IMG/VR virus record: IMGVR_UViG_3300036768_001265
Location: 1 to 41,936 of that record
Length of the DNA stretch: 41,936 bases
Source: a virus
Direction: 5' to 3' (one strand)
Shown: piece after piece, positions 1 through 41,936 of the stretch
Position numbering within the stretch: the stretch's first letter is position 1
Layout: each line of letters starts with the position of its first letter
Made by a program: the position numbers and the translations under genes
The notes under the pieces: generated by a model
Told to the model about the DNA's origin: nothing
What the model saw: only the letters and a program-made list of their open reading frames with translations
Databases searched by the model: none

Positions 1-494
1 GCATTTCGTTTCGCCAGCCTCGACTGCCAAACAGCGGTGGCAGCAATTGGGCTATGTTAGTGCGCGCTGCGCCGCCGACTCCGTATAAGATTACGATTAG
101 GTTAAAAGGCTTAATGCGCGTGGCTAACTCTGCGTCCTTCGGCCCGCTTTGGCGGAATAGCAGCACTGGTGCTTTCCACGTTCTACGTTTTGAAAATAAT
201 AGTGGCTTTTTTGACCCAGCCTTAGCCGGGTGGAATTCCGTAACGTCGTGGAGTGCAAACACCGTAGCGAACCAGAGGTTTTTACGCACGTTGGAATGGT
301 TTCAACTAAGCGATGACGGAACTAATAGAAAAGTTTCTCTTTCGGCTGATGGTGATGAGTGGTTGACATTTTGGACGGGGTCAAGGACGACGTTTACTAC
401 TCCGAATCAGGTTGGTTTTGGAATGAATAACTACCCAAATAATGATCCAGCGATGGACGGGGTGATGACGCTGCTGTCGTGGGAGGTCACATGA
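1..494 (+). CDS. Tail-fibre/receptor-binding protein, C-terminal part (open at window start)
   Basis: The reading frame is open from base 3 with no stop before 494, so the true start lies outside the window. The segment NWAMLVRAAPPTPYKI and the later beta-rich, Trp/Gly-rich stretch ending LLSWEVT look like the LamG/concanavalin-like end of phage fibres, which bind host-surface glycans. The gene open at the other end of the window (41374-41936) ends in a stretch that normally precedes this kind of domain, so the two pieces are probably one gene on a circular molecule. Joining them directly does not keep this frame (frame 2 reads HFVSPASTA and then stops), so at least one indel lies near the ends. 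The fibre role is fairly sure; the exact fold is inferred. Confidence 0.6.
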   Translation, partial: ISFRQPRLPNSGGSNWAMLVRAAPPTPYKITIRLKGLMRVANSASFGPLWRNSSTGAFHVLRFENNSGFFDPALAGWNSVTSWSANTVANQRFLRTLEWFQLSDDGTNRKVSLSADGDEWLTFWTGSRTTFTTPNQVGFGMNNYPNNDPAMDGVMTLLSWEVT

Positions 495-883
495 AGTTTG
501 AGGGTGTGCGAGCAACGCAACTATGGAGATGGGAAGAACAGGTGAAAGATCTCCTTTCAACTGTTCAAATTCATGACATGAGTGTTGATAACATTCTTGA
601 CTTTGTCGGAAGACAAGTTCTTCAACTCTGGATTTTGCGAGATGGTGTGAAAGTGCATGGTGTGCTGCTAACGGAAATTGTGCATCATCCGAAGCACTCG
701 ATTTTAGTGCTGAAATACGGGGCCGGAAAGTTGCCTGCAAATGCCAAGAAAATTTTAAGGGATATTGTAATTCCGTGGAGCAAGATGTATGGTTGTTCCA
801 AGATTGAGGTAGCGGGCCGAAAAGGCTGGAAGCGGGTTTTAGGTCTTACTCAAGAAATTCCGCTGTATCGAGGAGATATCTGA
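491..883 (+). CDS. Small protein with GNAT-like pattern, possibly virion-associated
   Basis: This 130-residue protein starts at the ATG at 491, preceded by GGGAGGT; the ATG overlaps the stop of the fibre gene (ATGA), so the two are translationally coupled. The C-terminal motif KIEVAGRKGWKRVLG resembles a segment of acetyltransferase-fold proteins that many podoviruses carry next to their internal virion genes. Its position between a fibre gene and three ejection-type proteins matches small head proteins such as T7 gp13. No acetyl-CoA P-loop can be confirmed by eye, so enzyme activity is not claimed. Confidence 0.6.
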   Translation: MKFEGVRATQLWRWEEQVKDLLSTVQIHDMSVDNILDFVGRQVLQLWILRDGVKVHGVLLTEIVHHPKHSILVLKYGAGKLPANAKKILRDIVIPWSKMYGCSKIEVAGRKGWKRVLGLTQEIPLYRGDI

Positions 884-1761
884 TGTCCGGTGGCGGTGGC
901 GGAGGCCAGACAACCCAGATCCAGAAATCCGATCCGTGGGTCGGCGCGCAACCATTTCTGTTAGATGCTTATCAGCAAGCAAAGGCTGCCGCTGCTCGCA
1001 CGCCGACAAGTGCGTTTAGCGGAAATTTTGTCAATCCTGCTAATACTCTACAGCAACAGGCTGTTAATCAGGCAGCGCTAAGAGCGAACACGCTCAGCGA
1101 CGGACAGAATGTGCTAGATGTCGCAAATGAAAGCCTGTCTGGTAGGATGCTTGACAGCAATCCGTATCTGCAGCAGGCAATCGATGCGACTGTCCGGCCT
1201 GCCGTGCAGCGCGCAACTGACGAGATCCTACCGTCAATTACGACGAGTGCGGGCGCACAGGGCGCTTTTGGCGGCACGCGGCAAGCATTTTTAGAAGCGC
1301 TTGTCGCGCGGGATGTGGCCAGGCAGGTCGCGGATACTGCGGCGCAAATGTGGAATAACAATTATAATCGCGAGCGGATGATACAAACGCAGATCGCGCC
1401 GCAGATGTTAATGGCTGGAAATACGCTGCAGATGGCGCCGAGTCAGGCATTGTTAGAAGCCGGAAATGAGCAGTATCGGCTTGACGATCTTATCCGCATG
1501 AACCAGCAGATGCAGTTTGAGGATGAGATCAACCGCCACTGGCGCGCGGTTAATCCGTATATTGCCGCACTTAGTGGGCTCGGAATGCCTGGTGGACAAA
1601 GCGTGACTACTGCACAGGGTGCTCCAGGCCTAAGTCGTGGCAGCGCGGCCGGGGCCGGGGCGTTAAGTGGAGCCGCTTTAGGCACGGCAATTTACCCCGG
1701 CTTGGGCACCTTGATTGGCGCAGGCATTGGCGGACTCGCCGGTTATTTTGGAGCAAGGTAA
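883..1761 (+). CDS. Putative internal virion / DNA ejection protein (292 aa)
   Basis: The start overlaps the previous stop (TGATG). The N-terminus is a glycine run (SGGGGGGQTT), followed by long Ala/Gln-rich helices with motifs such as GAQGAFGGTRQAF, typical of phage proteins that leave the head with the DNA (T7 gp14 or P22 gp7 type). The last 45 residues form a glycine-zipper-like hydrophobic tail (GAALGTAIYPGLGTLIGAG), which could insert into or cross the cell envelope. Its position before two larger proteins repeats the T7 order gp14-gp15-gp16. The role is inferred from composition and order. Confidence 0.65.
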   Translation: MSGGGGGGQTTQIQKSDPWVGAQPFLLDAYQQAKAAAARTPTSAFSGNFVNPANTLQQQAVNQAALRANTLSDGQNVLDVANESLSGRMLDSNPYLQQAIDATVRPAVQRATDEILPSITTSAGAQGAFGGTRQAFLEALVARDVARQVADTAAQMWNNNYNRERMIQTQIAPQMLMAGNTLQMAPSQALLEAGNEQYRLDDLIRMNQQMQFEDEINRHWRAVNPYIAALSGLGMPGGQSVTTAQGAPGLSRGSAAGAGALSGAALGTAIYPGLGTLIGAGIGGLAGYFGAR

Positions 1762-3213
1762 ATGAGCGGTCAGTGGGGCTGGAGCGGAAACAATGAGCCA
1801 GTCGGGGCCCGCTTTGCGCGTGGGCTGCGGCAGTTATTCGGCACGCCACGACCGGGCACCGCTCCAAGTAACGCGCGGTTGGGCGAACTTGAGCGCATTG
1901 CCAGGCTTTACGGATACTTACCTCCAATTGACCCGCGGCTTATGCCTGTATCGCAAGGGCCTTCGATACCTGATGATTTCGAAGTGCTCATGTCCCCGGC
2001 ACCGAGCCCGCCGACTGAACCGCGTGGTATCGTGCCGCCGCAAGAACGAGCAAATGGGCCGCAGACCGAGGCGGAAAGAAATTGGCTGGAGCGTCTAGGC
2101 ATTCGGCTGCGCCAGGGCACCGACGAGGAGCTGGCTCGATTAAACCCAAGGCCTGTGCCGGGCGACCAGGTTGGGCGGATTCGTGGCACTGGAGAGCCTA
2201 GGCCTAATCCGTTTTTTGACCTGGCGCAGATGAACGCGGAGGAAATGCTTCGGCGCAGCGGACAGCGTTATCCCACTACGCAGATTGCACCGACTGAAGA
2301 AACGCCTCCGACGCCAGAAGAAGCTCCAGCGCCGACCCAGCCACCGCCGTCGCAGGCCGCTGGTCGAGCCACGCCGACCTTTCCGACTTTCCAGGGTCGC
2401 GATCCTGATTTTGAACGGGTGCGGCGGCAGTATGAAGAAGGCCGCCCGCGGCAGCGTGAACGTGATCCGGAAGAGCGTATGATGCGGATCATCGCTGCCG
2501 GGCTTGCTGGGATTCCCGGTAGGACAGGGCTTGATGTAGCATCTGGTGTGCTTAGCGGGATTGGGCAGGGTTATGCGCGGGAGTCTGATCGTGACGAAGC
2601 GCTCTGGCAACGGGATGAAGAAGCCAGGAGACAGTTTGAGTTAGGACTTGCCGGGCTGCTCGGGGCGCAGGAACAGGCGCAGTTTAATAACGCGCTGGCA
2701 CGTCAGACCTTTGACCGACAGAGTGCGATTAGCGCAGAAGAACTTGCTCTGCGCCGCGAAGGGCTGGATATTCAAAGAGAAAATGCCGGGCTGAATGGAC
2801 TGTTAACCCGGATGCGGATTGCTGCGCTGGCGCAGCAAGCTGGCTTAGCAAGCGACCCAGCACAAATTCTCGCTAGGGGCGTGCATGAGTTAGTAACAAG
2901 ACCTGCGACGCAGTTAACTGTAAACGGTCGTCCGCTAACTTTTGACGTGGGCGGACAGCAGTTAACTTTTGGGCAAGTTAGAGACAGGCTGCTGCAAATG
3001 CAGGGGCGGGCAAGTAATTTTGCGTCCAACCCGTTGTTTGCTGCTAATCCGGGCATGGCGGAGAGGGCTATCCAAGCCCAGTTAGGCGACCTGTTTATGC
3101 AGCGCTTTATGACGCTAAGCCCGATTGAGCAGAGGGAAGTGCTTATGCAACTTGCCCGACTTGGTGAGGGGCGTGCGCGGTTCGGCACTACCAGGATTAA
3201 TGAGGATGAGTGA
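1762..3213 (+). CDS. Putative internal virion protein (483 aa)
   Basis: The ATG directly follows the preceding TAA, with GGAG and AAGG upstream as ribosome site. The N-terminal half is Pro/Arg-rich and low in complexity (a PTPEEAPAPTQPPPS segment near residues 180-195), probably disordered. The C-terminal half is helical and rich in Gln, Ala and Leu. This is the middle gene of a three-gene ejection-protein block and would correspond in position to T7 gp15. I recognise no catalytic motif. The end overlaps the next gene by a few bases. Confidence 0.6.
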   Translation: MSGQWGWSGNNEPVGARFARGLRQLFGTPRPGTAPSNARLGELERIARLYGYLPPIDPRLMPVSQGPSIPDDFEVLMSPAPSPPTEPRGIVPPQERANGPQTEAERNWLERLGIRLRQGTDEELARLNPRPVPGDQVGRIRGTGEPRPNPFFDLAQMNAEEMLRRSGQRYPTTQIAPTEETPPTPEEAPAPTQPPPSQAAGRATPTFPTFQGRDPDFERVRRQYEEGRPRQRERDPEERMMRIIAAGLAGIPGRTGLDVASGVLSGIGQGYARESDRDEALWQRDEEARRQFELGLAGLLGAQEQAQFNNALARQTFDRQSAISAEELALRREGLDIQRENAGLNGLLTRMRIAALAQQAGLASDPAQILARGVHELVTRPATQLTVNGRPLTFDVGGQQLTFGQVRDRLLQMQGRASNFASNPLFAANPGMAERAIQAQLGDLFMQRFMTLSPIEQREVLMQLARLGEGRARFGTTRINEDE

Positions 3214-6200
3214 TACGTATCGGCCGATCACGCTTGAGTCTTTGGCTGGGGCTCCGCCAACGGCCGCCACACCTGGCGGATTTTGGAATCCTCTACGTCA
3301 ATTTGCTGCGTCGGCTGTGCGCAGCGGGACAAGCGAATTAGTCGGGCTGCCCGGAGAATGGGCAGCGGATATGTTTGGGACTACGTTAGAAGAAAACGAC
3401 GCTTGGCGGAATAGAAATTTTTGGACTTCCATTGGCTCGCAAATCGCAGGCGCGGTTCCTGCTTATTTGGCTAGCGCTGCTGTAACCGGTCCCCTGGCTG
3501 TCGGCACGGGACTTGCCAGGGCTGTTCCCGCTATTGGCCGTCTTTATGGCAACCCGGCAGTGCGGGCTGCGGCGTATGCCGCTGCGCCTGTGCGAACGGC
3601 AGCGCTTGAGGCTACGTTGTCAACGGTGCCAATTAGCGCGGCGCGGCTCGCAGTCGCGCCGGTGCTTGGCGGGGATTTGGAACACACTGCCGCAAGTATC
3701 GGTATTGATCTTGCGGGCTCGGCGGTGCTGGGGGGCGGTTTTGGGCTGCTGCGTGGAATGCGCAGCGGCAATGTGCTTGAAACGGAACAGTTACTTGCGA
3801 GGCACGTGCCGGAATACAATATCTCCGCGCCGCCACAGGAAAGGATGCAGGCGCTCGAAAACTTTAATCCACCAACGCCGGACCTTGCAGCGCTGCGGGA
3901 TCGGACGGTTGAAGCGCTTAAGCAGACTGTCAGGATTGAAAACGCTCCATCGTTGGCGGGGCGGAGTCCGTGGCTTGCGGGGCTGGAAGGCATGGAAGAC
4001 ACTGGCGAAAAAGCCAGGCGTGCCATGCAGCTCGACTTTAACAGGCTGTTCAGGCCGACCCCGCCCACGACTGAGGAGCGAGCGCTCCGAGTGCAAACGC
4101 TAAGTCGTAGCGGCACCGGATTTGACTCGGACACTGCTTGGCGTGCGATCGTGGATGAGGTAGGACTCCCGCAGAATTGGGAGCGGAACATCCAGTATCC
4201 TCGCGTTGTGACGGCGCGGGGAAGCGCTGCCGAACAAGTAGATGCTGTTATTCGCCGGTATCTGGAAGATGTCGGGGATGGCTGGTTCATTCGTCGGGAG
4301 CAAAATCAGGATCTGTTTTTAGTTGCGCGTGAACTTCCCAGCACGGAAGACGCTAAGCGTTGGTTTATCGCACGCACCAACGCTCCAGAACGCCTACGCC
4401 CACTGTCTCCCGCGCTTCGCCGTGGGGACAAGTTAGCAAGGTTTGTTGGACAGGCAGAGGAGACACTGCTTGAACAAGCCGCGAAGGCGATGCCGGAAGA
4501 CTCCATTCTGCGAATGGCTGTGGAAGGTCAGAAGAACCGCCCGGTTGCCATGCGCCAGAACCTTGCGACGTGGAGTATGGCAGATTATTTCCCGCAGCCG
4601 TTGGCGCGCGTCGCGAAAGAACTAGAGCCGTTGCGGGATGAGGTGTGGAGGCGGACTAAGAGCGTCATCGCGCCAACGATGCATAGGTTTAAGGATCGGC
4701 CGCTGATTTCGTGGACGATCCAGAACGCAAAGCATATTTACGAAACTGCGCAGGGTAAAGCGGCAAGGGCCCTGCACGGGCGCAGGCCAGCGATTAGCCC
4801 TCTTGGGCAAATTATCCGTGGCCTGCCTGATGAGGGAGGACTTCGCTCCCTCTTTGACAAAATTCAGGAGTCTGATGTTGCGACCATTGCACGTTACGCG
4901 CATGCGCGGGAAACTGGAAAGTTAAGTCTTGACGATGCTCTGAAAGCAATAGCGCCTGACGTTGACGCCGCGTCGCTTGAGCGTGTGACGCCGTTAATCC
5001 GGGAATGGGACCGGGTGGCGAATGAGGCCTGGCAAGAACTCGTGCAGACTGCGCAGATTACGGGAACAAAACTAGGGCGGGAAGTCGAAGGCTGGGCGAT
5101 TCCGCACATGTGGCCTGGTGATTTTCGTCAGCGGGTGCTGACGGACGATCGCAGGACGATAATTTTCGGAGGCCGGACAAAGAACGAAGCCAGGCTCGAA
5201 GCGGAGCAGTGGGTTAAGCAGAACGGTGGAAGGCTGAATGGTGAACCTTTTCAGACTGACCGGAAGGGGGATTACGAGCTTCTGTTAGAAAGCCGCGCCA
5301 AAAGACTTGTGCCTAACGAAGTCGGGATCAACCAGCCGGGCAATTTGAAGAGCCGGCAGAGAAATCCTGCAGGCGGCTATGTCGGCGATATTAATATGAA
5401 GTTGCCGAGTAAGTCGGAACTGTGGGACATTCTCTCGTCCGACATCACGATGAAGTATCGAAGCATCGCGGAGCGGGTAGTCAACCGCTTAACGCAGCCA
5501 TTGCTGCCGGAAATTCGAGGCCGGTATGGCAGAGCGTCGTTAAACGAAGCCGTGCAGCAGCTGCGCGTGATGCGGGGGGAAGAAGGGGAATTTAGCCGCT
5601 GGCAGAATAAAGCCATGAGTTTGCTGGACCCCCTTCTTGGGAAGAACAGCGCGTCGAAAGTTGCCACTGCTTGGAACGCTACCGAGTCACACTTTGCGTT
5701 CGGGTTCGGGAATTTAAGTTTTCCTGCCGGGAACCTCGTAACATTTCTGCAGACCGTGGCTCCGAAGTTAGCGTTAACACGGCAACTCGGGCAGAAAACC
5801 CCAGAGGCTGTGTGGAACTACTTCGACTTCCAGCCAAGTTTTAACTCCCAGGGCCTGCCTGACGGAGCGTTCGCCAGCATTAGCCCGTTGAAGTTAATGC
5901 GGGAGGCGGCGCGGTCGTTGATAAAGCCTACTGAAGCGGAAAGAGCGGCTTTTAGTCGGGCTGTTGAAGAGGGGATTATCGCTGCTCGCATCCAGGACGA
6001 ATATCTGGGTGTTAAATCGCGCTTTATGCAGGCGCTGCGTGACGCGAGAAGAGGTGAAGAGCCTATTGCTAATTTGATCCGCGCAGGCGCGACCGCAAAT
6101 TTAGCGTTACCACATAGAGTTGAAGAATTAACTCGCGCGCATGCGTTTATGACTTGGTTCAAAGTCGGCAAAGAACTCATGAACATGACTGACGAGTCCG

Positions 6201-7186
6201 CGTATGTTTTCGCCAAACGCGGGACTTGGCAGACGATGTATGGCTATAGCCAGGCTGACCGACCGAGGATGTTTACCGGGCCGGTCGGAATGATGTTTGG
6301 CTTGTTTAAAAACTGGATGTTCAATTACACCGCGGACCTGGCGAAGTATGTCGGCGAGGCTACGCGCGGTAACATGAATGCGCTGCTGTGGGCGCTCGGC
6401 GGCGTGGCAACGACTGCGGGTCTTGGCGGTATCCCGCTCGTCGCAGCCGTTGACCAATTCCAAAGGCTGTTCAATAACAAAAGTCTGGTAGAAGAATTGT
6501 ATGGAGTCGCCGGGATTGAAGTAGGCGATGTGATCAACTACGGCCTGCCGGCGCTGTTTGGTGTGAGCCTGCAGGGCATGATGGCAGCGCCATTTAACGA
6601 CCCCCGGCGAGATCTGACGTTTTTAACGAACGTTGTAGCGCTGCAAAGGGTGCATCGTGTAGCGAAGGTTGCCGGGGATATCTGGGACCGTTGGGCGGCA
6701 GGCGGGGAAAACCCATTCACGCAGGATAGGACCTGGGACCAATTGCATTTTGCGCTTTCGCCGCGCACTCTATACCGGCTGTTTGCGCAAATCGAAGACG
6801 GGGCGTTGAAGTCGATCAGAAATGGTAGGCCTATTATTGAGGGAGTGAGTGAGTTTGAAAGGGCGCTGAACGCGATAGGGATGACTCCGACACGCATTGC
6901 CCGAGCCTGGGAAGTCAGCGAGTCACTCTGGGACGATCAGGATCGCAGGCGGAAGCTGACGACAGATTTTGCCGAGGCTTATAGCGACGCTATGACTGCC
7001 GGAGACTCCCGGGCCATGCAAAACGTAATTCAAAGAGCCATTGAGAATGGCGTCGACCTTAGTTCTGTTATGCGTGGCGCTATGATGCGGCAGCGTAATC
7101 TGGTGCGCCCGCAAATTCCGACGGACTATTTACGGCTGCCTGGGGCATACGAGCGTATGCGTGCGCTCGGGCTTGTTGAACAGTGA
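3206..7186 (+). CDS. Giant internal virion / DNA ejection protein (about 1326 aa)
   Basis: The start chosen is the ATG at 3206 (MSDTYRPI), about 9 bases after AGGA; ATG 3200 is also possible, and the frame is open further upstream but overlaps the previous gene. At about 1326 residues it matches the size of T7 gp16, the last protein ejected with the genome. The segment MFGLFKNWMFNYTADLAKY near residue 1030, followed by hydrophobic helices, recurs in large podovirus ejection proteins. Unlike T7 gp16 I see no lytic transglycosylase domain at the N-terminus; a separate transglycosylase gene lies at 33101-33658. Many Leu codons are TTA (for example 5768-5770 and 5774-5776). It is the last gene of the late arm. 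Confidence 0.75.
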   Translation: MSDTYRPITLESLAGAPPTAATPGGFWNPLRQFAASAVRSGTSELVGLPGEWAADMFGTTLEENDAWRNRNFWTSIGSQIAGAVPAYLASAAVTGPLAVGTGLARAVPAIGRLYGNPAVRAAAYAAAPVRTAALEATLSTVPISAARLAVAPVLGGDLEHTAASIGIDLAGSAVLGGGFGLLRGMRSGNVLETEQLLARHVPEYNISAPPQERMQALENFNPPTPDLAALRDRTVEALKQTVRIENAPSLAGRSPWLAGLEGMEDTGEKARRAMQLDFNRLFRPTPPTTEERALRVQTLSRSGTGFDSDTAWRAIVDEVGLPQNWERNIQYPRVVTARGSAAEQVDAVIRRYLEDVGDGWFIRREQNQDLFLVARELPSTEDAKRWFIARTNAPERLRPLSPALRRGDKLARFVGQAEETLLEQAAKAMPEDSILRMAVEGQKNRPVAMRQNLATWSMADYFPQPLARVAKELEPLRDEVWRRTKSVIAPTMHRFKDRPLISWTIQNAKHIYETAQGKAARALHGRRPAISPLGQIIRGLPDEGGLRSLFDKIQESDVATIARYAHARETGKLSLDDALKAIAPDVDAASLERVTPLIREWDRVANEAWQELVQTAQITGTKLGREVEGWAIPHMWPGDFRQRVLTDDRRTIIFGGRTKNEARLEAEQWVKQNGGRLNGEPFQTDRKGDYELLLESRAKRLVPNEVGINQPGNLKSRQRNPAGGYVGDINMKLPSKSELWDILSSDITMKYRSIAERVVNRLTQPLLPEIRGRYGRASLNEAVQQLRVMRGEEGEFSRWQNKAMSLLDPLLGKNSASKVATAWNATESHFAFGFGNLSFPAGNLVTFLQTVAPKLALTRQLGQKTPEAVWNYFDFQPSFNSQGLPDGAFASISPLKLMREAARSLIKPTEAERAAFSRAVEEGIIAARIQDEYLGVKSRFMQALRDARRGEEPIANLIRAGATANLALPHRVEELTRAHAFMTWFKVGKELMNMTDESAYVFAKRGTWQTMYGYSQADRPRMFTGPVGMMFGLFKNWMFNYTADLAKYVGEATRGNMNALLWALGGVATTAGLGGIPLVAAVDQFQRLFNNKSLVEELYGVAGIEVGDVINYGLPALFGVSLQGMMAAPFNDPRRDLTFLTNVVALQRVHRVAKVAGDIWDRWAAGGENPFTQDRTWDQLHFALSPRTLYRLFAQIEDGALKSIRNGRPIIEGVSEFERALNAIGMTPTRIARAWEVSESLWDDQDRRRKLTTDFAEAYSDAMTAGDSRAMQNVIQRAIENGVDLSSVMRGAMMRQRNLVRPQIPTDYLRLPGAYERMRALGLVEQ

Positions 7187-7190
7187 CATA

Positions 7191-7208
7191 GGGGGCCTCA
7201 AGGCCCCC
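7191..7208. terminator. Bidirectional hairpin terminator between converging arms
   Basis: GGGGGCCT, a two-base CA loop and AGGCCCCC form an 8-bp GC stem five bases after the stop of the giant virion gene and ten bases from the stop of the HNH gene on the other strand. The following bases (TATTCATTATTA on +) are AT-rich but not a pure T run. It is best placed to end late (+) transcription and perhaps early (-) transcription. Confidence 0.8.
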
Positions 7209-7210
7209 TA

Positions 7211-7240
7211 TTCATTATTACGAAAAATCATAAGGATTAA
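7211..7240. repeat. Dyad element copy A
   Basis: Arms TTCATTATTACGA and TCATAAGGATTAA flank AAAA. It is one of seven 30-bp copies in the window and the most diverged on its right arm. It sits three bases after the GC terminator hairpin and overlaps the last codons (NPYDFS) of the HNH gene. It lies where two arms converge, so it is upstream of no gene, which argues against a purely promoter-type role for the family. Confidence 0.75.
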
Positions 7241-7634
7241 ATATCAATCCGAGTCTTTCTTGTTCTCTTCGCTGCCAGTCAATTTCTTTGAAACGTGTCC
7301 AATCGGATTTGTGTTTGTTATTCTCTGAAATTGTTGCCCATCGAAGATTGTCACGCCGATTGTCAAGCCCGTTTCCGTTGATATGATGAGGGACATATTT
7401 TGGCCCTGGCGGCGGAGATATGCGCAGCATAACTGCGCGATGAAGGTAGAGTCCAATACGGTTGTTAAAAGCGCATATTTGACGGCGCGCGTAAGCTCTT
7501 CCGCGTTGGTCTCTGTGAAGTTGCCATTGGTCACAACGTAAATCCTCGTCCTCAACGGAGATTAACGTAATAAACCCTTTTCCAAGCATTATATAACTTG
7601 GGCGGTCCCAATCAATCTCCCTGGGGTCAAACAT
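7218..7634 (-). CDS. HNH endonuclease (homing type)
   Basis: This 138-residue protein has the HNH_3 signature near its C-terminus: an LHRAVM segment, then VPHHINGNGLDNRRDNL and RWATISENN, which form the His-Asn-His metal site that cuts DNA. The start chosen is the ATG at 7634, with GGGGA upstream; a TTG two codons earlier is possible. It overlaps the end of the helicase gene slightly and is the last gene of the early arm. Free-standing HNH genes of this kind are usually mobile and invade phage genomes. Its stop codon lies inside dyad element A. Confidence 0.88.
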   Translation of the reverse strand: MFDPREIDWDRPSYIMLGKGFITLISVEDEDLRCDQWQLHRDQRGRAYARRQICAFNNRIGLYLHRAVMLRISPPPGPKYVPHHINGNGLDNRRDNLRWATISENNKHKSDWTRFKEIDWQRREQERLGLIFNPYDFS

Positions 7635-8883
7635 CGTCAATCCCCGTTCGCGTCATCACAGGAATAAACGCCCTGCCTCGGCTAGTAGGCTGGACGGTGC
7701 AGAGCCCGGAAGAGACGAGTTCTTGCAACGCGGCGTCAACGTATTGTGGCGGCACATCAGCCATAAGTTTCCTCCTGATACGATGCTCAATGATTGGCTC
7801 TCGGTTGACCCCGTATTCGATTTTGAGCCATTTGTGGATGTTGTTCAGAGCAGAAAGTAGCGGGTTCTGGCCGAGGTGTTCAAACACGAGCGGAAGCATA
7901 GACTCCGCCTCGAGCAGCGTTTGTCGCGCACGTTCAACGTGGTCGGTGTTTATGATGAGGTTATTGCTCTCTGCTACAGAATAGACCATGCAAAGTTTGA
8001 GCCAATGGATCGATCGGCGCGGGTTATACTCGGCGAACCGGGTGTCCGCAGGCATCGGCGGCATTCCCTCCGATACCCAAGATTGCAGGATCTTAGCAGC
8101 ATCCGGCGTAACTTTAAACCTGCCGTGGAGCGCGTAGATAGATTTGAGATCCGAAATAAGGTGCGTATAGTCCGGCTCATCCTCGACGCCAAACAGGTCT
8201 ATGGCCTTCACATCTTCGGAGTATACGAAATTAAGCCGGGCGGTGAAGCCCATGCCGATCGCGGTCTCGCCCCAGTTTGCCTGTATGCTTTTGGGTGTGA
8301 TGCCTCCGACGATGGTCAGGAACAGGTTCTCAATGACTTGCTCTCCGCGGGACAAAGTTTCGTAACGCCAGATTTTCGGACAGTCAAAAAAGTCGGTCAG
8401 GTCGGTCATGATTGAGTAATCTCTGTGGCGGATGAAAGTGGACAGCTCGTCAAGGAAGCAGGCATACGCAGTTTGCGTAATAAGCGCTCCGGAAGCGTCC
8501 GTGGAAACCTTAGTTGATGACGCCAGGTTGTCGATGAGTTTTTCCCTGGTAAGGGAATTGGGAGAAAGACGAAAATCTTTGAGTGTAGAAAGCAACTCTC
8601 TTCCGATGCGAAGCGCACGAGTCTTTCCCACGCCCGGCGGGCCGACGAGGACGACGTAGAAGTTAGCAAAAAGAGGCTCCCCTTGGATCAGCAAATAACA
8701 TCGTCGCTGTAAAGCGGCTCCTATTGTGGCAATTGCTGTCCATTTGCGGAAGATCTCAGGGCTATTTGAATGGCTGGTTGATGAGAGAAACTCGTCGATC
8801 CAGTGGCGACCGCTCCGGCGGTGGGGTTCTTGGGTCGTGGCCTGTCCAATCGGAAAGGCCGTAGTGATTTTCGATTGAGCCAT
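7627..8883 (-). CDS. DUF3987-like replicative helicase/primase-associated ATPase
   Basis: This 418-residue P-loop ATPase has Walker A GPPGVGKT at residues 81-88, a Walker-B-like LDE in ACFLDELSTFI, and an N-terminal WTAIATIGAALQRR segment like the DUF3987 family often encoded beside phage polymerases. It probably unwinds DNA or loads onto forks during phage replication. The first 121 bases overlap the 3' end of the polymerase gene in another frame; the ATG at 8883 is used because no good later start precedes the conserved WIDEF segment. I found no separate primase, so this protein may carry that task or the phage may use host DnaG. Confidence 0.75.
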   Translation of the reverse strand: MAQSKITTAFPIGQATTQEPHRRSGRHWIDEFLSSTSHSNSPEIFRKWTAIATIGAALQRRCYLLIQGEPLFANFYVVLVGPPGVGKTRALRIGRELLSTLKDFRLSPNSLTREKLIDNLASSTKVSTDASGALITQTAYACFLDELSTFIRHRDYSIMTDLTDFFDCPKIWRYETLSRGEQVIENLFLTIVGGITPKSIQANWGETAIGMGFTARLNFVYSEDVKAIDLFGVEDEPDYTHLISDLKSIYALHGRFKVTPDAAKILQSWVSEGMPPMPADTRFAEYNPRRSIHWLKLCMVYSVAESNNLIINTDHVERARQTLLEAESMLPLVFEHLGQNPLLSALNNIHKWLKIEYGVNREPIIEHRIRRKLMADVPPQYVDAALQELVSSGLCTVQPTSRGRAFIPVMTRTGIDDV

Positions 8884-10306
8884 CTTTGTTAACCCGCCTC
8901 TTCCCCCAATTCCAGCCGGACACGGCGTCAGACCTGATCACTACCGGCATATTGTTGATTTTTATCTCAACGGCTAATAGCCGTTGAATATCGGAGATTA
9001 ACTTAGCCTCGTCCTCAACCTTCGGGTCAAATTGAAGTAAGATGGAGTCGTGAACCTGCGCTAAGATTTCGACGCGGCCGGATAGTTCGAGTTCCCGCCA
9101 CACAAGATACAGGCCGTAGTTGAGGTAGTCGCCGATGACGGATTGCGGCTCATACGCGATCGCCTCTTTGATAACGGAAGAGTCCGTGGGGCGGCCGGGG
9201 AAAAATCTCTTGCGGCCAAGAGCGGTGGTAATGGTCCGGGTTGACGCGAGTTGTTGCATGACACGGGCGTGCCAGCGGCGGATGCCGGGGAATTCCTTGA
9301 AATAACGATTTTGAAAGTCTTCAGCAACCTTGCGCTCGATCTTTAGATGCGCTTGGAGAACCGGCGGGGTGCCGCCGTAGTTGGAGCCGTGCCCGCCACG
9401 TTTAGCGAGATCTCGGTAAGAAAAATCCCGGTAGTATTTTTGTTCTGCGATGGCTCGGTTGGTCTTTTTGTCGGTAGTCCAGGGAAGGTCCGGCCAGCAC
9501 ATCGTGCAAACGTAAGTATGCGGATCACCGGACATGCAAGCACGCTGGTAATTTTCATCGCCGGAAACATAGGCCACGACGACGGACTCCGCCTGGGCCA
9601 AGTCAAATTGAAGAAACTTTTTTCCAGGGTCTGGGATAATGATCCGCCTGAGTTTATCCGTGATATTTTGAAGATTTGTCCCTCTGTGAAACACATTGTC
9701 CGAGGACGACCAACGGCCAGTCTCGGTTCCAGTGACGTGATAACTGCACCGCAAGCGCCCATCCGGGTCGACCCCTGTGCGCAACGTCGCGAGTTTCTTC
9801 TCGACATCGCGAAGAGCCAGGATGAGTGTCGCGAATGGCCTGGCGCGCGGGTAGGTAAGGAGTTTTTCCATCGCCTCGCGGTTGGTAGTGACTACTTGCT
9901 CGCGCTTGATCTTGTCATAGCGCTGGATTGGTGGGATGCGCAGGACAGAGTAGAAAAAGTTTTTAAGTTGATCCGGCGATCGGTGGTTCAGCGGATAGCC
10001 AAGAATTGATGAAGTAAGCCTGGAAAGGAAATTGGAATAACGATCCGCTTCGATCGAAAGGCTGTGGATTGCCTCATCCCTGGCGTGGAAATCCACGCGC
10101 AGGCCGCGTAGCATCATCGCGAGAGCCGGGGCCTGCATCGTGCGAGACATGTCGTAGGCGAAGCCGCCGTCGAACTGTGAAAGTGCCTCATGCACTTCGT
10201 AAGTAATGCAATTGTCGAGGGCGTTGTAAATCCAAAGGGACTCGTCGTAGTGGGTGCCCGCGGCACCGTTGTGGGGGAGTTCATCTGAATAGAGGATTTT
10301 AGCCAT
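8762..10306 (-). CDS. Family-A DNA polymerase, polymerase half (split gene)
   Basis: This 514-residue protein starts at the ATG at 10306 after GAGGAAAG. It has the Pol I polymerase motifs in order: TETGRWSSS near 194-202, motif A with Asp235 (FLQFDLAQAES), motif B Arg298/Lys302/Tyr310 (RDLAKRGGHGSNYG) and motif C His419-Asp420 (QVHDSILLQ). At the N-terminus YNALD (27-31) fits the Exo III motif Y-x3-D of the proofreading domain, but the rest of that domain is absent and lies in the gene at 11158-12252. The polymerase is therefore split inside the exonuclease domain, with three small genes between the halves. It copies the phage genome. Confidence 0.9.
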   Translation of the reverse strand: MAKILYSDELPHNGAAGTHYDESLWIYNALDNCITYEVHEALSQFDGGFAYDMSRTMQAPALAMMLRGLRVDFHARDEAIHSLSIEADRYSNFLSRLTSSILGYPLNHRSPDQLKNFFYSVLRIPPIQRYDKIKREQVVTTNREAMEKLLTYPRARPFATLILALRDVEKKLATLRTGVDPDGRLRCSYHVTGTETGRWSSSDNVFHRGTNLQNITDKLRRIIIPDPGKKFLQFDLAQAESVVVAYVSGDENYQRACMSGDPHTYVCTMCWPDLPWTTDKKTNRAIAEQKYYRDFSYRDLAKRGGHGSNYGGTPPVLQAHLKIERKVAEDFQNRYFKEFPGIRRWHARVMQQLASTRTITTALGRKRFFPGRPTDSSVIKEAIAYEPQSVIGDYLNYGLYLVWRELELSGRVEILAQVHDSILLQFDPKVEDEAKLISDIQRLLAVEIKINNMPVVIRSDAVSGWNWGKRRVNKDGSIENHYGLSDWTGHDPRTPPPERSPLDRRVSLINQPFK

Positions 10307-10640
10307 AGATTTTTCTTTCCTCGATCCGAACCCCATGCATTCCAGCCCATTGTCGAGCAAGTTTCATGCCTGCCGACATTCCGTGGTCTATGTAAAACGC
10401 GACGAGCTGTGCGTAATGCATAATCATAGCACGGTTGATTTCGAGTCCCTCTGCGCGTTGGTCCTCATCCTCTTCGTAAAGAGCTCGCGTGTGGGCAAGC
10501 ATTGCGTGTGATGCCCAGGGGATTTCTCCCCTGGACAGTGAGTCGCGAATGCATTGACGAAGGTAGTTTGTCGCCTTCTCGCCAGCGCCGAGCCCCGCCC
10601 ACGGCGACTCAATCACCACAAGTCGCGGCTTAACCAGCAT
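10299..10640 (-). CDS. Nucleoside 2-deoxyribosyltransferase-like protein (DUF4406/DUF7768 type)
   Basis: This 113-residue protein starts at the ATG at 10640, inside the end of the MazG-like gene. The pattern VVIESPWAG at the N-terminus, a Tyr/Cys helix, IPWASHAMLAHTRAL and YIDHGMSAGM resembles small phage proteins with the nucleoside deoxyribosyltransferase-like Rossmann fold that occur in nucleotide-metabolism clusters. The enzyme function is inferred from this pattern only. Its tail overlaps the ribosome site and start of the polymerase gene, and it is one of three small genes filling the gap between the two polymerase halves. Confidence 0.6.
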   Translation of the reverse strand: MLVKPRLVVIESPWAGLGAGEKATNYLRQCIRDSLSRGEIPWASHAMLAHTRALYEEDEDQRAEGLEINRAMIMHYAQLVAFYIDHGMSAGMKLARQWAGMHGVRIEERKIYG

Positions 10641-10992
10641 TGAGGTGACGCCCGATATCAGGCGGAGTCCAGCCGTCGGGTTTGAGGATCTTGCCGTCCT
10701 CACGCCGACGCACTTGGCCAGTGGCGGGATCGATCTTGGCCATGTTTGACGCATGCACCTCATCCCACAGCGCCGCGAGCGGCCATCCACGGGAATGAGC
10801 GTAGCCTATCAGGACTACGATGAGATCGATCACGGCATCCGCCTCGTTGAACGGGGAGGACGCCGTAGTGAATTCTTTGTATTCCTCGTCAATCAGTTTG
10901 CGATAAAGCAGAGCCTGTTCGTGATTGACCTCACCCACAGTCTGCCCGCACGCGAGCATGAACTGCGCCTGATCCTTGAACGGGTTACTCAT
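10630..10992 (-). CDS. MazG-like nucleotide pyrophosphohydrolase
   Basis: This 120-residue protein starts at the ATG at 10992 (MSNPFKDQ) after GAGGAAA. The helical pattern EQALLYRKLIDEEYKEF followed by NEADAVIDLIVVLIGYAHS has the E-x2-E...E-x2-D metal-ligand spacing of the all-alpha NTP pyrophosphatase superfamily, and the tail DGKILKPDGWTPPDI is typical of phage members. Such enzymes hydrolyse (d)NTPs or alarmones to monophosphate and pyrophosphate, to clean or rebalance nucleotide pools. It lies in the gap between the polymerase halves and overlaps both neighbours. Confidence 0.8.
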   Translation of the reverse strand: MSNPFKDQAQFMLACGQTVGEVNHEQALLYRKLIDEEYKEFTTASSPFNEADAVIDLIVVLIGYAHSRGWPLAALWDEVHASNMAKIDPATGQVRRREDGKILKPDGWTPPDIGRHLNAG

Positions 10993-11161
10993 CGTTGTTT
11001 TCCTCAATAACCGGGCCGGTAACCCTCCACACAATGCAATCATCGGTGGAGTCTACAGGTTCAAACTCTACTTCCAGGTCCAAAAGAAGTTCTTCAATAG
11101 CGAACACAACATCGGTGAAATTATAATCGAAGTTATCCGGAATTTCCACCACGACTTTCAT
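10985..11161 (-). CDS. Small acidic protein (58 aa)
   Basis: The ATG at 11161 overlaps the stop of the UDG-exonuclease gene (ATGA) and is preceded by AGAGGGAAG. The product begins MKVVVEIPDNFDYNF, ends VIEENNDE and is strongly acidic (about 17 Asp/Glu against two basic residues). I do not recognise it. Coupling to the exonuclease half of the split polymerase and its position in the gap suggest a replication-linked role, perhaps a small partner protein, but that is inference. Confidence 0.7.
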   Translation of the reverse strand: MKVVVEIPDNFDYNFTDVVFAIEELLLDLEVEFEPVDSTDDCIVWRVTGPVIEENNDE

Positions 11162-12252
11162 GCTTCCCTCTTCTCCTCTCCACCTCGCGGCCTGTATTTC
11201 TTCCAGGCTCGTTCGTTCGCATAAAGGCTTCCCAAGAAGTCGAGCCCCTTGGGAAGTCCGGGGTAAAGACTGTGATGCTTGATCATCGTGTCATGGACGA
11301 ACCTCCTCATCGGCCAGCGATAATGCAGAAAATACTGCAAATCATACAATCCATTCTGCAAGATTTTTTCAACATCCGACGCGAGGATATCCCGGCATAC
11401 CTGCCAAGCGAACCGCTCGCTCGCGTGGTCCGGCCAATAATGATTGCCTGGTTTTCTCCTATCCCAGAACGGGATGACGTAAGCCTCATCCGGCGACGGC
11501 GAAAATCCCACACATGTGATCTGGCCAGCCTTTGTCTCGCAGTCAACCGCCAGGGCCGAAGCAGAAATCAAACGTTCCCGCCATTGGACAAGGTCTTCAA
11601 TTGTCGGCTCAAGATACAACGCGCGCCGACGCAGGCGAAGTTCTGGAAAAGTTGACTCCGCCTTCGCTTTCATCAGGTCAGCGACAGTGATTGCGCGAAG
11701 TTCATATTGACGTAGAACCGCAGCAGGGTGATACGTGCCAATGACTTTGGCATTTGGATAGAGCGTTGAAAGATAAAGGGTGCCGCGGGTCTTTCCGATG
11801 CCGCTGGCTCCCGTAAGGGCGGACATCGCCACGTTGCCAAGAGCGACAATGATGTTGGGCTTGACTTGGGTGATTTCGTGGTAAAGCCTTTCCCGCGCGG
11901 GCTGGACGAATTCCGGCTTGATGTAAAGTTTGTTGTAAGGGATCAGGGCGAAAAATTGATTTGTGGGGATAGCCTCTCTGCGCGAAACGCACCAGGAAGT
12001 GAGGTCGTTGTCCGGAGGCCTGACGTCAAACACGTTGGTAATCGCGCAAGAGGCGCGGGAAATTCCCGCGTCCTCCAGCATGGAATTCAACTCTTGCCCG
12101 GCGGCACCTGCGAACGGGACTCCAAGTTTTTCTTCCATCGCGCCTGGCGCTTCACCGACCAGGAGGATGTTGGCCGGTCGAAGCAGCCCTTTCACGCGTT
12201 TCGCACTCGAAGGCAATGGCAAGGTAGGCAGCGCCGTCGATGTAGTTGTCAC
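11158..12252 (-). CDS. Uracil-DNA glycosylase domain fused to 3'-5' exonuclease domain (first half of split polymerase)
   Basis: The GTG at 12252 follows GGAGG with good spacing (364 aa). Residues about 30-185 are a family-4-like uracil-DNA glycosylase: GEAPG (33-37), VPFAGAAGQ, TNVFDVRPP and HPAAVLR (175-181). The N-terminal CxxC of Fe-S family-4 enzymes is not visible. Residues about 230-364 are the start of a Pol I proofreading domain: DCET (237-240, Exo I), NGLYD (300-304, Exo II), then HDTMIKHHSLYPGLPKGLDF. The chain ends before Exo III, which is on the downstream polymerase gene. UDG-exonuclease-polymerase order is known as one chain in SPO1-type polymerases; here it is broken. It overlaps the upstream gene by about 100 bases. 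Confidence 0.85.
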   Translation of the reverse strand: MTTTSTALPTLPLPSSAKRVKGLLRPANILLVGEAPGAMEEKLGVPFAGAAGQELNSMLEDAGISRASCAITNVFDVRPPDNDLTSWCVSRREAIPTNQFFALIPYNKLYIKPEFVQPARERLYHEITQVKPNIIVALGNVAMSALTGASGIGKTRGTLYLSTLYPNAKVIGTYHPAAVLRQYELRAITVADLMKAKAESTFPELRLRRRALYLEPTIEDLVQWRERLISASALAVDCETKAGQITCVGFSPSPDEAYVIPFWDRRKPGNHYWPDHASERFAWQVCRDILASDVEKILQNGLYDLQYFLHYRWPMRRFVHDTMIKHHSLYPGLPKGLDFLGSLYANERAWKKYRPRGGEEKREA

Positions 12253-12472
12253 GATGGAACCTCCCAACAGCGATGCGCGCAAGTTTGGTCAGGGCTTGCA
12301 TGATGGCAGCGTCGTGAGCCACCGATTTCTCTTCAAGTTTGCCTGACCATTTTGCATACCACGAAAGAAGTTCGCCAAAGGCCTGATGATTGACAAGGCA
12401 GTCCCCGTAGGTCTCGTTGCGGTCAACCGAGGTCAGCTCCGCCGCCGTTTGCAGCACTTCTAACCGCGGCAC
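12152..12472 (-). CDS. DUF6378-like phage protein
   Basis: The GTG at 12472 is chosen because the product then reads VPRLEVLQTAAELT and DRNETYGD, the usual start of this family; an upstream frame is open to 12604 but overlaps the methyltransferase further. The later AIMQALTKLARIAVGR and DNYIDGAAYLAIAFE are the conserved helices. Members are common in phage replication clusters; the function is unknown, and a MazG-like helical fold has been suggested for similar sequences. No clear ribosome site is visible, so the start is uncertain. It overlaps both neighbours. Confidence 0.7.
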   Translation of the reverse strand: MPRLEVLQTAAELTSVDRNETYGDCLVNHQAFGELLSWYAKWSGKLEEKSVAHDAAIMQALTKLARIAVGRFHRDNYIDGAAYLAIAFECETRERAASTGQHPPGR

Positions 12473-13742
12473 AGCGTTTGTTTGTGCACTCGACGTATTT
12501 TTCGTTGACGTCAAGGCCGACAACACGGCTTGCACCGAGTCGGAGCGCCGCTTCAAGGGCAGTTCCTGATCCACAGGTAGGGTCGAGAAGTTCGGTGTAT
12601 TCATCCGTCAACATCTCCAAAAAGTGGGTGACGACTGCGAGCGGTTTCTCGCTAAGATGATGCTCTTTCGTAGTCGGCGCGGAGACCGACGCCGCCTTAA
12701 CTCGATTGATCGGCCGGTCCCCGCGCGTTGCGAAAATAGCGATCTCATACGTGCGCCGCGGCTGCCGACGCACGTCCGGCGCGATACCGACGTTGTCGGA
12801 CTTATGCCAGATGAGCGGCACCTCGCATACGGTCCAATTGTAATAGCGGAAACGGGAAAAAATCTTGCCGACGTTCTTGTGTGCTAGCCAGAAGATGCAA
12901 TGCGCGGAGTCGGCGATAAAGCGATCCTGGTTGTCGAAAAAGGCCCGGACAAGAGCGTCGAAGAGTTCCGGCCGGTCGTCGTAGAGATTGTCGGTGATAC
13001 GCCAACTGGCGGAGGAATTTTGAAGGTTCTCCACGTGCATACCAAGGCCGTAAGGGAAGTCGCAGTGGATGAGATTGAAGCGGCGACCTGAATAAGACGG
13101 TGCCCAGTCAAGGAATGATTGCTGGAAGGCAAATGTTTGGACCGGCTTCGGCTCGGACTTTACAATGGCTGGAGCAGCGTTTTCGACCACGATATCGTCA
13201 ATGGAAGCGATAACGTCTTCCATGATTGCTTCTTGCTGCTTCTTTTGCAGCGATGCTAGCAAGTCATACGCTGCTTTCCACGAAGACGCTTCGCGCAGAC
13301 GAGGCTCTGTCGAAAGCGCAGGAGCCAGCGTCAGCATGTGCGACAATGAGGAAGGATGGATTTGAAGGTCTTCAGCAATCTCGCGTTGGGAGCGGTTTGT
13401 CAACGACGCAAATCTCGCAACGGCCTCGACGTATTCCGGCCAATTCAGATCCTTGCGCCGGACATTCTCCTCAAGTTCGATAAGTTCTTGCTCATCCCTT
13501 GGAAGGTCAGAAAGTTCCACCGCGAGGATTTCTTCGCGCCCGAGATGTTGCATAGCGCGCAACCTGCGGCCGCCGGCAAGCAAACGCCAGCCTGTCTCCG
13601 TGCGGGAGACGACGACAGGCTGAAGTTGACCAAGTCGCTTGATCGACGCAGCGAGGGCTGTGATGTCGCCGTAGTCGCTGCGTTGGCGATCGGGAGCGAC
13701 CTCGATTGAGGAAATTGGAATGAGCATGGGCGGTCTTTTCAT
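12423..13742 (-). CDS. ParB-like domain fused to DNA N6-adenine/N4-cytosine methyltransferase
   Basis: This 439-residue protein has an N-terminal ParB/Srx-type domain (residues about 5-145: IPISSIEVAPDRQR, LAGGRRLRAMQ, EENVRRKDLNWPEY, then an HTH-like segment QREIAEDLQIHPSSLSHML). The C-terminal half is a methyltransferase with DFPYG (228-232) as catalytic motif IV and DPTCGSGT (387-394) as the SAM-binding motif I; IV before I is the beta-class order. It probably methylates phage DNA, either against host restriction or as an epigenetic signal. The ATG at 13742 lies inside dyad element B and has no obvious Shine-Dalgarno. ParB-methyltransferase fusions are known from phages and mobile elements. 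Confidence 0.85.
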   Translation of the reverse strand: MKRPPMLIPISSIEVAPDRQRSDYGDITALAASIKRLGQLQPVVVSRTETGWRLLAGGRRLRAMQHLGREEILAVELSDLPRDEQELIELEENVRRKDLNWPEYVEAVARFASLTNRSQREIAEDLQIHPSSLSHMLTLAPALSTEPRLREASSWKAAYDLLASLQKKQQEAIMEDVIASIDDIVVENAAPAIVKSEPKPVQTFAFQQSFLDWAPSYSGRRFNLIHCDFPYGLGMHVENLQNSSASWRITDNLYDDRPELFDALVRAFFDNQDRFIADSAHCIFWLAHKNVGKIFSRFRYYNWTVCEVPLIWHKSDNVGIAPDVRRQPRRTYEIAIFATRGDRPINRVKAASVSAPTTKEHHLSEKPLAVVTHFLEMLTDEYTELLDPTCGSGTALEAALRLGASRVVGLDVNEKYVECTNKRCAAVRSAANGGGADLG

Positions 13743-13767
13743 GTATACGATTTTTCGTAAAGATGAA
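13738..13767. repeat. Dyad element copy B
   Basis: Arms TTCATGTATACGA and TCGTAAAGATGAA flank TTTT. On the - strand it directly follows a GC terminator hairpin and contains the start codon of the ParB-methyltransferase gene in one arm, so a bound protein or a folded RNA arm could block translation or transcription of that gene. Confidence 0.85.
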
Positions 13768-13768
13768 T

Positions 13769-13787
13769 GGGGGGCACGAGGCCCCCC
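13769..13787 (-). terminator. GC hairpin terminator after the ssDNA-binding-like gene
   Basis: GGGGGGC, loop ACGAG and GCCCCCC form a 7-bp stem eight bases beyond the stop of the gene at 13795-14229. On the - strand it is followed by ATTCATCTTTACG, the start of dyad element B, the same hairpin-then-element order as at 7191-7240. Confidence 0.75.
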
Positions 13788-13794
13788 ACCCACA

Positions 13795-14229
13795 TCACTC
13801 CACGGCGAACGTCTTGCCGATCTCGTTGACCATCCGAGTTTCCCCATTCTGCGGGGTGTAGGCTCTTTCGATAACCTCCGCACGGAACATGCGGCCCGGG
13901 ACCTCGCTGATCATCTCGCCCAGCGACTTGTTCCCGGACTCGATGCCAAGCGTGGTTTCGAGGAAACTGCGTGTCATAAACAGCGAATTCTCGCCAAGCC
14001 ACAGCGTATACCGCAGCGAGCGGGGAAGTTCCACCGTCGGCGGAACCTCAACGTCAAGCGGCTGCATGATCTTCACCATCAGGTCGATGACAGGCATCGG
14101 ACCGTTCTTGGTGTTGACTTCTCGTGGCTCGGTCATCTTGTCAACCTGGGCAAGGTAAAGACCGGTAGGCAGAGGCTCAGGCGGCTTGATGTCGGAAGCG
14201 CGCTTGGAAAGGATTGAGGAAAGGTCCAT
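13795..14229 (-). CDS. Putative single-stranded-DNA-binding protein
   Basis: This 144-residue protein has ribosome site AGGAG before the ATG at 14229. The start (MDLSSILSKRASDIKPPEPL followed by PTGLYLAQVDK) resembles phage OB-fold ssDNA-binding or recombination-associated proteins, and the rest is beta-rich. It sits beside a Sak4-like ATPase and a Cas4-like nuclease, the usual partners of a phage SSB in recombination modules. The assignment is by pattern and context; no aromatic DNA-binding signature is certain by eye. Confidence 0.5.
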   Translation of the reverse strand: MDLSSILSKRASDIKPPEPLPTGLYLAQVDKMTEPREVNTKNGPMPVIDLMVKIMQPLDVEVPPTVELPRSLRYTLWLGENSLFMTRSFLETTLGIESGNKSLGEMISEVPGRMFRAEVIERAYTPQNGETRMVNEIGKTFAVE

Positions 14230-14252
14230 GTCAGTCTCCTGTGTGGGTGTTA

Positions 14253-14327
14253 TGCGAGCGGCCGGATTCGAACCGGCAGTTGGAGAGATTTTAAGTCTCT
14301 TGCGTTTACCTATTTCGCCACGCTCGC
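14253..14327 (-). tRNA. tRNA-Leu (anticodon UAA) with unusually short variable region
   Basis: The - strand folds as a cloverleaf: acceptor GCGAGCG/CGCTCGC, D stem GCG/CGC with AGG in the loop, anticodon stem AGAGA/TCTCT with loop CTTAAAA (anticodon TAA), and T stem GCCGG/CCGGC with loop TTCGAAT. The discriminator is A and CCA is not encoded. Between anticodon and T stems there are only six bases (CCAACT), whereas bacterial tRNA-Leu normally has a long variable arm. It starts directly after the stop codon of the Sak4-like gene, so it must be cut from the early mRNA. It would read UUA/UUG codons, and UUA is visibly common in the late genes. Confidence 0.9.
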
Positions 14328-15128
14328 TCAGTAATTCGCTTCTCCACGAAGGACAGCGAAAAGTTTTGCAAGGTCTGGCTCAACCTCTTGCGGGATTGAG
14401 CCGGGTTTGGAAGTTTTGAGGTCGACAAGGTGCGTGCCGACAGTCAAAAATCGGCGATTGACCGTGTTGCCGACAACTTTCTTCTCCGCCAGGATCACGT
14501 TGTTGAACATCCTGGGAATTTTCGGGGCCAACTTCTGACCAAGAACATTTGGATACGCCTTGCGCACGCCGCTCATCTCATCGCCGATGAACATCAGGTG
14601 CGCCGTCATCACGACATTGCACTTGCACGTCGAGCCGTAAAGCATTTCCAGCATGGCCTCGATTGACTCCATCGCCGCGCCGTAGTCCTGGATCTGTGCG
14701 CGCTGGCCAAGGCGGCCGCCGATTTGTAGTGCGTCGTCGAAGGCTCGCTGCGTGGCGAAGGTAAGGGAGTCAACTACAAGCACGTCTCGATCCGTCCACG
14801 TGGTGAAGTTGCCCATGGACTGCGTGCCTTCCTTCCAGTCGCCAAGGGCCTTCATAAAATCCTGCCACGCGGTCGCACGCGGGACGAGTTTATCCCCGAC
14901 TTTTACTGGCCGGTCCTGCAGCGGCTTGTAAAAAACGTTGCTGCGGTGTTCCGGTGCGAGCACCTTCGGGTCAAGAAGGATGTCCAGGCCGTTGTCGAAG
15001 TCGCAGATGAACAGGCGGTAGCCGGCTGCCGCTAACGACGCGAGGGATGAAGTCTTGCCGGAGCCGCTGTTGCCAAGTATAAGAAGTTTGACGAGCTTTG
15101 TGGACTCATGCTCTGTAAGGGCAGGCAT
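14328..15128 (-). CDS. Sak4-like RecA-fold ATPase (single-strand annealing recombinase)
   Basis: This 266-residue protein starts at the ATG at 15128 after GGAG. Walker A is GNSGSGKTSS (19-28), Walker B is DVLVVDSLT, and there is a VVMTAHLMFIGDE sensor-like strand, matching the AAA_24/Sak4 group of phage RecA-like ATPases that anneal or exchange single strands. Its neighbours, a Cas4-like nuclease upstream and an SSB-like protein downstream, form a recombination module of the type seen in many virulent phages. The tRNA-Leu gene begins at the next base after its stop. Confidence 0.8.
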   Translation of the reverse strand: MPALTEHESTKLVKLLILGNSGSGKTSSLASLAAAGYRLFICDFDNGLDILLDPKVLAPEHRSNVFYKPLQDRPVKVGDKLVPRATAWQDFMKALGDWKEGTQSMGNFTTWTDRDVLVVDSLTFATQRAFDDALQIGGRLGQRAQIQDYGAAMESIEAMLEMLYGSTCKCNVVMTAHLMFIGDEMSGVRKAYPNVLGQKLAPKIPRMFNNVILAEKKVVGNTVNRRFLTVGTHLVDLKTSKPGSIPQEVEPDLAKLFAVLRGEANY

Positions 15129-15129
15129 G

Positions 15130-15201
15130 TTAGCGCTCCGACGCGAGAATGACAACGATAGGAACAATGACAATAACGGTGATGACTAGAGTTGTCAACA
15201 T
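15130..15201 (-). CDS. Tiny membrane peptide (23 aa)
   Basis: The ATG overlaps the stop of the nuclease gene (TGATG) and has a strong ribosome site, GAGGAAG, seven bases upstream. The product is MLTTLVITVIVIVPIV followed by VILASER: one continuous hydrophobic helix with a polar C-terminus. It fits exactly between the nuclease and Sak4-like genes with a two-base gap to the next ATG region, so translation looks deliberate. The function is unknown; a membrane anchor, a host-membrane-targeting early peptide or a superinfection factor are possible. Confidence 0.6.
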   Translation of the reverse strand: MLTTLVITVIVIVPIVVILASER

Positions 15202-16106
15202 CAATCTTCCTCCCCTCGAACGCGAAGTGGATCCCAACGCTCGATTTTGAACTCGTCGCGAAGGACTACATCCCGCACCGAGGGATTGGCGAAGCACACG
15301 GAGCGAAACTGGCACCCACCGTATTTGCCGCAAGACTCGTGGTTGTGAGGCCACCTGTTCGCCGCAAACGACATGTCAAGTTGCGTGAGCCAATAATGCA
15401 GATCGAGCAGCCACTCTTCTTGGTGTGCCTTAACGCGCGCGGCTACGCGGCGACCGAAGCGAGCAAAGTTCACGCCAACCTGCGTGGCGTCAATAATTGC
15501 GCCACCGATTTCAGCCGCGAAGTTCGCCTCCGCCGCTAAGACATACCCGCTGATTTGCGAAGAGAAGACATACCGCTGCCAATAGTGTTCGTTCAGGGCG
15601 GATTTGGTGTGCTTGTGCTCCATCGCGAACAGGCGGCCCTGATACGACACGATGGAGTCAATGTGCCCGCAGTAAATAACCGGAGCGTCTGAGTGACTGA
15701 ATGTGAACGGGAGTTCAACCCGGAAGGAAAGTTCTACCGCTGGCTTGCCGTTAGGCAGCGTGATGACTTGGACGAAATCGCTGCGGTAGTGCGCCTCGTG
15801 CCATACGAGCGCGCGAATAAGCGTTGCGCGCGTTCTCGCGCTGTCATCACTGGTCAGTTCATACTTGATCGCTTTCCGGATCGCGGCTCGCAGCGCTTCA
15901 TGCCTCGTCGCGCCCGCCGCCATGGACCGTTCGAAAGTCTCGAGCCCGTCGTGGTAAGCCGCGCCGAAGACGAGCGGGGCGGCGGCGGTTTTGGGCCTCC
16001 GGCCCTCGACGATTGCGTAGTAGTATTTTCTTGGGCACTCCTTGAACATCGCGAGGGATGAATGATCGACAGCGAAGAGGCCTGAGGATGGATCGTTTGC
16101 CTGCAT
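15201..16106 (-). CDS. Cas4/RecB-like PD-(D/E)XK nuclease with Fe-S cluster
   Basis: This 301-residue protein has Asp150 (GHIDSIV) and Glu163-x-Lys165 (AMEHKHTK), the PD-(D/E)XK catalytic core, with His52 in a HDGL segment as the usual upstream residue. Cys24 (ECPRKYYY) and Cys259, 265 and 271 (CGKYGGCQFRSVC) have the spacing of the 4Fe-4S cluster of Cas4 and AddB-type exonucleases. It likely resects DNA ends for the Sak4-type recombinase encoded two genes downstream. The start codon overlaps the preceding TAA (TAATG). Confidence 0.85.
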   Translation of the reverse strand: MQANDPSSGLFAVDHSSLAMFKECPRKYYYAIVEGRRPKTAAAPLVFGAAYHDGLETFERSMAAGATRHEALRAAIRKAIKYELTSDDSARTRATLIRALVWHEAHYRSDFVQVITLPNGKPAVELSFRVELPFTFSHSDAPVIYCGHIDSIVSYQGRLFAMEHKHTKSALNEHYWQRYVFSSQISGYVLAAEANFAAEIGGAIIDATQVGVNFARFGRRVAARVKAHQEEWLLDLHYWLTQLDMSFAANRWPHNHESCGKYGGCQFRSVCFANPSVRDVVLRDEFKIERWDPLRVRGEED

Positions 16107-16300
16107 TAGACGTCATCCAGAAGTTTGGAAAGATCTGGGTCAACAGGCTTTCGCGGTGCGCGTTTGCCAGCCGCTTCCGCCAGGAGAAAGTTTTCCCGCT
16201 CCTTGCGGAAATGCGCGATCAAGGCGTCTATGTCCTCATCTGTGAATTCCTCCGCCTTTTTGTTGATGATGATTTCGAGTGCTTCCGGGTCAAGGTGCAT
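16106..16300 (-). CDS. Small conserved phage protein (64 aa)
   Basis: The ATG at 16300 (MHLDPEALEIII) has GGAG seven bases upstream. The protein is helical and charged (FTDEDIDALIAHFRKEREN), resembling small proteins often found beside Cas4/Sak4 modules in phages. It is stop-start coupled to the nuclease gene. The function is not known. Confidence 0.7.
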   Translation of the reverse strand: MHLDPEALEIIINKKAEEFTDEDIDALIAHFRKERENFLLAEAAGKRAPRKPVDPDLSKLLDDV

Positions 16301-16484
16301 CGGGCGACTCCACAATGTGAAGTAACTCGTCGTCTACATCACGAGCTTGAACCTTCGCCAGGTAGGCCTTGATCAGGGCTCTGACGATCTTGCTCATCCC
16401 GCGCGATGTTGAGCCGAGCAACTTCAACTTGCGGTAATCCTCTGCCTCGATATACACCACTAACTGCTGGGTGTTGTTTGGCAA
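16290..16484 (-). CDS. Ribbon-helix-helix-like small protein (64 aa)
   Basis: The pattern QQLVVYIEAEDYRKLKLLG followed by SKIVRALIKAYL looks like the beta-strand and two helices of CopG/Arc-type (RHH) DNA-binding proteins, which bind inverted repeats as dimers. The start is a TTG at 16484 with GGAG about ten bases upstream. It overlaps the last 146 bases of the gene at 16339-16656 in another frame. If it binds DNA, it is a candidate regulator for the dyad elements, but nothing in the sequence proves that link. Confidence 0.55.
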   Translation of the reverse strand: MPNNTQQLVVYIEAEDYRKLKLLGSTSRGMSKIVRALIKAYLAKVQARDVDDELLHIVESPDAP

Positions 16485-16656
16485 GGACGTAAAACTCCAT
16501 CGGAGAAATGGCCTTCACGCACGCAATTTGCAAGCCAAGCGCTTTCGCCTCGACTTGCAAAATGCTCATTGCGCGGTGCACATTCGTGCAATGTATAGCC
16601 AGGCCGGGATGAGACCCGAGTGCTTCAAGAACACTTCGAGCCTCATCCCTGGTCAT
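16339..16656 (-). CDS. Hypothetical protein overlapping the RHH-like gene
   Basis: The ATG at 16656 has GGAG upstream and lies one base after the previous stop, so initiation is convincing. The first 70 residues (MTRDEARSVLEALGSHPGLA..., SPMEFYVLAKQH) look like a normal folded protein. The last 48 residues share bases with the RHH-like gene and are Arg/Gln/Gly-rich, so they may be a non-conserved tail or the result of a frameshift near 16480. I do not recognise the family. Confidence 0.5.
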   Translation of the reverse strand: MTRDEARSVLEALGSHPGLAIHCTNVHRAMSILQVEAKALGLQIACVKAISPMEFYVLAKQHPAVSGVYRGRGLPQVEVARLNIARDEQDRQSPDQGLPGEGSSS

Positions 16657-16657
16657 G

Positions 16658-17161
16658 TCAGATCTCCACGTCAGCCAGCATGGACTTGGCGGCGTCGCGA
16701 GCCGCCCTGCGCGCCGCGACAAGGCGCTCCGCCTCGGCGCGGAACTTGCCAGTCGCCACGAAGCGATCGACAAGCGCCTCCTGCTGCTCCTCGGTAAGAG
16801 CCTTCCACGACTTGCCCTTCGAGACAAGCGTGGCCTTGACAGCCGCCTGCGCGAGCGAACGCTCGGCGGACTCCACCGGATCGCGCGCGACGCCGGAGCC
16901 GCGGACGCCGAATTCATACTCCGCAACGTAAGCGTCGAGGTCCGCCTGGGTCAGCTGCACCGGCGGGTCCTGCTCCGCGGCGGCACGCATGCGGGCAGCG
17001 AAGTTGTTGCGGATGTTCTCCGCGTAGGTCTGCTGCAGCGCATGCGCCTCACCCTCGGTGAGGGTGATCGGGCCCGCGACGTAGCGATGCGGGATGATGA
17101 ACGTCTGCCGCTGGATGGTAATCTCCTGCGTGGCAGAGGGATCGGGGTTGTTAGCAGGCAT
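16658..17161 (-). CDS. Conserved phage protein of unknown function (167 aa)
   Basis: The ATG at 17161 has AAGGAG upstream. The central motif LTEGEAHALQQTYAENIRNN followed by FAARMRAA recurs, to my recollection, in abundant early proteins of many phages. The rest is Ala/Glu/Arg-rich helix with a SWKALTEEQQEALVDRF segment. It has its own promoter-like sequence at 17204-17232 with a small hairpin between, consistent with high expression. The function is unknown; a DNA- or RNA-binding accessory protein is possible. Confidence 0.7.
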   Translation of the reverse strand: MPANNPDPSATQEITIQRQTFIIPHRYVAGPITLTEGEAHALQQTYAENIRNNFAARMRAAAEQDPPVQLTQADLDAYVAEYEFGVRGSGVARDPVESAERSLAQAAVKATLVSKGKSWKALTEEQQEALVDRFVATGKFRAEAERLVAARRAARDAAKSMLADVEI

Positions 17162-17203
17162 TTTGGTCTCCTTCGATGGTGTCGCGTGATCGCGACGTTT
17201 GGG

Positions 17204-17232
17204 ATGTTACCGGTTTTGGGCGGAGTGTGCAA
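17204..17232 (-). promoter_or_regulatory. Sigma-70-like promoter for the 17161 gene
   Basis: On the - strand TTGCAC, 17 bases and TAACAT match the -35/-10 layout (4-5 of 6 each). Downstream, before the ribosome site, GTCGCG-TGAT-CGCGAC (17181-17196) forms a leader hairpin. The segment 17162-17249 holds no other gene. Confidence 0.5.
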
Positions 17233-17249
17233 TAGAAAAATGGTGCCTT

Positions 17250-17450
17250 TTACTTTTTGCTATTTTTCCTTGACTTCCGTGCCCTAATCGCCATGCAAAG
17301 TTTGCATTCCCGCACAGTGTAGCGTTTGTTTTTGACAAACACCGTGCGGTAGTAAACAGTCTCCTGCGTGAATTCGTGACCTCGCTTGCAATGCGTTTTT
17401 CTGTTCGTGAACGGCTTCGGCGGGAGAAGCGTGATGGTGAAGTCTGTCAC
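17250..17450 (-). CDS. Small Cys/His zinc-binding protein, HNH-related (66 aa)
   Basis: The GTG at 17450 overlaps the stop of the pentapeptide gene (GTGA). The product contains KTHCKRGHEFT and RECKLC, a C-x3-H...C-x2-C zinc site like that at the ends of phage HNH proteins (the CxRGH family), and ends in a basic tail (ARKSRKNSKK) suited to nucleic acid. I see no complete HNH catalytic core. It may be a small DNA-binding or remnant nuclease protein. Confidence 0.6.
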   Translation of the reverse strand: MTDFTITLLPPKPFTNRKTHCKRGHEFTQETVYYRTVFVKNKRYTVRECKLCMAIRARKSRKNSKK

Positions 17451-18037
17451 TTCGGCGTTCTCCGATCTGCGGACCGCTCGAACAGGCTTATAATGTCGAA
17501 AGTTTCCTCCTTGAGCTTGTCGTCCATGTATGCGTTTTTCCAATACTTCCAAGCGTTCGTCAGCGGGAAAAGTTTGTTGTCTGCCTTCACCATCCATCCT
17601 TGGAACGTGTCGAGTAGTAAAAATCTTTGCCCGTCGCTGCGGGTTACTTGACTGATCGGGGTGCGGTGCAGTTTGATGTTTGTGCCCCAAAGCGAGTAAG
17701 CGAAGTTGGTTCGAGCGATGTTGGTGTTGGCCAGGTGCGCGCCGGCCAAATTCGCGTATGCAAACGTAGCGCTGTAAAGGTTGGCGCCGCAGAGGTTGGC
17801 GCCGGAAAGATCAGCCCTGGAAAGATCGGCGTTGATAAGATTGGCGTATACGAGGCTTGCGCCGGAAAGCCTCGCTTCGGAAAGTTTCGCGCCGATCAAA
17901 TTCGCGCTGGATAAATTGGCGAACTCCAGGTCCACGCGATCGCATACCGCTGCCTCGACAGCGGCGCGCATATCGACGAATTTTCCGGAGAAAAGCACGG
18001 CTCCGCTCTTGTGGTTCCGGATCACGATTTGTGGCAT
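17447..18037 (-). CDS. Pentapeptide-repeat protein
   Basis: This 196-residue protein starts at the ATG at 18037 after AGGAGA. Residues about 38-110 are tandem A(N/D)LxX repeats (FANLSSANLIGAKLSEARL, ANLINADLSRADLSGANL), which fold as a right-handed quadrilateral beta-helix. Such helices can mimic DNA; Qnr and MfpA bind gyrase this way. A host gyrase or other DNA-enzyme blocker is possible, but many members have no known role. The C-terminal 80 residues are not repeat (FQGWMVKADNKLFPLTNAW). It is coupled to the zinc-protein gene. Confidence 0.85.
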   Translation of the reverse strand: MPQIVIRNHKSGAVLFSGKFVDMRAAVEAAVCDRVDLEFANLSSANLIGAKLSEARLSGASLVYANLINADLSRADLSGANLCGANLYSATFAYANLAGAHLANTNIARTNFAYSLWGTNIKLHRTPISQVTRSDGQRFLLLDTFQGWMVKADNKLFPLTNAWKYWKNAYMDDKLKEETFDIISLFERSADRRTPK

Positions 18038-18047
18038 CGGGGTTCTC

Positions 18048-18266
18048 CTAGAGCGGCCGGTCGCAATCGTCACACTGCATGCGAGGTGGCTTCTCGCCGT
18101 CGAAATAATCCCGAATCGGATTATAAACGTAATTATCGAACCAAGACAGGTTCGGCTTGGCACGCCAGATCGTGCCGTGATCAAGGGCACGCTGGAAGCA
18201 ATCAGGGCACACGACGTGAAGCCGCGCACCAGCAGACCAATGCTGATAGGCAATAACCTTGCTCAT
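18048..18266 (-). CDS. Small zinc-ribbon protein, copy 2 (72 aa)
   Basis: The ATG at 18266 follows GGAGG. VCPDCFQRALDHGTIWRA and MQCDDCDRPL supply two C-x2-C knuckles. It is clearly a paralogue of the gene just upstream (18338-18556): same length, same Cys positions, same GEKPP...QCDDC ending. The pair is a tandem duplication. The function is unknown. Confidence 0.75.
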   Translation of the reverse strand: MSKVIAYQHWSAGARLHVVCPDCFQRALDHGTIWRAKPNLSWFDNYVYNPIRDYFDGEKPPRMQCDDCDRPL

Positions 18267-18300
18267 TGCTGATCCTCCACTACTCCATGATGCCAACAAG

Positions 18301-18326
18301 CCGCCGCGCCCTGGTCGGCGCGGCGG
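18301..18326 (-). terminator. Strong GC hairpin between the two zinc-ribbon genes
   Basis: CCGCCGCGCC and GGCGCGGCGG pair around CTGGTC (10-bp stem). It lies between two tandem paralogues and has no T run on the - strand, so it may act as an mRNA stabiliser or attenuator rather than a full terminator. Confidence 0.5.
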
Positions 18327-18337
18327 CGGAAGGCGCG

Positions 18338-18556
18338 CTACTCAAGCGCGCGGCCGCAATCGTCACACTGCGGCCCGGGTGGCTTCTCGCCGTGCCGATA
18401 GACGCCGACAGGGTTTCCATCGTAGATGTCGAGCCAAGGCGAATTCGGCGCTGCGCGCCAGACTGCGCCGCGCTCAATGGCGCGCCGGAAGCAGCCGGGA
18501 CACACGAGGTTGAGTCCACCCGGGACACCAAAATCGTAAGCGATAATTCGAGGCAT
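18338..18556 (-). CDS. Small zinc-ribbon protein, copy 1 (72 aa)
   Basis: The ATG at 18556 has GGGAG upstream at rather long spacing. LVCPGCFRRAIERGAVWRA and PQCDDCGRALE give two C-x2-C pairs. It shares about half of its residues with the next gene (18048-18266). Such two-knuckle proteins often bind nucleic acids or proteins; no specific role can be read from the sequence. Confidence 0.75.
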   Translation of the reverse strand: MPRIIAYDFGVPGGLNLVCPGCFRRAIERGAVWRAAPNSPWLDIYDGNPVGVYRHGEKPPGPQCDDCGRALE

Positions 18557-18571
18557 GTTATCGTGGCTCCC

Positions 18572-18988
18572 TTAGAAAGTGATAAGCCGACGAACCGCGA
18601 CGATCTTTCCAGTGTCGTCGCGGATGGCAGTCGGCCCTGTGTCGGGGGCGTAGATGCGGCGTCGCCAAGGCTGTTGGACCTTGGCGGCTTCCAAGACAAG
18701 GCTGCTGACGATGCAAGGCCTGTCGGTCTTAGGCAAGCCTTCAATCTTGGTGAATGTGCGGACCACGACTGGCACCGCGATAGCGACTTTCTGATCGTCA
18801 TCCGCGAGGCATAGCGCGCCAGGCTTGGCAAGCAAGATGGCCAGCTGATCCGCGCGAGCGGATTGCTTCACGGGGACCGTCATTTCCTCTGTCAGGACGC
18901 GCGCCACTTTTCCCGACGGAGGAATGGTGATATACACCTCGTCACTCTCGATGGTGATGGGGTGCGGTGTGAGGTTGATAAGGTGCAT
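18572..18988 (-). CDS. Conserved phage/bacterial protein of unknown function (138 aa)
   Basis: The ATG at 18988 follows GGAG. The start MHLINLTPHPITI, then IPPSGKVARV, IEGLPKTD and CIVSSLVLEAAK, with a final YAPDTGPTAIRDDTGKIV, matches a beta-rich family I recall from many phages and actinobacteria, without assigned function. The regular beta pattern and conserved GLP and RD segments suggest a small enzyme-like or binding fold. Confidence 0.7.
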   Translation of the reverse strand: MHLINLTPHPITIESDEVYITIPPSGKVARVLTEEMTVPVKQSARADQLAILLAKPGALCLADDDQKVAIAVPVVVRTFTKIEGLPKTDRPCIVSSLVLEAAKVQQPWRRRIYAPDTGPTAIRDDTGKIVAVRRLITF

Positions 18989-18999
18989 TGTGCTCTCCG

Positions 19000-19236
19000 T
19001 TAATGTTGCTCTTGGATTGCTTCATCCAGGATTGTGTCGATATTCGGGGAGATCTTTTTGATCTCTGCGAGTGTGGTCGGCGTGTCGTTGAGGTAAACGC
19101 CCACGGGCTCCCATTCGAGAAAAGTCTGGCTGGCATCGCGCGGGCCATTCCGCTCCGTGTAAAGATGCCAGGTGTAATCGCAGGTTATTGTCTTGCCTGC
19201 GACGTTGACAGAAACTGATGAAAATCCGCGCGGCAT
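19000..19236 (-). CDS. Hypothetical protein (78 aa)
   Basis: The ATG at 19236 has AAGGAG seven bases upstream. It is the first gene after dyad element C and its promoter. The sequence (MPRGFSSVSVNVAGKTITCD...) is beta-rich at the N-terminus with a helical acidic tail. I do not recognise it. Confidence 0.65.
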   Translation of the reverse strand: MPRGFSSVSVNVAGKTITCDYTWHLYTERNGPRDASQTFLEWEPVGVYLNDTPTTLAEIKKISPNIDTILDEAIQEQH

Positions 19237-19256
19237 GTTGGGCTCCTTCGAGGGGT

Positions 19257-19286
19257 TTCATGGTTACGAATATTTGTAATCATGAA
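19257..19286. repeat. Dyad element copy C, over the -10 box of a promoter
   Basis: Arms TTCATGGTTACGA and TTGTAATCATGAA flank ATAT. The right arm includes the -10 box of the promoter at 19279-19307 and the element extends across the expected start point, a classic repressor-operator position. It lies 20 bases upstream of the start codon at 19236. Confidence 0.85.
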
Positions 19287-19307
19287 ACGTGGCGGTTGGA
19301 CTGTCAA
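19279..19307 (-). promoter_or_regulatory. Sigma-70-like promoter overlapping dyad C
   Basis: On the - strand a perfect TTGACA is followed by 17 bases and CATGAT (4 of 6 to consensus). It would drive the block from the 78-residue gene at 19236 downward. Its -10 lies inside dyad element C. Confidence 0.65.
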
Positions 19308-19309
19308 CA

Positions 19310-19573
19310 CTAAAGTTCAGAGATATTAAGACGCAAAATGTGCGCGTCCACGGGCTCCAGAAAGAGGACGTTCTCTTCCCGCCGCATCTGCAACGTCCGC
19401 CACTCACTATCCGGGTCCCGCTTAACAATTTCGGAGCGCACGGTGTTGTAACGCTGGTGGATGTATATGGCCTGCCCGGTGCTTTCGCACTCAATGCGAA
19501 GCCCCCTGGGGCTGTTAAGCGCCCGGCGCACCAGCTCAACAATCGCTTCGGAAGGGATAACTTTTCGGGTCAT
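19310..19573 (-). CDS. Hypothetical protein (87 aa)
   Basis: The ATG at 19573 overlaps the helicase stop (ATGA), giving MTRKVIPSEAIVELVRRAL and a C-terminus VDAHILRLNISEL. It looks like a compact alpha/beta protein with a helix (IPSEAIVELVRRALN) followed by strands. It is the last gene of the block that begins at 22349. The family is not recognised; coupling to the helicase hints at an accessory role. Confidence 0.6.
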   Translation of the reverse strand: MTRKVIPSEAIVELVRRALNSPRGLRIECESTGQAIYIHQRYNTVRSEIVKRDPDSEWRTLQMRREENVLFLEPVDAHILRLNISEL

Positions 19574-20934
19574 GTCGACTCCGTGAGGACAAGGGTTTCC
19601 TGCGCGCGGGTGACTCCAACGTAGTTGATGTTGGACTCCTGCCCGCCTTCGGCGGCACTGTCGTAGTTGAGAAACGTAACGCGCGGCCATTCGAGGCCCT
19701 TGGCTTTGTGGACAGTGGACAACGTCACCGCCGCGCGGTCTTTCGGAGAAAGCGCTTCGATGTGTTCGAGCGGATCACCGCCCAGCGCGTAGATTGTGGA
19801 AAGCGATGCGTGCTGGTCCACAGCGCGGGACTTCGCGCCGCGAGACTTCGCTTCGCGGAGGCGCGTTTCAAGCCAATCGTCGAGCGCTGCCCTCGTCGGC
19901 GCCTTTTTGACGATGGCGCGGAGCCCGGCCAGGAAGTCGCGGCCGAGGTAATTGATCGGGACTCGTTCCCGGATAGCCTTGAACGCCAGCCGGATCAACG
20001 GAGCGTTGTAACGGCAGATGATCGCGCCGGGTACAAGAGAAGGTGTGTTGACCCGCTCGACCGTCCCCGGCGGCGCTGACGGCGCGCAGGAAAAGTCGGG
20101 GACGTATTTCTGCGCCTCCTTGCTGACCGCTTGCGGGCAGCGGAATGAAACGGTGAGCGGCATTTCGCGAAGCGAAAAGCGGTTGATGAGGTCGTAGTAT
20201 GAGCTGGACGACGCTCCGCGGAATGCGTAGATCGCCTGCGCTGGATCGCCGACGATGACGAGTTGCTTGGGGTTCAGCCGGGCGACCATTTCGTGCTGTA
20301 GTGGGGAAAGGTCTTGCGCCTCGTCCACCGCTACGAGCTGGAACGACGGGAACCGCGCGTTGAAGATGACCGGCATGTAGAGCTGATCGTCGAAGTCTAC
20401 CTGCCCTGCCCACGCGCGCTTGCAGGACTCCTGCAAAACGCGCAGCGCTTGCGGGGCGAGGCTGTGAAATAAATCGTCGGGGATGTCGACTTGCTGTGCC
20501 CCTTCGAGCCAAGCGTCGAAGTCAGGGCTCGGCCGGTTGAGGATGCCGGGGCTGATCGCCCGCGCCTTGGCGATTGAGACTAGCCGGACGAGCGTTGCCC
20601 ATTCGTCCCGCTCGACAGAAATGCCGAGCGATTTGATGATCTGCCCGGTCTTGTCGGAGTCAACCGCTATACGCTTGCGGATGTGGTCCGACCAGATCTT
20701 GTGGCCAAGAGCGTTCAACGTCTTCGCGACGATCTTCGACCCCGCGGGGAGTCTTTCCTGGATGTCTCCCGCGTTTTTCTTGTTGAACGCGAGTGCGATC
20801 CCTTCGGCCGAGGATGCGAAAAGCGCCGCAAGCAGCGTTGTAGTCTTCCCGCTTCCCGCAACGGCGCGAGCGGCAACGGACTCGCCGTCTGCGATTGCGG
20901 AGATCAGGGCTTTTTGCTGAGGGGTGAAGTTCAT
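19570..20934 (-). CDS. UvrD/Rep-type superfamily 1 DNA helicase
   Basis: This 454-residue protein carries the full SF1 motif set: Q-motif FTPQQKALISA, Walker A AGSGKTT (26-32), Walker B VDEAQD, motif III GDPAQAIYAFRGA, motif IV-like SFRCP, motif V TLSTVHKAKGLEW and motif VI NYVGVTRAQ. It is shorter than UvrD (about 720 aa) but has both RecA folds, so it is probably a 3'-5' helicase for replication, repair or recombination. The start at 20934 has GAGG upstream and follows the previous stop by one base. Confidence 0.93.
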   Translation of the reverse strand: MNFTPQQKALISAIADGESVAARAVAGSGKTTTLLAALFASSAEGIALAFNKKNAGDIQERLPAGSKIVAKTLNALGHKIWSDHIRKRIAVDSDKTGQIIKSLGISVERDEWATLVRLVSIAKARAISPGILNRPSPDFDAWLEGAQQVDIPDDLFHSLAPQALRVLQESCKRAWAGQVDFDDQLYMPVIFNARFPSFQLVAVDEAQDLSPLQHEMVARLNPKQLVIVGDPAQAIYAFRGASSSSYYDLINRFSLREMPLTVSFRCPQAVSKEAQKYVPDFSCAPSAPPGTVERVNTPSLVPGAIICRYNAPLIRLAFKAIRERVPINYLGRDFLAGLRAIVKKAPTRAALDDWLETRLREAKSRGAKSRAVDQHASLSTIYALGGDPLEHIEALSPKDRAAVTLSTVHKAKGLEWPRVTFLNYDSAAEGGQESNINYVGVTRAQETLVLTEST

Positions 20935-20935
20935 T

Positions 20936-21124
20936 TTACGCCTCGGACTGATGGTTTCCGAAAGCCCTGTTAAGGGCTTTCGCTAGCGCGGGACCGCTCC
21001 TTGAATTCTCCGGCAGGAAAATGCTTACCACGCCGGAGCTGGTTTCGATCGCGATCCAGGCTGTCGGACCGCTGGAATGCGCGGAGGCGATCGGCTTGTC
21101 GGAGGTGTAGATGTAGATTTCCAT
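20936..21124 (-). CDS. Hypothetical protein (62 aa)
   Basis: The ATG overlaps the stop of the Csx16-like gene (TGATG). The sequence MEIYIYTSDKPIASAHSSG followed by beta-type residues and a short helix (GPALAKALNRAFGN) is not recognised. Its stop lies one base before the helicase start, so the Csx16-like gene, this gene and the helicase are probably translated as a coupled set. Confidence 0.6.
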   Translation of the reverse strand: MEIYIYTSDKPIASAHSSGPTAWIAIETSSGVVSIFLPENSRSGPALAKALNRAFGNHQSEA

Positions 21125-21411
21125 CAGTTGATTTCCTCCACGTGGAATTCGGAGAGTTCCATGTTGCGGCTAAGGTAGCCGTAGGTGAGCGACGTCGGGT
21201 CCGACGCGCGAGGAATGATCACGTGCTGGTAGTGGTGCCCGGAGCGGCAGATGAACGCTGCCACCGGGACGGGCAGGTTCCCGATGATTGTGGAGCGGGG
21301 CGGAAGATCGCGGAGGATTTCCGGTCGGAAAAAGTCGTAGAACCGGTCCACCTTGACTCTGTCTTCGATAGCCGCCCTGACGGCCTCGTGGCGAGAAATC
21401 ACGATGTTCAT
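21124..21411 (-). CDS. Csx16 (VVA1548)-like protein, possible CRISPR type III ring nuclease / anti-CRISPR
   Basis: This 95-residue protein begins MNIVISRHEAVRAAIEDR. It has ISRH (5-8), Asp22 (KVDRF), IIGNLPVPVAAFICRSG (42-58), YQHVIIP (61-67) and a final YLSRNMELSEFHVEE. These match in order and spacing the pattern I recall for Csx16/VVA1548: N-terminal SRH, a mid-chain (V/I)IG-LPV-AA-C-G segment, then a strand and a C-terminal LS...V segment. Members of this family occur in type III CRISPR loci and have been reported to cleave cyclic oligoadenylate. In a phage it could switch off that alarm. The homology call is by eye. It lies in the early operon, as expected for a defence blocker. Confidence 0.5.
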   Translation of the reverse strand: MNIVISRHEAVRAAIEDRVKVDRFYDFFRPEILRDLPPRSTIIGNLPVPVAAFICRSGHHYQHVIIPRASDPTSLTYGYLSRNMELSEFHVEEIN

Positions 21412-21414
21412 TGG

Positions 21415-21753
21415 TCAGTTCCTCGTGATGTGATGAATTTCTTCAGCGCCCGGATTCCACGCATTGGGATCATCCGGAAGATTGCTGATGTAAGTCATGA
21501 CCTTGGCGATTGTGTCGGGGCTCACCCATCCGAGCACCGTGTCGCCAGTCGGCCATTTGACCATTGGCTCGTCGCGGTGCCAAACAGCGATTTCCGCGTT
21601 CGGCGTGGCCTTCGCGAGGCGCGGCTTTTCGATAAACGGAAAGCCGCGCTTGTCGTGGTAGTTGTAAAGTCCGGTCTGGACGCTGATCGTCCAGCCATTG
21701 GCGAAGGTCATGGTGAAGCCCTGGAAGGGGTGCTTGCGCGAGATGGTGATCAT
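21415..21753 (-). CDS. Conserved phage protein of unknown function (112 aa)
   Basis: The ATG overlaps the upstream TAA (TAATG) and has GAGG before it. The segment FTMTFANGWTISVQTGLYNY and the later NAEIAVWHRD, TGDTVLGWVSPDTIAKVM follow a pattern I know from many small phage proteins of unassigned function. It probably forms a small beta-rich fold. Overlap with the next upstream gene suggests coupled translation. Confidence 0.7.
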   Translation of the reverse strand: MITISRKHPFQGFTMTFANGWTISVQTGLYNYHDKRGFPFIEKPRLAKATPNAEIAVWHRDEPMVKWPTGDTVLGWVSPDTIAKVMTYISNLPDDPNAWNPGAEEIHHITRN

Positions 21754-22349
21754 TAGATTTCCTCGATAAGGCGGGCGAGCTCTTCCTGCTCGCGAATGAT
21801 CTTCGCGCGGAAGGCGGGATCGTTCGGGTCAGCGCCGCGCTTCCGGGCCGCAGCGCGGATGATAGCCTCCATCGGGTCTTTTTTCTGCTTCTGCGGCATG
21901 GCCAGGTCCTTGGCCATCTGCGCGTGCTCTTCTGCGGTGGCTGGTGGGAAGCGGCGCCAAGCCTCGCGTTTTGACCCGCCTTTTCTGATGAAGTATGCGC
22001 GCAATTCTGCGCGTGAGGCGGGGTTGAGTCGTCGTGCGTGCCAACGGTCAGCTTTGATTGTTGGCGCCTGCGCGGCTGGGACTGGGGCGAGGCCACTTGC
22101 CCAGGCTAGGCTGTCATGGTGGATGATTGTAATCATCCCTCCATGCTTCGCATGGAGGTGAATGGTGGTGAGGTTGTTGGAGGCTTTCTCCGCGAGGGAG
22201 AGCCTCCTAAGCCTCGCGTTGTAAACCTCCACGAGAGAGGTTATCTGGTGAAGTAAGTTGCGAGCCTCGGTGCCCCGCGAATAATGAGGCACCGACTCGG
22301 TCCCGGGCGGCTTGCAGATGATCCGCCAGCCTTTTTGGATCGTATCCAT
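21753..22349 (-). CDS. Hypothetical protein (198 aa), first gene after dyad D promoter
   Basis: The start at 22349 has GGAGG upstream, 32 bases below a strong promoter -10. The product is basic and helical at the C-terminus (REAWRRFPPATAEEHAQMAK, IIREQEELARLIEEI). An internal ATG (MITIIHHDS) follows a tight hairpin, CCTCCATG-CTTCG-CATGGAGG at 22138-22158, and could be a second start. I do not recognise the family. The coding sequence contains several such perfect inverted repeats. Confidence 0.6.
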   Translation of the reverse strand: MDTIQKGWRIICKPPGTESVPHYSRGTEARNLLHQITSLVEVYNARLRRLSLAEKASNNLTTIHLHAKHGGMITIIHHDSLAWASGLAPVPAAQAPTIKADRWHARRLNPASRAELRAYFIRKGGSKREAWRRFPPATAEEHAQMAKDLAMPQKQKKDPMEAIIRAAARKRGADPNDPAFRAKIIREQEELARLIEEI

Positions 22350-22380
22350 CTTCCCTCCGTTGTTGAAGAACTGGGATTAT

Positions 22381-22409
22381 TGTATAACATGGATTGCTTG
22401 GGCTGTCAA
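22381..22409 (-). promoter_or_regulatory. Strong sigma-70-like promoter next to dyad D
   Basis: On the - strand a perfect TTGACA, 17 bases and TATACA (5 of 6). It should drive the block from 22349 to 19310, which includes the Csx16-like gene and the helicase. Dyad element D ends seven bases upstream of the -35 box. Confidence 0.8.
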
Positions 22410-22416
22410 TAGGTAT

Positions 22417-22446
22417 TTCATGGCTATGAATATTCGTAAGGATGAA
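22417..22446. repeat. Dyad element copy D
   Basis: Arms TTCATGGCTATGA and TCGTAAGGATGAA flank ATAT. It lies just upstream of the -35 box of the promoter at 22381-22409, a position suited to an activator or to a repressor that blocks polymerase access. Confidence 0.85.
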
Positions 22447-22601
22447 ATGTGGGGTGGACGTGCTGGGAGCATGGGTGGCATTGGCTGCATGGAAGCATTG
22501 GGGCGTGGGAGCATGGAAGCATTGAGCCTGGGCGCCGAAGGCGCGGGAGCGCTGGTGTGAGGCTGGTGCATGGCTGGTGCGAGGCTGGCAAGGGCTGGTA
22601 A

Positions 22602-22780
22602 GGGCGTTATCGTGATGGTGGGGGGTGGATGGGTTATATAAGGGAGGATTTAAAAAAAAAATATATGAAAATTCAATGAGTATAGTGAAGGAATGCGAAT
22701 GAGTGGGGAAGGGATGATGAGTGGGGATGGGGTGAGCGAGGGGTGATGCATGGCGAATGCCATGCATCACGATAACGCCC
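22602..22780. repeat. Long-range inverted repeat framing an AT-rich tract
   Basis: GGGCGTTATCGTGATG at 22602-22617 is the exact reverse complement of 22765-22780. The similarity continues imperfectly outward for about 17 more bases (an AGGGCTG core on both sides). The 147 bases between include the A10 tract. Confidence 0.75.
22744..22769 (-). terminator. Hairpin after the 22803-23357 gene
   Basis: TGATGCATGGC and GCCATGCATCA pair around GAAT (11-bp stem). It lies about 33 bases beyond the stop of the upstream gene on the - strand, so it may end or protect the first early transcript. There is no T run. Confidence 0.5.
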
Positions 22781-22802
22781 GTGGCAGCCCTCGCCAGGCC
22801 CA

Positions 22803-23357
22803 TTACAGCAAGTCGCCAGGCTCGGGCAACGGTGTCGCGTCCACTGCGGCCAATGCGTCAGTCATCGGGCCGCTATTCTTGAGGTCGAAGTGGCACGCCC
22901 GGATGCTCTGCTTGATGGCTTCCTTCATGGCCTCCGCCCCGGCGCGATAAGTCGCGGGGGTTTCACCTCCCCACTTCCGCAAAAGCGCCTTGCGCACTTC
23001 ACGTGTGAGATCGCGAAGCCAGGTGGCGCGGGCGCTGTAGCATGCGACTTTCTCCGCCCAGTCTAGGTAGTCGAGCGGTCGGCCGATTTGGCCATGGATC
23101 TCGCGAGCGGCCGTGATGCAGAATTCTGCGATTTGCCAGCAGATCGCATCGTAGGCGGTAGCGGGCATGGCTGGCTTTTGCGTCAGCCAGGACTCCGCTT
23201 CTTCCAGAAGTATCGAATTGAAGCATGCTGCCATTCCGATAAGGATGGCAGTCTCGGATGGGAACGTGGCCGAGAAGGACAGCTCCCACAACGCGAGTTC
23301 CGCGTAGTAAGGCTCCTCGTCGCGAGGGATGAGGTGAAGATGCTCTTTGGTGAACAT
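22803..23357 (-). CDS. Hypothetical early protein (184 aa), paralogue of the 24204-24599 gene
   Basis: The ATG at 23357 has a perfect AAGGAGG site. The N-terminus MFTKEHLHLIPRDEEP closely matches LLNRDHWHLIIRDEEP of the gene at 24204-24599, and both continue with Ala-rich helices (ETAILIGMAACFN versus EAAVLMTAAACLD). The rest is alpha-helical with Trp and Cys residues (CWQIAEFCITAAREIHG). I do not recognise the family. Two diverged copies in one operon point to duplication of an early host-interaction gene. Confidence 0.65.
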   Translation of the reverse strand: MFTKEHLHLIPRDEEPYYAELALWELSFSATFPSETAILIGMAACFNSILLEEAESWLTQKPAMPATAYDAICWQIAEFCITAAREIHGQIGRPLDYLDWAEKVACYSARATWLRDLTREVRKALLRKWGGETPATYRAGAEAMKEAIKQSIRACHFDLKNSGPMTDALAAVDATPLPEPGDLL

Positions 23358-23401
23358 TGGATCCTCCTTTGGGTTACTTGTGGCAAGCCTCGCGCCAGGC
23401 G

Positions 23402-23479
23402 TCAATGGCCTGGGCGTGGCTGCCAATGAGGGCCCGGTTCCGGGCGCAGCATGAAGGCCAAGGTCTTCATGATGGACAT
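23402..23479 (-). pseudogene. Possible frameshifted remnant peptide related to the 23492-24148 gene
   Basis: A strong ribosome site (GGAGGAAG) precedes an ATG at 23479, giving a 25-residue frame (MSIMKTLAFMLRPEPG...). In the adjacent frame the DNA reads AQAIDAWREACHK and stops at 23374. That resembles the C-terminus TQAIAAWREACDLAEAE of the gene just upstream. A single-base shift would join the two frames into a peptide of about 33 residues, so this may be a decayed partial duplicate, or a tiny gene with a shift. Confidence 0.35.
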
Positions 23480-23491
23480 AGAAACTTCCTC

Positions 23492-24148
23492 CTACTCAGC
23501 CTCCGCAAGATCGCAGGCCTCGCGCCATGCAGCGATGGCCTGCGTCATGTCGCCGCCCGAAAGCTCGGCGATGTCCACCAGGATGTCAATGACATCCTGA
23601 GGCAGCTGCGCGGGCAGCGTGTCGTAGTAGACCGCCGCGAGCGGCACGAGGGCGCGCTTGAGGCGAGCAAGACGCTGCTCGGGCGTCTCGGCCTTCGGCG
23701 GCGGGGGAAGCGCCGGTGTGCCGGGAGCCTCCGGCGGGATGGTGGCCTCGATGCGGCGCTCGGTCTCGAGCGCCGCAGCGACGTGGCGGCCAGAACGCCC
23801 GACAAACGAGCAGTCTTCAAGTCTAGGCCACCAGCCATAGACGCCCTGGCGCTTAGGGTGTTCGCCGAAGGCATGATGGCGCGGCCCGAAGTCCGTGAGG
23901 ACTTCGTGCATGTCCTCGCGGGTGATGTGAGCGTATTTGGATGGCGGAGGGCCATCCTCCGCAAAATAGCGGGCCCATTCCTCGCCGCGACGCAGCACAG
24001 CGAGGTGAGCGGGGTGGTTCTCATAGCCGCCCATAGACTGGGCGGCGATGAGGCGACGCAGCAGTGTCGTATGCTCGCGCCACCAAGCCGCGCTATCCGC
24101 GGCGTTGGTGATGCGGAAGGCCACCCCTGCGGTGGCGCGAATGATCAT
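23492..24148 (-). CDS. Hypothetical early protein (218 aa)
   Basis: The ATG at 24148 has GGAGG upstream. The chain is helical and Trp/Ala/Arg-rich with a Pro-rich linker (PEAPGTPALPPPPKAETPEQ) near residues 140-158 that separates two parts. I recognise no enzyme motif. The coding DNA holds many perfect local inverted repeats, such as AGGATGTCA-A-TGACATCCT at 23580-23598. Confidence 0.6.
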   Translation of the reverse strand: MIIRATAGVAFRITNAADSAAWWREHTTLLRRLIAAQSMGGYENHPAHLAVLRRGEEWARYFAEDGPPPSKYAHITREDMHEVLTDFGPRHHAFGEHPKRQGVYGWWPRLEDCSFVGRSGRHVAAALETERRIEATIPPEAPGTPALPPPPKAETPEQRLARLKRALVPLAAVYYDTLPAQLPQDVIDILVDIAELSGGDMTQAIAAWREACDLAEAE

Positions 24149-24170
24149 TGCTTCCTCCGTTGATTGCAGC

Positions 24171-24200
24171 AAAATGGGCCGCCTCTCGGCGGCCCATTTT
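24171..24200. terminator. Perfect 13-bp hairpin terminator
   Basis: AAAATGGGCCGCC and GGCGGCCCATTTT pair perfectly around TCTC three bases past the stop of the 24204-24599 gene. The A/T ends give it a rho-independent terminator shape on both strands. As the next early gene starts 22 bases later with its own strong ribosome site, termination is probably partial, lowering expression step by step. Confidence 0.8.
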
Positions 24201-24203
24201 TCG

Positions 24204-24599
24204 TCATGCGCCAGGAAGATACTTGGCCCTCCGCAGGGCCCTGGCAAGGGCCTTGGCGAAAGGCCCAAGCCATTCTGTGCCATGGCTGAAGTCAGCCATG
24301 GCAACGATCCCTCGAAGGAGTCCGAAGCGCACGACTCCGAGTCGTGCGTCGCATGCCACCTTGTCGAGGTGGCGTGTGGCAGTCCAGAGGACTGCCTCCG
24401 CTCCGTTTCGAGGCCGCGGAAGGCTCTTCGCGGCCTCGTAGGCCTCGACCATGTGCTTGTGGTCGAGGCAAGCAGCGGCCGTCATGAGGACGGCTGCCTC
24501 GAAGGGGGCGTAGTGGCCAGCCGCCGTCATCAAAGCGGCAGCGACACGGACAGGTTCCTCATCACGAATGATGAGGTGCCAATGATCCCTGTTAAGCAA
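24204..24599 (-). CDS. Hypothetical early protein (131 aa), paralogue of 22803-23357
   Basis: No ATG fits; the TTG at 24599 is chosen because AAGGAAG lies about seven bases upstream and the product then starts LLNRDHWHLIIRDEEP, aligning with the paralogue. The protein is mostly Ala-rich helices (AAVLMTAAACLDHKHMVEAY). The family is unknown. Almost the whole coding sequence is made of short perfect inverted repeats, for example 24328-24348, 24355-24373 and 24378-24396. Confidence 0.55.
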   Translation of the reverse strand: MLNRDHWHLIIRDEEPVRVAAALMTAAGHYAPFEAAVLMTAAACLDHKHMVEAYEAAKSLPRPRNGAEAVLWTATRHLDKVACDARLGVVRFGLLRGIVAMADFSHGTEWLGPFAKALARALRRAKYLPGA

Positions 24600-24640
24600 T
24601 CGAGGCTTCCTTGTGGTAAGGGTTGAAGGGAATGGAAAGG

Positions 24641-24662
24641 AAGGGACCCTCACGGGTCCCTT
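24641..24662 (-). terminator. Hairpin between the first two early genes
   Basis: AAGGGACCC and GGGTCCCTT pair around TCAC (9-bp stem) between the stop at 24676 and the next start at 24599. On the - strand it is followed by a C/T-rich run, so it may cause partial termination or RNA processing. Confidence 0.55.
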
Positions 24663-24675
24663 CCCGAGGATGACA

Positions 24676-25137
24676 TCAGATGTCGATGTCATCCTCATGA
24701 GAGGCCTGCAAGGCCTCCCACTCCGCCTTCTTTGCCTCGACAATCGAGGCAAAGGCGGGATTGGCGATCGCGGCGCGGGCCCGCGCCGCGTATCCCTGCG
24801 GAGTATCCTCCTTGCCAAGGCGCTTGTCCCGCGCCTTGGCGAGGTTGACGAAATGGCGCACGAGGAACGAGTCGAAGGTCTCGCCACTGGCGATCCTCTT
24901 CTCGTTCCAAATGCCCTGTCGCAACTGGGCAAGGACGTGGTCGATCTGTCGGCGCAAGGACTCTGGATCAGCGTCCTTGCCCAACTTGGCGACGCTCGCG
25001 TCGCCAAGTTTTTGCTGGAGTCCATACCTCGCGATCTGGATCGCGATTTCCGGAAGGCTTTCCGGAAATCCGAAATCGGAAAGGTTGACAGTCAGCGTGC
25101 CCCCCACCTTACGAGGGAGCTTAACGGAAACGATCAT
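24676..25137 (-). CDS. First early protein, unknown function (153 aa)
   Basis: The ATG at 25137 has GGAG seven bases upstream and lies about 85 bases below the leftward promoter. The start MIVSVKLPRKVGGTLTVN is beta-type; the rest is helical and charged, ending EALQASHEDDIDI. As the first gene of the early arm it is expected to be strongly expressed soon after infection and to act on the host. No family is recognised. The coding sequence is a chain of perfect inverted repeats, including 24983-25010 (13-bp stem) and 25045-25070 (11-bp stem). Confidence 0.65.
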   Translation of the reverse strand: MIVSVKLPRKVGGTLTVNLSDFGFPESLPEIAIQIARYGLQQKLGDASVAKLGKDADPESLRRQIDHVLAQLRQGIWNEKRIASGETFDSFLVRHFVNLAKARDKRLGKEDTPQGYAARARAAIANPAFASIVEAKKAEWEALQASHEDDIDI

Positions 25138-25158
25138 GGTGCACTCCGTTGTTGAACC

Positions 25159-25176
25159 GTCCGGACCATTCCGGAC
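25159..25176. other. Leader hairpin of the early arm
   Basis: GTCCGGA and TCCGGAC pair around CCAT in the 5' untranslated leader, just above the ribosome site of the first early gene. A 5' hairpin of this kind often protects phage mRNA from decay. Confidence 0.6.
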
Positions 25177-25228
25177 GTCATGACATTACCTCAAAACGGA
25201 ATACGCACAAAGTAACAAAGTGCAACAA

Positions 25229-25256
25229 ATTGTAACGGGCTCGATAGGCGGAACAA
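25229..25256 (-). promoter_or_regulatory. Candidate leftward early promoter
   Basis: On the - strand TTGTTC, 16 bases and TACAAT (5 of 6 for -10). It lies about 90 bases upstream of the first early gene. The adjacent + strand bases ACAAAGTAACAAAGTGCAAC contain short direct repeats that could be protein-binding sites. Confidence 0.5.
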
Positions 25257-25308
25257 GGCTTGGTCGCGTTTGATAAGCCTTGTGTTATATCACGGCGCGC
25301 TTATGCCT

Positions 25309-25329
25309 GGCCGGGCCCTGGGCCCGGCC
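25309..25329. repeat. GC-rich perfect palindrome in the divergent control region
   Basis: GGCCGGGCCC, one T and GGGCCCGGCC: a 10-bp perfect inverted repeat, followed by a C-rich tract to about 25360. It lies between the leftward and rightward promoters and could insulate the two arms. The rest of the 25138-25547 gap holds the promoters, element E and no convincing gene. Confidence 0.7.
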
Positions 25330-25421
25330 CCGGCCCCACCCCCCAGGCGAGCCCGGCCCCCGACCGGGGAGACACCCCAAAATTTTCGCAAGACAAAACG
25401 AACATAAGCTCAAACCAGTTT

Positions 25422-25451
25422 TTCATCCTTACGAATTTTCACATCCATGAA
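25422..25451. repeat. Dyad element copy E
   Basis: Arms TTCATCCTTACGA and TCACATCCATGAA flank ATTT. The inner right arm is diverged. It lies about 38 bases upstream of the rightward promoter that opens the late arm. Confidence 0.75.
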
Positions 25452-25489
25452 ACCACCCCACAAGCACTGGCCCCACGAACAAAGTGCCC

Positions 25490-25518
25490 TTGCATTGGGG
25501 CTATCACTCTTCTATGCT
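25490..25518 (+). promoter_or_regulatory. Rightward sigma-70-like promoter
   Basis: TTGCAT, 17 bases and TATGCT lie about 30 bases upstream of the first + strand gene. It is the only clear promoter seen for the late arm, with element E just upstream as a possible control site. Confidence 0.6.
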
Positions 25519-25547
25519 ATCCTAGCACAGGCAGAGAATGATGGCAA

Positions 25548-26378
25548 ATGTCTACGTTGGCTGAGCAAATTGTGCTTTCTTCCGGGGCGACGACGCACCG
25601 CCTGGACGAACATCTGCGTGTCCCGGCGAGCATGGTCGTAGGCACGATCCCAAAGGTTGGGGAGCGGGTGGAGTCGGAGTTGATCTCGGTCCGGCCGCTC
25701 GCGGAAAGTGAGGCGGCGGCGATCGCGATGGCGGCGGTCGGGGCGAAGCCGCGCGGGCCGGTTAACCTGACGGACTCCATCAGAATTCGGCATCATGCTA
25801 TTGCGAGGTTGATGGCGGCGGGAAGGAAGAAGGCGGAAATTGCGAGGATTATGGATGTTTCTGTGTCGACGCTGTCGCAGCTGGAACGGTCCCCGGCGTT
25901 TCAGGCGCTCATGCTTGAATACATGAACATGATGGATAGGGAGTCGATTGAGTCTTATACCCGGCTGAAGATCATTGGTAATCTTGGCATGGATGAATTG
26001 ACGCGGCGGCTCACGGAGCAGCCGATGACGATTAAGACTTCGGAGGTGATTGAAATTGTCAAGACGTCGGCGGACCGCACGGGGCTCGGACCGACGACAA
26101 GGCAGGTGACGTTAAATGGTCGCATTTCGCCAAATGACCTGCGCGCCATCAAGGCCGCTCAAAACACGATTACGGCGGAGTATTCCGTCGAAGATCAGCC
26201 TGGTGGAGATAGTGCCGCCCCCGCCGTGGGCGGAGAATACGAGGATGACGAGGCTGCAGAAGGAGGGGAAACGGTTCGAGAGGACGTTGGCACGGTGGCT
26301 GGCGAAGCAGACGCGGACGGAAGTCTTATCGGGGATCTGGGTGAGATACTTGGATCAACACGGGGAGGGCTTCGCTAG
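25548..26378 (+). CDS. HTH DNA-binding protein, putative small terminase subunit
   Basis: This 276-residue protein has an HTH-like segment at about residues 80-110 (HHAIARLMAAGRKKAEIARI, DVSVSTLSQLERS), followed by helices (ESYTRLKIIGNLGMDELTRR) and a very acidic C-terminal tail. This layout, DNA-binding HTH then oligomerisation helices then acidic tail, fits small terminases that recognise packaging sites. It is the first late gene and lies 4 kb before terL, so a transcription regulator that binds the dyad elements is a fair alternative. Its last 134 bases overlap the nuclease gene. Confidence 0.55.
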   Translation: MSTLAEQIVLSSGATTHRLDEHLRVPASMVVGTIPKVGERVESELISVRPLAESEAAAIAMAAVGAKPRGPVNLTDSIRIRHHAIARLMAAGRKKAEIARIMDVSVSTLSQLERSPAFQALMLEYMNMMDRESIESYTRLKIIGNLGMDELTRRLTEQPMTIKTSEVIEIVKTSADRTGLGPTTRQVTLNGRISPNDLRAIKAAQNTITAEYSVEDQPGGDSAAPAVGGEYEDDEAAEGGETVREDVGTVAGEADADGSLIGDLGEILGSTRGGLR

Positions 26379-26607
26379 TCCGGATATTGTTGTGCCGGAG
26401 GAGAGGCTCCTGATTGAGTGCAAGCGAACCTACACGCCGGAGGCGGATGCGCAGTTGATGCTGGTTTACAAACCGCTTGTAGATCGTTTGTGGCCGGGAG
26501 GGTGGCGATTGGTGGCGGCGTGCAGGTTTTGGGCGGGGGAACCGAAACGGCTGATTGCCTCGCCGTTGGATGCTGCGGTTGGGATGAATTACTACATCCA
26601 CCGTTAA
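26245..26607 (+). CDS. PD-(D/E)XK nuclease (resolvase-like)
   Basis: The ATG at 26245 lies inside the 3' end of the HTH gene. In the 120-residue product SPDIVV supplies the catalytic Asp and LIECKRT the E-x-K of a minimal PD-(D/E)XK core, and the N-terminal KEGKRFERTLARWLAK resembles Holliday-junction-resolvase and VRR-type nucleases. It may resolve branched DNA before packaging. Overlap of 134 bases with the HTH gene is unusual, but both frames look real. Confidence 0.7.
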   Translation: MTRLQKEGKRFERTLARWLAKQTRTEVLSGIWVRYLDQHGEGFASPDIVVPEERLLIECKRTYTPEADAQLMLVYKPLVDRLWPGGWRLVAACRFWAGEPKRLIASPLDAAVGMNYYIHR

Positions 26608-26672
26608 TAAAACGTGAAAGTGTTCGAGCACGCAGGAAACGAATTTACGCACATGATAGGATAGGTGTTGGG

Positions 26673-27029
26673 ATGAAATCCATCGAGACAATGGCGCGGG
26701 CAGTGGCTGAGAATGCGCTTGTCGTAGCAATTTCGCGGGTGATGATATCACTCGGAGTGCCGATGATTTTGGCATCGGTGCTCTGGGTGTCATCGCAGAT
26801 TGTCGCGCTTGATCGAAGGATTTCGATTATAGAAGAGCAGAAGCCGGAAATAAACCGGCGACTGCTCGAGGCGGAGACGAATGCTCGAAGGAGCATGGAG
26901 GAGCAAATCCGTCAAACGCAACGCTTTGGGCAGATTGAGGCTGGCATTGCCTCGCTTGCGGCGCAGCAGTCTGCGATGCTACGGAGTTTGGAGCGGATCG
27001 AACGGTTGACGGACCAGGCTAGGAGGTAG
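26673..27029 (+). CDS. Membrane protein with coiled coil, putative holin
   Basis: This 118-residue protein has one hydrophobic segment near residues 17-40 (VVAISRVMISLGVPMILASV), then a long charged coiled coil (RRISIIEEQKPEINRRLLEA). It lies directly before a lysis enzyme, so a holin or another membrane lysis factor is likely. The start ATG 26673 has only a weak ribosome site. A 65-base gap before it shows no gene. Confidence 0.6.
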   Translation: MKSIETMARAVAENALVVAISRVMISLGVPMILASVLWVSSQIVALDRRISIIEEQKPEINRRLLEAETNARRSMEEQIRQTQRFGQIEAGIASLAAQQSAMLRSLERIERLTDQARR

Positions 27030-27031
27030 CA

Positions 27032-27676
27032 ATGGATGCTGTGAATTCGCGGGGGTATAGGAATAAAAATCCTGGAAATATTGACTACAACCCGCGGAAC
27101 AAGTGGGTGGGTCAGGTTGGGATTGAGCACACCGGCAACCCGCCCCGGTTTGCGGTGTTTGAAAGTCATGAGTTCGGGATACGTGCGCTTGCGGTGTTGC
27201 TGATGTCGTATCAGGATCGGTATGAGCTGCGGACGATTAGGGGGATCATTTCCCGCTGGGCACCATCCAGCGAAAATAACACGAGAAACTATATTGACCA
27301 CGTTGTGAAGGCAACTGGGTTCGGCCCGGACGAGCGGCTCGATCTTCATACTTATGAGCACATGGAGCCGTTGGTTAAGGCGATCATCACGCACGAACTC
27401 GGCGGGCAGCCGTATGACCAGCGCACGATCGACGAGGGCCTGCGCCGGGCCGGGATCACGAAGCCAGTCACGACGCTGGCGGATGCGGCGACTACCGGCA
27501 CTGGCCGGGGCGCGATGGCTGCGGGCAGTATGACCACGGTGGCGGGGATTGTGGCGCAGGTGGCGACTGGGCTGCAGGGGCTTGATTGGCGAGTGGCGGC
27601 GATTTTATTGTTGGTTGCTGGTGGAATGGCGGTGGCTTGGGTGCTGCATGGACGGCGGGAGGCGACGACTTTATGA
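27032..27676 (+). CDS. Putative endolysin (structural-protein-P5-like) with C-terminal membrane segment
   Basis: The ATG at 27032 has a perfect AGGAGG. The N-terminal 150 residues (SRGYRNKNPGNIDYN, WVGQVG, FAVFESHEFGIRALAVLLMS, ISRWAPSSENNTRNYI) match a phage muralytic family annotated as structural protein P5/endolysin. The C-terminus carries a hydrophobic helix (VAAILLLVAGGMAVAWVLHG), so the enzyme may be membrane-tethered or held in the virion. Position between holin-like and spanin genes supports host lysis. Confidence 0.75.
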   Translation: MDAVNSRGYRNKNPGNIDYNPRNKWVGQVGIEHTGNPPRFAVFESHEFGIRALAVLLMSYQDRYELRTIRGIISRWAPSSENNTRNYIDHVVKATGFGPDERLDLHTYEHMEPLVKAIITHELGGQPYDQRTIDEGLRRAGITKPVTTLADAATTGTGRGAMAAGSMTTVAGIVAQVATGLQGLDWRVAAILLLVAGGMAVAWVLHGRREATTL

Positions 27677-29292
27677 CTCGGTATTTGGTTAATTCCAGCC
27701 GTTATAAGCACGGTTTTGACCCTCATTGGGAAAATGTTATTTTTTACTTGGCTATGCTTCCACCTGGGTCTGAGCCGGCGGATATAAGCCCAGCAGCGCA
27801 GACTATCACAAAAGTCACTCCGAGTGAGATGGGTTATGTTGCTAATGCCGGGCCGGTTCCTGGAATGTCGGCGTGGCTTTTCGGGAACTTTGCCGGGGGC
27901 AACTCCAACACACACCAACTTATTGTTAACATGTCTCAATTGTTGGATGGGGACTTTACTTTTGAATGTTGGGCAGCGAACCTTGATTTTACTCCAAATG
28001 CGAAAATTCTGTTTTGTATAACAACTCAAACAGATAACATCGGCGTTCCCGGTTCTCACGGCGCCGGACTTAGTTCTGAGGGCTCAATTTATTATCGAGG
28101 TGAAGGCGTCATCGCTAGGATGGGTGGCGTTCCATCAGGCACTCAAGTTATTGCCACTAACTTGGCAATGCACGGCGAGCAGCCTGTGGGTGGTTCATGG
28201 AATCATTATTGCGTGGAACGCAGCGGATCGATCAACCGCTTTTATTTTAATGGCCAGCCTTGGGCATTGACAGTAAATAACGCAACTGTGTTGAGCTCAC
28301 TCCGACTTTTTCTTGGTGGTGGCACAACCTTGGCCAATCAGCCGCACGCTCGTTGGAAAGGTTATCTCGGCCCGACTCGTTTGACGCGAGGAGTTGCTCG
28401 ATTTAACGGCACACCGTTTGTGCCTGGGTTCGATACCTCTGGGTTGATGGTAGAAACGGCCCCGTCTTTTTCGACGCGGAGTTGGGTGCGGGTGCGATTC
28501 ACTGCGATGAATTCAGGGGGTTATGCCAAGCTGGGTGAAATTGAGTTGAGAACTAGCCCTGGTGGACCTGACGTGGCGTCTACGGCTACACACGCATGCA
28601 CTGCGACGTCTAGCCAAGGCACGGCAGCCAATGCCATTGACTGGCCTAATAGTATGGTTTCCGCGACTACAGGCCTTCTTGTTGGGGACAATATCACACT
28701 CGATCTAAAAGCATCTTACAATGTTCAGCATATGATTTTGCAGCAAGGGTCTAATTACGCTACCGCTTTCCGACTGCAATATTCAGACAATAACACGGAC
28801 TGGACGACGGCTGCATCGTATTCAACGATGAGTCCGTGGTTCTCTGGACAGCGCCAGCCTTTCCATGTCCCGAGCGTCGGCTCACACAGATACTGGCGGG
28901 TAGTGATTGACGCTGTCGCGCCTAGCACGACGGCTGACATTATTAACGTCGATCTTTCGGAAACGCCAACAAGTCATTCGCTGGTGGTGCATCCTCATAG
29001 ATTTGGCACAATCCATAACTACAATTGGGACAAGCCAACTGGGAATGTTTTTGACGGCAATCTTTCCACAGAAGGCTGGATTATGAACACATGTGGATGG
29101 GCGACCGTTAGGTTGGCAAATCCAGTATCCTCAATCGAAGAGTTGATGATTAGGTCTACTAGCGATAATACCTACACGCCATCTGCTGGGGTGGTGGAAT
29201 ACTCATCGGATGGAAAGCGGTGGCAAACGGATTGGGGATGGTCGGGGTTGACGTGGGGACCTTCAGAAAGTAAGGTAATCACACGACCTTAG
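27673..29292 (+). CDS. Fibre/spike protein with LamG-like and discoidin-like domains (539 aa)
   Basis: The start overlaps the endolysin stop (ATGA). Residues about 75-250 (DGDFTFECWAANLDF, SWNHYCVERSGSINRFYFNG) form a concanavalin/LamG-type domain. Two later segments (KLGEIELRTSPGG, YNVQHMILQQGS, and GTIHNYNWDKPTGNVFDGNL) look like F5/8 type C (discoidin) carbohydrate-binding domains. It is probably a receptor-binding fibre, although it sits in the lysis block rather than beside the other tail genes. Base composition is more AT-rich than its neighbours, a hint of exchange by recombination. Confidence 0.75.
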   Translation: MTRYLVNSSRYKHGFDPHWENVIFYLAMLPPGSEPADISPAAQTITKVTPSEMGYVANAGPVPGMSAWLFGNFAGGNSNTHQLIVNMSQLLDGDFTFECWAANLDFTPNAKILFCITTQTDNIGVPGSHGAGLSSEGSIYYRGEGVIARMGGVPSGTQVIATNLAMHGEQPVGGSWNHYCVERSGSINRFYFNGQPWALTVNNATVLSSLRLFLGGGTTLANQPHARWKGYLGPTRLTRGVARFNGTPFVPGFDTSGLMVETAPSFSTRSWVRVRFTAMNSGGYAKLGEIELRTSPGGPDVASTATHACTATSSQGTAANAIDWPNSMVSATTGLLVGDNITLDLKASYNVQHMILQQGSNYATAFRLQYSDNNTDWTTAASYSTMSPWFSGQRQPFHVPSVGSHRYWRVVIDAVAPSTTADIINVDLSETPTSHSLVVHPHRFGTIHNYNWDKPTGNVFDGNLSTEGWIMNTCGWATVRLANPVSSIEELMIRSTSDNTYTPSAGVVEYSSDGKRWQTDWGWSGLTWGPSESKVITRP

Positions 29293-29309
29293 ACGAAGGG
29301 GTATGCTCC

Positions 29310-29561
29310 ATGACGACGCTCCAGTTTTGGCTTTTGGCAATTGGAGGATTTATTTCCTCCATTGTGGCTGCGGTGTTCGTGGGAGTTGCGCAGGGGAGGG
29401 CTCGTGAAGAAAAACGGCAACTTGAAGCGAGACTTCGCGGAGCGTCGGAGCGCGTTAGGGCGGACACTGACGCTTTGCGGGTCGGCGATCCTGTTGGTGA
29501 GCTGCGCGCCCGTGGCTGGGTGCGAGGCGTGGAAGCCGATCGTGGTGGACACGCAAGATAG
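29310..29561 (+). CDS. Inner-membrane spanin (Rz-like)
   Basis: This 83-residue protein has an N-terminal transmembrane helix (FWLLAIGGFISSIVAAVFVG) followed by a charged coiled coil (AREEKRQLEARLRGASERVR), the layout of i-spanins. Together with the embedded lipoprotein frame it would bridge inner and outer membranes and disrupt the outer membrane at lysis, so the host is Gram-negative. Confidence 0.8.
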   Translation: MTTLQFWLLAIGGFISSIVAAVFVGVAQGRAREEKRQLEARLRGASERVRADTDALRVGDPVGELRARGWVRGVEADRGGHAR

Positions 29562-29640
29562 GTTGACGACTGAAACGGCACGGCAAATTCTTGCCCATAA
29601 TCTCGTGGGTGAGCGACTTTGTGGATGGAGGGGACAATGA
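29404..29640 (+). CDS. Outer-membrane spanin lipoprotein (Rz1-like), overlapping frame
   Basis: The GTG at 29404 follows GGGGAGGG at good spacing and lies inside the Rz-like gene in another frame. The product has a signal sequence ending LLVSC, a lipobox whose Cys would be lipidated, followed by a short periplasmic part. The overlap of Rz1 within Rz is a known arrangement (lambda, T7). Its stop overlaps the next ATG. Confidence 0.75.
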   Translation: MKKNGNLKRDFAERRSALGRTLTLCGSAILLVSCAPVAGCEAWKPIVVDTQDRLTTETARQILAHNLVGERLCGWRGQ

Positions 29641-29972
29641 GCGGAATGATGGATCCTGGGATGTTTATGCAGATTCTGCAGGCGCTGGGTGGGACGTCGC
29701 CAGTGATTGGTGTTAGTAACCCGGTCACGGCGGATCCAAGCGTGGCGCAGCCGCCACCGCTTGACCCGCAGGCGAAGATTGTGGCGCAGGGCGGGCAGAA
29801 GACTGGCGGGTTCCCGATTAACGCAGCGACGCTTGCTGCGCTGGGTGCGATAAACGCTGGCCTGCAGGCCGGGCGGCCGGGACCAGCGCCGATGGCGGGG
29901 ACTCCGCATGTGGCCACGCGAGCGCCGGGTGGGTTTAGCCCTGTGTATAACAGGCTGCCCGGGCGGGGTTAA
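29637..29972 (+). CDS. Small Pro/Gly/Ala-rich protein (111 aa)
   Basis: The ATG at 29637 has GGAGGGG upstream and overlaps the Rz1 stop. The protein is low in complexity (PPPLDPQAKIVAQGGQKTGG, GLQAGRPGPAPMAGTPH), probably unfolded. Such proteins next to terminase genes are often minor virion or packaging parts; I do not recognise a family. Its stop lies at the edge of dyad element F. Confidence 0.55.
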   Translation: MSGMMDPGMFMQILQALGGTSPVIGVSNPVTADPSVAQPPPLDPQAKIVAQGGQKTGGFPINAATLAALGAINAGLQAGRPGPAPMAGTPHVATRAPGGFSPVYNRLPGRG

Positions 29973-29998
29973 TGATTGTGAATATTCGTAATGATGAA
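29969..29998. repeat. Dyad element copy F
   Basis: Arms TTAATGATTGTGA and TCGTAATGATGAA flank ATAT. The left arm is partly degenerate and contains the stop codon of the preceding gene. It lies about 40 bases before terL, in the only gap of that part of the late arm. Confidence 0.75.
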
Positions 29999-30039
29999 TA
30001 GCGGTTGTTGAGCCGAGAACTATTGGGCGCGCCATCGCA

Positions 30040-31653
30040 ATGATGACTGCGGAGCAAAGACTTGCGCATTTGATATCGCTTCCGGTCTCCGCGCTGACGG
30101 ACGACGATGTGAAGTTCCTTGTTAAGGAGTGTTGGGAGGATCCGGTATTCTTTTGTAAGTATTTCCTGCCACATTTGTTTCCGCAGCGTATTCCGTGGTT
30201 GCATCGTGGAGCGTGGGCGGTGCTGACCGGGAAGACGAAATTTCTTGAGAGGTATGGAGAGATTGATAAGATTGTTGATAATTTTACGTATGAGCGGAAT
30301 GGAACGCATAGCATCTTCGAGCGGACTGATAAGGGACTTGTTCTTAAGCGGCAGCCGTATACGTTAATGATCTGGCCTCGCGGGTTTAGCAAGACTACGC
30401 TAGCGGGCGTGGCGTTTAATATCTACAACGTGGTGTTTCAAGAGCTGCCAATGGCGCTTTACGTCTCCGCGACGGGACGGCATGCGGAAGCGCAGTTAGA
30501 GAATATTAAACGGGAGCTGGAGTCGAACGAACGGATCATTGCGATTTTTGGACAATTAAAGCCTGGCCGGCAGGAGGCCGAGCGGTGGCGCGTTGACATG
30601 TTTGAGACGACTACTGGAATGACCATGGTCGCGCGCGGTAGTGGCGGGCAGGTTCGAGGGTTGAACCACCGTGGGCAGCGGCCGAAGATTGTTATCGTTG
30701 ACGACCTGGAAGATCGGGATAGTGTGGCTACGCCGGAGCAGCGGGAAAAACTGCGTAAGTGGGCGTATGCGGATTTGATCCCGGTGCTGCCGAAGATGGA
30801 TCCAGACGCGTCGATGATTGCGCTGGGGACGTTGTTGCATCCGGACTCGTTGATGATGACTTGGGCGTCGGATCCTCGGTGGACGGTGATGAAGTTTGGG
30901 GCTCGGGACAAGCAAGGGGATCTGGTTTGGCCGGAGAATATGGATGAGGAAAAGTTAAGACTGGAAGAAGAGTCAGCGATTGTCTCGAACACGCTTAGTG
31001 AATTTTATATGGAGCGTTTTAGCGAGATTAGACTTGACAAGGATCGAGATTTTCGCACGGATCAATTTCAGTATAGATCGCCCGACCCGGGTGAGGTGAA
31101 GTTTATCAGCCTGTATCAGGACCCGGCGATTTCAAAGCGGGAACAGGCGGACCGCTGCACGTTCACGGTTGTTGGGATGAGTGACAAGGGGTGGCTTTAT
31201 GTGTTGGACCAGGTTGGACGGCGCGGGATGAGCCCGCGGGAACAGATTGACACGCTGTTTGAGTTGTGGAATAAGTGGAAGCCACACCGTGTAGGGATTG
31301 AGGCGAATGGGTATCAGGCGGCGCTTGTGCATCTTGTGCAGGAGGAGATGTTTAGGAAGAAGAGTTATTTTGAAATCACGCCGGTCACTAACACGAAGAA
31401 GAAGTTTGAGAGGATAAAGGGTATTTTGCAGCCGAGGTTCGCGGCGAAGTATGTGTATTTCGCGTCGAGGTGGCCGGAGCTGGAAAGCGAGTTGTTGAAT
31501 TTTCCGATGTCGAAGCATGATGACTTTGCTGATGGGTTGGCGGGCGCGGTAAGTTTGCTTGATGATGGCGCGTTTTTAGCGGATAGTGGGACGGAATCGG
31601 AGGTTGTGCCGCTGAGGGATGTGATTGGCGGAGACTGGCGCTATGCGGTATAA
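30040..31653 (+). CDS. terL: Large terminase subunit (T7-like TerL)
   Basis: This 537-residue protein has a Walker A variant WPRGFSKTT (112-120), Walker B IVIVDDLED, and a C-terminal RNase-H-fold nuclease (YQDPAISKREQADRCTF, GIEANGYQAAL, HDDFADGLAGA). It pumps DNA into the head and cuts it; the T7-type sequence suggests packaging of unit-length, possibly terminally redundant DNA, although the open fibre gene at both window ends also fits headful permutation. The ATG at 30040 has no clear ribosome site. Its length is close to T7 gp19 (586 aa). Confidence 0.92.
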   Translation: MMTAEQRLAHLISLPVSALTDDDVKFLVKECWEDPVFFCKYFLPHLFPQRIPWLHRGAWAVLTGKTKFLERYGEIDKIVDNFTYERNGTHSIFERTDKGLVLKRQPYTLMIWPRGFSKTTLAGVAFNIYNVVFQELPMALYVSATGRHAEAQLENIKRELESNERIIAIFGQLKPGRQEAERWRVDMFETTTGMTMVARGSGGQVRGLNHRGQRPKIVIVDDLEDRDSVATPEQREKLRKWAYADLIPVLPKMDPDASMIALGTLLHPDSLMMTWASDPRWTVMKFGARDKQGDLVWPENMDEEKLRLEEESAIVSNTLSEFYMERFSEIRLDKDRDFRTDQFQYRSPDPGEVKFISLYQDPAISKREQADRCTFTVVGMSDKGWLYVLDQVGRRGMSPREQIDTLFELWNKWKPHRVGIEANGYQAALVHLVQEEMFRKKSYFEITPVTNTKKKFERIKGILQPRFAAKYVYFASRWPELESELLNFPMSKHDDFADGLAGAVSLLDDGAFLADSGTESEVVPLRDVIGGDWRYAV

Positions 31654-31912
31654 TCCGCTTCCAGGCATGGACTGGATACAGGCACTGGCAAATCAGGGCA
31701 CATGGAGGCCGCCGCCGGAATGGGCGCAAGACTATCCGTGGATTAGTCAGTTGCCACAGCCGTTGACGAGAACGCCGGCTGGTAGGGTGATTGAGCCTCC
31801 ACTAGGGCAACGGTCAAGGGAGGTAGGGCCTGAGTGGTGGTTGCAGCCTCCGGCTGTGGAATGGACTGATATTCCGGATTGGTTGCAAGCGTTGAACATG
31901 AGTCGTGAGTAG
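31643..31912 (+). CDS. Small Trp/Pro-rich protein (89 aa)
   Basis: The ATG at 31643 overlaps the end of terL and has GGAG upstream. The product is rich in Trp and Pro (PPPEWAQDYPWISQLPQPLT, WTDIPDWLQALN). No family is recognised; its position between terL and portal suggests a small morphogenesis or virion protein. Confidence 0.55.
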   Translation: MRYNPLPGMDWIQALANQGTWRPPPEWAQDYPWISQLPQPLTRTPAGRVIEPPLGQRSREVGPEWWLQPPAVEWTDIPDWLQALNMSRE

Positions 31913-31980
31913 ATTGCGCGGTAAGCGAGTTGGGATCGGCCATGCTGGAACTTAATCTAGATAATATTCGCGGAGGTGCG

Positions 31981-33099
31981 ATGAACCCGCCGGCGCAGCA
32001 GGCCGATGAAGAAGAACGGCGCTGGCGCGAGGAAATGGATGCCTTGTGGGAGAGGGCGCGTAGGCGCTCTGGCACTTATAGGCTCGCCTCGATGCTGGTC
32101 CCGCAGGACTTTGGCGATATATTATTGACCCTCGCTATGAGTCCCGGAGCTAGGTTGGGGATGCGAACGGCGCTGGCTGCGTTGGGCGGGCTGACCACGC
32201 AGATCGGCGATGCGGAAGGCGCTTTTCTGCCGAAGGAGATGTTTAGGCGTCTGCGAGCGCATCCGTCGGCGGCGGCGAGGCGGGAGGCTGCGCGTGGGGA
32301 AGACGCGATTACAAACGCGGAGCGTCATTCTGGCGTAGGGGTGAATGATTTTGTATCCTGGAGCCCGCAGGTTTTTAACAACGAGTTTCCGGAGTTGTTG
32401 CAACTTGGGGCTCCGTATGGGGCTATTCCGACTGAGGCGGGCTGGGTTGCGCTGCTTAGTCCGCAACGGCCGTTGCGTTTGTTGCCGCAACTTTCTGCTG
32501 ACGCGGAAGAGCTTTTACGGCGTCCAGAACTGTATAGTATCGCGCGGCCGCAGTCAGAGTATAGGTTTGATCCGTGGCTGGATTTCGCTATTGGCTTAGA
32601 CACGAGTCCTAATGTTCATATAAGGCGGTCTACTAGCCGCGGGTATTATGATCCGATCGACAACTCTATTACGCTTAGTGCTAATCATATTTCGGATGCG
32701 CCGAGCACTTTTGAGCATGAATTACAACACCGCGTGCAGCATCTTACTCCAGGCCGCTATCTAGTGGGCAGTTCTACGCAGACGGTTGTTCCGCGGAATT
32801 CGCTGAATTTGTGGTATGAATATTTACGCAGAACTTTGGTGCCTGACAAAGAGCCAGCCGTTGGTTGGATGACTGCACCTGGTGGGATAGATCCTCGGCG
32901 TGAGATCGCCCTTGCGCAGTATAATATGTATTTGAGTAATTTTGGTGAGTGGGAAGCTCGGTTAGCCGCGCGAGCACATGAGGCAGCAATGAACCCGGCT
33001 CGCCTTGGTGGGCAGGAGGGTGAAAGTTGGCTGGATACATATCGCAGGTTAATTGACTCAATGGCGGATGAGGTCATGCCGGATTTTAGGGTTCAGTAA
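31981..33099 (+). CDS. HEXXH zinc-metallopeptidase-like protein (372 aa)
   Basis: The start chosen is the ATG at 31981, with GGAGG five bases upstream. Near residue 246 the sequence FEHELQHRVQH has a HEXXH zinc site, and further on FGEWEARLAARAH resembles the GExEAR third-ligand segment seen in phage and mobile-element peptidase domains of the large polyvalent-protein type. It is coded between terL and portal. Possible roles are maturation of virion proteins or cleavage of host proteins after ejection. The N-terminal 200 residues are not recognised. Confidence 0.65.
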   Translation: MNPPAQQADEEERRWREEMDALWERARRRSGTYRLASMLVPQDFGDILLTLAMSPGARLGMRTALAALGGLTTQIGDAEGAFLPKEMFRRLRAHPSAAARREAARGEDAITNAERHSGVGVNDFVSWSPQVFNNEFPELLQLGAPYGAIPTEAGWVALLSPQRPLRLLPQLSADAEELLRRPELYSIARPQSEYRFDPWLDFAIGLDTSPNVHIRRSTSRGYYDPIDNSITLSANHISDAPSTFEHELQHRVQHLTPGRYLVGSSTQTVVPRNSLNLWYEYLRRTLVPDKEPAVGWMTAPGGIDPRREIALAQYNMYLSNFGEWEARLAARAHEAAMNPARLGGQEGESWLDTYRRLIDSMADEVMPDFRVQ

Positions 33100-33100
33100 A

Positions 33101-33658
33101 ATGAATATTATCGTCCCTCCTGAATACGTCCCGATCGTGCAGCGCGCCGCTGACGAGACTGGCGTTCCGTATAACGTGCTTGCTGCGAAGTTGCAGCAGG
33201 AGTCGGGTTTTCGTCCGGACGCACGGGGCGCGGCGGGTGAGATTGGCATTGCGCAGATTTTGCCTCGAACCGCAGCGCGGCCTGGATACGGGCTAAGTCC
33301 GATCGCGTTGGAGGCTCTACGTGATCCCGAGCAGGCGATACCGTGGGGGGCGAGGTATCTGGCTGCGCGGGCGCGAGCGGCGGGTGTTAGGGATTGGTCC
33401 GATCCTGCACAGGTCGCTCGCGGACTTGCGGCGTATAATGGCGCTGGACCGCAGGCGGCCAGGTATGGTAGACAGGTCGCGCAGATGGCAGGGTATGTGG
33501 TTCCGCCGGATGTGGAGACGCAGCCTGTGGGGGATGTGCCGGGGCAAAGGTTGTGGTCGAAAGCGTGGGCGGATGCGCAAGCGCCGGAGCGAAGCGCGGA
33601 TGATGTAGCGACGCAGCAGGTGCTGCAACTTATGAGGCTGATGGGGACTATTCGATGA
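33101..33658 (+). CDS. Lytic transglycosylase (SLT domain)
   Basis: The ATG at 33101 gives a 185-residue protein whose first 130 residues form a Slt70-type domain: KLQQESGF with catalytic Glu34, GEIGIAQILPRTA, PWGARYLAARA and AAYNGAG. It cuts peptidoglycan. Being outside the lysis block and next to the portal, it is probably a virion enzyme that opens the wall for DNA entry, taking the place of the T7 gp16 N-terminal domain. Its stop overlaps the portal start. Confidence 0.9.
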   Translation: MNIIVPPEYVPIVQRAADETGVPYNVLAAKLQQESGFRPDARGAAGEIGIAQILPRTAARPGYGLSPIALEALRDPEQAIPWGARYLAARARAAGVRDWSDPAQVARGLAAYNGAGPQAARYGRQVAQMAGYVVPPDVETQPVGDVPGQRLWSKAWADAQAPERSADDVATQQVLQLMRLMGTIR

Positions 33659-35541
33659 TTGATCTTGCGCCGGGCACGCCAGAGCATGCGCGTGTGTTGA
33701 AGTATGTGAAAGATAGGCTGGAGCGCTCGGAACGCGCTATGGCGGATTTTTATCCGCGCTGGCGTGTGAATGAAAGGAAGTTGCAGGCGTATGTGACACT
33801 GAACGATTACGAAAAGATCCTTGACGCGGCGAATAAGCGGGGACAGCCGCCGAAGATTGTCTCGCTGGTCATGCCTTATGCTCACGCTGTGGTTCAAACT
33901 ACGGTGACGTATTTGATCCACACGTTTTGCGGGCGGCAGCCGATTTTTCAGGTTAGCTCGTATGACGGTAGCCGGGCGATGGCGGCGCGTGCACTGGAAA
34001 AACTTTTGCAGTATAACGCGGATCGCACTAAGTTAATTTTGCAAATCTACAACATGATCACCAATGCGGAGGTTTATCAATTTGGTGCGCTGAAAGTTTC
34101 TTGGATTGATGAATACCGGGAGCGGACGCGGCTGAGTCAGGTGCAAGCGTATGACCTTTATGGGATGATGACTGGCGCGACAACTGTCCCGGAGCGTGTA
34201 AGGGAGTTGGTGTATAGCGGAAATCTCGTGGAGTCGATTGACCCGTTTTTATTCTTCCCAGACCCGCATGTGCCGATGACGGAAGTCAGCCGGTATGGGG
34301 AATTTGTATTTTGGCGGTCGTATAAGTCTTATGTTTGGTGCAAAGGGCAGGAAGCGCAAGGGAGGCTGAAGTATGTGGATGCTGTGCCAAGCACTATGCC
34401 TGATAACTTTGGTAATTCTGAGTCGGACCGAGCGGCGCGCGGTCAGGGTAGCGCTATCGCGGGGTCCAGGTCGGATAGCCAAACCGAATTGTCCGTGCGG
34501 ATGATCCAACTCGACGAAGGCACTGTGGATATTATCCCGAAGCAACTTGGCCTTGGGGACTCGACAGTGCCGGAGCGGTGGATTTTTACGATCGGGAACA
34601 AAGCCACAATTCTACGTGCTGAGCGACTTGAGGCTGACCACGGGCTGCACCCGGTGGCAGTGATTGAACCGCACGCGCTTGGGCAGGCGTTCGGTTCGGT
34701 TTCCACTGTGGATGTTGTGGGGCCGGTGCAGGATCATATTTCGTGGCTGGTGAACTCGCACATGCAGAATGTGCGAGGAGCGATTAACAACAGGCTGATT
34801 GTTAATCCGCACTTTATTGAGATGAGTGATCTGCGGAAGGACCCGACTAGTCCTGATGATGACACGTCTTTTATTGTGCGCATGAAGCAGAGTGCGTTTG
34901 GTGTAAATCCGAAGGACGGGATTTTCCAATTACAGGTGGCGGATGTAACGCAGAATAACCTCAAAAATATTGAAATGATGATCCGCATGGGTCACATGTT
35001 TGCTGGCATCAATGATAATCTCATGGGCCTGCAAGACTCTTCCGGTCGTAAAACCGCAACAGAGGTGCGAGTTTCTGGTGAGGCCGGTGCGTCGCGGCTG
35101 GCGGCTAAGGCGCGGTTGATCTCGGCGCAGGGGCTGAGTGATCTTCCGCAGATGATGGGGATCAATTTGCAGCAGCGGCTGAATCCTGAATTCTATAGGA
35201 AAGTTATTGGCCAGGATTCTGATCCAAGTTTGATGATTACAGGGCCGGAAAGCATCGCGGGGGATTTTAACTATCCGATTAATGATGGCACGTTGCCGCT
35301 CGATCGGGCGCTGTTGCTGCAAGTGTGGAAGGAAATTCTTATGGGGGTAGCGCAGGATCCGGAGTTACGGCAGACTTATTCCCTGCCTAAGATTTTCCAA
35401 TACGTTGCTGATCTCGGGGGCGCTACTAATATTGAAATGTTTAGAGTGCATAAGGTGCCGGACGAGATAGTGTCGCAACAGGCTGAGGCCGGAAATCTGG
35501 TTCCAACCAGTATGCTTGCGGGAGTAGGCAATGCCAGATAA
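33655..35541 (+). CDS. Portal (head-tail connector) protein
   Basis: This 628-residue protein starts at an ATG overlapping the transglycosylase stop. The N-terminal YVKDRLERSERAMADFYPRW and KIVSLVMPYAHAVVQTTVTY, the central SHMQNVRGAINNRLIVNPHF and the following GINDNLMGLQDSSGRKTATE are typical of podovirus portals. It forms the ring through which DNA is packaged and ejected. It lies directly before the scaffold and capsid genes. Confidence 0.88.
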   Translation: MIDLAPGTPEHARVLKYVKDRLERSERAMADFYPRWRVNERKLQAYVTLNDYEKILDAANKRGQPPKIVSLVMPYAHAVVQTTVTYLIHTFCGRQPIFQVSSYDGSRAMAARALEKLLQYNADRTKLILQIYNMITNAEVYQFGALKVSWIDEYRERTRLSQVQAYDLYGMMTGATTVPERVRELVYSGNLVESIDPFLFFPDPHVPMTEVSRYGEFVFWRSYKSYVWCKGQEAQGRLKYVDAVPSTMPDNFGNSESDRAARGQGSAIAGSRSDSQTELSVRMIQLDEGTVDIIPKQLGLGDSTVPERWIFTIGNKATILRAERLEADHGLHPVAVIEPHALGQAFGSVSTVDVVGPVQDHISWLVNSHMQNVRGAINNRLIVNPHFIEMSDLRKDPTSPDDDTSFIVRMKQSAFGVNPKDGIFQLQVADVTQNNLKNIEMMIRMGHMFAGINDNLMGLQDSSGRKTATEVRVSGEAGASRLAAKARLISAQGLSDLPQMMGINLQQRLNPEFYRKVIGQDSDPSLMITGPESIAGDFNYPINDGTLPLDRALLLQVWKEILMGVAQDPELRQTYSLPKIFQYVADLGGATNIEMFRVHKVPDEIVSQQAEAGNLVPTSMLAGVGNAR

Positions 35542-35815
35542 TCTTGATGTAAGATTGTGGCTACGTAGTATTTTGCGGGAAGAAATTGAACCACTGGACA
35601 AGGACGGAAAGGCGGAGCTGGCGCAGGTTTTGAAAGGTCCGTTGATGAAACCTGTGTGGGCGGCCTTGGCAGAGCGGATTGAAGTTATGAAGGATCGTGC
35701 GATGTCTTTGGAATTGACAAAGCCAGAAGAACTTGATACATTACGCGCGATCCAGGCGGAGACTCGCGGCATCATTGTGGTGCTGGAGACCATGTGGGAG
35801 ATGACTAATGAGTGA
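35531..35815 (+). CDS. Hypothetical head-cluster protein (94 aa)
   Basis: The ATG at 35531 overlaps the end of the portal gene and has GGGAG upstream. The product is helical and charged (REEIEPLDKDGKAELAQVLK, LDTLRAIQAETRGIIVVLET). Its place between portal and scaffold suggests a head-assembly factor; no family is recognised. Confidence 0.65.
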   Translation: MPDNLDVRLWLRSILREEIEPLDKDGKAELAQVLKGPLMKPVWAALAERIEVMKDRAMSLELTKPEELDTLRAIQAETRGIIVVLETMWEMTNE

Positions 35816-36668
35816 AGCGCAGGCGACCTCGGCTACGGAAACGCCGGTTGACGTTAATGGGGTCAACAAGGAGATTGCTGATATTATGAATTTTGATCCG
35901 TTCAAGACGGATCAAGAGCCTGCACAGGAGAAGCCTGCGGAGGCGGCTCCTGCACCTGAGCAGACGCCTGCGCCGGCGCCAGCGGATAATCCGCCGGAGG
36001 CGCCGAAGGTGGACCCGCTGCAGCAGACGCTTGGTGCGCTGCAGCAGACTGTGCAGGAACTGCCCCGCGCAGTGGCGGATGCGGTGAAGCCGCAGACTCA
36101 GGCTCAGCCGGAGCCGGATGCGTGGGCTCCGATGGTTGACGGGCAGCCTTTGAACTATGTGCAGGTTATGTCGCAGATCCCGGATGCGGTGCTGAACGGG
36201 TTGATTAGTGAGAACCCGGTGGAGCGGAAGGCTGCGGTTAGCAATCTGCTTGGGGTTGCGATGCATGTGGCGCACAGACTGGCTACTAAGCAGGCGGTTG
36301 AGCAGGTGCGCAATGAAATGACACGTGTGCTGCCGCTGTTTGTGCAGGACCAGATCCGCACTCACAATGCGATGCAGACCGTGTTTAATGATTTTTATGG
36401 GAAGTTCCCCGCTCTTTCGCATCCGTCTTTGCGCCCCGTGGTGCAGGCGGAAGCGCAGAAACTTTCTCAGCAGCTTGGAGTGCGTGAGTGGACCCCTGAG
36501 TTCCGGGACCGGCTTGGCGAGCATGTCATGAACATGCTGCGCGGAGTTGTTCCCGCGACGGTTCAAACACAGCAGCCGGCAGCACCGATGGTGGGACCGA
36601 CGGCGAGGCCAATGACGGCAACTGGTCCTAATAACCTGCAGCAAGAAATTGCTGATCTTTTATTCTGA
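35808..36668 (+). CDS. Scaffolding protein
   Basis: This 286-residue protein has an acidic, Pro/Ala/Glu-rich, probably unfolded N-terminal third (EKPAEAAPAPEQTPAPAPAD) and a helical C-terminal part with a short Gln-rich end. Composition and position directly before the major capsid gene are typical of internal scaffolds that shape the procapsid and then leave. Confidence 0.8.
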   Translation: MSEAQATSATETPVDVNGVNKEIADIMNFDPFKTDQEPAQEKPAEAAPAPEQTPAPAPADNPPEAPKVDPLQQTLGALQQTVQELPRAVADAVKPQTQAQPEPDAWAPMVDGQPLNYVQVMSQIPDAVLNGLISENPVERKAAVSNLLGVAMHVAHRLATKQAVEQVRNEMTRVLPLFVQDQIRTHNAMQTVFNDFYGKFPALSHPSLRPVVQAEAQKLSQQLGVREWTPEFRDRLGEHVMNMLRGVVPATVQTQQPAAPMVGPTARPMTATGPNNLQQEIADLLF

Positions 36669-36678
36669 GGGTTAGGTC

Positions 36679-37869
36679 ATGGCTATTCAGGGTCTGAGGC
36701 ACACTGGTAACTTCGCGACGGATGCTCGTCCGAAGAATTGGCGCGAGGGCATCCTCCGGCTTTATCCGAACGGTATGGCCCCGCTTACGGGTCTTACCTC
36801 TATGATGAAGGAAAGGGCGGTGGATGACCCGGAGTTTAGTTGGTGGGAAAAGGCGCTGCAGACGCAGCGAATGGAACTGAGCGCAAATCTTGGCGTGGCC
36901 GGTAACCTGACTGTGGTCAGCGGTGCGCTGCAACTTAAGGCCGGTCATGTGCTCCGGATTGAGCACACGGGCGAGATTGTGCGAGTCTCGTCCAACCCGA
37001 CCGTGGATACGGTTGTGCCAGTTACTCGTGGTTTTGCTGGCACGACCGCGGCAACTGTGACTGTGGCAAGCGAAAACCCGTTTGTCCACGTCATGGGAAC
37101 GGCGTATGAGGAAGGTTCTTCGGCGCCGACTGGGATCAACTTTGACCCGGTGAAAAAGTATAACTACACGCAGATCTTCCGCGATACGCTGGAAATGACC
37201 CGCACCGCGTCCAAGACTCGCCTTCGCACGGGGGATGAGGTCAAGGAAGCGAAGCGGGAATGCCTTGAGAATCATTCGATCCAGATCGAAATGGCGTTTT
37301 TCTGGGGGCGGCGGTCGGAGAGCACGCTTAACGGAAAGCCTATTCGCACGACGGGTGGGGTGATCTCGTTTATTGACAGTGCTAATGTTGTGAATAATGC
37401 GGGCGGCTCCTTTAACATGACTACGTTAGAGGGCTGGCTCAAGCGCATCTTCGATTACGGTTCTTCGGAGAAGGTGGCGTTTCTTGGTAATCGGGCACTG
37501 TTAGCGATTAACCAGTGCATTCGGAAGAATACCGCGTTCCAGATTACGTCTGGGATCAAGGAATTCGGAATGAATGTGTCGCGACTGATTTGCCCGTTTG
37601 GTGAGTTGGTGCTTAAGACGCACCCGCTCTTCAATCAGATTTCCTCTGATACCTACAATACCGCTGACTCTTCGATGGTGGTGCTGGACATGGCGAATGT
37701 CCAGTATGTGTATCTGAATGGTTCCGACACTAAGTATCAGTCGGACCTGCAGGAGAATGGCCTGGATGGCATGAAGTCGGGGTATCTGACGGAATGCGGC
37801 ATTGAGGTGCATCATCCGCTGACGCATTTTATGATTAATGGAATGCGGACTGGCGTGGCGGATACGTAA
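36679..37869 (+). CDS. Major capsid protein (DUF5309/SU10-like)
   Basis: This 396-residue protein has GAGG and AGG upstream. The start MAIQGLRHTGNF and the segments MMKERAVDDPEFSWWEKAL, KYNYTQIFRDTLEMTRTA and AFFWGRRSES match the SU10-type major capsid group with an HK97 fold. It builds the head shell. It ends a block; a gap with dyad element G follows. Confidence 0.88.
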   Translation: MAIQGLRHTGNFATDARPKNWREGILRLYPNGMAPLTGLTSMMKERAVDDPEFSWWEKALQTQRMELSANLGVAGNLTVVSGALQLKAGHVLRIEHTGEIVRVSSNPTVDTVVPVTRGFAGTTAATVTVASENPFVHVMGTAYEEGSSAPTGINFDPVKKYNYTQIFRDTLEMTRTASKTRLRTGDEVKEAKRECLENHSIQIEMAFFWGRRSESTLNGKPIRTTGGVISFIDSANVVNNAGGSFNMTTLEGWLKRIFDYGSSEKVAFLGNRALLAINQCIRKNTAFQITSGIKEFGMNVSRLICPFGELVLKTHPLFNQISSDTYNTADSSMVVLDMANVQYVYLNGSDTKYQSDLQENGLDGMKSGYLTECGIEVHHPLTHFMINGMRTGVADT

Positions 37870-37885
37870 TACTGGGTTAGTGGGG

Positions 37886-37915
37886 TTCATGGATACGATT
37901 TTTCGTATCCATGAA
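37886..37915. repeat. Dyad element copy G, perfect palindrome
   Basis: TTCATGGATACGA and TCGTATCCATGAA flank TTTT: all 13 base pairs match, the best copy in the window. It lies alone in the 66-base gap between the capsid gene and the neck gene, with no clear -35/-10 boxes nearby. Confidence 0.9.
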
Positions 37916-37935
37916 CCTTGGTTTAGGAGCACTGC

Positions 37936-38556
37936 ATGGCTACATTTGCTGACTTCCAAGCGATTGTGCGCGCCGCAGTGCGGCGAGGTGACTCGCTTAA
38001 CGTTGAAATCGCATCTGCTGCAAAACGTGCGATTGAGTTCATTGAGAAGAACTACAATTTGCCGTATATGCGTCGTGTGCTGGAGCAGACGGTTACGAAT
38101 GAAGCGGTGATTAGCGGAGCCGATGGCAACTTGCTGAAAAGTGTGCAGTATGTGCGTTGGATTGACTCATGTGGAACTTGGCATCGGATTGTGCAGATTG
38201 ACCCTGATCAACTCGTGTCAAATAATGGCGTAGTTGCCTCGGGGTATGAGCATCTGATTGAAAGTGATGGAGTTGGTAATATTACGCACCGTCTTGTGTT
38301 TGACGCAGCGTTTGCGACGCCGACAGATGTTGAGATTTTGATTTATCGTTACTCACGAATTGATTTGACAAATCCCAGTGATGCAGATCTTTGGCTTGTG
38401 AATAACGCCGAAGGCGCGCTGCTAGCGCGCACTATGATTAACCTGGCTCCGATTATGCGAGAGCCGCAGGTATTTCAAATGTATCAGCAACTTTGGCAAG
38501 AAGAACAAAATACGCTTCAGTATGCAGTGCATGAACTTGAGCAGGGCAATCGTTGA
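37936..38556 (+). CDS. Neck / head-tail adaptor protein
   Basis: This 206-residue protein has AGGAG before the ATG. The start MATFADFQAIVRAAVRRGD, the segments FIEKNYNLPYMRRVLEQTV and IYRYSRIDLTNPSDADLWL, and the position after the capsid gene match podovirus adaptor proteins (T7 gp11 / P22 gp4 type) that close the portal and hold the nozzle. Confidence 0.75.
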   Translation: MATFADFQAIVRAAVRRGDSLNVEIASAAKRAIEFIEKNYNLPYMRRVLEQTVTNEAVISGADGNLLKSVQYVRWIDSCGTWHRIVQIDPDQLVSNNGVVASGYEHLIESDGVGNITHRLVFDAAFATPTDVEILIYRYSRIDLTNPSDADLWLVNNAEGALLARTMINLAPIMREPQVFQMYQQLWQEEQNTLQYAVHELEQGNR

Positions 38557-40097
38557 TGGCGCAGCCACTTTTTTCAGCAAATCTTGACCTGCTCGTGACC
38601 GGGATTATGCCTGGGGTGAATGAAGAGCATGTGCCGCTGTGGGTGCGTGCTTATGATGTGATGATGGAAAACTCTGGCCTGCGTCCGATACCGGGCCTGG
38701 TTAGGCCGTATGTTGACAACGGATTTTTCGACGACCAGGATCCTCCACCGACCGGGCTGTTCGAGGACCAGCCTACGCTGTTCGACGACACTAGTAATCG
38801 CGTATTTTTGGATGCTATTAGCCCGGAGGCGGTTAAAGGCATCCACGTGCAAAAGCAGTCGGATGGAAGACTGCTGGTTGTTTGGGGCACGGCTACGTCG
38901 CTGTTTGCATTTGACTCAAATGGCGTGGCAAATGTGACTCGCACTTCCGGGCCGTATAACGGTAACACGTCTCCGTCTGATATTGTGGATGAGACGCATT
39001 GGAGTTTCGCGCAATGGGGTGACTGGGTCGTAGCGACTAACGGCGTGGACAAGCCGCAGGTCCTGAAATATCCTGCTCCTAAGTTTGTGGATTTAGCTGG
39101 ATTTCCTTGTAACTCCGCGCAACATGTGCGAGTGCTTGGGCCGCATTTGCTTGCGCTGAATTTAACTGGGACATATGCGCCGACTGGAACGGTGGTAGGC
39201 CCGAATGAGTTTTGCTGGTGCAAGGCGGACGACATTGAAGAGTGGAATCCTGGGGTAGCGCCGACTGCCGGGCTGTTGCCAATTCGGGATTTTGCCGGGC
39301 CGATTATTGCTGTTGAGCATTTGGGAAACGCACTGCTGGCCTATGGTGAAAGCGCGGTGCATGTGATTGAGTATGGCGGGCAGTTTTTGTTTACGGCTAA
39401 CAAAGGCGCTATTGGTGTAAGAGCGGTAAGTAAAAATTCTGTGGCCCCCGCAGGGGCACAGCACATCGTGCTGACACAGAATGGAATTTTGTCGTGTGAT
39501 GGGCAGAGTTTCCGCCCGCTTGCGTATCCAGCCCTGGGCGCGTGGCTTGAGGATGTAGTGGACTGGACGCAGAAAAGTAGGATTGTGCATGTTGTGGATG
39601 TGCGGCGGAGCAATGTTATGTGGACTCTGCCGGGGGTGGAACAAGACTTTGTTTTGGTGTATAACTGGCTGAGTGATAAGATCACTACGGCTTCCAGACC
39701 GTTTACAGCCGGAACCAGGGTGGAGTCTTTGTGGCGTCCACTCTGCGGCTTTTTCAACGGCGATATCAGAATGATGGTTGATGCTCCGGCAGATCGCGCG
39801 CCGGAGTTAATCACAAAGCCGCTGCTTGTCGGTAATAGGACTCTGCATAGTTTTATTGATGCGGTGGTTGGCCGGTGGTCTGGCGGCTCGGCGACAGTGC
39901 AAATTAGGTATGGCGAAAGCCAGAATGAATTGGATGCGCTCCCGTGGATCCCTCTTGGAAATTTCTCTGCTAAGGAGAATATTTTGTGGGCCATGAGGGA
40001 GACTATGTTTGTGCAATTGAGAATTTTTAGTAGTGGGGTTAAATGGTTGTTGACTGGGATTGAACTTATCGGGAAGCCGGGTGGAGGGAGGCTCTAA
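38556..40097 (+). CDS. Tail nozzle / stabilisation protein
   Basis: The ATG at 38556 overlaps the neck gene stop (TGATG). The 513-residue chain is a beta-propeller-like protein with repeated strands (RLLVVWGTATSLFAFDSNG, WVVATNGVDKPQVLKY, GRPLAYPALGAWLEDVVDW-like segment near residue 330) that resembles P22 gp10 and SU10-type nozzles. It would extend the short tail below the adaptor. Confidence 0.75.
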   Translation: MAQPLFSANLDLLVTGIMPGVNEEHVPLWVRAYDVMMENSGLRPIPGLVRPYVDNGFFDDQDPPPTGLFEDQPTLFDDTSNRVFLDAISPEAVKGIHVQKQSDGRLLVVWGTATSLFAFDSNGVANVTRTSGPYNGNTSPSDIVDETHWSFAQWGDWVVATNGVDKPQVLKYPAPKFVDLAGFPCNSAQHVRVLGPHLLALNLTGTYAPTGTVVGPNEFCWCKADDIEEWNPGVAPTAGLLPIRDFAGPIIAVEHLGNALLAYGESAVHVIEYGGQFLFTANKGAIGVRAVSKNSVAPAGAQHIVLTQNGILSCDGQSFRPLAYPALGAWLEDVVDWTQKSRIVHVVDVRRSNVMWTLPGVEQDFVLVYNWLSDKITTASRPFTAGTRVESLWRPLCGFFNGDIRMMVDAPADRAPELITKPLLVGNRTLHSFIDAVVGRWSGGSATVQIRYGESQNELDALPWIPLGNFSAKENILWAMRETMFVQLRIFSSGVKWLLTGIELIGKPGGGRL

Positions 40098-41374
40098 TGC
40101 CGCAGCATGATTTTAACATCGCAAATCAACTTTTTCCGCCGACTCGTGCGGATATCAACAACGCGCTTGTGGCGCTGGCGAGCAATTCTAGCGGCACAAC
40201 AGCGCCAGTCAGTCCGATTGCTGGGCAGTGGTGGGCGGATACTCAAAACAATGTAATGAAGTTCCGCAACAGCACCAACGATGCGTGGATCGAGTTATTC
40301 ACACTCGACGAGGGCACGATTGTGCAGCCGGTGACTGTGGAAACGGTCCCGGTTGGCACTATTGTAAGTTGGCCTGGTTTATTTGCTCCGGAAAAGTGGC
40401 ACCTTTGCGATGGGTCTGTGCTGAACCGGGCGGATTATCCTGGTCTTTTTAATGTGCTTGGGACCCGGTTTAACACTGGTGGTGAGACTAGTGCACAGTT
40501 CCGACTTCCCGACCTTCGAGGCAGGACAATTGTCGGGCGAGACGACATGGGCGGGGTGGCCGCCGGACGGGTGAGCCAGGGAGTGAGTGGCGTTAACGGG
40601 CTGCAGCTCGGCGCGACCGGTGGACATCAAGCGCTGCAGCAGCACTCGCATGACGTAACTATCGCAAGTGGCACGATTTCTGGCGTAACGGACTTTGCGG
40701 GAAATCACACGCACAGCACCAGTGGCGCTCTTGGCGGTGGAAACGGCATCGCCACTGTATGGACGCCGGGCAATTCAAATAACTATATGTTGCAGGCTGG
40801 CGGCTTTGGTTCCTACTTTACGGATCTTGCTGGACAGCATCAGCATAATTTCACGGCAAACCTAGCCAATGTCTCTGCTACGGCGCAGAGTTCTGGTGCT
40901 GGCAACGGGCAGAATATGCCGCCATGTATGGTGCTGAATTACATTATTTATACCGGTGGTGTGGGCGCCGAAGGCGATGGCGGCGGCGGCAATATTGAGC
41001 CTATTCTTAGTGGACTGGAAGCATATATGTTCGCGTGCTCGGATGAGACTACCGCTATTTCGGCGCCCGGAGAAGTTATTCGAATTAGGATGCCGTATGA
41101 GTTTGTCCCGACGGGTGCGCGTATTTACGTCAACAGCGCCGCGACTACAGGCACGTTTGAGGTTAGTGCGACAGTAAATGGCAACCCTATGTTCAGCACT
41201 AATCTGACGATTGATGCGTCAGAGCGGACAAGCAAAACGGCGGCTGTGCCGGCGGTTCTGGCTATCTCGAACATCGCGGATGACGCGGAGATTATTGTGA
41301 GTGTGGTGAACGCGGCGGACGGAACAGTGCGTGGGCTGAAGATGATTATTTATGGATATCGGGTAGTTAACTGA
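40097..41374 (+). CDS. Tail-collar-domain fibre protein
   Basis: This 425-residue protein carries a phage tail collar domain: VPVGTIVSWPGLFAPEKWHL, CDGS and FRLPDLRGRTIVG at about residues 75-150, followed by His-rich repeats (QQHSHDV, HTHST, QHQHNF) typical of fibre tips that bind metal ions. The C-terminal 100 residues are a beta domain (ARIYVNSAATTGTFEVSATV). It is a fibre or an attachment protein of the tail. Confidence 0.82.
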   Translation: MPQHDFNIANQLFPPTRADINNALVALASNSSGTTAPVSPIAGQWWADTQNNVMKFRNSTNDAWIELFTLDEGTIVQPVTVETVPVGTIVSWPGLFAPEKWHLCDGSVLNRADYPGLFNVLGTRFNTGGETSAQFRLPDLRGRTIVGRDDMGGVAAGRVSQGVSGVNGLQLGATGGHQALQQHSHDVTIASGTISGVTDFAGNHTHSTSGALGGGNGIATVWTPGNSNNYMLQAGGFGSYFTDLAGQHQHNFTANLANVSATAQSSGAGNGQNMPPCMVLNYIIYTGGVGAEGDGGGGNIEPILSGLEAYMFACSDETTAISAPGEVIRIRMPYEFVPTGARIYVNSAATTGTFEVSATVNGNPMFSTNLTIDASERTSKTAAVPAVLAISNIADDAEIIVSVVNAADGTVRGLKMIIYGYRVVN

Positions 41375-41936
41375 TGTGGCCTCAGCCTGAACATTTTAGG
41401 TCTCTCGAAGACTGGGCGAGGCGTTTGACGCAGGTTTTGCAGAGGCAAAATCTTGTCAAATGGCTAGCGGAAAGGTTCGAGGCCGGCAACAACATTACGC
41501 TTGCTTACAATCCTCGCAAAGACACGATTACTATCGCAGGGGCCGCCACTGCCACCGATTTAAGTTATAATCCTAGCACGCGACTGCTTGAGTCTTCGTC
41601 CGGGAATGACGTCACATTACCGCTTGTCACGGCGACAGAAGCTGGGCTTGCGCCAGCGTCGGGCGGCGGAACGACTAACTTTTTGCGGGCTGACGGAACC
41701 TGGGCGGCGCCTGCCATAAGTGGGAGTTTTACCGTCAAGGACGAGGGCACCGTTGTAGTCGCTAGTGCAACTAAGCTCAATTTTGTGGGTAGTGGCGTAA
41801 CTGCGACAGATGCGGGTAGCGGTGAAGCAAATATTTCAATTCCAGGTGCTAATGCGGAGGGCCGTGCCCATGTAGTGCCAAAACTTACGGATTTTACTTG
41901 GGTCAACCAGGGTCTGCTACGGCAACTCAACGTAGT
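41374..41936 (+). CDS. Tail-fibre protein, N-terminal part (open at window end)
   Basis: The ATG overlaps the stop of the collar-fibre gene. The first 50 residues (MWPQPEHFRSLEDWARRLTQ) may attach to the tail. Then comes the common fibre motif GGTTNFLRADGTWAAP, followed by a segment ending FTWVNQG. After that the frame reads LLRQLNVV, but a one-base shift near 41913 gives SATATQRS, which fits related fibres better. The missing C-terminus is very probably the open frame at 1-494. Confidence 0.7.
   Translation, partial: MWPQPEHFRSLEDWARRLTQVLQRQNLVKWLAERFEAGNNITLAYNPRKDTITIAGAATATDLSYNPSTRLLESSSGNDVTLPLVTATEAGLAPASGGGTTNFLRADGTWAAPAISGSFTVKDEGTVVVASATKLNFVGSGVTATDAGSGEANISIPGANAEGRAHVVPKLTDFTWVNQGLLRQLNV

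Follow-up and report, generated by a model that had tools for sequence, protein, structure and literature searches.

Introduction

ParB and Noc proteins nucleate at palindromic sites, undergo CTP clamp closure and spread (PMC8429893), and their specificity can be switched by a few residues (PMC7383237). In Bacillus subtilis, about 70 Noc-binding sites (NBS) are scattered round the chromosome (PMC4331003). Fusions of the ParB-CTPase fold to an N6_N4 methyltransferase have also been described; the part of PMC12704722 that deals with them presents these proteins as orphan and frequent in phages, gives no role for them there, and reports ATP instead of CTP as the ligand of some bacterial ParB-methyltransferase fusions. 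The stoperators of Cluster A mycobacteriophages are short (13 bp), asymmetric and monomer-bound (PMC6550527, PMC9283540). The ESAS elements of Cluster K phages are imperfect inverted repeats upstream of some start codons with a consensus that varies by subcluster; these 17-bp inverted repeats are linked to a 13-bp SAS by a variable spacer (PMC3203893).

We analysed a virus record of 41,936 bases from IMG/VR, called the window throughout, which carries seven dispersed 30-bp dyads. Like NBS and parS, the dyads are palindromic with independently conserved half-sites, and a protein with a ParB fold and a helix-turn-helix (HTH) is encoded in the same genome. Unlike the sites of Noc and chromosomal ParB, which are 16 bp long, the dyads measure 30 bp in the window and 25-31 bp in its relatives. 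They also differ from the Noc system in recurring at even intervals of 3-5 kb along a phage genome, in having a sequence private to each phage, and in having as candidate binder a ParB protein fused to a methyltransferase, for which binding is predicted. This protein has the same domain combination as the phage fusions of PMC12704722; the part of that source concerned with them describes no DNA sites, and a candidate cognate array is proposed here.

The many sites in gene gaps across a phage genome and the drift of the motif between relatives resemble Cluster A stoperators, but the dyads are not 13-bp asymmetric sites and, being symmetric, have no orientation that follows transcription. With the ESAS they share inverted repeats that often lie ahead of start codons. 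No second conserved, SAS-like element was found beside the dyads, and unlike the ESAS their spacing is constant within a genome and copies also occur at gene ends and inside genes. New here is a symmetric, evenly spaced, genome-specific array that recurs across a phage group.

Results

Seven dyads in the window

Among the direct repeats of the window, the dyads form the highest-ranking family. Each contains the half-site TTCATnnnTACGA twice, around a 4-bp A/T centre. With a symmetric matrix the seven copies scored 40.6-47.4 and the next best position of the window 2.5; 30 Markov simulations of the window served as background and gave a top score of 10.1. Leave-one-out matrices scored 36-43 per copy. 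The scan recovered all seven copies that the initial annotation had reported, with copy G as a perfect palindrome, and found no further ones in the window.

Dyad A, 7211..7240: convergent late/early border; GC hairpin (7191-7210) directly before it; overlaps the end of an open reading frame
Dyad B, 13738..13767: 12 bp upstream of the ATG (13726) of the ParB-methyltransferase gene; a GC hairpin (about 13769-13787) adjoins
Dyad C, 19257..19286: 20 bp ahead of a minus-strand start codon (ATG at 19236)
Dyad D, 22417..22446: 67 bp ahead of the start codon (ATG, 22349) of the gene 21753-22349 (minus strand)
Dyad E, 25422..25451: divergent early/late region
Dyad F, 29969..29998: overlaps a stop codon at the end of an open reading frame; the large terminase gene begins 41 bp downstream, at 30040
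Dyad G, 37886..37915: perfectly palindromic, with the major capsid gene on one side and on the other the next gene, whose ATG (37936) follows after 20 bp

Only A and E lie at strand-switch borders, whereas B, C, D, F and G occupy gaps within codirectional runs. Several dyads precede start codons within operons by 12-41 bp, and at C and G a Shine-Dalgarno sequence is located between the dyad and the start codon. Dyad D adjoins a promoter-like TTGACA-N17-TATACA, read by eye. From the contexts of the seven copies it follows that most dyads mark operon gaps, not module borders; the earlier placement of the whole set at module borders thus holds for A and E. The GC-rich hairpins AGGGGGCCTCAAGGCCCCCT (7191-7210) and GGGGGGCACGAGGCCCCCC (about 13769-13787) directly adjoin dyads A and B, and each touches its dyad from the same relative side, an arrangement in which the T-rich edge of the dyad resembles a terminator tail.

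The gene content of the window is of the podophage type, with portal, major capsid, large terminase and ejection-type proteins together with a family-A polymerase, primase/helicase, Sak4, exonuclease and helicase. By capsid and terminase, the closest named relative is Caulobacter phage Kuura; Vibrio phage VS-ABTNL-3 and Pseudomonas phage PaP2 are more distant. The DNA polymerase (8762-12282, minus strand) seems to be split, since the frames 11158-12282 and 8762-10360 match successive parts of PHROG 17, and a MazG-like and a deoxyribosyltransferase-like gene lie between them. The early module contains a tRNA-Leu (anticodon TAA) at 14253-14327 on the minus strand; the annotation of EBPR podovirus 3 likewise includes a tRNA-Leu(TAA). 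A 95-aa protein at 21124-21411 (minus strand) matches Cas_VVA1548 weakly, with an E-value of 0.0014 that misses the cut-off.

The two arms vary independently

The dyads had been proposed as RNA-processing sites among other roles, and at the RNA level they could act as terminators, RNase III sites or 5'-UTR stabilising hairpins. Copy G could form a strong stem, and a GC hairpin adjoins both A and B. Compensatory arm-to-arm changes, which define RNA hairpin elements, were not observed. In the window and four relatives, Watson-Crick pairs at variable dyad positions did not exceed the permutation expectation in any of the five families (P of reaching the observed pairing 0.72, 0.99, 0.99, 0.91 and 0.87). 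The half-sites were conserved separately, as would be expected if a symmetric protein reads the site, and the variable positions were unpaired and free. Since the two arms vary independently, we take the dyads to be read as DNA by a symmetric protein and not to work as RNA hairpins. A hairpin function was rejected for this lack of arm covariation and any action at the RNA level is highly improbable, while we predict with high confidence that the dyads are protein-binding DNA sites. This supports the part of the initial annotation that saw phage-specific control sites and leaves the RNA-processing sites without support.

Dyad arrays in related phages

Relatives were defined by their capsid protein, and their arrays were found by a search for repeated palindromes. 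About 20 of the 41 related podophage-type genomes carry a dyad array of their own, with a sequence specific to each genome and mostly 25-31 bp in 3-17 copies. Examples are:

G004: GCCTAGGTCAAAAAGTGTCCTAGGC, 13 copies
G011: AACTATGTTCATTTATTTAACATAGTT, 10 copies
G024 and G022: AGTTYGTTTAA-type, 16-17 copies
Desulfofustis phage OP947158: GCTATGTCCCAAATTGGGACATAGC, 9 copies
G045: CCCCGGGGAAT-type, 5 copies
G002: GTAATACAATT-type, 4 copies

A wider search returned weaker families in G005, G018, G032 and G047. The matrix scores of the relatives' arrays were far above the best simulated scores, and the Markov controls of the finder were almost always empty. Nothing was returned from T7 and lambda; in the positive control, mycobacteriophage Jabith, the finder returned repeats near the parA/parB genes. 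We did not count the apparent repeat families of G010, G033, G041 and Mel-JY34, which resemble chance repeats of GC-rich coding sequence, and the array of G014 was not confirmed by a stricter finder.

The pattern of the window itself was absent from all other contigs of the viral contig collection, and a terminase-based query found no close relative with the window's dyad sequence. G001, the closest capsid relative, had no dyads by three methods. Related phages thus give a divided answer as to such an element: many have arrays of their own sequence and others, including G001, have none.

The layout recurs where the sequence differs. Like the window, many relatives have a dyad at the convergent junction of late and early genes, and G004, G011 and G022 also match the window in having one between the capsid gene and the gene after it. 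In G004, G011, G022 and G024 (L081-L082, L100-L107), copies also lie inside giant genes of 5-6 kb, which argues that the site is retained there despite the coding constraint. A mobile element or MITE is disfavoured because the flanks differ and the dyad alone is conserved. In G023 (L144-L146) each arm of the dyad CTATATAATGTGCA...CACCATATAA includes a TATAAT-like box, and this dyad may serve as a promoter element as well. Aeromonas phage P5 (L209), which has no ParB-methyltransferase, contains three wide palindromes TCAAGGG...CCCTTGA at 5009, 38015 and 45122; these contain nested hairpins and look like terminators.

The phage might also borrow a host regulator whose sites the dyads are, the more so as the phage-encoded binder is so far only a candidate. 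In the bacterial genome collection, two isolated single matches to the pattern were found, which is about chance level, and the sequence differs from one related phage to the next. With the pattern practically absent from bacterial genomes, a host operator was rejected and a borrowed regulator appears quite unlikely.

Spacing along the genome

The dyads follow one another at intervals of about 3-5 kb. The coefficient of variation (CV) of the spacing was 0.34 in the window, 0.37 in G004, 0.43 in G011, 0.42 in G022, 0.46 in G024 and 0.43 in the Desulfofustis phage, compared with null means of 0.73-1.09 when an equal number of sites was placed in random gene gaps. The spacing was more even than chance in all six genomes tested (P <0.0002 to 0.024; window P=0.02), with a combined P of about 2e-12 when the six are treated as independent. 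No other observation points as strongly to a genome-wide role as this even spacing, and we consider such a role somewhat more probable than a purely local one.

The initial annotation had likened the layout to stoperators, repressor sites that halt elongation between genes. What stands of this comparison is the distribution: the dyads occupy gene gaps genome-wide, beside stop codons and shortly before ribosome-binding sites, and the motif varies among relatives as it does in Cluster A phages (PMC6550527). The dyads are, however, symmetric, unoriented and evenly spaced. The stoperators of Jabith, located with a published-type consensus, are clustered (CV 1.11, P 0.88) and their orientation follows transcription. 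Moreover, no integrase or recognised repressor was found among the window proteins that were scanned against PHROG and Pfam, many of which had no function call. Roadblocks of the stoperator kind are therefore an unlikely explanation of the dyads.

Candidate binding proteins

Three binders had been suggested from the window. The HTH protein at 25548-26378 is improbable, as it is small-terminase-like (PHROG 2538), and the following two remain:

12423..13726, minus strand: ParB-fold/HTH/N6_N4 methyltransferase fusion (PHROG and Pfam), the leading candidate binder
16290..16484, minus strand: P0001, 64-aa ribbon-helix-helix (RHH)-like protein (RHH_1 E=1, below the curated cut-off)

Residues 2-174 of the ParB-methyltransferase match ParB, Spo0J and Noc structures, the Noc alignment spanning residues 13-174. 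The nucleotide-pocket motifs GxRRxxA and ENxxR are kept as GGRRLRA and ENVRRKDL, and an HTH is also present. The catalytic motif of the methyltransferase reads DFPY in the window, G001, G002 and the Desulfofustis phage and DPPY in most others. The protein was found in 30 of the 36 genomes of the set and accompanies every dyad genome but one, a fragment in which the polymerase region is missing too. None of nine genomes without the ParB-methyltransferase, including four added later as an out-of-sample check, had a convincing dyad array. The association gave a Fisher P of 0.02 by the strict count and 0.003 counting wide-spaced families, and it is confounded by descent because the genomes without the protein are also the more distant phages.

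We then compared divergences among 24 relatives. Given polymerase distance, the divergence of the dyads tracked that of the ParB N-domain (partial Mantel 0.33, P 0.001) and of the HTH region (0.22, P 0.024), but not that of the methyltransferase domain (-0.04). The recognition-helix sequence DHK is common to two phages with CTATGGGGA half-sites and absent from the others. A residue-level covariation scan of the candidates against the half-sites did not single out the HTH, as columns of the polymerase and the RHH protein scored as high. The ParB-methyltransferase of G001 is the closest to that of the window (E=3e-90), yet G001 has no detectable dyads, and the same is true of about ten other genomes with the protein. 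Within the window, only dyad B adjoins the gene.

The same dispersed array could instead be bound by a small RHH repressor, P0001 in the window and another family of 77-84 aa in the relatives. Such a repressor would probably bind as a pair of dimers per dyad, block transcription genome-wide and repress its own gene. The 77-84 aa protein is encoded at about 42-43 loci, of which about 30, including most of the long ones, have a detectable 25-bp array with a nearly uniform density of 0.2-0.4 dyads per kb. At nine loci the start of this protein is preceded by a dyad at a distance of 0-36 bp. RHH distance correlated with dyad distance (Mantel 0.43, P 0.0005), and P0001, like the dyads, is absent from G001. 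In the first set of relatives the 77-84 aa protein was confined to dyad-bearing members of one subclade. This family seemed decisive initially and failed once polymerase distance was controlled, the correlation falling to 0.08 (P 0.18). It is missing from most dyad genomes of the capsid-defined group and from the window, where P0001 is unrelated to it. No recognisable homolog of P0001 was seen in the relatives or found by P0001 queries, and its RHH match is far below cut-off. The AlphaFold models of both RHH candidates were of low confidence and were left out of the fold searches. Ordinary operators would also not predict the even spacing.

In view of the non-specific residue-level scan and the dyad-less G001, we regard the ParB-methyltransferase as a tentative candidate for the dyad-binding protein, at rather less than even odds; an RHH protein in this role is possible but doubtful.

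Discussion

The dyads of the window and the arrays of its relatives suggest a genome-wide docking system for a not previously described phage protein. We put it near an even chance that the dyads are a dispersed palindromic array which loads a symmetric phage-encoded protein along the genome, with the ParB-methyltransferase as its most likely binder. An array of fairly regular sites, mostly in gene gaps, would allow a protein to be loaded along the whole genome in a manner resembling Noc and parS. The ParB-methyltransferase may dock on a dyad via its HTH, close on a nucleotide and then spread by sliding into the flanking DNA, carrying the methyltransferase with it. With sites every 3-5 kb, such a methyltransferase-bearing clamp could reach the entire genome, where its output might be methylation or silencing. 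The location of dyad B before the ParB-methyltransferase gene would permit autoregulation. That the dyads are the loading sites of a ParB-family clamp-methyltransferase fusion which patrols the whole phage genome and modifies or coats it is a more speculative proposal, and we hold it to be rather unlikely in this full form.

Were the clamp proposal true, it would describe a parS-like system for genome-wide modification or protection, not segregation, whose sequence is re-specialised in each phage. If the dyads are sites of the ParB-methyltransferase, the role of the phage fusions would become directly testable, and ParB-type DNA loading would serve something besides segregation. Whatever the binder, the constant layout with its changing sequence is a natural series of protein-DNA co-evolution, for which about 30 sets of site and protein are at hand for testing.
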